From Heterotrichella gracilis (taxonomy: Eukaryota; Sar; Xanthophyceae; Tribonematales; Xanthonemataceae): a stretch of 40,925 bases of DNA. The translations under genes were made by a program, and so were the position numbers. Below, one piece after another: positions 1 to 40,925 of this stretch. How positions within the stretch are numbered: the stretch's first letter is position 1; the number at the start of each line of letters is the position of its first letter. The stretch is from NCBI GenBank assembly GCA_032358255.1, contig JAULBX010027053.1:1-40925 (forward strand), given 5' to 3'. Below the pieces are notes generated by a model that was not told the DNA's origin, made no database searches, and saw only the letters and a list, made by a program, of their open reading frames with translations.

Positions 1-21
1 GGGGGGTGGGGGGGGGGGGGT
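1..21. other. Poly-G tract at left edge
   Basis: Twenty of the first 21 bases are G apart from one T. The right edge ends in a similar run of 22 G. Such tracts stall sequencing and assembly, so the window may be a complete contig bounded by homopolymer breaks. This is inferred from the two edges only. Confidence 0.6.
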
Positions 22-170
22 ATGGGGATGGTGGTGGAATTTGGTGCTGGGGTGTGCAGTGGTAGCTAGGGAGCAACAAAAGGACATATGGAAGGGGACA
101 TGGTGTTTAGGGTTTAAGCCCTAAACCCTAGACCTGTCAGGGGGAGAAGGTTGGTGTGTCCAGCACTCAC

Positions 171-218
171 CGCGAGGCACAGCCATGCTGCCAGGCACAG
201 CAGCGCCACACCCTGCAT
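171..218 (-). CDS. Possible signal-peptide first exon of a gene running off the left edge
   Basis: On the minus strand an ATG at 218 opens a 16-codon exon reading MQGVALLCLAAWLCLA, which ends at a consensus donor (GCG|GTGAGT) at 171/170. The short N-terminus, hydrophobic core and small residues near the end are what a cleavable secretory signal peptide looks like. The rest of the gene would lie left of position 170, of which the window shows only intron-like DNA containing a CCCTAAACCCTA stretch at about 118-129. If real, the gene is divergent from UTP14. The call rests on one short exon and could be chance. Confidence 0.3.
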
Positions 219-1567
219 GGTGTGGGGGGCGGGGGGGTGACTGAAGCGAGGGCCACGGGGGGCGCACCCTCGGTACCACGCCTGCCGATGCATGGCCCAA
301 CCTCGGTGCGGTGGTGGGTGGTGGTGGTGGGTGTGTGGGCGGGGGTTACTGGTGGGGGCTAAGCTGTGCGTGCTTCCACATGCTGCTGACCCCTTGTACC
401 GAGGGCCTCTTTCCAAACCCTCCTGAGATGCCTGCCAAAACCCTCGAGGGTGCCTGTTCAAAACCCTCGCGGCCCCTGTCAAAAGCACCTGCGTGCGTCA
501 ATGCTCCAGTGCGCAAGCTGACTGGAGGCCCAAGTTAGCTACGCTGGAACCAGAGCTGGCTCGTTGGCTGGATAATGGTTAGGGTATAGGCTGGCCCCAG
601 GTGGAGTTCACCACCCTAGAGGGGGTTGAGGCGCATCCCGTGCCTGGGGTGCCTGCCACGGGGGTGGTGTGAGCACTGCCGCCAAATCCCACCAGGGGAA
701 TAAAGGGAGCCCGTTTGCTGCTGGGGGGGAGATTGGGTGCTGGTCTTGGGGATGGTTGGTGCTGCGATGGGTGGGGGGGTGGGGATGGGCTGCAACTGGT
801 GCTGGACACACCCCAGCCTGCTTAGAAACTGACCCTCCACTGCAACGTACTGTCCTATGCTCCTGGGGAGAAGGGTGGATGACGGGAGCTGTTAGCTTTG
901 GGATTGACACCCTGGAAAGGGCTGTGGAGGCCGCGGGTTCGATGCCCCAAGCAAGGGGGGTGGACGCCCACCGCCGATGCCACCGCAACCACCCCGACCG
1001 AAACACAATTGAGAGCCCTGAGCGGCGCGTGAGTGGGGTTTGGAAGGGGGTCTGCGTGTCGATTGTGGGTAGTCAACAGGCCCGGTTCAGTGCTATATGC
1101 ATGCACCACTTGGGCTAGGTCCGGAGCTGTGTGGGGGTCTAGGCGAGGTACTGGCTGCGGGTGGGGAAGGGGGCACCGTGAAACGAAGCGGTATCTGCAC
1201 TCGTACAGTTAGATCGGGCGCAGCTGGGGACGAGTGCCAAGTGCTTTGTACACTCGAAAGTGGGGTCACACAAAACCCCCAATCATTGGTCGACATATGA
1301 TTACAGGCCAATTTAGACGCTCGCGCACACTGATAATCGGTCTGAGTTACTCCCCTTGTAACAGGCATTCGAGTTGAGCCCAAAACTTGCTTTGACAAGC
1401 TTTTTTGGTGCTCGCTATCCCATACTGCAGTGGTTTCTCTTTGCCAAGCAAGCCTGTCCCGCGTCAACAACGCACCTGTTAACTAAGTTTATACCTGCGC
1501 CCATCCCACCACCGCCACCACCGCCACCCACGCCTGGCGGCCACACCCACCCCACCGCCGCCCAGCC
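219..1567. other. Intergenic region upstream of UTP14
   Basis: About 1.35 kb without a supportable gene. It is G-rich on the plus strand with many GGGG and GGTGG runs. It holds a short palindrome at 437-451 (AAAACCC TCGA GGGT). Open frames here are short, overlap on several frames and lack splice context or recognisable domains. It probably contains the UTP14 promoter and the promoter of any divergent gene at 218. No TATA-like box is obvious. Confidence 0.5.
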
Positions 1568-4500
1568 ATGGCGCGGGGGCGAGGCAAGGGCAAGCGCAGT
1601 GGCGGCGGTAGCGTTGCCGCCGCCCCTCCACCCGCAGCGGAGGTGGAGGATTTGTACGAGGCGGAGGAGGTGGCACCCGAGGAGGAGCGCAACCGAACCA
1701 AGAACCGCTATGACGTATGTACAATGCATGCATGCATATAGCCAACCAACAGAAAATGTGGTTGTACAAAACTTGTCTAGAGATTGTGGACGTGGGGGCA
1801 GATTGAGATGAGTTTTTTGTGTGGGGGTGGTATTACGCGGGCGGCAAGGGGGTTGGGGCACTATGTGGGTGGGCAGCAAACCCTAGTCGGGGGTTTCAGG
1901 GGGTGGGGTGACGCCAGCATGCTTGCTCCTTCATTGGGCTGCAAGGAGGCACAATGGGGCGCTATCATGCGGATACAGGCAACCCTGTGCATCCTTAAGA
2001 CAGCCTTTCTCTTTGCGCCATTGCAGCTCGGTTTCAAGTACCATACTTGCCTTTTCCATGGTCGGAAAATCCCCCTCCTTTCCCCCCCAACACACCACCC
2101 ACTTCAGCCCCACCTTAGGGACAGAGCAGCAAAGTTTCCCAGCGTGTCGCCTAGTAAGGGTTTTGGGTTTAGATTTGCAGCACTCGCCCCCTCACCACTA
2201 CACACCACCACGGCACCACACCCCCACCCACCCACACCCGCCCGCGCCACCTTGAAATCCGAGGACGAGGAAATTAACAAATGCCATTATAATGAATACT
2301 TTATTTTGCCTATGACTATTGACATTTTTATCTCCTGTTTGCAGAATGTGGCCAGCTACGAGTACGAGCTGCCCTCCGATTTTGAGGACGAGGAAATAGA
2401 CGAGGATGCCGCCTTCACTGAGGAAGACAAGAAGCTGTATGCGGGCTGGTTTGGTGATGATGGGGGTGACGATAGCGGGAGTGGGGAGGGGAGTGAGAGC
2501 GGGAGCGAGGCTGACCTGTTGGAGAGCGATGAGGGGGAGGATGGAGAGGAGGAGGAAGGGGAGGAGATGTCTGACGAGGTAATGGGTCAGTGCAGAAAAT
2601 CATGATCAAGTGAAGGTTGTAACCCCACATCATCGAAATCAAGTACGTGGAAGGTCAAATCAGCTGCCAGCCCTGCATGCCTTGCACCAATCAGCCCCAC
2701 TCTGGCACAGCCTGTAACATCTCTCCTCCAGCGATCCTGGGGAAAAAGCATGGAAGTTTGAGAACGTGTACCCTGCCAAGTTGGCTAATACCACCCCCCT
2801 TGCTGCAGGAGCTGGTATCAGGGGAGGATAGCGAATCCGACCTGCAAGGGTCGGAGGAATTCGACCCTCCCTCAGGGAGTGAAAGCGATGGGGAGGAAGA
2901 AGAAAACGGGGATGACCTGGACGCGCTTTTTGGCCCCGATTCCGGTTCTGATTCCGACTCACTAGGGGAGTTGTCAGGGGAGGAGGAGCAGATTGATGCA
3001 GAGGGGGAGAGGCACCAGGAGCTGCTGGCAGAAATCCAGGTGTGTTTTGTGATGCATGGTGCAAGTGCAATCATAGGTTAACTGTGCTTGAAATAGCTGA
3101 TGCTGCAGCAAATGCGCTCTGAGAACTCTGGTGATGCTATTTGCAGGGGGAGAGGAAGAAGAGGAGGAGAGGGGAGGTGGTGGTGTCTGAGGCGGCTCCG
3201 GAGAGCGAGTTCAACCTCAACCCCTCCAGCGCCACAGACGGTAGGGTTTTGGGGGCGTGCGGGCCAGGGTTTTGAGGTGGTGTGGTGGACGGTTTCGTGG
3301 GGCTGGGCTAGTGGTGGCGTTTGAATTTGCAGCTGAGGGGACCACAATTATTAGGGTTTTTAGAGGTCGTGCTAGGGTCCATGAGATGTGTCACTAAACC
3401 CCATCCCAGAGGATCAGGAGCAGATGATGTATCCATTAATCGGCAGGACTGGGGAAGGGTAGCAACAACACATTCTACATAGAATGTGCTGGCAACTAAT
3501 TATCAATACGAAGGACACATAAGTTATCCGTATCGGGCGTTCACCTCCAAACCCCTGATGGCAAACCATAACCCCAAACCCTCGCCCCCCACAGGGCCAG
3601 GCGCGGGCGATCTTTCCATGGCTGACCTATTGGCGGGACTTGGCGACAGCCGCAACAAGCTGGGGGGTGCACGCAAGGCATTGGAGCGGATGGAGCGCAA
3701 ATCCCGCCCCGTGGCGCCCCCCCTGCCGGGGCCTATTAGGCAACGATTGGCTCGTCAGGCTGGGTATGAGCGAACCTCCAAGGATATCAGCAAGTGGACG
3801 TCCATTGTCAAGGTGGGTGGTGATGGTGGTGGTGGTGGTGGTGGTGGTGGTGGTGGTGAGAGGGGTGGTTGGGAGGTGGTGGTGGTATCGTAGGGGGCAA
3901 ATTTGTGCTCACGGCAACCCCCTCTTGCTGGGGCCTAACAGTCAGGCGAGGATATGAGCGCATCTCCAAGGATATCAGCGAATGGACGTCCATTGTCCGC
4001 CCCCATCGTCCGCCCCCGTACTCCTCTTACATATCGTCTCCCTTCTTCTTTCCTCTCCTTGTGCATCCATGCGCCACCTCTCCCTGCACAACCCCCTTCG
4101 CCATCCCTCATCCCCTCAATCCATCCCCTCCCCTACCTCCCGTCACCCCCCAACCCCACCTTGCAGTCCAACCGCGAGGCCCCCACCATCAAGTTTGAGT
4201 CTGCTGTTAACGAGGTGCCACTTGTCAACACCACGGCGGCGCTGGCGGCGCAGTTTGAGCCAGGTGAGGACGCCACTTAAAATAGATGGTTGGATGGGGA
4301 AAATCTGTAACAGAAAATTATAACATTACCGTACTCAGATGTGGTACTCCAAAAAATCTGAAATTGCGACAATTTATTTAGATGTTTTGTTTCAAGCAGA
4401 TGTTGTTCTTTTGCACTTTGTGAGGATACTTTCCCACCGCTACCCACACACTGCTGAAGGCTTTAAACCCTACCCAAAACCCCACAACATGAGCCTACAA

Positions 4501-7500
4501 ATCCCCTTCCCGCAGCCCCTGATGGCATGGAGGCTGAGGTCGCAGCACTGCTGGCTGCTGCTGGGGCTGGTGAGGGGAAGGCGGTGGCGCAGGCAGAGGA
4601 GGAGCTGGCCATGAAGGTAGGGTTTTGTTAGGGTTTGGTGGCGTATGGCAGGGTTGTGGGTGGGAACAACTGATTGGAGAGTGCTAAAAATGGCAGGCGC
4701 TGTGGATGGACCAGGCGTACTGTTATCATTGATTTGGGCTTAGGGTCTGGGGTTGGGGTTTCCAATTTATAATCCCCATTCCTCCAGGCGCTGTCAATGG
4801 ACGAGGCGACTGTTACCATAAATTAGGGTTTAGGGTCTAAGTGTAGGGTTTCTTATTACTATTCCCCACCCCCAGGCGCTGTCTATGGACGAGGCGCGCG
4901 CCCGTCGCGAGAAGCTTTCCCGCATGCGCTCCCTGCTGTTTTACCACGAGCTCAAGTCCAAGCGCCTCAAGGCCATCAAGAGCAAGGAGTACCACAGGCG
5001 GAGCAACAAGGCGGAGAAGAGGAAGGTGGGGCCAGATACGATATCTGATTCAATACATATGTTGCTTTATTGGGTCAAAGTTGGGACCTTCACCGTTGTC
5101 CTGAATGCTGGGATGCTGCTGAGTCCTGGGGTTATGCCGCCCCAGGGATTGCCCTGGCCCCTGGCGATGACCCACATGCTGACGAAGATGTTTACAATAG
5201 ATTATATCAAATTAAAATTAAATTATAATGCTGGCGTGCATTATTAATAATAATTAAATTATTATTAATATGACTTTTATTGTTCCTCGCCATCCTCAGG
5301 CGCTGGCCCTGGGCGCCGACCTAGAGGATGACGAGGACACCGCCCGGCAGGCAGCGGAGGAGGCTGAGCTGGCGCGCGCCCGCGAGCGCCTGACCCTCAA
5401 GCACAGGAACACCTCCCGCTTTGTGCGGCGGGCCATCCGCAGGGGGAGCACGATAGTTGACGAGGGCACCAGGGAGGCGGTGGCGGAGCAGCTGCGCCTG
5501 GGGCAGCAGCTGCGGCGCAAGGTGGGTATGGTAGGGTTTTTGAGGGAGGGTTTGCTAGGGGTTTTGGTGGAGGGTGCTGGAGTTTTCAGGATTTCATGGC
5601 CTTATAACGTGTCATGGGCCATTGATCATTGATGATCATCAACTGTGACCATGATGAGTACATAGCACCCATCAAACTGTGGTCGGCTGGCAAGGGTCCG
5701 CACGCATGTGGTCAGCAACGATTGCACCCTACTGATCAATTGGCGGGAGTCATCACACTGTGGCGATTGGTGCAAATCGGGCGCATGCATGTACTGAGCA
5801 TCGATTGCACCATAACGGATCAGTTGACAGTGGTGGTCGTGTGCAGATTGAGCGCATGGATGGCGGGGGCTCAGGCAGCACTGGCGATGAGTCCACCTCA
5901 GGCAGTGAAGGGGAGGAAGGGGAGGGGGGCCAAGGGGAGGAGAGTGGTGCGAGGAAGCAGAGGAGGCTGGACAAGGCTCGAGCAGCTGCTCTGGAGGTGC
6001 TGGAAGGTGGGTGGGGGTGGAAACCCTACAGGCCAAGTGAAACCCTACACTGCAGTTGAAGTTCTACAGTGAACTCCTCAACGTGAGGTTTCCATTGCAT
6101 ATATTGGCTGATTCAATTCATGATCGGACACGAATGAGTGAGCATCATTTTCGTTTTTGGTAGATAGTGGTAATTTAGCCTCCCTATAGGCAGCCCCCTC
6201 GAGCCAACTTCGTAACCACTCCCCACCCGCAGACACCGGCCCAGACCCGGCCTCCATACCCTCCAAGGGTTTGTTCGCCCTCCCCTTCATGACCCGAGCC
6301 AGGCAGCGCAAGCACCAGCAGGCAGCGGAGGACGCACGCGATTGGCTCAGGGAGCTTGATAGGGAGGCTGCGGCGGGGGGTGGGGATGCGGCGTGGGGGG
6401 GCGAGGGGGGCGACGAGGATGCGGTGGGGGGTGGGGCCCGGATGCGGTTCGATGCGGGAGGGGGCGAGGGGCCGGCGGTGCAAGGGAGCGACAGCGAGTG
6501 AGTGTGTGGAGGGGGGAAAGGGATGTGAGATTGGATTGTTTGATTGTGATTTGAGAGGTGGAATGTACCCCTGTTGTTTTGGGTGCTGTGAAGTTCATAT
6601 GGAGACGTGGTTGTTGCATGGTGGTGACAGATCTGCATGTAGGGTGAGGCGGGGACGGGAGACTCAATGAGGTGTAACCCTCTCATTACCCTAAGGGTTT
6701 TGGTTCTGAGCCAAGCTGTTTGGTGTGTGCCCCAGGGAAGCAGGCTCCGACCAGGAAGGAGGGGAGGAGAGGGCCAGGCGAGTCAGCGCCAGGCTGGCGG
6801 CACAGTTGGAACCTCCCACACCCTCGGGCACCGCTCCGCCTGGCCCCTCCACCGCCAAGGGGGGCAAGCAGGGGAAGAAGAAACGGGGAGGGAAGGCGCA
6901 GGCTGCGGGAGATGGGGAAGAGGAGGAAAACCCCGGCGCAGGGTTTTCTGCAGTGGTGATGACCGATGGATTTGTGTCTGTGGGGGGTGGGGCTGGTGGC
7001 AGGGGAGCAGAGCAGGCAGTGGCGACGAGAGGTGCGAGGGGGGATGCCGCATCCCGGATGCGATACCTGTTGAGATGTTGTGCATTTGAGATGTGGGTGG
7101 GTGGGGAAGGGGTGGGGGGGAGGTTGCTATGCATGGTTATGGTGGATTGAAGGGATTGCTTTCTTAAACCCTAGGCAGGCCCCTTCAATCAAACCTTTAG
7201 ACTGCTTTGCATATCACCATGTCACTGCTTTGCATGTGTGTGTGCGCTGCGCTCCTTTTTGACACCCTGGACTGGGGTTTACAGGTACCGAGGCCGCAGC
7301 GCTATCCGCAGAACCCTTGCCCGTCCGCAAAAACCCTAGGCAGCAGCAGCCGACAGCCAATGGCGCCGCAGCACCAGAAACGCATGCCAGGGGGGTGCAA
7401 AATGGGGGCACGCATGCCGCCGACCCCCACGGGAATTTCATCAAATCCAACAAATTCAAGGGCCCCAAGCCCGGCTACCTGTTCAAAAAGGGGCACCAAG

Positions 7501-9574
7501 GGTTGGGTTATTACAAAGACACCCAGGGGATCGCCCCCAATGGCAAGGGGGGGGTATCAAATCGGCCCACCAGGGAGGTCGAGGAGTTGGTGCAAGGGGG
7601 TGAGGGGAGCGGGAGCGATGGGGAGGGAGGGGAGGAAACACAGCAGTTCCTGAGGACTGTGCCAGGTGTGTGGGGGTTCTGGGCGTTGTCATCTCCTTTG
7701 CATGTGTCAAGCCATTCTTCTTCTTCTTCTTCCTTTTGCATGTGTCATGCCTGCTGCACTTAAACATATCTCCTCGGGATTGGGAACTGCCTCTGGGGAT
7801 TGGGAACTGCCCGACATGGGAATTGCCCAGAGGTGCCGCATTTGTTGAAATGTAGGGGTGGGGGGGTACATGCGCATTTGCTCTTGTGTGCATCGTTTGG
7901 ATGGTTGGGTGTGTGGATGCCTGGGCGGGGATGATTCATTCGCAACAATTGCTGATCATCCGTGATTATAGCAAACTTGATTGGGTAATACTGAGCCCAC
8001 CGCACACCCACAGCACAGCACAGCACCCAAGAGCATCATGTGGTGCATGTAGTGCCTATTGGAAGCATCGTACAACGTATGTTAATGCCTGTGACATGGT
8101 GTGGGTGTGGTGTGGCATGCTTTGCCCTCTCATCTATTTCATATGAGCGTGTGCTTGGGCAGGGATGATTCATTCGCAACAACTGCTGATCCACCGTGAT
8201 TATAGCAAACTTGATTGGGTAATACTGAGCCCAGCACACACCCACATAACAGCGCCATGTGATACAGTCACAAGTAGAAGATATTTTAAGCGCAAAGAAT
8301 GCATTTGTGGCACTGAAACGGCTTAAAGCAATGATGAACATGTATCTGCATCTTACAGGTCCTTTTTCCAGTGTCAGGCTGTTTGCTTCATCTGTCGAGT
8401 GTTTATAATGAATATTCCACTGTTCCAGGTGGCGGGCTGTCGCAGCAGGAGCTGATTCGCCTGGCCTTTGCCGGGGATGACGTGGAGGAGGAGTTTGCAA
8501 TGGAGAAGGTAGGGGAGGAACATCGCTGTGTAGGATTCCTTTCTTCACCTGTAGAATTTTTTCTCCTTCCACTCCAGTCAGCCATGGCCATGCCTACTGC
8601 ACGCAGGATGCGGCGCATGCAAAAGCCTAGTGGCACATGCAAAACCTAGTGGCTCATACTAATCCTAGTCGCACATGCAAACCCTAATGCGCTGCCGCTT
8701 CAAATCCATCCCCGTCCCTCCGCCCCCACACCCACCACACACCCACAACCCCGCCCACACACCACCACCTCCACCACCGCAGGCAGCCGACATCTCCACC
8801 GAACTCCCCAAATCCGAGGAGCCCACCCTCCTCCCGGGGTGGGGCCAGTGGGCGGGCGCCAAGCGGGAGCCCCGCTGGATGACCGACGCGCGCGCCAAGG
8901 CGGCCCGGCAGCGGGATGCGGCGGCTGCGGCGCGCAAGGATGCCAAGCTAAAGCATGTGATAATCAGTGAGAAGTTCGACAAAAAGGCGGCGAAATACGC
9001 CACGCCGAACGTGCCGTTCCCCTACGCGAGCCACGAGGTGTATGAGCGCAGCATGCGGCAGCCGCTGGGGCGGGAGTACAACACCGACGCGGCGTTCAGG
9101 TGGGCGGGGGTTTTACGCGCATGGAAATTGTGTCCAATTTTCATGGAAATCTAATACTTTTAAGTCAATCAATGTAAAGTAAATAATTCAAAATAAGAAA
9201 AGGATGTATACATTTTAGGATCCAATGAATATAATTAAATTCATAATTTAAGTTAATATCATTTAGGATTTACATGCAGACCTCAGATGCATGGTAACGA
9301 TATCCTGGAGTATGTAGACCTGCGTGGTGAGCCATCCTGCACCCGCATCGGATGCGCTAGGATGCGCTAGGATTCCTCCCATTGAACCCTGCCTTTCCCC
9401 CCCTTTTCCAGGGACATGACGCGCCCTGCGGTGATCAAGCAGACCGGCGTGGTCATCCAGCCCGCCCGCTACACCAAGGGCACCTCCCAGTATGCCAAGG
9501 AGCATGCGGGGAACAAGAAGCGGCGACCGGTGAATGTGGTAGCAGGGGGCATGACCAAGCGCACAAAGGCGTGA
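1568..9574 (+). CDS. UTP14: U3 snoRNP / SSU-processome protein UTP14, 16 exons
   Basis: UTP14 acts in the nucleolus in small-subunit pre-rRNA processing and is the known partner of helicase Dhr1/DHX37. Exons: 1568-1714, 2345-2578, 2809-3039, 3147-3240, 3595-3812, 4167-4263, 4516-4616, 4876-5025, 5300-5521, 5847-6006, 6233-6497, 6736-7031, 7285-7665, 8429-8508, 8783-9099, 9412-9574. All borders are GT-AG and keep frame, giving 1051 aa. Family landmarks in order: YEYELPSDFEDEEIDEDAAF (about 51-72), acidic Ser/Asp/Glu tracts, PESEFNL, SKDISKWTSIVKSNREAPTI across the exon 5/6 border, KIKSKEYHRR-like KAIKSKEYHRR (exon 8), HRNTSRFVRRAIRRG (exon 9), LPFMTRARQRKH (exon 11), ELIRLAFAGDDV (exon 14), LPGWGQWAG and a basic C-terminus (exons 15-16). 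It is longer than the usual 750-900 aa because of low-complexity stretches and an insert in exons 12-13. The exon 12 donor (7031) was chosen because it is the one that keeps frame; it is the least certain border. Confidence 0.93.
3819..3861 (+). repeat. (GGT)n microsatellite at the donor of UTP14 intron 5
   Basis: A near-perfect GGT tract begins six bases after the exon 5 donor (AAG|GTGGGT). Every GGT repeat contains a GT, so the tract offers many in-frame alternative donors that would add Gly residues. Slippage here would change intron length only, provided the first donor is used. Confidence 0.8.
3941..3998 (+). repeat. Degenerate copy of UTP14 exon 5 3' end inside intron 5
   Basis: The segment matches the last ~57 bases of exon 5 (about 3755-3812) with few changes. 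Translated, it reads RGYERISKDISEWTSIVR against the exon's AGYERTSKDISKWTSIVK. An AG acceptor-like site (CTAACAG) directly precedes it, formed where part of the original exon has been deleted. The copy has no evident donor. It looks like a tandem duplicate of the exon's 3' half that now sits downstream in the intron. Confidence 0.85.
4691..4875 (+). repeat. Two tandem copies of the exon 8 acceptor and exon start in UTP14 intron 7
   Basis: Copies begin at 4697 and 4788; the real exon 8 begins at 4876 (spacings 91 and 88). Each has its own AG acceptor and the first seven or so codons (ALWMDQA and ALSMDEA against the real ALSMDEA). Copy 1 reaches TGA at 4730. Copy 2 reaches TAG at 4824, supplied by a telomere-like TTAGGGTTTAGGG. 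The units also share their intron part, so they are true tandem duplicates of intron end plus exon start. Confidence 0.88.
5243..5269. repeat. Perfect AT-only palindrome in UTP14 intron 8
   Basis: Two 13-base arms (ATTAATAATAATT and its reverse complement) flank a single A. The palindrome lies in an AT-rich island (about 5195-5280) within a GC-rich gene, ~30 bases upstream of the exon 9 acceptor. It contains only A and T, so chance is more plausible than for a mixed-base palindrome. It may be an insertion scar or a replication-slippage product. Confidence 0.75.
5713..5846 (+). repeat. Diverged tandem duplicate before UTP14 exon 10
   Basis: Units starting near 5713 and 5796 share a CGATTGCACC core and end in matching edges: GTGCAAATCGGGCGCATG in the first and the real acceptor plus exon 10 start, GTGCAGATTGAGCGCATG, in the second. 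The first unit has lost its AG. The spacing is roughly 75-85 bases. An older, weaker third unit may precede it, near 5640-5710. Confidence 0.7.
6927..6947. repeat. Telomere-arm palindrome inside UTP14 exon 12
   Basis: AAAACCCC-GGCGC-AGGGTTTT: near-perfect inverted arms. In the reading frame it encodes E-N-P-G-A-G-F. The same 21-base element, with one base changed, recurs in a protease intron at 20655-20675. If exon 12 is drawn correctly, it has been captured in coding sequence. Confidence 0.6.
7713..7733 (+). repeat. (TTC)n microsatellite in UTP14 intron 13
   Basis: About six TTC/CTT units lie ~50 bases after the exon 13 donor. No functional role can be read from it. Confidence 0.8.
7922..8248 (+). 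repeat. Two ~85-bp copies, 234 bp apart, in UTP14 intron 13
   Basis: Copy 1 (7922-8011) and copy 2 (8156-8248) share long identical runs, for example TAGCAAACTTGATTGGGTAA. The spacer between them holds CA-rich and GCAT-rich sequence. Unlike the other duplicates here, no exon edge is included. It is purely intronic and shows that tandem duplication is not confined to splice borders. Confidence 0.85.
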
Positions 9575-10682
9575 GGAGCCAGGGGCGGGATTGCGGACAT
9601 GGGGGTGGGGTGGGGAAACCCTTACGAGGGGATCATGTGTGGGGTGGTGGATTGTTTTTCTCTTAGTTGAACTCTTGCGAGGGTGTCATGTAGATAGGTG
9701 TTGGAGAGCAGTGTGCAGTCACTGTATTCCAAGGGGTGCTCACGCGGGGGGCTAAGAAATGCTCAAAGCGCAGGGGGGTGATCGTAGTGGCTGTGGGGAT
9801 CATCATGGCATGATACAACATGGCCATGGCGGCTAATAGTGTGTGCAAGGCCATGCAGCATCCTTTCAGCTGAAAGCTCCCCATGTGCTCAGGCTGTTCC
9901 AGTGGCAGCAGACGCAAGTGCGTGATCTGGTACCATAATGATAAGGCATCCCATTTTTCAGGTCATTCAGTGGACCAACCAGGTTGCAATGGTGCCACAA
10001 GACTTGATTTTGGATGGGTATGTCAATTGAACGTGTAACTTGAAGCCACAAGTTCGAACTCCTTTGTTGACAGATGTTGACAAAATAGTTGCTGATCTAA
10101 TCAGTAACACATTCGATGATTCGCCAATAATTGAAGTGAAAATGCCAATGGGTGACGAGATAGCGTTTCACACCTCCACCAATCGTTACGGGCACTGTAA
10201 GCCTTTGGTATGCCGAACTAGTCTAGAAGCTAACAATAACTGCCCACAACCCCTGTCAACGCTAAGTATGATCCTGTATTAATTGAAATTCAATGCAGGC
10301 GCCTATAATCATTATGCAAGTGCGTGCGGGTCACCCGTGGTATGCCCAATAATTAGATTACTCCAACAATTTGATCAAGATCAATCTAATACCCGGGCGC
10401 ACTGCTCAATATAGAAGAATATGTGGCATGTCATGCCTCTCAACTAAACCCTGAAGTGGGCCCGGTATGAAGGTCTACGCTAAGGGATATCAACTAAACA
10501 GTCACTGTGTGTGTGCTGGCAGTTTCTGCACTGAAATGATTGCTGTCCTTCAATCTATGATTTTATAGGAATAAAAAGGAATTACCTCCTTATTATACCT
10601 TTATTTCCCCTATCCCGTTTTCTCATCCAATACGTGCATTCAAGGACTGGGGCCTTGGGTAGCTATTCACGTAGCATGCCAC
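9575..10682. other. Convergent 3' region between UTP14 and the glycosyltransferase-like gene
   Basis: About 1.1 kb containing the 3' UTRs of two convergent genes. From about 10030 to 10620 it becomes clearly AT-richer than its surroundings. A TGTAA at 10034 is a possible algal-type polyadenylation signal for UTP14 but lies 460 bases past the stop, so this is weak. An 80-codon open frame at 10040-10282 has no splice or domain support. Confidence 0.5.
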
Positions 10683-13429
10683 TCAGCCTTCTCCAGGCCA
10701 CAACTCCATCAACCTCTCCACGCAAGCCTGCTCCAGCTGCGTGGCATTGGCCCCCTGAGCCTGACCCACGGCCTCCACCTCACTCATCACAACCGTCTGA
10801 TTGGACCCATCCTGGTACCTAACCGGCGCGTTCTTCAGCGCCGTCTGCTTGCAGTACTCCCTTAGATTGGTACTGGGCGACTGCCCCTGCACGTGCTTTT
10901 CATAGTATTGCCCTATGATGGAGCTCACCTCCCGCTGGCTCATCACATCAAACACATCGAGGCTGCTGTCGGCTTTCTGGTAGCTGCGTAGGGCGCTGCA
11001 GTGGAAGTGGATGCCCACCACGTCGTGGCAGGGGTTCCACACGCTGTAGTTGTAGGCCTTGAACACAGCCATGAACACGCTCTCGGTGCCCAGCCGGTTC
11101 TGCTCAAAGTGGAGGTGGGTCTCCTGTGCAAACAGCATGGGCCTTTGTAAGGGTTTAGGGTTTTAGGGTATGAATACGCTCTCGGTGCCCAGACGGTTCT
11201 GCTCAAAGTGCAGGTGGGTCTCCTGTGTGCAGAGCATGGCCTTTGTAAGGGTTTAAGGTTTAGGGACTAGGGTTCTGCTCAAAGTGGAAGTGGGTCTCCT
11301 GTACAAACAGCATGGTTTTTTCCAGGGTTTAGGGTTTAGGGTATGGAGTGGCAGGGTGGTGCCCGGCCGATTCTGCTCAAAGTGCAGGTGGGTCTCCTGT
11401 GCACAGAGCATGGGCCTTTTAAGAGTTTAGGGTTTAGGGTTTAGGATTTAGGGTTTAGGGTATGGAGTGGCAAATAGAGGCTTTGTTACGCAGTATTTAA
11501 AAATGCAATCAGCTCGCTCATGCCAAGGCAGAGCTGGGTGGCGCAAATCAGTGCAAAGGTCTGGTGCTGTGCTAGATTGCAGGTTCTTATCTGGGAGGTC
11601 ACTTGGTGCGAGCAGACTACAGGCGACAGTTTTGGGTTGTAATACTGTGTAGCGGCAACTGTACCGAGCAGGCTGCAGCTGGGTTGAGTAAGGCATGCAC
11701 CTGGATGATCAGGAATAGGCAGTGTTGGGAGTGCTTCACCCACCATGGCCTTGGGAGCGGGCGCTATGAAGCAGAACGCGTCGTGGCCCATGACATAGGT
11801 GTGGCACCAATTCCCATACGAGTGTGCACACTGGGTGGCAGGGTGCGAGGACAGGTTGTCGTGTCTGCTCAGCACAAACAGGTCCTGCTGGTTCATGATG
11901 TTGAGCAGCTTCACGGAGCCGGTCCACATGATGTCAGCATGGCTGAGGAGCTGCAGGAGACACGCGTTGAGGGTTTAAGGTTTAAGGTTATTGTTTGAAT
12001 TTATTAGGAGGATATTTCTAATACAAATATTCCTAATAACAATTGATTATTGTCCTCTACAGTGACAGAAAGAGTGGATGCTGGCTGGTAGCGTGGAAGC
12101 TGATTGAGGCTGTGGCTGATGCTGTGTGGGTGGTTTGGTTATTGGTTGGCAGGTGTACCCCATGGCATACTTGACACCACCCTATGACCAAAATGTGGCT
12201 TGCACCACCCACTGTCAAATCACTGCCATATGATAAACACTGACACCCAGCACCCTTGACAAGAAAGCAGGCCCCTGCACCTACCGCGATATCCCCGTGC
12301 GGGATCATGGTGTTGATGTACTTGATGTAGTCAGAGTACCACAGCTGGTCGTTGGAAGGCACCACCACCACCTTAGAGTTGTCAAAGGCGATGGCAGGCA
12401 GAGCTACTTTGATCACATCAGGCACTAAGCTGGAATTGCTTGCGTCCACCTGTGCAAAGGGTAGAGTGTAGGGTTTAGGGTTTAGGGTAGGTAAGCCAAG
12501 GGCCACATGGGCTGCCCATCTCCAGCTGGACCTCAAGTCGCGTGGGATGAATAGATGGTTCAAACAGTGCCAGGATAGAGCTGCGTGGCGCCGCATGTGC
12601 AAGACTAACTGCTAATCTGGCTGTCTTGCTGGAATGCATGTAACTAACTAACTAACTAACCTGCGCAAAGCCCTGCCATGGAGGTGGAGCCGGGTAGACG
12701 GCCTGGTCTATTTGCAGCATGATGTGTATCCTGCTGATCTCAGGATTGGCCAGGTTGCCCTCCAGGACTGTTTCCAGCTCTTTTCGCCGGGCACGCATCT
12801 GGTCTGTGGCCTCTGCACAAGGGACATTGGGGCAGTTCCTTGAGTGGGCTAGAAATGGGTGATGTCCTTCTCTCTGCTAACTCTTCTTCCTTACCCAACG
12901 TGTCTTTTCAAGTACAAGATGAGATGTCACTTATTGTGTATTGAGGAGTGGGTCAATGCAGAGCAAGTATAGACTTACCAGCCTCATTTCTCACAACTTG
13001 CCAGTAGGAGTGGACAAGGTGTACAGGTCTCAAGGTGTAGACCACTGGCTCGGGAACAACGATGGCCGTCTCATTGAGGGCTGTCTCGTTGAGAGCTGTT
13101 TCATTGAATGCTTTCCCCTCAACGAAGGTGACGTTCAACGTCATGTTGGCAAAAAAGTGCATCCCGCTGACGGTTTCATTCGTGGAGAAGGCCCGAGTGA
13201 AAGGGGCTAACAACTGGGCCCCTTGCCAGAACGTGCAGTCGTGGCACCACTTTGTGAAGTAGAAGAAGAGGGTCATAGCCAGTATGTTGCACGCTGAGAT
13301 GGTGAGGAGACAGCAGGCCCCGCACGAGCCCCGTTGCTTGGACCCACACCATGTGCTCTTGTGGCATGTGCCATGCGGTAGATTAACCCCCGTGCAACCG
13401 GCCTCCTCCTCGATCCGGCTCTCGCCCAT
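10683..13429 (-). CDS. Type II membrane glycosyltransferase-like protein, 5 exons
   Basis: Exons, read on the minus strand: 13429-12979, 12812-12661, 12449-12285, 11950-11744, 11123-10683; all GT-AG and in frame, 471 aa. A cytosolic tail of ~35 residues precedes one membrane segment (about 36-58), then a stem with sequons at N84, N95, N99, N109, N114 and N119. The lumenal part reads in order: RRKELETVLEGNLANPEI (like the R-x-x-E-x-x-x-x-L-x-x-N of this type), FDNSKVVVVPSND, GDIALLSHADIMWTG (a DxD-like position after H-A-D), LFVLSRHDN, GHDAFCFIAP, and NRLGTESVFMAV followed by NPCHDVVGIHFHCSALR. This order resembles uncharacterised algal and plant nucleotide-diphospho-sugar transferase-like proteins with N-A-D-I and S-R/T-R-W/H-D motifs. 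Substrate unknown. A Golgi location is inferred from topology. Confidence 0.75.
11163..11462 (-). repeat. Three tandem copies of the exon 5 acceptor and exon start, with telomere-like spacers
   Basis: The real exon 5 begins at 11123. Copies begin at 11222, 11298 and 11396 (spacings 99, 76, 98). Each starts with an AG acceptor (for example TTTGTACAG or GTGCACAG) followed by GAG ACC CAC ... TTT GAG CAG AA. Copy 1 keeps 17 codons with three silent changes before ATA CCC TAA. Copy 2 keeps nine codons and then ends in TAA inside a telomere-like motif. Copy 3 keeps about eight. Spacers are TTTAGGG-like; the longest run (about 11424-11462) has about five heptads. Confidence 0.92.
12641..12660. repeat. 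(TAAC)5 microsatellite forming the donor of exon 2
   Basis: Five TAAC units abut exon 2 of the minus-strand gene, so its donor reads GTTAGTTAG. Each unit provides another GTTAGT donor-like site four bases further on. Use of a shifted site would break the frame. Confidence 0.85.
13064..13112 (-). repeat. 15-bp tandem repeat encoding NETAL x3
   Basis: Three 15-base units in exon 1 of the glycosyltransferase-like gene encode N-E-T-A-(L), each a canonical N-glycosylation sequon. They lie in the stem just after the membrane segment. Unit-to-unit changes are at silent positions (AAT/AAC, ACA/ACG, GCT/GCC). Confidence 0.88.
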
Positions 13430-14868
13430 GTCTCTGCCCAGCTATTGTGGGTCCTCAAATGTGCTCACAGCTGGATAAAACGGCCGCACGCGTTGTAACG
13501 TGCCCGGTGATGGTTCAAAAACTGCAGCTGTCCACCGCCGGATACGAAGCAGTGGCGCGACCGACGGCCCAAGATGTGGCACCACTCAGGAGGTAACTCG
13601 TTACAACGTGATGTTCCATAGCGTGTGGTTTCAAGCGAGCATGGTTAATGCGCTATGCGTTTCGGCCCATCTTGTCATATAGTGTTGCCTGGGGACTTTC
13701 GAAAGGCAAACTTTTTCCAAAAACGTCCCGGGGATTTTGCAAGGGGGCTGCAGTAGGTGGAAACCGGTGGAACACGCAAAAAGGCTGCAATAAATGTTGG
13801 ATCCGCCCATTTCCTTAAACAAGCTCTCGTATTAAAAAAAACAAGCATTATAAAGCTGGACCCACATGACACAGATGGGAAATTTGGGTAGTCCTAGGGC
13901 ATAACAGCAAAATCAACTTGATATTGGACAAAACACCCAAGTGGCACCGGCCTGTACCCTTAACAGCGAGTTTAATGTCATACAAGGTCTTGCTGGGGTT
14001 CATGGCAGCTGAACACTGCCCTAAACAGCTCACACTGTTGTAACTTTGCCAGACGGGCGCAAACTCCAAACCCTAAACCCTAGACCTGCTGCCACTTGGC
14101 CAGAAGAAGCACTGCAGTAGTGTGCTTCCACAGCACGTGATAGGAAACGTGTATTTGTGGCCAGCAGCACATGCACATGCTGGCATGGAGTAACTTTCTG
14201 ACGACGGGAAAAGCTGAATACCTGCCTCAGCCGACTGTGCGGTATTTAACAAAACACTATTGTCTGTTTTAGAGAAACGGGATGGACACGTGCACATGAA
14301 GCTGTTTGACATTGCGTGTATAAGGCTGACTAATAGTCTGGCTGCCAGAATGCATGCTCCTTAGTTATTGACACATAGTCGTTCCCGCAAAAAACAACCA
14401 GCATACGGTATGGGGCTGGGGCCCTCTAAACTCTGTCAATACCTGACTCTACCAGCGCCCTCGCACTTGCAGGGATGCTCTTTATGTCTTAGCGGCAAGG
14501 AAGACATGGAAACTCATGTGCCCACCCGCACTAGCAGTAACTAACAGCACTGCAGTCAGACCACTGTGGGAAAATGCAAGGGGAAATGTCGAGTGAACAC
14601 AAGCACTAGTAATGCGCGTGGCATATAGCAAGGTTTGCTAAGAGCAATAAAGAAAGTAGAAGGAACAAACAAAAAGCAGCATTGATTGCCGAGTATGTGC
14701 GGCAGACCGCTATCAAAATTTCTAATTATTGCTCGATCAGTCGAAAAATATCTTAAAGGACCATATCTAAACGATTTTGCAATATGCGCGGCATCACCTT
14801 TGCATCTACGTTGTTTCAATCCAAAATCCATTGCATTCATGCTCAAACAAAAAATCATCTTAGGTCCT
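13430..14868. other. Intergenic region between two minus-strand genes
   Basis: About 1.4 kb: the 5' flank of the glycosyltransferase-like gene and the 3' flank of the membrane-protein gene. It contains a CCCTAAACCCTA stretch at about 14072-14083. I see no open frame with splice support and no RNA gene. Confidence 0.5.
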
Positions 14869-16390
14869 TCAAGTCACCTTGTCCCCGTCACACAGCTCCA
14901 ATCCCCGCAGCACCATCTCCGTATACACTAGGGAGCAAAACAGCACCGTCTCCCCAAAATTGCTGACGATGAAATGTGGCAGGGGGCGTTTGGAGGGGGG
15001 CAGGCCATTTAGCCCCCCCGCCACCAAGGGACCCACAGCAAATGCCAGCAATTTGGGGTGGCGAAATGTAGACTGCACACCCAGCAGCAGCACCAGGGAG
15101 GTGGTGCACATAGAGGGGAGGGAACGGGCCATACCCGGGCTCTGAGAGGAGGCAGGGGGGGCGTTTCAGGAATTAGTTTTTTTCAAGCATTTTCCCCTTC
15201 AATTTAGTTCCCTTTTCAACAGGCGCATGTATGACATGTAGAATATTCAGACCATGCAGATGTATCAAAGTACGCCTGCCTCCCACTTAGGCACCGCAAA
15301 CCCTAAACATGAGAACCTTCACCGTAAATTCTAAATCCACCTCATCATAGGTATATCGCAGGATGCCTGCCTTCCACTTGGGCACTGCAAACCCTAAACC
15401 TGAAACTCTAAACCTTAAACCTTACACGCACCTCAGCATAGGTGTATCGCAGGACGCCCGCCTCCCACTTGGGCACAATGCGCAGGCCCATCCACTCGTG
15501 CGCCACCCCCCTCGCCACCACACACCCCACCACCGCTGCCGCCACCGCCAGCGCCACCTCACTCCCCGCCCACCCCACCCCAGCGCGCGCCGCCATGTGG
15601 AGGGCAGGATAAAGGTTCACTGGGGCTGCGCAGTGCGCCAGGAAGCGGAAAACCGAGAGATTTTTCAGCAGGTTTTTCCTGTGCTTGGAGGCGATGCCGA
15701 TGTAGCGTCCAAGGGCCATCATGGCGTTGTCGTACACCATGCATGCTGTCATGCCGGCAATGATGCAGAGGCTGAGTGTGGAGTCTGGGCCTGCGGGTGG
15801 GGAGACGTGCATGTGGGGTTGATTGGGGGCTGTGGTGGTGAGTGGGGTGGTGGGAGAGGATGTGTCTCAATGCGGTGGGAAATCCGGGTGGTGGGTAAAC
15901 TTTAATACAATGATCGCAATGCAGCGGCCAATTTAAATGGTGATGTGCGCCATGTAAAGTGGCAGAGAGCTGTGTGATGTTACAATGCACGGATTGACCA
16001 CCGTAGGCCCTGTTTAAACATGCATGTCCTGACAATCAGCATTGGCACAACCTTGCATCCCTTCCTGTTCACTCGTGCTGCCAGGGAGCTAAATCCTTTT
16101 AGGGTTTCGGGTTTGGGGGGCATGACCTGCACCCGTTGTGCGGCATCAAGTCACACCCTATTAGGGTTTAGGGTTCCCAGCGCCGTACCTGTGCTGGTCG
16201 TGCAGCATGCCAGCCACACCGTAGTGGTTGCCAGCAAGGCATGCACCACAGCAAATGTCACCAGTAGCCCTGTGTAGATGGGGCGGAAGGTCGATCCTGG
16301 GGGGGCATGGTGCTCCTGCCCCTGGCCCATGAGGGGATGTGTGTCCAATGGGTGGTTGGCCTGCTTGGCCTGGGGCGTGGGTGGGGCCAT
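14869..16390 (-). CDS. Multi-pass membrane protein of unknown function, 3 exons
   Basis: Exons on the minus strand: 16390-16189, 15790-15432, 15141-14869; all GT-AG and in frame, 277 aa. The N-terminal ~35 residues are Pro/His-rich and soluble. Hydrophobic stretches follow at about 38-62 (GLLVTFAVVHALL), 72-95 (LCIIAGMTACMVYDNAMMAL), 120-170 (Ala/Val-rich, probably two segments), 200-225 (CTTSLVLLLGV) and 245-265 (ETVLFCSLVYTEMVL). The motif YDNAMMALGRYIG followed by LSVFRFLAH is distinctive and reminds me of uncharacterised plant membrane proteins with a YDN-x(5)-G motif, but I cannot assign a named family. No signal peptide or catalytic motif is visible. The start is the first in-frame ATG and has only modest support. 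Confidence 0.6.
15258..15390 (-). repeat. Two tandem copies of an exon 2 3' end and donor, 91 bp apart
   Basis: Copies ending at about 15385 and 15294 (plus coordinates of the shared GGCAC) repeat the real exon end at 15432-15476, with spacings of 91 and 91. The nearer copy reads VPKWKAGILRYTYDE and keeps a GT after the last codon. The farther one is disrupted by TGA after a few codons. Each unit carries a GTTTAGGGTTTGC telomere-like segment. Confidence 0.9.
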
Positions 16391-18123
16391 GGTGGGGTTG
16401 TCAAACCCTACGGAAGGGTTTTCATTGGCGGTAAGCAGGGTGAAGGTTTCGGTCCCCTTAAGGGTTTGGCGCAGGGTGGTGGAGTCAAATCCTACACACT
16501 ACACGGTGTCAGCTACACCCTAAATTTAAACCCTCAACAGGGTTTTTGGCGCAGGCTGGGGGAGGCAGATGATGGCTTCAGCCTCTAGGCCGACTGCCAA
16601 CCACACTGTGCAGGAAAGGTGCTTAGGACCACGGATCATGAACGCCCAGACCACCGCAGCTGCAGGTGATAGCCTACCCAGTGCAAGGTGCAATGCCATC
16701 TCACCACACAGGCACTACCAACCACCTAGGCGTATGTTCGAGGCGTGTATCGTGGGTGCGGTAGTAGAAGTAAAAGAGAAGAGTTGGAGGGAAGCCGAGT
16801 GCGTGACCGTTTAGAGTTTGCTGCAGCACTCCTGGTGGTCAAGTACAAGCCAGTGTGAGCCAGGCACTGTGCCGGAGATTACCACCTGTCTGGGTGGATA
16901 GTATCCTGTTAACCGGATTTAATGAACGATAATAACTATATTGGTGTCTACAGCCTGTAGTACAAGTGTCGAGGTTGACCTTGTGTGTTGATAGGCTGCT
17001 TGCTGCTCTTGGCTGGCATGCACCCTGATGCCTTGCCACCCACCTGATTTCATGCACCCGTGCAGCTCAAACTCTGCTAAAATGGAATAATCTACTCTGG
17101 AACAACTGGGAGGGCTCTGCATATGTGTCGCACGCGCCAAGTCGCCTAGCACAAGACAACTTCCGAGACTTTATGTGACCACAGTATCCCAGACCCTAAA
17201 GAACAGGCCAGGAACCCTAGAGCCTAGGGCGGAAGCTACCCCGTCGCATGTGCTCAGAAGTCCACGGATTCCTTCGTAGCCAGCGCCTCGGCACACTCTC
17301 AGGCGGTCGCTAACCCTAGCTGGAGTCATAAACGTTGTTCCTTGCCTGTCTGACGGCGCTGCACGCTTTCAAACTCAACCCGGGCATCGCTTGCCACCCA
17401 CCCTAGCCACCTGTACAGAACTCCGCTGAGTTTGTGGGTGCTGGAGGTTTTTCAACCCTCGTAATCAAAGTCTGAGTAGTTAGTAGGTATTCCAGGTGCG
17501 TGTGGACAGTTGACGAAGTTCACAATATCTCATTCGCCACAATGTAATATAGCATGCCATGCATCAAATTTGCATGCTTGCAATGCTTTCGTGCGAGTGC
17601 CACCGTTGCATTGACCACTTGTGTATGAGATCATTGTGGGTAGTATTTTTACTGTTATTTGCTGAGTTCCGAGTCTGTCGATAACCCATTATGCTTAGGA
17701 CGAGGGGATGCCCATATGCCAAGTGGCATGCGTTAGCCTTAGCCCACACAGTCGCCTCACGCCCCACATCCCACATCCCACACCCCACCCTCAACCAAAA
17801 CCTCCACCGCAAGCTCACGTCCCACGGTTGTAGAGAAAAATCCCTGAATCCTAAACCCTAAATTGTGCTTATCTTGGGCACCCACGGCCAGAACGCTAGT
17901 CCACAAACTCACCAGGAAGGCACCCCTGAACCCCAAACCCTTGCCGTGCAGAGAACCCAATCACCCCGCCCAAGGCCCATTTCACTGCCACCTAGCCACT
18001 CCTTCCCGGCCCCAGGGCAGTACCCTAGCAAGGGTTCCACGCCCTCCACACCCCGCCCCTCGCCTCACACAAGCTGCCCACCACCACCAAGCCAGCCCCC
18101 ACCCACCCCACCCCACCCCCAGG
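16391..18123. other. Divergent intergenic region between the membrane-protein and protease genes
   Basis: About 1.7 kb between two divergent starts, so it must hold both promoters. It contains two telomere-arm palindromes at 16403-16421 (AAACCCTACGGAAGGGTTT) and 16528-16545 (AAACCCTCAACAGGGTTT). A C-rich, G-poor tract at about 17755-18120 lies immediately before the protease start. No open frame has splice or domain support. Confidence 0.5.
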
Positions 18124-21100
18124 ATGCGGCTGAAGGCCATGGCGGTGCTGCTGCCCACACTGCTATTGCTGGCTGCTCTGGGGGTGAATACTGCGCAAGG
18201 TGGGCTGGCTTTTTTGCTGCCGGTGGTCGGGGTTGCGTTTATCCCCGCACCCTCATCCGTTACAGCCCCTTGACAAGAAGACCCCTACACCCTGTACCTT
18301 AAACCCTCCGTCCAAACCCCTAAGGTCACCCTCTAGCAGCCCGATTAGGACCCCGATTGAATGCTGTGAATTGTTTTCAACAGACCCCTTAGCAAATAAC
18401 CCTTCCCCCACCCCCTCTGCAGCCGCATTGGGTCCCCTTGGGCAGCGCGCATGGGCAGCAGTCAGTGACTTGGTGGCTGAGGAAGAGACCTCAATCTAGG
18501 GTTTAGTATATATGACAAAGGGGATATGATGCGCGTTGACAACTAGACTGATATCCACCTCCCCATATCGCTACCACCTTCCACCCCAATATGAATTTCC
18601 ATTTTCCACCCTCTCCTATGCAGCCGCATTGGGCCCCCTTGGGCAGCGCGCATGGGCAGCGGTGAATGACTTGGTGGCTGAGGAGGAGACCCCGGTGATC
18701 GACCTGGCTCCCCATGGGATGGAAGAAAGCGTGCTGGGGAGGGACAAGTGGCCGGAGGGCAATGCGCCACATATCGCTGCTGTCTCCTCCCCGGTATGCC
18801 TGCAAAGAAAACCTAGAACCTGAGCCCTCCAACCTTAAACCCTTCAAGGATGATCCGCAGTGTGTTATGATCCCCGCACTTTGGGCGATTCCTTTCTGCT
18901 AATGGTTTCTATATATTTGTTCACAAATCAGAAAACTGTCGCGGTAGAGTTTCCCCTGTAGCCTATCGATACAGGCTAAATCCAGCAAGCACACTGAGAG
19001 ACATACCGAGCCATCAGAGGCATTATACACGCCTTTGTCGTTTCATTTCTTCTCTTTCTTTTTTCTTCTAGAATGGGCAGGGGAACTTTTCCTGAGCGAT
19101 TGCTGGTCCACATTTGTAGCTATTATGCCCAATCCCCTCCCCAATGCCCTCCCAATTTTGTGGGCTACATTTATTTGGACCCCCACCCCTCCAGGACCTG
19201 ATCGACACCCACCTACTTGATGTGATGGGGCGCCACGAGGCTGCAGATGGTGGTCTGGTGCTGCAGGTGGCTCTGGCAAGTGAGGGGGCAAGCCACCACA
19301 TGGTCAGCTTCAGGTGCGGGGGTGGGGGGGTGGGGTTAATTGTGTGTATGTGTGAAAGGTGGGAAATAATGGGTCTTATTAACAAAAGGGTAAGCCACCA
19401 CATGGTCAGGTGGGGGTTGGAGGAGTGGAGCTGAGTGAATGTATGTGTGTGTGTGGAAAGGAGGGGTTTTTGCTTGCAAGGGGTCGAGGACCTGGGGGGG
19501 AAGAGGGGAGGTCCCGTTGCATTGGGTCCTTTGTTACACCATCACCATGCCAACTGTGATGCCCCTTAAACCACACCACCACCCATCGACTGCGCCCCCT
19601 GCCACACACACATATGATTCCTCACTCCCAACACCCCCACCCCCCACCCCCCAGCGAGCTCGCCCTGCCCCCCGGCGCCCACATCTTTGCTTACAATCCC
19701 TCCCTGGCCGAGGCCTCAGGGGGGGAGTGTGGGGCGGGGTGCGTGCACCACACAGCCCACTCCCTACCTGTGGCGGCCAATCAGGTGCTGCCACCTGTGC
19801 CAGGGGGGCGCATGCACATCAAGTTTTATTTCCCCCCAAATGTGCGGCATTTGGCGGGGTCCCACCTCAAGGCTAAGGTCTCCCGGGTGCACCAGGTGTG
19901 TGGTTGGGGGTAGTGGGGGGAGGGGAAGGTGGGGAGGATGTGTGGGGTGGATGGTGGGGGAGGGGTTTCGGCACGCCTGGGTGATGGAAGAGGAAGTAAT
20001 TGCAGTGCTTAAAAGGGCCTGGTTCTATCGCAAACCTCGTGCAATGGCTTTTTGTGTCTCGGGGTGTTGGATTTACATTATTATGTTTTATTTGCATTTC
20101 ATTCATTTTTACATAAGTAAATAGCTTAATAAAATAAGGTAAGTAAAACAAACAGCAGCCCCTAACCTTTACACAACCCCCCATGCCAGGGCCTCCTTAC
20201 CTCCAACATCTACCTGCTCTACCAAGTCTTCTACGCCTATGCAGACATGTTCCCTGGCCTCATTAAACCCTGCGCAAGGGTTTTATTCCTGGAGGGTGTA
20301 AAGTTCCATTACAACCCCTTAACCCCCCTAAACCCCTAACCTCTTAACGTTTTGCAAACCGCGTACAGGGCCTGCTCACCTCCAACATCTACCTCCTATT
20401 CCAAGTCATCTACGGCTACGCCGACATCTTCCCGGGACTCATCACAAACCTCACGCAAGGGTTTGAGGGGGTGGACCTCATTAACAACTACGAGGGGGTG
20501 GCGGAGCCCTGCGAAATCGAGGCCGCATGCGACCCAGATGCGGCCGCCCCCAAGCAGGGGGTTGTAATGATGCTGGTGGTGCATCGGTACATGCCGGTCT
20601 CCGCCACTGTGCCGCTGGAGTATTACACGTACTGCACAGGTGGGGAGGGAAGGGAAAACCCTGGCGCAGGGTTTTGGGGGTTGGGGCTGCTCCCAGTTGC
20701 AGCAACGCCCGTCGTTATTGCCATGGAATGTTGATTTAATAGGGCATTTCGTGAAGGGACAAAAACAATGATTGCTCGGTTTGGCGGCATTGGATAAACT
20801 TGCAATGTCAATGTTGTGGCAATGTTCAATAAATGCCGACTGCTGACCAGCGCCAACCGCTTTTCACCCCCGTCGCATACATTTAACATGCCCCCTCCTC
20901 AATTTGAACCCCTATACTCCCACTCCTCAACCCCCCGCCCCTCTCCCGCAGCCTCCCTCCTAAATTCCCTCCCTGGGGAGCGTCTACTGTTGACTGCCAA
21001 CCACTGCTTTGGGACAATGGAGAATTTTACGTTAGCTAATGATGCCATGCTGGTGTTCAACTTTGAGAACAAGTGTGGGGGGGATCGGGAACAAAACCCT

Positions 21101-24100
21101 GGCATAGGGTATCTGCAGGTGCGGGGTAGGGGTTAGGGTTTGGGGATTTGCAGGCCTGTGCACATGGGAGTATCTCGTCACCCCCTAACCCACCCATGTC
21201 GTAATAGGTCATTATGCCAGTAAATAAACATATATATTTAATTAATATAAGGAAAATTAAAATTAAACAGTAAATACAAAGGTCTGGATGTGGTGTGATC
21301 TGAGGGCCCAAAAACTGGTATCCCCCACCAATTTTTACCCCTGGGAATTTCATGAGGGCCCTAATGCCCACTCCACCCCACCTCCACCCCTCACCCCTCC
21401 CCTCCCCTCACACACCCCACCTCCCTGCCGCAGGGTCTGGATGTGGTGTGGTCTGACGCCCTGTCAGACACCGCCCTCCTGCGGGTGGTACCTACTATCC
21501 CCAAGGAATATAACGCCTACCAGGTGGGGTGGGACGCAAGGAACGCCACGCCCTACTCGGCATATGCAGTCCACCACCCCAACGCAGCCCCCAAAAAGGT
21601 CTCTCATACCAGGTACGAGGCATAGGGTCGGTCCATAAAGCACTGTTTAGGGTTTAGGGTCAAGGGTTCCCGCAAGATGCATGCTGTGCATCCATCTTGC
21701 GCTGCATCGATAGACTTCTAAACTGGGCCATGGTTTGATCCCCGCATGCCTTCTCTCCCCTTCTTCTCCTCCATGTGTCTCTCCCCCCTTAGGGGGTTTA
21801 TGAAGTAGGAAGTAGTTCTATTTGAGTCCACCTTCCCTAATCCTTTTTCCCTTCCATGATCCCCTTTACCTCCACTTTTCCCCTTGCCCCTCAATTTCTC
21901 TCCCCCTGCCGCAGGGCCGAGGGGGTGGCCCCTGGATTCGGGGCCCTGCAGGAGACCGGCCCCTATTTAGGCCCCTTTTACGGGGACACGCATTTCGCAG
22001 TGGCCTGGGAGACGGGGGTGACAGAAACGGGGTCCTCGGGGTCCGGATTGCTAGATTCCGAGACCCACAGGGTGACGGGGGTGTTAACATATGGGGTGTC
22101 GCAATGCAACGGGACCGGGCTAAATAGCGACCTGGTCTACGATTTCTATGGGCGGCTGTCAGTGGTGAGATGAGGGTACTTGGGGTAGGGTGTGTGTGCT
22201 GGATAGGGTGCATTTGGTGGGGTGTGGAGGACGTGAATGATGGTTGCACACCATTGCACTGCATTGCCAGTCATGCAGAGTCAGTTGCACGTGAATGAAA
22301 CGAGTCATGCTTCTTATCGCCACTTATCAAGACCACGGTTGTACCCAAAGTGCATGTAGCTTACTCGCTTTGGGGATTACCAACGCTTGACTTCCGTACA
22401 CGAAGTTGCCAATAACGCAAATCAATTGCACTGCATCGCCCGGGGTCAAATCCTTAGGTGAAATGCAGGCCTCTGATTGTCTCTGTGTCACAACTTTTTG
22501 TGCACACTATCGGTCCTCATTACCTGTCCTCCATACTAATTACTTCCGACTGCAGGCCTATGACAGCGGGCTTGATCACTTCTGCTTCTCATTATATATC
22601 ATTCAACCTGATTACTTCCAACTGCAGGCCTACGACAGCGGGCTTGAAGCGTATCTGACCAGCTCCGATTCGAGCCCCTTTTCTGATGGGAAATGGTACC
22701 TGAATGACGAGGGCACGGATTTGGTGGTAAATCCTGGGTATCTGGTGCTCATGGAGGGCAATGGAGGGATGCAAAACAGCAGAGCAATCGGCATCAGGTG
22801 GGTGTAGTAGTGTCAGAGGTAGTTTGAATGGGCGGGTGCTCAACAGCAGGGCGATTGGCATCATGATGGGTGGGGTGGAACTGAATCTTAAACCGTAACC
22901 CCGCTTGTGAACCCTACACTGGCATGTATGGGGGTTTAAGGGTAACTCATATCCATCCTCCCCAATGAGCTCGTCTTTGCCTGCAGGCTGACTGATCCCC
23001 CCGCCAAGGGGGAGATAATGGAAATCACAGCCAGCTACAGGGGAGGAAAGAACGCCTACAACGGGCAGCCCTATGCCACTCTGCTCAACTCAACCTTGTA
23101 CTTTGATGCAGCCAATTACTCCCAATTCCAGGTGTTTGGGATCAAATCAAATGCAAACGATGGCCAGGTTACAGGGCCCCATCGGTTTGACATCGACATC
23201 GAACTGCGCAGCTCCAAATCCCCGAAATTTTACAAATTGCGGACGGTCCCGGGGATCACATTGGACCGCCAAGTCCCCATTGGCGAGACATTTGAGCAGC
23301 CCATTTTCGTCAACTACATAGAGGGCGGGCTGGGGAACGCCTCAAATATATTCGTGGACAAACAAAACACCCTGGTGAGTGGAGAACAACACATATGATA
23401 TTTTTTTGGTGTTGAAAAGAGTTCTGTACAAATTCACTGGGCACTCCTTGCATGGGTAGCTACCCTGCAGGGTGTAATTCTGATGCCTGGGGTTGTTGGG
23501 GGAGTATGGTGAAGTGTTGCGTGCAAACATAGTTCAATGGTCGACACTGGTAAACCAAAAGATCCTGCACGTCTTGTCTTTGATCCCCGGCTCCATCGAT
23601 CAAAGTTGCTTGCTCCCTCGCCCACCCACTCCAAACCCTTGCCAAGGTCTCACCACCTCCCATGGAACCCTAGCTAAGGGTTCACTGCCGTCGTCACGAT
23701 GTAGCTGTAGATGTTTCTCTGCAGAAATCATGTAAATACCCAGGTAAATACCTAAACAAGCGCCCCTTCTGTCTACAAAGGACCCCAATACGACTCTGTC
23801 ATGTATCACCTGTATAGCAAAGACCTATTCAACGCATGCGCGACTGTGTATAAACTGTATGAAAAACCCTGACTTCCAAACAGTTGCGAATCCAGAGCTG
23901 CGGGGCGAAACCTGCGCACCGGTGGCTGCGGATGTAGAATACCTCTGCTAAAACCCTAAACCCAAAAATCCCATGTGTGTGTGTACCTGATGCCCCCTTT
24001 CCCCTCCACAGGACCCCTTCAACGGCACTGTGGTGTTCCGCCTGGGTAGCGACGACCTGTCTGACGCATGCGCAACTTTGTGCAAACTCTAAACCCTAAC

Positions 24101-24969
24101 TTTTAAACCCTGGCCGATGCAGAGCTGGGATGCAAAACCTGCGCAGTGGTGGCTGCGGGTGTAGCCTATCTCTGCTAAAACCCTAAACCCTACAACCTAA
24201 TCAACTGTTTACCGCCTTTTCCCGTTTACAGGACCCCTTCAATGGCACAGTGGTGTACCGCCTGGGTAGCGACGACCTGTTTGACGCATGTGCTACAGTG
24301 TGCACGCTGGATTGGGTGCCACGCCTGCTGGCCTACGATGCTTCTGGCTTCCCGGTCGGGTAAGCCATGCAAGAAACCCTACGCTAGGGTTGTGGATAGG
24401 TCCTTGGTGCCTGTCTGGTAATGATATGCCTGCTGGTGGCGCACAAAAACCCTGGATCAGGGTTTTGATAGTGTAGGTGGACACGTGATGCAGCAGGGCC
24501 GTCGTTATATTGGTACTGCAGAATTTTACATGTAGGAGTACACTTGAAGCATGCGTAACAGTGCCTCGCATCTTTTCAATGATGATTGATTATGTCACTC
24601 CCCTTCATGTACCCCCTTACAAGCCACAAAACCCTTACAAAACCCTTACATCATCCCCCCGTTCCCCCTGTCATGATCAGGCTGGGCGACGTGGTTGTGC
24701 ACCCCACCCCCTACTACAACTACACCTGCTCCTCCCTGGAAGTCTCGTGGGTGTACCAGACCCCTTCCTCCCCCACCTACTATGTGGTGACGGTGGACCC
24801 AGCTCGCTCTCCCTATCCCGGGGGGGGCTACATCTTCTTTTTGGAAAAGGACATTGCCTGTTCATACGATCCCGAGGAGGTGCTGAGCAAGCTGGAGAGC
24901 TACGCCCCTGTGGTAGGAGCCGAGGCCAATATCTACGTCTCGCTGTTGTACAGCCAAGGGCTGCTGTGA
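18124..24969 (+). CDS. Secreted lysyl-endopeptidase-like (trypsin-fold) serine protease, 12 exons
   Basis: Exons: 18124-18199, 18624-18793, 19195-19313, 19655-19895, 20369-20639, 20952-21118, 21434-21612, 21915-22164, 22628-22797, 22987-23374, 24232-24359, 24681-24969; all GT-AG and in frame, 815 aa. Residues 1-25 are a clear signal peptide (MRLKAMAVLLPTLLLLAALG). Residues ~95-290 resemble the pro-region of Lys-C-type enzymes (SELALPPGAHIFAYNPS). The catalytic triad fits His ~310 in LLLTANHCFG, Asp ~360 in DALSDTALLRV and Ser ~449 in TETGSSGSGLLDS. VGWDARNATPYSAYAVHHPN is typical of lysyl endopeptidases, which cleave after Lys. Residues ~492-815 form extra beta-rich, N-glycosylated domains (SGLEAYLTSSDS, NGTVVYRLGSDDL) of unknown role. 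Specificity for Lys is inferred from family only. Confidence 0.85.
18413..18499 (+). repeat. Copy of protease exon 2 start ending in an in-frame stop
   Basis: The acceptor CTCTGCAG at 18415-18422 is followed by a 77-base copy of the start of exon 2 (real start 18624, spacing 201). In the frame set by exon 1 it reads ALGPLGQRAWAAVSDLVAEE, then T-S-I and TAG. The TAG is part of CTAGGGTTTAG. Of five codon differences in the first 20 or so codons, four are silent. It may be a decayed duplicate or a usable poison exon. Confidence 0.85.
19390..19416 (+). repeat. Copy of protease exon 3 3' end downstream of its donor
   Basis: AGCCACCACATGGTCA from the end of exon 3 (19291) recurs at 19393 (spacing 102) and is followed by GGTGGGGG, as at the real border. 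The nearby GTATGTGTG runs are also shared. Confidence 0.75.
20181..20284 (+). repeat. Well-preserved copy of protease exon 5 start (possible alternative exon)
   Basis: An acceptor (ATGCCAG) at 20189 precedes a copy of the first ~78 bases of exon 5 (real start 20369, spacing 179). It stays open and reads GLLTSNIYLLYQVFYAYADM-FPGLI against the real GLLTSNIYLLFQVIYGYADI-FPGLI. Hand count: nine silent and five replacement changes, the latter mostly conservative. The copy then runs into a telomere-arm palindrome at 20265-20284. No obvious donor follows at the matching place. Confidence 0.88.
20655..20675. repeat. Telomere-arm palindrome in protease intron 5
   Basis: AAAACCCT-GGCGC-AGGGTTTT begins 16 bases after the exon 5 donor. 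It is almost identical to the element in UTP14 exon 12 (6927-6947), and a diverged relative lies in protease exon 6 (about 21094-21110), where it encodes N-P-G-I-G-Y. Confidence 0.8.
21281..21309 (+). repeat. Copy of protease exon 7 start in intron 6
   Basis: GGTCTGGATGTGGTGTG followed by ATCTGA corresponds to the first ~28 bases of exon 7 (21434, spacing 153). The acceptor has decayed (ACAAAG in place of CCGCAG, AG retained). An AT-rich island (about 21222-21275) directly precedes it. Confidence 0.78.
22461..22627 (+). repeat. Two tandem copies of protease exon 9 acceptor and start
   Basis: Copies begin at 22469 and 22556; the real exon 9 begins at 22628 (spacings 87 and 72). Copy 2 keeps AYDSGL exactly after a CTGCAG acceptor and shares the preceding ATTACTTCC(G/A)ACTGCAG. 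Copy 1 keeps only GCAGGCCT and partial similarity. Confidence 0.85.
22841..22863 (+). repeat. Copy of protease exon 9 3' end downstream of its donor
   Basis: CAACAGCAGGGCGATTGGCA matches the exon 9 end AAAACAGCAGAGCAATCGGCA (spacing 67). The GT of the donor has changed to GATG in the copy. Exon 9 is therefore flanked by copies on both sides. Confidence 0.78.
23665..23683. repeat. Telomere-arm palindrome in protease intron 10
   Basis: GAACCCT-AGCTA-AGGGTTC, 19 bases with perfect 7-base arms. Related elements lie at 24375-24391 (AACCCTACGCTAGGGTT) and 24446-24466 (AAAACCC TGGATCA GGGTTTT) in the next intron. Confidence 0.8.
23781..24231 (+). repeat. Two ~220-230-bp tandem units before protease exon 11
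   Basis: Copies of the exon 11 start lie at 23781 and 24012; the real exon starts at 24232 (spacings 231 and 220). Copy at 24012: acceptor CCACAG, then DPFNGTVVFRLGSDDLSDAC and four to six further codons ending CTC TAA, the stop lying in CTCTAAACCCTAAC. It has six silent and four replacement changes over 26 codons. The copy at 23781 is older and frame-shifted. The intron parts, including a CTGCTAAAACCCTAAACCC block, are duplicated too. Confidence 0.92.
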
Positions 24970-26159
24970 TGACGCACATAACTAGGTCTACTAGATCTGG
25001 GAACCTTATTATCTGATATCCAGATCTGTGGTGATTATCTCATTTGATGAGTCAGCGCAGCTGGCCGGCCATGCCTTTGTGTAGGCCATGGTGATCATCA
25101 CAGCAATGATCACGCTGTGCAGAATTTTTGTTTGCGCACAAATTTTGTCAATTTCGTATGGGTGCGGGATTGTCATTTTTGGGGGGGTGAAAAAGGGTTC
25201 AAGTGTTCCTACAGTTTGGATGTCTTTTGGTGACTTGCTGAGGCCAATCAGGATGTCTCACTGCTCTACAGGGCTGGGTGCCGCACATCATGATGATGCA
25301 CGTGATCCTGGTTCAGAGTTGGCATGCGTCGGAATTATCTAGAAGTTTTTTTCAGTCATCGCCCTGTTCCTACATTGGTGACCCAACATGACCCTGAAAT
25401 CTGGGTCCCAGTCTATTTAACTGCATCAGACAGGAACAATCATCATTGATCATTGGCAGTGCACACACGTGACATTTTTGTAAGCATGTGTCAACAACCT
25501 GAGCTGCAAATGTGTGGAATTGTTAAAATTTCACATTAATGCTGTCATGATTTCATCTCCCTTGGTACTGGACCTATCTCTCGGGCTGTGTGGCTGATGT
25601 AGGGCTGCAGGTATGAAGGTACAAACCCCCATGGTGCTAGCATAACACCCTTGCGCAAACATCCATGAGCGACACGTAGTGGGGTTTCCATCCGAACAAT
25701 TGTTTAATGTAGTATTTGCCTTATTGAATGTGTTGGTGATCAATGTACACACCACGATGGCCTTGCACCCTTGCCAATGCCGTTCTGCTCCCACTCTTGC
25801 ATTTTACTAGGTAGAAGTTGTGAGATGTTCTCCATGAAATGATAACCATTTGTCACACCGAAATGAATTTCTTTGCTTTTGTTGCGCCGAAACCACTATC
25901 GCCACTTTCTGACTAACATTGCAGTACACCGCGACGTTCGCCTCACTCTTACCTCTGCTTACCTGCTATGTGATATTCAAGTTGTTGCTGTCAGTTCTAT
26001 TCAATTCCCTGCGGGACTGGCTCTTGTAGCGTTGATTTGCGGCCACAGTCTTACCTTTGAGGGGAGCAACAACCCAGCTGGAACAACCTGGTTCAGACAC
26101 CCTGGTGCAGCCACAAGAGCCCCTACTCCAGCTACAAGTGCGGTAGAGAGGGCGTAAGT
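24970..26159. other. Intergenic region between protease and Cys-rich genes
   Basis: About 1.2 kb: the 3' flank of the protease and 5' flank of the next gene. TGTAA at about 25479 is a possible algal polyadenylation signal but is ~510 bases past the stop. Several GATCATCA/TGATGATC-type short inverted motifs occur near 25085-25110 and 25285-25300. A 95-codon open frame at 25873-26157 ends at GCGTAA, immediately before the next gene's ATG. I see no domain in it. Confidence 0.5.
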
Positions 26160-29100
26160 ATGCGCGCTCCTGGGCGGCTTGCTGTGGCTCTGGCCGCTGC
26201 GTTGGTTACTATTTCCAGCCAATTGGTAAGGCAAGCGCCCAAAATTCTGCACACCGTTTTGCATGCATTGTCATCAATATGGAACCCTCGCGTCAATGGT
26301 GCGTCGAGGTTGCCCCTGTCACATATCTACGTCAACCTTCGTTTCTCTACTTTGCCATACCCTGTTATATCAGCAACAGTTCTACTCCCACCACCTCCTA
26401 GCTGATTTTAGCTGAACAAAGGCCAATGTCCCAGCACCTGACCAAGGTCTCGGAAGCCCGCTCTTGTGCGCACTCTAGCACACTAGCGCGTTTGTTTTTG
26501 ACTCCTGTATTGCTTTGCTGAACCATATGGTAAACTTGCAGGTGCTAGCGAGCGGCCAGTCTGCTGATGCACAACTCCCTCGTGCCGGTCCACCAGCCAG
26601 GGTGTCCCAAACCTCAACTGGCGCATCCAGTCGCCGCCTGTTGGCAAGTACTAACGCGGCAAGTACCCTCTATACCCTTTCGCCTCGAAACCTGGACGAT
26701 CATTCCGTTGCTTGATACCCAAATGTGGCATGACGTTGGACACCCTGGTGGGGTGTAGGCGTGGGCATGCCGGAGTCTATTACTGTACTTGTTTGCACTT
26801 CAAAACAGCCCAACCAGTGCCCAAAAAACACCATTAGTTTTGGCATCTGTAAGGAATTACAGCCTGCGTATAAACATATATAAAGTTTTGAACCGCCAAT
26901 CACGTTGCTGTTGCTGGTGGGCGGTGAGGCCAGGATTGCTGACCAATTCTAAGACAACACCGAATGGCGACTATGGCCCGCTCAGTGCGAAATGAGTATG
27001 GCGGGCTGTACATGTTCATGACAACCAGCACCTTGTACGCCACCCGCAGCACGCCTGACCTTGCTTTGCCTTGCACACCGATACCCTAAACCCTAAACCC
27101 GACTCTTCCAGGCTGGCCTCGCAGAAGGCCCAGCAGGATATGATCAGTATGACCTCATGGAGCAGCTGGCACAGTGCCAAGCAACGGTGGTGGAGCTGCA
27201 GCAGGAGATTGAAGGGCTGACTGAGGACCAAACCCCCTCGCTGTGCGCCCCAGCGCCCGCATTGAGCAGCCACCGACCGGATGATATTGGGCCCCAAGAG
27301 CTGCCCGCAGCATCCCTACCACCAGCGCAGGTGAGTGGGTTTGTAGCTGTGGCATAGCTGGGCAGCTGATGTGGGGATAGAGCTTTTCAAATGTGTGGTG
27401 AGTGGTCAGGTGGTGTTTGTGTTTGCTACCCCACCTGTCTCACCCATGTGCCTGTCAGGGTATAGGGGTTCAAGGTTTTGCTTTTCCTCCTACAATCAGA
27501 CGGCTGAACAGTCTTTTTCTAGTGACTGTGTGATGGAATCAAATTAGATTTAATTACACTCATCTGAAATTATGATTGTCAAAGGCTGCATCTGGTGCAT
27601 CCACAGCAGCAGCAGCAGATGCAGCCTCAATGCTGTAGATGCTGCCTCAATGCTGATGAGGCTGCACCTGTGGATGCCAACTCCAGTGGACCTACTATTA
27701 TCCTGGTTATGTGCCACCGCTGATTACTTTACGTAAAGGCCTGTATTCACATATGCGTTGTGTGTGCACTCTTGCAGATTGACCCCCCACCCCCTCCCCC
27801 AGCCGCACTAGTGGAAGCGGAACAGGATTCTGAGACCGGAAAGGTGAGCCGCTGAAATAATAATAATTGCTAACAATAAACAATGCCAATAAAAGGATTC
27901 TGAGACCGGCAAGGTGAGAAGCGCCGCTGAAGTGTAATGACCACACAGTCTTTCACCTCAAGACGTCAGAGTACAAAGGTTGAAGCCCTAGATGTTGCCT
28001 TTGATTTCATGCAGTGCGTTTTGCTCAGGAGTGTTCTGTGATTAGCACTGCTGCATCCAGGAAATGCTGTTCCAACGTGGGTGATCAGCCAGAGCTTTCT
28101 TGCCAAATGCTGCTGCATGTAGGGGTTAGAGGTCTGAACCCATGGGGTTCAGATAAGGGTTTTTAATTAGAATCTAATTTCAGGATCACTGAAAACTCTG
28201 CTCCTGTGCTGCAGTGCCCCGTTGGGACCTTCAAGCGGGGCGGCAAATGCTATGTCTGCCCCGACGGCCACTACCAGGACAAGGAGGACCAGAAAGCTTG
28301 CATCGCTTGCGCAACAGGGACGTCCTTGAACTCAGACGCTTATGACAAAACCAGCTGCTCTCCGTGCCAGGCTGGCACCTACCAGCCCCAACCTGGGCAA
28401 GCAGACTGCCTGGGGTGCCCCGATGGCCAGTTTCAAGACAAGGAGGGGGCGATTAGCTGCAAGATCTGTGACCCAGGATCATACAGTACCCAGGGTGAAA
28501 CAGACACCTGCACTTTGTGCAGCGCCGGCACGTACCAACCCAAGGCTGGGCAAGGGGAGTGCCCTGCTTGCCCTGAAGGCCAGTTTCAAGATGAGGAAGG
28601 CAAAACAAGCTGCAAGCCATGTCCCGCTGGGTCGTTCAAGTCAGCTGGTGATGGAGATACATGTGATTCATGCTCGTCAAACACCTACCAGCCCCTCACG
28701 GGCCAGCCAACATGCCTTGACTGCCCGTTCCGCCAGTATCAAGACCTCGAAGGGCAGACAGGGTGTAAAACGTGCGGCGCAGGATATGCCTTCAGAAGCG
28801 ATTACATCGAGACCTCCTGCACGCCATGCGCAGCAGGATCCGCGCTGTCCAACCTCACCGACACCACCTGTGGGTGGTGCAACCCAGGGTATTATCAGCC
28901 CAAAGGGGGTCAGGCTGACTGCCTGGCTTGCCCAGCAGGCACAGCGGTATTGGCACTGGGCTCAACCAATGCAACGTTGTGCACCCCCTACCTGCCAGGT
29001 AAACCCTAGACCCTAATCCCACCCAGAGTGTTCATTTGTTCACAAAGAACCAGGAAATGCGGTTGCACTGCAGAAAGTTGCTGACACTGCTAAAGTTGCT

Positions 29101-29764
29101 GAAAAGGCAGAGAAATACCCCAGAAACAATGCAATGAAAGATGTGCATATTCCTATAGGACATGCAATTCTGTTAGGAATATATCATACATTGTGATCAT
29201 GATTCATAATCATAGACCCCATACGCGCAAGCATCATCAACACTTCATTTTTTTTCTGTTCATTTCAGTTTTTTTTAGTACCTCACAATTTACGAAGATG
29301 TATGCAGTGTGCCTATATCGGCAATTGTTTTTGCATGTCCTTCTCCGCATGATCCCGTCCCTCCATCAAAACATTGCTGCGTGATCCTGCCCGCAGGTAC
29401 CGTCACATTCACTCACCAATTCATCGAGAAAGCACAAACAACAGCTGGCAACGAGGACACTAAGGGCTTGCCAAACACCCTGACCCTGAAAAGTGGCGAA
29501 ATAAATGCAGATTGTGCTGACTCTAGGTATAGTGGAAGTGGAGAAGTTTGCCATTATGTATCGGCTTTCATCGTGAGCAGTACTGAGGTGAACTTGGTGT
29601 ATCTGGACGAGAACTATGGGCATTACGGGGAGTGGCTGGTGTGCACCGTATCACCTGGGGAGGAGAAAACATGCATGTTTGAGCCCGACTCCTTCACAGG
29701 TGATGTGATATCTTTTATTAAGCACGAGGAGGTGACAGTCTATGATCTTAGCATCGACACTTGA
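26160..29764 (+). CDS. Secreted Cys-rich protein with ephrin-receptor-like (GCC2/GCC3) repeats, 6 exons
   Basis: Exons: 26160-26225, 26542-26643, 27112-27330, 27778-27843, 28215-28998, 29397-29764; in frame throughout, 534 aa. Residues 1-22 (MRAPGRLAVALAAALVTISS) look like a signal peptide. A linker ends in RRLL. Exon 3 holds a short amphipathic, coiled-coil-like stretch (MEQLAQCQATVVELQQEIE), and exon 4 is a Pro-rich hinge. Exon 5 (about 152-413) has five to six ~48-residue Cys repeats of the form C-x2-GTYQP-x4-GQ-x2-C-x2-CP-x-GQFQD-x-EG-x3-CK-x-C, the pattern of ephrin-receptor-like repeats in extracellular proteins. The last ~120 residues form a unique domain with four Cys and no membrane anchor. 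Exon 2's donor is GCAAGT rather than GT, chosen because it keeps frame. The first two exons are less certain than the last four. Confidence 0.72.
27895..27918 (+). repeat. Copy of exon 4 3' end and donor of the Cys-rich gene
   Basis: GGATTCTGAGACCGG(C)AAGGTGAG repeats the real exon end at 27825-27848 with one change (spacing 70). The donor GTGAG is intact. Use of the copy as donor would add sequence read through TGA codons, so it is probably unused. Confidence 0.85.
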
Positions 29765-31084
29765 TTGTGGCAGCTGGGTTTATGTGATGCAACGGAGTAT
29801 ACGTTTGCACTTTTCTGGATCAAAATGGTTGAGCATCTCCATTTGTTTTGTCTGTAGACAAGCTTGCAAGCAGCATTTTCATGAGTAATGCGTGAATTTG
29901 TCAATGTTTCCTTTCCTTTCCTGGCAAAGGCCCCCTTCAAGCCGCTTGCTTGAACCGAGTTCTCTCTCAAGTTGAGTGAACATCCTGGAGCCTCTGGATT
30001 TGGGTAGCTTAAGACTGCGTTTTTGAGGTGTTCTTAGACTATCCTCAGAGCCATTGCCAAGGGTAACTGTGCCAAACCGTTTGGCACAGTCATTTAGGAT
30101 TGGATTGCAGGTTGATGAAAGTTTACAGCAGGCATAATATCCTGCTTCCTTTTCATAAGGTTTTTATTCTACCCCTGGGAAACCAAGCTGTATAGAGGAC
30201 ACTTACATGTGTGCTGGCCAGCACCAGTTTGCGAACGTGCCCTTTTTTGTTTTGTGTGGAAGTTCTTGTCACCCAAACTATATTCCACTTAGCGTACAGG
30301 ATGCCTACTCTGTCTGACTGGCAAGTGCGCTATTCAAACTGCTGGTATATACCATGTATGTGGGGGCATTATTTGTTTAACTAAGTTCGTTATTTTTTTC
30401 AGCCAGTTCCGCTGCCATTTTTAGATCATGTTAAGCTCAATCATATCTCAGGCATAACTCAATCGAGTTCGAGACCAATTTTGCTACGAATTTTATCTAG
30501 GTTGTTGAGGCTCGTTGAGGCAAGCGTGATGGTACTTCAAGTGACCCCCTCAAAGTGGCTTTTCAATTAGATTGCCAGGTCTAGTGAACAGTGGTCCGTG
30601 ATCCAGGACCCCAATCTGATTGTGGTCTTGAGATTGGTATTCGTGAATGTAACAATGTTGCTGGTGAACAAGATGTGTGACCAAGGTACACACCACACAG
30701 CGACATGCCGGCAGTGCCATGCGGCTTGCAATCCCCTTGCGACCTTCCAGCAGTTTTAGTTGTGTCGCACTGTCAGCAAGTTTAATTAATATAAGATTTG
30801 AGTTGCTGTGATTTGGTAAGATGGGCAAGCACCTTACAAATTATCATGATGACGCATCACACTTGTGAGCAGATTCTGAAAGCGGGAACCGAATACACAT
30901 GTGGTTTGAACCACTGGTACCATATATGTATACATGTTTGCGCAAGCTTGCACCTACTCTTGTGTCCTCGTACCCGTTACGTTTCTACTCTGAATCCGCT
31001 GTTCTGCTATTCTGACTGCTATGTGCTCTGATTGCTATGTGCTCTGACTGCTTTGACACGCAACTCTTCGCAAGGATCCAGCTA
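29765..31084. other. Convergent 3' region between the Cys-rich and Lys/Arg-tail genes
   Basis: About 1.3 kb of AT-richer DNA without a supportable gene. It holds a perfect 25-base palindrome at 30066-30090 (separate entry). A TGTAA at about 30647 is a possible polyadenylation signal for the Cys-rich gene but is far from its stop. Confidence 0.5.
30066..30090. repeat. Perfect 12-bp-arm palindrome
   Basis: ACTGTGCCAAAC, one C, then GTTTGGCACAGT. The arms are perfectly complementary and of mixed base composition, so chance is unlikely. It lies 301 bases after the Cys-rich gene's stop, between convergent genes. It could fold as a hairpin in the 3' UTR or act as a binding site for a dimeric protein. 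No function can be read. Confidence 0.85.
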
Positions 31085-34000
31085 TCACCTGCACCCATGC
31101 TCACCTGCCACCTGGCGCAGGCACAGGCCAAGCCACTCCCCCACCAGCCAATCACACACCATGCTCAGCGCACCCTCACACACGCGGCCACCACCCACAG
31201 TAGCCCGCCAAACCCCTCCTAGGGTTTTGTCCCCTTGCCCCCCGCTGCGCAGCTCCCCAAACCCTAGCCAAGGGTCTGAGCCGACCCTAGCAGGGCTCTT
31301 AACGTCACTCCCCATGCTTGATCCACTGTCACTTGCTGATGCATCAGAGGTGTCAGTTCCTCGTTTTGTGCTGCTCTTGCGCTGCTTCTTTTTGTGGCGT
31401 TTTTTCCTCTTCTTGTGTTTGCGTTTGTGCTTTCCCTCCCTTGCCCGACGCCTGTGGCGGCTGGTATTCCTCCCCTTCCCATCATCTTCCACCATGTTGT
31501 ATCCCCCCTGCCCCTCTCCTGCCACATGCAGAACCTCCCCCTGCATCTGCTGACTCAGCAGCCGCGCACTCCGCAGCACCTCTCGCTCACTTGCTGACAA
31601 GTCCCCACCAGGAGGAGACAAATCCCCACCAGGACCTGCCAGGGATGCAACGGGATCATTACGGTACGAGGAAAAAAACAGGGTATATTAACCCAGGGCC
31701 ACATGGGCTGAACAAATCCATCAGGACCTGTAATCGTCCAAGATCAACACTTGATATAAACAGTGCCAGGATGCAGCTAAATCCCGCCCAATGTGCTTAA
31801 TGGATCGACAAACCTGTGATGATGGAATGCATGTCACAATTGCAAATGACAAGCAAGGGTGCCAAATCGACCATCATCTGCTGCCACACCAAAATACACA
31901 ATTACACCAAAATGAAGCAGAATGCATATAACCCACCTGCCGGATCCCCGTCAGCATATGCCAGGGGGGTATCAATACCATCATCAGGCCCCCTCCCCAG
32001 CCTCCCGTTGAGCTGGCACTGCATCATGAATGCAACCACAACGAGGTCCAGGCAGGCGCTCTCAGGTGACCTCCCCTGGGACAGCGATCGTGTGATTTCC
32101 CCTTGGCCAACGCCCAGCACATGGGATGTGATGCTGGCGGCTGACTGGGACAGAGCCTGCAGGAGGGGCAGAAGGTAATAAAAATAGAAGGAACATAAAA
32201 CAGAAAACAAAATTTGACAAATGAAATTGTTGACTGCTGTGCGTGTGGGTTGAACCAGCATTGGTGTGTGTGCAATGGAGTTACCACCCTTCCCAGGTAG
32301 CGGCGTTGCAGTGGTTTATGCTTTTGCTTTTGCTTTTGTGTGTGAACCTGACCCCAGACATTTCAAAACGCAATTGCGCAAGATGGTAAAACCAGCCCCA
32401 AGGTAGAATGGCATCATCCCCAACCTCTCCCCACCTGCAGCGCCTCCTCCCGCTCCCCCTCCCGCACGGCCCTCGCCGCCTGCGCCCCATGAAACCCTAC
32501 CAAAACCCCAAGCAGCAGCTCATCCAGGTCATGCCAGCTGGCACCACCAAACAGCACCACCTGGAGCCAATGCTGACCTGGCACCGCCTCACCACCACCA
32601 CCACCACCGCCGCCACCACCACCGCCGCCGCCGCTGCCGCCGCCCCTGCTGGGGATTCCTCGATCCCCAGGGATGAGGCCCTTTGCAAAGCCGAGGAGGT
32701 CTTTTTCTGGCAGCAGGTGTAGCAGCTTGCGACATAGGGTGGGGAAGGGGAGTGTGTGTAGGAGGTCGTCCATGAGGCGTAGGAGGTCACGGGATCGATT
32801 CCCGCCGCGCAGCAGCAGCTGCCACAATTCCTGAGTGCAAGGAGTGGCAACATGATAACTTTAGAGGTGAACTCATTGAACAATCAACGATCTTTTACAT
32901 CTGAAAAACAGGATGAAGAAGTGCTTGAAAAGCAAAACCAGTCTTGAGCTCAATTTACCCCACACGGCACCAACCATAACCCATTCCCACATCTCGATCT
33001 CAAAAACACACAATACCTGGCAGCACCAATCGATGTCGATTGCCAGCCAATCCCCATTCTCCATGCTGCTCCGCAGTTCCAGGGATCCCCAGAATGGACG
33101 GTGGTGGTCCAAAATGGCCCCCACGCTGCGCCCCACATTTAGCTCACAGAAATAATGGGGCTTGGCGGCCACAGCCACAGGGGCCTGGGGATGGGCCCCC
33201 TCCCAGGACAGCAAATTCCACACCTGGCGTGAATGTGGGATGGCAAGGGGCGGTGACAATGTGGCAAATCGTGACATTTGGGGCGAGCTTGAGGGAAAAC
33301 ATGGCACTTCGAGCAAGGTTGTAGTAATTGTGTGTATAGCTTTCTGAATTAGACGTGAAATGAGGTGCTTGGTGCACACAGCTGCGAGTCCCACTAGGGC
33401 AAATGAATTACCCTACCCTCACCTCCAACCTGCAGGTCATGCCTAGCCAGGGCCAGGACCCAACACTAAACCCTAAACCCTTACCTCTGACCTGTGGGCC
33501 AGTGCATGCCTGGCAAGCGCCAGCGCCCCAAACCTGAACCCTGCAAACCCTTCCATGCTGAAGTGGCCAAACCACATCAGGACGCGCCGCCTGTCGCCTG
33601 CAGGTGGGGGTGGCATGAGGGTGGCAGCGTGATGTAGAACGGTGGAAAAGAAGAAGAAATTATAAGCCAATGGCGTACACTAGGCGGCGCGTAGCATGCA
33701 GCAATGCCTGCTGTGTTTGCTGCATGGGGCGTGGCGGGTCCACAAAATAAAGCACGAGCCCAGCAAGTTGCAAGCACAACAACACACAGGCATGGCAACA
33801 TGCAAGCACAGCAATGTGCAGCAACAAAAACCTTCATCGAGCTCACAGCAACATGTGCCGTGCGAGGCTGTGTAAATTTAGAGCAGCGCGTGGTACCAAC
33901 AACCCTTAGCCCTTACCCTTGAAGAACCTAATGACTTGATCCACATCCTCCAGAAGGAGCTCTGAGACCTGCGACCCATGTGAGGAAATTCCCTGTCAGG

Positions 34001-35153
34001 ATCACACACAGGCAGCCACAACTTCAACGTCCATCACCCCCAGATCTTGTACCATTCATTCCCCAACCCAGCTCGTAGAGACGGATTACCGACACACGTG
34101 CCATGGTAGCTACGAAGTCCCGAGCGGAGCAGTTCCCGATCCCCGGGATGCAAGTGCAATTTCTAATCCCAAGAAATGCAAGAGCAGTTTCAGATCCCGA
34201 GAATGCAAGAGCAGTCCCCAGTGCCAGAGATGCAAGAGAATGGCACGCATCGACCTATACCAGGGTGCTGCAGCCAAATTCTGCTTAGGGTTGTTTGGCA
34301 AAAACCCTTGCTTAGGGTTCATTCCCGTGCCTGAGGCGCGCGGTGCTCGCACAGCAGGTGCATGAGCTCCATGCAGTAGCCATATTGTGCGGGTGGAACC
34401 TCCTCTACTTCCCTCCCCTCTCCTCTGCTCCTCTCACCAACTTTCCTCCCCTCCCCTCTTCCCCCCTCCTCCCTTTCTCTCCCCTCCCCTCGTTCCCTCT
34501 CATCCCATTCCCTCCCCTCCCATCCGCCTCCTCGCCCCCCCTGGCCGGATCCCCCCACCGCCGCATCCACAACAGCCCTGAAGCGCTGCGCCGCCACCGA
34601 GGGTTTCACCGCTAGGGTTTCTAGGGTTGAGGTGAGCCACAGGCGAGCCTCGCTGCGGCCTGCGCTGGTGCCCTAGGGTAAGAAGGGTGGGTGTCAGGGA
34701 CCCTTAGGGTTTCTAGGGTTTCTGTTAGCGTCCATGTATAAGGGTTGCACCACTAGGGTTGCTGGGTTTCAGGTGAAATACTCGTGCCCTACGGTAACAA
34801 TAAAGAATTTAGGGCCGTGGGCTCACCACTAGGGTTGCTAGGGTTTATCGCAAGCTCACTGCATCCTCCAGGCAACACAAATGCACCCCAATCACCGCTG
34901 GGGTCCCTTTGATTGGAGTAGGTGTTAAAGGATGGTGTGGAGGGGGAGGGACGTGTGTGCAGTGCACGTGACTGCAGTTCACTACCATGTCGTTCTGTAC
35001 GTGCGTGTGCATATGCATGCATATGCCCTCGAGCTCGTGAGCTTTCTCCGAGTGCGAAGCTCTCACCAGCAGGGCATCGTGCAGCGCCTTCTTAGCTGCA
35101 TTCAGCTGCTTACGGAAACCCTTTCCTAGGGTATCATGGTGCGATGGGTCCAT
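31085..35153 (-). CDS. Unrecognised protein with Lys/Arg-rich Ser-rich C-terminal region, 8 exons
   Basis: Exons on the minus strand: 35153-35067, 34585-34331, 33968-33917, 33597-33485, 33223-33017, 32830-32435, 32156-31937, 31635-31085; in frame throughout, 626 aa. The last six exons have clean GT-AG borders. Exon 2 ends at CAG|GCACGG, a GC donor, and contains a Gly/Glu/Arg low-complexity tract (minus strand of a CT-rich run, about 34400-34550), so it is tentative. Visible features: helical segments VSELLLEDVDQVIRFFKG and RRRVLMWFGHFSMEG; the conserved-looking WNLLSWEG, HHRPFWGSLELR and ENGDWLAIDIDW (exon 5); Leu-rich DLLRLMDDLLHTLPF and a poly-Gly run (exon 6); then HKRKHKKRKKRHKKKQRK plus a Ser/Asp stretch, likely a nuclear or nucleolar signal. 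I do not recognise the family. A nuclear role is inferred from the basic region only. Confidence 0.6.
32576..32654 (-). repeat. GGN codon expansion (poly-Gly) in exon 6 of the Lys/Arg-tail gene
   Basis: A run of ~20 GGC/GGT codons on the minus strand with one or two Ser codons. It encodes a flexible Gly tract between two better-conserved Leu-rich parts. Mixed GGC/GGT codons suggest it is not a brand-new slippage product. Confidence 0.85.
34129..34241. repeat. Degenerate 28-bp minisatellite, four units
   Basis: Four units with the core GATCCC-x-GAGAATGCAAGAGCAGT (for example around 34129, 34156, 34184 and 34211) lie in intron 2 of the minus-strand Lys/Arg-tail gene. Units differ by several bases each. 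No coding function is visible. Confidence 0.75.
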
Positions 35154-35569
35154 CGCTGCTGGGGCCAGCCAGCAATGCTTGTGCTTTCACATCCGGATGC
35201 CGTCAGACGAAGATCAGATTGACGTGTGGGCACATACACAAGACCAAACGCAACTGCCCAAAATAAAGCATATATGCAGGTAGCACCACGCACAAAGACG
35301 TGCGAACAGCACTGCATACAGCGGGTTTGTGTGCATTTGTTGTTGTTGACATCAGCTAGGAACTCCCGCCATACTGGCCCGACACCACCCGGGTGACCCT
35401 ATCCACCTGCACAGTTATTGAGATAAGCGTACACTTTTCAACGGTGTACTCGTTCTCATATATACCACAGCGTGCTTTGGGCGTGCCCTGGGCTTGATAA
35501 GGCACAAACAGCCGTTGCACAACTCAACCCAAGCTCGTGGCCGACGGTGGTCCCGAGCCGAGGTTTGCG
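35154..35569. promoter_or_regulatory. 416-bp divergent spacer, probable bidirectional promoter
   Basis: The starts of the Lys/Arg-tail gene (minus, 35153) and the EttA-like gene (plus, 35570) are 416 bases apart, so both promoters must share this spacer plus any UTR. A TATATA-like ATATATACC at about 35458-35466 lies ~105 bases before the EttA ATG and could be its TATA element. This is position-based inference. Confidence 0.45.
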
Positions 35570-38500
35570 ATGCAGCAAGGGGGCGTGCACCTATCCAGGA
35601 GCGCCTTCCTGGATGGTGGGAGCGGTGGCCGACTGCTGGCGCCGAAGCCTTTCACTGCCTGCCGCCGTTCCTCTGCCGCCAACACACCCGTCAGGTGATA
35701 AGCATGCCATATCTAGATGCAATGCATGCATATGCAGCTGTGCAATAGGCAACATACACCACACCCGGTGCTCATCCCTTTGCGTTACCCCACAAGGTTG
35801 CATATAAGCACTTAAGTGTACGACGGACTGCAGTGGTGCGTCAAAATACTGTAAAAAGGTGAAGTTCTTGTTACAGTACCGTACCCACCATCCTAGCCAA
35901 CACCGCGCCACTATTGCCTGCTCCACACTAGCATCCTCCTGAGTGTCATCAGAACATATTTCCCATTGATAGGTCCTGCGGTGCGCTGACGTTGTGTTTG
36001 TGTTGGGTTCAGAGCGGCTAAGAGGGTGAAGGGGCCCAAAACAGGGGGTGGCAGCAGCAGCAGCGGTGGTGGCGGTGGCGGTAGTGGCAGCAAGGGTGGC
36101 GGCGGCGGTGGTGGTGGCGGTGGCGGTGCACCCAAGTATAAGTCGCCAGGACAGGTCAAGGAAGGGTAGGTCAAACAGTGTGGCAGGAGGCGTACTCTAG
36201 GGACAATGGTGGCGTGCCCGCGTATAATGTTTGCAATTTCCAAGCTAGCCTATGCTTTAATCTGCCTAAACACCTCCCATTCGTACATCCCTATTGCATC
36301 TACCAATACCCAACCCATGCATCGGCCACAAAATCCTGACTGCCCAGCATACGACCAAAACCCCATCACAAACCCTATCACCACCCTTGCCGAAACCCTA
36401 GCAAAGCCTGACACGAACCTTGCCAAAACCCTCATAACCCAAAACCCTAACGCACACCCTTGCCATAACCCTTGCAGGTCTGCCTACTCCCAGGAGACGC
36501 GCAAAATCATTTTGTCCCTGGACCGGGTCACCAAGGTGGCCCCAAATGGCAAGCAAATACTCAAAAATGTGGGGCTGGGCATGTACCTGGGGGCCAAAAT
36601 CGGAGTGCTGGGCGCCAACGGTAGGTAATCAGCACAGGACCTTACTGCTCATGTTTTTTGTTATTAGCATTCGACCAGGCAAGGGGGGTTGCATTGCACT
36701 GTCATTCGTTTGCAATAATGAAGCTTTTAAAATAAGGTGGCACCACTGCACCTAATTGATGGACCCCCACCCCACCCCAACCCCACTGGAGCAGCATGAA
36801 TTGTCTGTGCAATTCAAGGCATTCTATCAAATTAATTTGTTCAGTTGTCCACCACATTCTACCCCCCATTCCACCGCTTCAGGCTCCGGCAAGTCCTCTG
36901 TGATGCGAATCCTTGCGGGCGAGGACGACGGCTTTGACGGAACCCTTACCCTAACCGAGGGTATTAAGGTTGGCCACCTGAAGCAGGAGCCGGAGCTGAT
37001 TGCAGGGGCAAGCGTGATGGACAACATCCGACCAGCACTGGAGAGCATCCAGGCCATGCTGAACGAGTTTGAGGAGGTGGGATTGTAGGGTTTTAAGGTT
37101 TGGGGCTTGGGTTGTTGACTTTGTTTTGGACTACTGGCTTGCAGTCGAGTGCATGCTGGTTGAGTTTGGGGGATGTTTGTTGATTGCTTGAGCCAGCATG
37201 ATGGAGAACATCCAAGCCATGCTAAGCGAGTTGAAGGAGGGGGGAAGCGATTTTCAGGATCATCCTGAGTCAGCCACCTGTCTCATGCACTGCCACCGCC
37301 ACCGCCACACCCTCACACCCTTCCGCCCCTCCCCTCAGGTCAGTGCAAAGATGGCGGCACCAGACGTCGATGTGGAGCCCCTGATGGCCCGCATGGACCT
37401 CCTCCAAAACAAGATCGATGCTGCGGGTGGGTGGGAGCTGGACAGGCAGCTGCAACGGGCAATGGATGCGCTGCGATGCCCGCCAGGTAAGGGTTTGGGG
37501 CTGGGTTGTTAGGGTTTAGGGTTTGGGGCTGGGCATTTAGGGTGTAGGGTTTGGGTTGGACACGCAGTTTGAGGCTCAGTACATGTTCTGCGATGCCCGC
37601 CAGGTAAGGGGTACCGCAGTTTTCTTTCCTTCTCGTGTTAGATTGACTATTTTACGTTTGGGGGGTGACCTTAATGCTTAAAACCCTCCATTTCCCCACC
37701 AAAGGACGCCAGAGTGAGGCATTTGCTGGCTAGCGGTAGTGCGTGGCCTAGCAAAGCCTACTTAAATATCACACAAAACCCTACTCAAATCCTGCAAATC
37801 CTTACCTTCGCACCCCTTCCTTTCCCCTGCAGAGGACGCCAACGTGGATGTGCTGAGTGGGGGTGAGCGGAGGCGTGTGGCCCTGGCCCGGCTGCTGCTC
37901 GAGTCCCCAGACATCCTGCTGCTGGATGAGCCCACCAACCACTTGGATGCAGAGTCGGTGGCATGGCTGGAGAGGTTCCTGGCGAGCTTCAGGGTGGGTG
38001 GGGTTGTTGGAGGGGTTCCTTGCGGGGTTTAAGTGGGTTTCGGCCCACACAATTTTAACCCAATTAATAATTGCCATAAGTACAATTGGAGGAAAAAATG
38101 GTGATAGCCAACATTGTCGTAATCTTTATTAGCAAAATCATATATTGCGTGCATTTTCGTTGCATGTAACTAAACCTTCCTTAAATCTATAACTGAAGGT
38201 TCCTTCTTAAAACCTATTAAAATCTCCCGCAGGGCACTGTGGTTGCCGTCACCCACGACCGCTACTTCCTTGATAATGTGGCAGGGTGGATCCTTGAGCT
38301 GGACCGGGGCCAGGGCATTCCCTTTGAGGGCAACTACACACAGTGGCTGCAGGCCAGGGAAAAGTGAGGGGAAACCCTGCAAACCCTACGAAAACCTTAC
38401 AAAATCTTGCGCTCGTGCTGAGCAAATTCTGCACATCCTTTAAAAACTTCATTGCTACCTACATACTGTTACACAAAAGGGGGTGGCATGCGTGGCTGCA

Positions 38501-40893
38501 GTTCGTCAAAGTGAGGAAGTCCCTGGAAGCCCTCACAGCCCTGGTGCATGCGTGGTTTGGTTACTTGTGGTGGATTCAGAATGCATTGTACACGCTGAAA
38601 CACCTAATATGTCCTAAAACCCTAAAACCCCCAAAACCCCAGGCGCCTGTCTACCGAGAAGCAGCAGCAGTCTGGCCTGTCTGCCGCCATCGCCGCTGAG
38701 CTAGAGTGGGCCAGCCGGCAGGCCAAGGGGCAGCAGAAGAAGGGCAAGGCGCGCATGCGCAGGATTGAGGACCTGGAGCAGCAGGTGGGGGTTGGGCTAA
38801 GGTTTTATAAGGTTTTGGCTAGGCTTTGCAAAGCTTATGGGTCAGGCATTGATTCGGGGGGTGGGTGGGCTGCATGTGGTGGGGTAAAGTCAGGGTTATG
38901 ACCAGGCCAAGGACCAGCAGCAGATGGGCAAGGTGCCAATGCGGAGGGATAGAGGACCTGGAGCAGCAGGTGGGGGCGGATAGGGTTTTGGGGCTGTGTT
39001 CCCTTGGCACCCCCGCACACGCAGTATACCTTGGACGGTAAAAGTATTCATCAGGTTATTGCATACCCTTTGTGTATACGTTAAACCCCCAATAAAGAAA
39101 CATTGCTAAACACAGACGTCGTTTGTGACACCAGCCCCTCCTCTCACGCCACCACCATCCTCTTCCCCTCCCCTCCCCCACTCATCGCCCTGCCCCCCCT
39201 TCCCCTCTCCCAGGCAGCTGAGTACACCAAGAACTCCACCATCGATACCATCACCATCCCCTTGGGACCGCGGCTGGGGAGCGTGGTGGTGGAGGCGCAG
39301 GGATTGGCAAAGGCATTTGGGGACCGGCTGCTGATCGATGACCTCAACTTCAGCGTGCCTCCGGGGAGCGTTGTTGGTGCGGCGCTATGGGGGGGAAGGG
39401 GGGCAGATTGTTGCAGTATTACATCCTTGAGATATAGCAGGCAGCACGGTTGGGAACAGTCGACCCCATTTTGATTGGTAGGGTGAATCAATGTCACACC
39501 CCGTCACCTGACCCCACTTCCTCAATGGCGGCAATGGCGCGGTCAGTCCAACCCACCACACTACCCACAATAAGAATACATACAAAGTACCCTGCACCCC
39601 ACCTCCCCCACAGGCATCATTGGTGGCAACGGCGCGGGCAAGTCCACCCTGTTCAAGATGATCATGGGCGAGCTGCAGCCCGATGGGGGCACAATCACCG
39701 TGGGCGAGACGGTGGTGCCCATGTATGTGGACCAGTCACGGGACTCGCTGGACCCTAACAAGTGAGCTCAAAAACCCTAAAACCCTATACTTAGACTGAT
39801 GATGGTGCTCATTTTTGTGGATCAGCCCAGGTACTTGATGGGCCATGCCAAATGAGCTCGCAAAAAACCCTATAACCCTACATCCTGATGCTTGTGTTCT
39901 GGTGTGTGGACCTGTTAGGCAAGTTGGTGGACCCTGATATTCCCGATTATGGTCTTTAAATAGTCCTCAATATTGGTCCCATCATGGCCCCTATTTCCCC
40001 CTGATCCTGATTTGCATCGGCTATTTGCAGGACTGTGTATGAGGAGATTGGTGGCGGTGATGAGCTCATTGACCTTGGGGGCAGGACCATCCTCACGCGC
40101 GCATACTGCTCGTGGTTCAACTTCAGGGGCGGAGACCAACAGAAGCAGGTGGGAGGGGAAATCGAGGGTATGGGGAGGGGGTGGGCAGTGTAGGCACTTT
40201 GCACACCTTTAGTTGCAAATCGCCACTCCAGTACCCACCACACACCCACCACACATAAGCAAGCATGCTATTCGGTGTCAAACACACCTCATCCCACCTC
40301 ACACCTACCCAGGTGGGCGTGCTTTCCGGCGGCGAGCGCAACCGGCTCCACCTGGCCCGCACCCTGCGCCAGCGGGGTTGCTTCTGCTGGATGAGCCACA
40401 CCACTCTCCCACACATGTATGAATCGCCACACAACATCAAAGGGCATGCTGTCTGCTAGCAAAAAACACTTCTTTGACACCTCCCACCATCACCCTTCAC
40501 CGCAGGTGGGCGTGCTTTCCGGTGGCGAGCGCAACCGCCTGCACCTGGCCCGCACCCTGCGCCAGCGCGGCAACCTGCTGCTGCTGGATAAATTCATCTA
40601 AATCTCCCACACAATATGAATCACCACACAACACAAATCGCCATGCTGCCTGCTAGCAAACACTTCTTTGACACCTCCCACCATCACCCTTCACCGCAGG
40701 TGGGCGTCCTTTCCGGCGGCGAGCGCAACCGCCTGCACCTGGCCCGCACCCTGCGCCAGCGCGGCAACCTGCTGCTGCTGGATGAGCCCACCAACGACCT
40801 TGACGTGGACACCCTGAGGGCGCTGGAGACCGCGGTGGCAAACTTTGCGGGCACAACCATGGTGATTTCCCATGACCGCTGGTTCCTGGACAG
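35570..40893 (+). CDS. EttA-type ABC-F ATPase with probable plastid transit peptide, 12 exons, 3' end cut
   Basis: EttA binds the ribosomal E site and gates the first elongation step according to ATP level. Exons: 35570-35694, 36013-36165, 36478-36620, 36883-37076, 37339-37486, 37833-37993, 38233-38363, 38643-38784, 39214-39376, 39614-39761, 40031-40148, 40700-40893 (606 codons plus two bases); all GT-AG and in frame. Exon 1 (Ser/Arg/Ala-rich, one acidic residue) reads like a transit peptide; exon 2 is Gly/Ser-rich. NBD1: Walker A GANGSGKSS split across exons 3/4, the EttA arm ([30 protein letters not shown]), [33 protein letters not shown]. Linker with basic helix (exon 8). NBD2: [11 protein letters not shown], the EttA-specific [14 protein letters not shown] and [46 protein letters not shown]. 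Only the C-terminal ~40-50 residues are missing. The plastid location is inferred; a mitochondrial one is possible. Confidence 0.92.
36048..36129 (+). repeat. GGN/AGC codon expansion in EttA exon 2
   Basis: GGTGGC-type repeats encode a ~27-residue Gly/Ser run right after the presumed transit peptide. It makes a flexible spacer before the first ATPase domain. The same codon type is expanded in the neighbouring gene at 32576-32654. Confidence 0.88.
37150..37245 (+). repeat. Copies of EttA exon 4 3' end downstream of its donor
   Basis: GCCAGCATGATGGAGAACAT (from 37192) and the following bases match the exon 4 end (GCAAGCGTGATGGACAACAT, from 37009) over ~50 bases after a short deletion. A weaker, older copy may lie at 37150-37180. 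Neither keeps a clear donor. Confidence 0.82.
37555..37610 (+). repeat. Copy of EttA exon 5 3' end with intact donor
   Basis: TGCGATGCCCGCCAGGTAAG at 37589-37608 is identical to the real exon end and donor at 37472-37491 (spacing 117). Upstream, the copy is diverged but still alignable (GGACACGCAGTTTGAGGC against GGACAGGCAGCTGCAACG). The donor could be used only as an alternative 5' splice site extending exon 5. Confidence 0.88.
38896..38975 (+). repeat. Copy of EttA exon 8 3' end and donor
   Basis: CAGGCCAAGGACCAGCAGCA...GAGGACCTGGAGCAGCAG|GTGGGGG repeats the end of exon 8 (38708-38790) with a few indels; spacing is 185. The donor is intact. Indels put the copy out of frame. Confidence 0.87.
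39799..39871 (+). repeat. Copy of EttA exon 10 3' end with lost donor
   Basis: GGTGCTCATTTTTGTGGATCAG matches the exon 10 segment GGTGCCCATGTATGTGGACCAG (shown here in part), and the copy ends CCAA|ATGAGCTCGCAAAAA where the real border is ACAA|GTGAGCTCAAAAA (spacing ~91). The GT to AT change removes the donor. Confidence 0.82.
40313..40699 (+). repeat. Two ~193-bp tandem units preceding EttA exon 12
   Basis: Units begin at 40313 and 40506; the real exon 12 begins at 40700 (spacings 193 and 194). Each has an acceptor (CCCAG or CCGCAG), ~85 bases of exon start and ~105 bases of intron. Copy 2 reads [20 protein letters not shown], then RGNLLLLD and K-F-I-stop. Copy 1 has a deletion after RQRG and shifts frame. 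Differences in the aligned codons are all silent (two in copy 2, four in copy 1). The intron halves of copies 2 and 3 are almost identical, so the last duplication is recent. Confidence 0.95.
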
Positions 40894-40903
40894 GTGCGTG
40901 GGT

Positions 40904-40925
40904 GGGGGGGGGGGGGGGGGGGGGG
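40904..40925. other. Poly-G tract at right edge
   Basis: Twenty-two consecutive G close the window ten bases after the EttA exon 12 donor. The remaining EttA exon(s) are therefore not visible. Together with the left poly-G edge this suggests assembly breaks. Confidence 0.7.

What the first reader, a model, noticed from the sequence alone, without database searches (positions are those of the whole stretch)
1568..40893. Exon edges are repeatedly copied in tandem into the adjoining introns, gene after gene
At least 15 introns, in seven of the eight genes described except the unrecognised one and the one-exon fragment, carry one to three copies of the neighbouring exon edge. Copies of exon starts always lie upstream (UTP14 exons 8 and 10; glycosyltransferase exon 5; protease exons 2, 5, 7, 9, 11; EttA exon 12). 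Copies of exon ends always lie downstream (UTP14 exon 5; membrane-protein exon 2; protease exons 3 and 9; Cys-rich exon 4; EttA exons 4, 5, 8, 10). This is what tandem duplication of a segment spanning a splice border gives if the exon-proximal site stays in use, since the mRNA is then unchanged. It implies a high genome-wide rate of 65-230 bp tandem duplications, with splice borders acting as a filter that keeps them, and gives a route for intron growth. I do not know a described genome with this density.
Basis: partly seen in the sequence, partly recalled or inferred. Interest (0 to 1): 0.88.

Follow-up and report, generated by a model that had tools for sequence, protein, structure and literature searches.

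The report
Exon-edge copies joined by telomere-like filler
In this green alga many introns hold a decayed copy of the neighbouring exon edge, usually separated from the original by unrelated filler DNA that often looks like telomere repeat, which suggests scars of broken-DNA repair that make introns grow.

Summary
Of the 18 exon-edge copies listed, 17 beat all 400 mismatched-intron controls; UTP14 exon 10 does not. In 273 kb of the genome (window plus 24 stretches, 6 of them without any) there are 85 local direct repeat pairs against 1 inverted. Own exon-edge copies pass threshold at 67 of 646 edges, in 61 of 323 introns, against 0 of 3,230 mismatched pairings. The copies decay as non-coding DNA, so they are not misassembled alleles.

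In 40 of 48 single exon-edge pairs at least 25 bp of filler separates the copies; in 32 of 34 tested, filler shows no partner flank such as plain tandem duplication predicts. Filler is enriched in TTTAGGG, the genome's own telomere repeat, and 66 of 163 telomere tracts are flanked by direct duplications against 78 of 815 control positions. I read these as repair scars of staggered breaks, often with telomere filler, filtered by splicing. The parts have precedents; the density in introns looks new. The enzymes are inferred, and one prediction of a telomerase model failed.

The parts
3754..3811 (+). UTP14 exon 5 end, original
3941..3997 (+). copy of UTP14 exon 5 end in the following intron; GGT-rich filler between
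   Evidence: 88% identity over 57 bp, spacing 187
4694..4896 (+). UTP14 exon 8 start (exon from 4876) and upstream copies with TTAGGG-like sequence between
   Evidence: period 90, 2.3 copies; score 26.5, 0 of 400 controls
11071..11461 (-). glycosyltransferase exon 5 start and three upstream copies, set off by CCCTAAA-type (sense) tracts
15272..15476 (-). membrane-protein exon 2 end and downstream copies with telomere-like sequence between
   Evidence: period 91, 2.3 copies; score 38, 0 of 400
18403..18490 (+). copy of protease exon 2 start; original at 18604-18691; filler 18491-18603
   Evidence: 89% identity, spacing 201; 18400-18700 matches only itself in the genome
19388..19416 (+). copy of protease exon 3 end (exon ends at 19313)
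   Evidence: score 20.5; control maximum 20.0 of 400
20187..20283 (+). copy of protease exon 5 start; original from 20369
   Evidence: 82% identity, spacing 179
21281..21308 (+). copy of protease exon 7 start; original from 21434
   Evidence: 89% over 28 bp; 0 of 400
22544..22575 (+). copy of protease exon 9 start; original from 22628
   Evidence: score 28, 0 of 400
22827..22872 (+). copy of protease exon 9 end (exon ends at 22797)
   Evidence: score 25, 0 of 400
23763..24304 (+). protease exon 11 start (from 24232) with two upstream copies; CCCTAAA at 23954 and 24181
27891..27918 (+). copy of Cys-rich gene exon 4 end (exon ends at 27843)
   Evidence: score 24, 0 of 400
37193..37245 (+). copy of EttA exon 4 end (exon ends at 37076)
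   Evidence: 81% identity, spacing 161
37547..37610 (+). copy of EttA exon 5 end with donor (exon ends at 37486); filler 37494-37546 telomere-like
   Evidence: filler 55% covered by telomere 6-mers; 0 of 400
38903..38989 (+). copy of EttA exon 8 end with donor (exon ends at 38784)
   Evidence: 83% identity, spacing 184
39807..39859 (+). copy of EttA exon 10 end (exon ends at 39761)
   Evidence: score 23, 0 of 400
40249..40783 (+). EttA exon 12 start (exon from about 40700) and two upstream copies, tandem array
   Evidence: period 194, 2.6 copies; 83% identity at spacing 178
7918..8253 (+). duplication wholly inside a UTP14 intron (7918-8019 and 8152-8253) with 132 bp between
   Evidence: 91% identity over 102 bp; both copies noncoding

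Best explanation
The copies are scars of local double-strand-break repair. Shown: a segment S of roughly 40-160 bp stands in two direct copies, in most edge pairs with filler of 25 to about 250 bp between them that has no detectable partner; the copy away from the exon decays as non-coding DNA; in the one gene checked by homology the exon-proximal splice edges give the intact protein; filler is enriched in the genome's own telomere repeat. Inferred: the break is staggered (two nicks), both overhangs are filled in, so S ends up on both sides, and the ends are joined with filler that telomerase or captured telomere DNA often supplies. Events that damage coding sequence are lost. Those spanning a splice border survive only if the original exon edge stays next to the exon, which turns filler plus one copy into intron and lengthens it. 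Splicing also seems to select the strand of the telomere repeat: TTTAGGG in sense nearer 5' splice sites, CCCTAAA in sense nearer 3' splice sites.
For: Direct and local: 85 direct, 1 inverted, 6 direct at 600-3000 bp spacing. Filler unpaired: 2 of 34 with z above 4, none above 6. Copies neutral: differences at codon positions 1, 2, 3 are 12.8, 12.4 and 22.3%, and 39 of 49 indels shift the frame. Filler telomere 6-mer cover 10.7% against 4.5% in same-stretch introns (maximum 7.6% of 500 draws); perfect heptamer in 15 of 54 fillers against 4.2 expected, maximum 11. Telomere tracts flanked by direct duplication: 66 of 163 against 78 of 815 control positions (noncoding, same stretches, more than 170 bp from any tract); inverted 2 of 163 and 9 of 815. 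TTTAGGG repeats stand at the first bases of several contigs (C70, C140, C526, C609, C717, C770, C824); 12-mer cover of that class is 1,319 bp against at most 25 bp for any other circular arrangement of the same letters. Duplication density follows telomere-tract density across stretches (Spearman 0.75), not GC, GC3 or intron density. Head-to-head TTTAGGG..CCCTAAA tracts (gap up to 25) outnumber the reverse order genome-wide, 16 distinct places to 4. Precedents: telomere repeats inserted at breaks with target duplication in mammals (PMC2246262 Table 1, PMC7215372 passages); small duplications from filled-in staggered ends (PMC8355091).
Against: The position of telomere tracts inside filler does not follow the simplest telomerase model: G-strand tracts do not sit by the left copy nor C-strand tracts by the right (mean relative positions 0.49 of 21 and 0.52 of 8, averaged from the rows). 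33 of 54 fillers have less than 10% telomere 6-mer cover. In gapped edge pairs S reaches only 13.5 bp (median) into the intron against 60.5 bp into the exon, and exon part exceeds intron part in 38 of 48 edge pairs; random breakpoints do not explain this, though slower fading of exon sequence adds to it. No pair is 95% identical or more, so no recent event is visible. 8 of 48 edge pairs and the multi-copy arrays fit contiguous duplication. Density also follows the first tetranucleotide axis (Spearman 0.72), so a second source of contigs is not excluded. No empty orthologous site was available. Most gene models are ab initio, self-trained on the same sequence.
Confidence: 0.5

Rival explanations
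1. Plain tandem duplication of segments spanning splice borders (slippage or unequal exchange), kept because the exon-proximal site stays in use: the first reader's model.
For: 8 of 48 single edge pairs have under 25 bp between the copies, and 16 multi-copy arrays set aside look like tandem arrays. Polarity 48 of 48 fits the filter.
Against: 40 of 48 edge pairs have filler of 25 bp or more; 2 of 34 tested fillers show any sign of the partner flank, although intronic parts that align are 81% identical.
Confidence: 0.15
2. Repair by synthesis-dependent strand annealing or template switching: a break in the intron captures a copy of nearby exon-edge DNA together with filler (repair-mediated duplication, PMC2671141).
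For: Same product; the vertebrate cases are local and include exons and splice sites (passages seen). One filler contains a 73-bp dispersed repeat, 81% like four other places.
Against: Captured copies should also come inverted and from farther away; here 85 direct, 1 inverted, and 6 direct at 600-3000 bp. In the human set one of two complete duplicated exons was inverted and the average distance 1.2 kb, partly set by the method.
Confidence: 0.2
3. Telomere-like tracts were already in the introns, are fragile, and break there; duplication follows, with no telomere DNA added.
For: Introns without duplications also carry such 6-mers (1.7% and 2.2% cover). Tracts lie near exon edges more than noncoding DNA at large (62% against 38%).
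Against: Within introns that hold duplications, bases outside copies and filler have only background cover (1.8% and 2.3%); the excess sits in filler and copies.
Confidence: 0.15
4. Insertion of a mobile element or introner that makes long target-site duplications.
For: Copy-insert-copy is the shape of a target-site duplication. Of two junctions searched in the genome, one has a 73-bp part found in four other places.
Against: Among 217 records (54 fillers, 163 tract flanks), with telomere words masked, there are 0 matches between stretches; the other junction searched has no second copy in the genome.
Confidence: 0.04
5. Assembly artefact: alleles or haplotypes joined head to tail.
For: Draft assembly of 903 contigs; no near-identical pairs, which collapse could explain.
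Against: An allelic exon would keep its reading frame; 39 of 49 indels shift the frame and positions 1 and 2 differ by 12-13%. No Ns in the stretches scanned.
Confidence: 0.03

Closest known systems
Interstitial telomeric sequences inserted at double-strand breaks in mammals (PMC2246262, PMC7215372)
   Same: Short tracts of the organism's own telomere repeat inside chromosomes; some with direct duplication of the target, ascribed to staggered breaks; random sequence added in others; a head-to-head case in horse.
   Different: There duplication accompanies 4.6% of insertions in rodents, 16% in primates and 4.5% in horse. Here 66 of 163 tracts have flanking duplications (control positions 78 of 815), S is tens of bp, and tracts lie densely in introns. 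Empty sites were shown there, not here.
Small tandem duplications by fill-in of staggered ends (CST, Pol alpha-primase, end joining; PMC8355091)
   Same: Local, direct, tens of bp; the product expected of filled complementary overhangs.
   Different: In the parts I read, that work concerns induced breaks in human and mouse cells; long unpaired filler and telomere repeats are the added features here. The enzymes are untested here.
[quoted passage not shown]
   Same: A duplicated segment crosses a splice border; splicing signals are inherited.
   Different: There a new intron and exonic segment arise; here copies lie in introns already present.
[quoted passage not shown]
   Same: Nearby copies with microhomology and filler at breaks; exons and splice sites among the copied DNA.
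   Different: About 1.2 kb apart on average and at least once inverted there; 85 direct against 1 inverted and median spacing 166 bp here.

Membership tests
Interstitial telomeric sequence inserted by break repair | Tract matches the organism's own telomere repeat | tested here: met
   TTTAGGG arrays at the first bases of several contigs; that heptamer class far exceeds the others
Interstitial telomeric sequence inserted by break repair | Tract lies at a junction with target modification (duplication or added sequence) | tested here: met
   66 of 163 tracts flanked by direct duplication against 78 of 815 controls; the other 97 show none
Interstitial telomeric sequence inserted by break repair | Empty orthologous site in a relative | not testable with these tools
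   states the genome has no relatives here; one query (UTP14 exon) found none in viral contigs
Interstitial telomeric sequence inserted by break repair | Added by telomerase at the 3' end: G strand next to the left copy, C strand next to the right | tested here: not met
   mean relative positions about 0.5 for both (rows); head-to-head order does exceed the reverse, 16 against 4 places
[quoted passage not shown]
   40 of 48 edge pairs have filler of 25 bp or more, unpaired in 32 of 34 tested; 8 of 48 are contiguous
[quoted passage not shown]
   tested on EttA: copies lie in introns and the protein reads through on the exon-proximal sites
Introner or transposable element | Dispersed family of similar inserts | tested here: not met
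   0 matches between stretches among 217 filler and tract-flank records; one of two junctions searched genome-wide holds a 73-bp dispersed piece
Fill-in tandem duplication (CST, Pol alpha-primase, end joining) | Direct, local duplication of overhang size | tested here: met
   85 direct against 1 inverted, spacing median 166
Fill-in tandem duplication (CST, Pol alpha-primase, end joining) | Dependence on CST, Shieldin, 53BP1 and Ku80 | not testable with these tools
   needs mutants

The most novel reading that the evidence does not exclude
In this alga, break repair that ends with telomerase-made or captured telomere DNA is a main engine of intron growth: by extrapolation thousands of introns carry duplicated exon edges around a repair scar, and splicing has kept the telomere repeat in the strand that suits each end of the intron.
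Probability: 0.35. Interest if true: 0.85.

Novelty: new variant of a known kind. Interest (0 to 1): 0.7.

Why it matters
How introns gain length is usually put down to mobile elements (general knowledge). Here about one intron in five of those tested carries a readable copy of its own exon edge (61 of 323), with a junction mark that ties intron growth to break repair and to telomere DNA. Because one copy is a conserved exon, each event can be dated and its breakpoints read long after purely intronic events have faded. That would make the rate, the size of overhangs, the source of filler and the filter imposed by splicing measurable in one genome. Duplicated donors and acceptors beside real ones are also natural experiments in splice-site choice.

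Tried and rejected
Plain tandem duplication with later decay of the intron part: rejected for most pairs, because filler has no partner flank in 32 of 34 tested while intronic parts that do align are 81% identical. Copies as alternative exons or alleles: rejected by codon-position and frame data. Mobile element: not supported. RNA families in seven sources: none at gathering score. Exon edges as a special target: not needed; the tract-based test finds flanking duplication nearly as often away from edges, though tracts themselves lie near edges more than expected. Telomerase position prediction: tested and failed. A mixture of two algae as the cause of uneven density: not excluded; GC3 and GC do not track it, the first tetranucleotide axis does. 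Relatives in viral contigs: none for one query. A first gene-finder run without a minimum intron length was useless and was replaced.

Sampling: 26 stretches were fetched by place; L002 and L009 were dropped before all counts after (low GC, no introns), leaving 24. Loci from searches (L001, L026-L034) entered no count. Stretches were picked by contig number; L035 and L036 were added later near contigs already known to be rich, so the 85-pair set leans upward. The 72-pair set without them gives the same result (edge with other copy noncoding 42 against 19.1 expected; both noncoding 7 against 24.1). One search used the 72-pair set: 39 fillers of 25 bp or more were scored, 34 had a defined expected side. 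One search analysed 55 of 85 pairs: 16 multi-copy arrays were set aside, 13 were both-noncoding or coding without an edge, 1 had no exon overlap of 20 bp. One search used 323 of 554 predicted introns (both flanking exons 45 bp or more, intron 80-1200 bp), 52 of them in the window, where 11 pass.

Full report
What the window is. It is a whole contig (C455) of a 68.5-Mb, 903-contig assembly with many introns. Two light-harvesting proteins of the assembly match green-lineage CP26 and Lhca3 chains best (that the top entries are from green algae such as Dunaliella, Chlamydomonas and Chlorella is recalled, the calls do not show organisms), so it is most likely a green alga; the species is unknown. 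Genes in the window include UTP14 (Pfam PF04615), a Cys-rich ephrin-receptor-like protein and EttA.

Check of the observation. 17 of the 18 listed exon-edge copies exceed all 400 controls; UTP14 exon 10 does not. EttA spliced at the exon-proximal sites gives 513 residues, of which 9-513 align with a solved EttA at E 1.2e-183; the only gap is two extra residues at the exon 8/9 junction. This checks one gene model by homology; most other exon calls come from a self-trained gene finder, which can err: it ran UTP14 exon 5 past its end.

Genome sample. I used 24 further stretches of up to 10 kb after leaving out two low-GC ones (L002, L009). With the window, 273,224 bp hold 85 local direct repeat pairs, 1 inverted, and 6 direct pairs at 600-3000 bp spacing. 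Spacing is 90-510 bp, median 166. None is 95% identical or more. Six stretches have none; density runs to 12 per 10 kb and follows telomere-tract density (Spearman 0.75) and the first tetranucleotide axis (0.72), not GC, GC3 or intron density.

Exon edges. Placed at random, pairs with an edge in one copy and the other copy noncoding would number 23.0 (sd 4.1, maximum 39 in 2000 draws); 48 are seen. Pairs with both copies noncoding would number 28.0 (minimum 16); 10 are seen. On the wrong side, starts of the upstream exon give 0 of 323 and ends of the downstream exon 8 of 323 (mismatched 2 of 1615); five of these eight involve exons of 45-57 bp. Part of the excess at edges is a detection effect, because the exon copy is conserved.

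The copies are dead. Between exon and copy, 12.8, 12.4 and 22.3% of first, second and third codon positions differ, and 39 of 49 indels shift the frame. The copy mutates freely; the exon adds silent changes. This argues against alleles joined by the assembler and against alternative exons under constraint.

Not plain tandem duplication. In 40 of 48 single edge pairs at least 25 bp lie between the copies (median 89), and 13.5 bp (median) of intron is copied against 60.5 bp of exon. If a contiguous unit had been duplicated, the filler would have a partner in the outer flank. Intronic parts that do align in the edge pairs are 81% identical, so a partner of like age should be visible; it is seen in 2 of 34 tested. 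The 8 contiguous pairs and the 16 multi-copy arrays may be true tandem duplications.

Telomere filler. Several contigs begin with TTTAGGG arrays. Inside the sample, that heptamer class covers 1,319 bp in 12-mers, any other circular arrangement of the same letters at most 25 bp. Its 6-mers cover 10.7% of filler against 4.5% of same-stretch introns; 21 of 54 fillers reach 10% cover against 10.0 expected, maximum 19. 66 of 163 interstitial tracts are flanked by direct duplications within 170 bp, against 78 of 815 control positions; inverted, 2 of 163 and 9 of 815. Near exon edges the share is 44 of 101, farther away 22 of 62, so the events are not confined to edges. Genome-wide the perfect 21-mer occurs 834 times (overlapping registers counted) against 0 for the reversed pattern.

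Strand. In the half of introns nearer the 5' splice site, sense tracts are TTTAGGG 46 and CCCTAAA 34; nearer the 3' splice site 21 and 55 (Fisher p 0.0002). Among tracts without detected flanking duplication the bias is weaker (p 0.08). I read this as selection by splicing (G runs near donors; pyrimidines and branch-like CTAAAC near acceptors), which is inference from general knowledge.

Mechanism. Staggered break, fill-in of both ends, joining with filler: this yields a direct, local duplication on both sides of an insert. Fill-in duplications at staggered ends are shown in mammalian cells (PMC8355091); telomere repeats at breaks with target duplication are described in mammals (PMC2246262, PMC7215372). 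That telomerase does it here is not shown. Head-to-head tracts outnumber the reverse order, 16 distinct places to 4, as addition at both ends predicts; but tract position inside filler does not follow that model. Most fillers, 33 of 54, are below 10% telomere cover.

Literature. The listings of eight searches of an open-access library show no report of exon-edge copies at this density or of telomere filler in intronic duplications of an alga; subscription papers are mostly missing from it, and I read only the five papers named above, in part.

Noticed in passing
G000 contig C1 (L002) and C100 (L009): Low-GC stretches (35.7% and 34.9%) left out of the counts; ORFs of 150 aa or more cover 0.91 and 0.56 of them: probably not the alga's nuclear genome.
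   Followed up: partly
window 12484-12644 and 31680-31837: A 161-bp stretch in two places 19 kb apart at 67% identity: an old dispersed repeat.
   Followed up: no
L013:6652-6724: A 73-bp dispersed repeat inside one filler, 81% like four other places in the genome; no Rfam match at gathering score.
   Followed up: partly
L011:472-506, one of 16 places listed: Head-to-head telomere tracts (TTTAGGG then CCCTAAA) inside contigs, the form expected if two healed ends are joined; the reverse order is at 4 places.
   Followed up: partly
all 85 pairs: No pair is 95% identical or more: either the activity has stopped or the assembly has collapsed young copies.
   Followed up: no
introns of window and sampled stretches: Telomere-type tracts are strand-biased by splice site: TTTAGGG in sense nearer donors, CCCTAAA in sense nearer acceptors.
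   Followed up: yes
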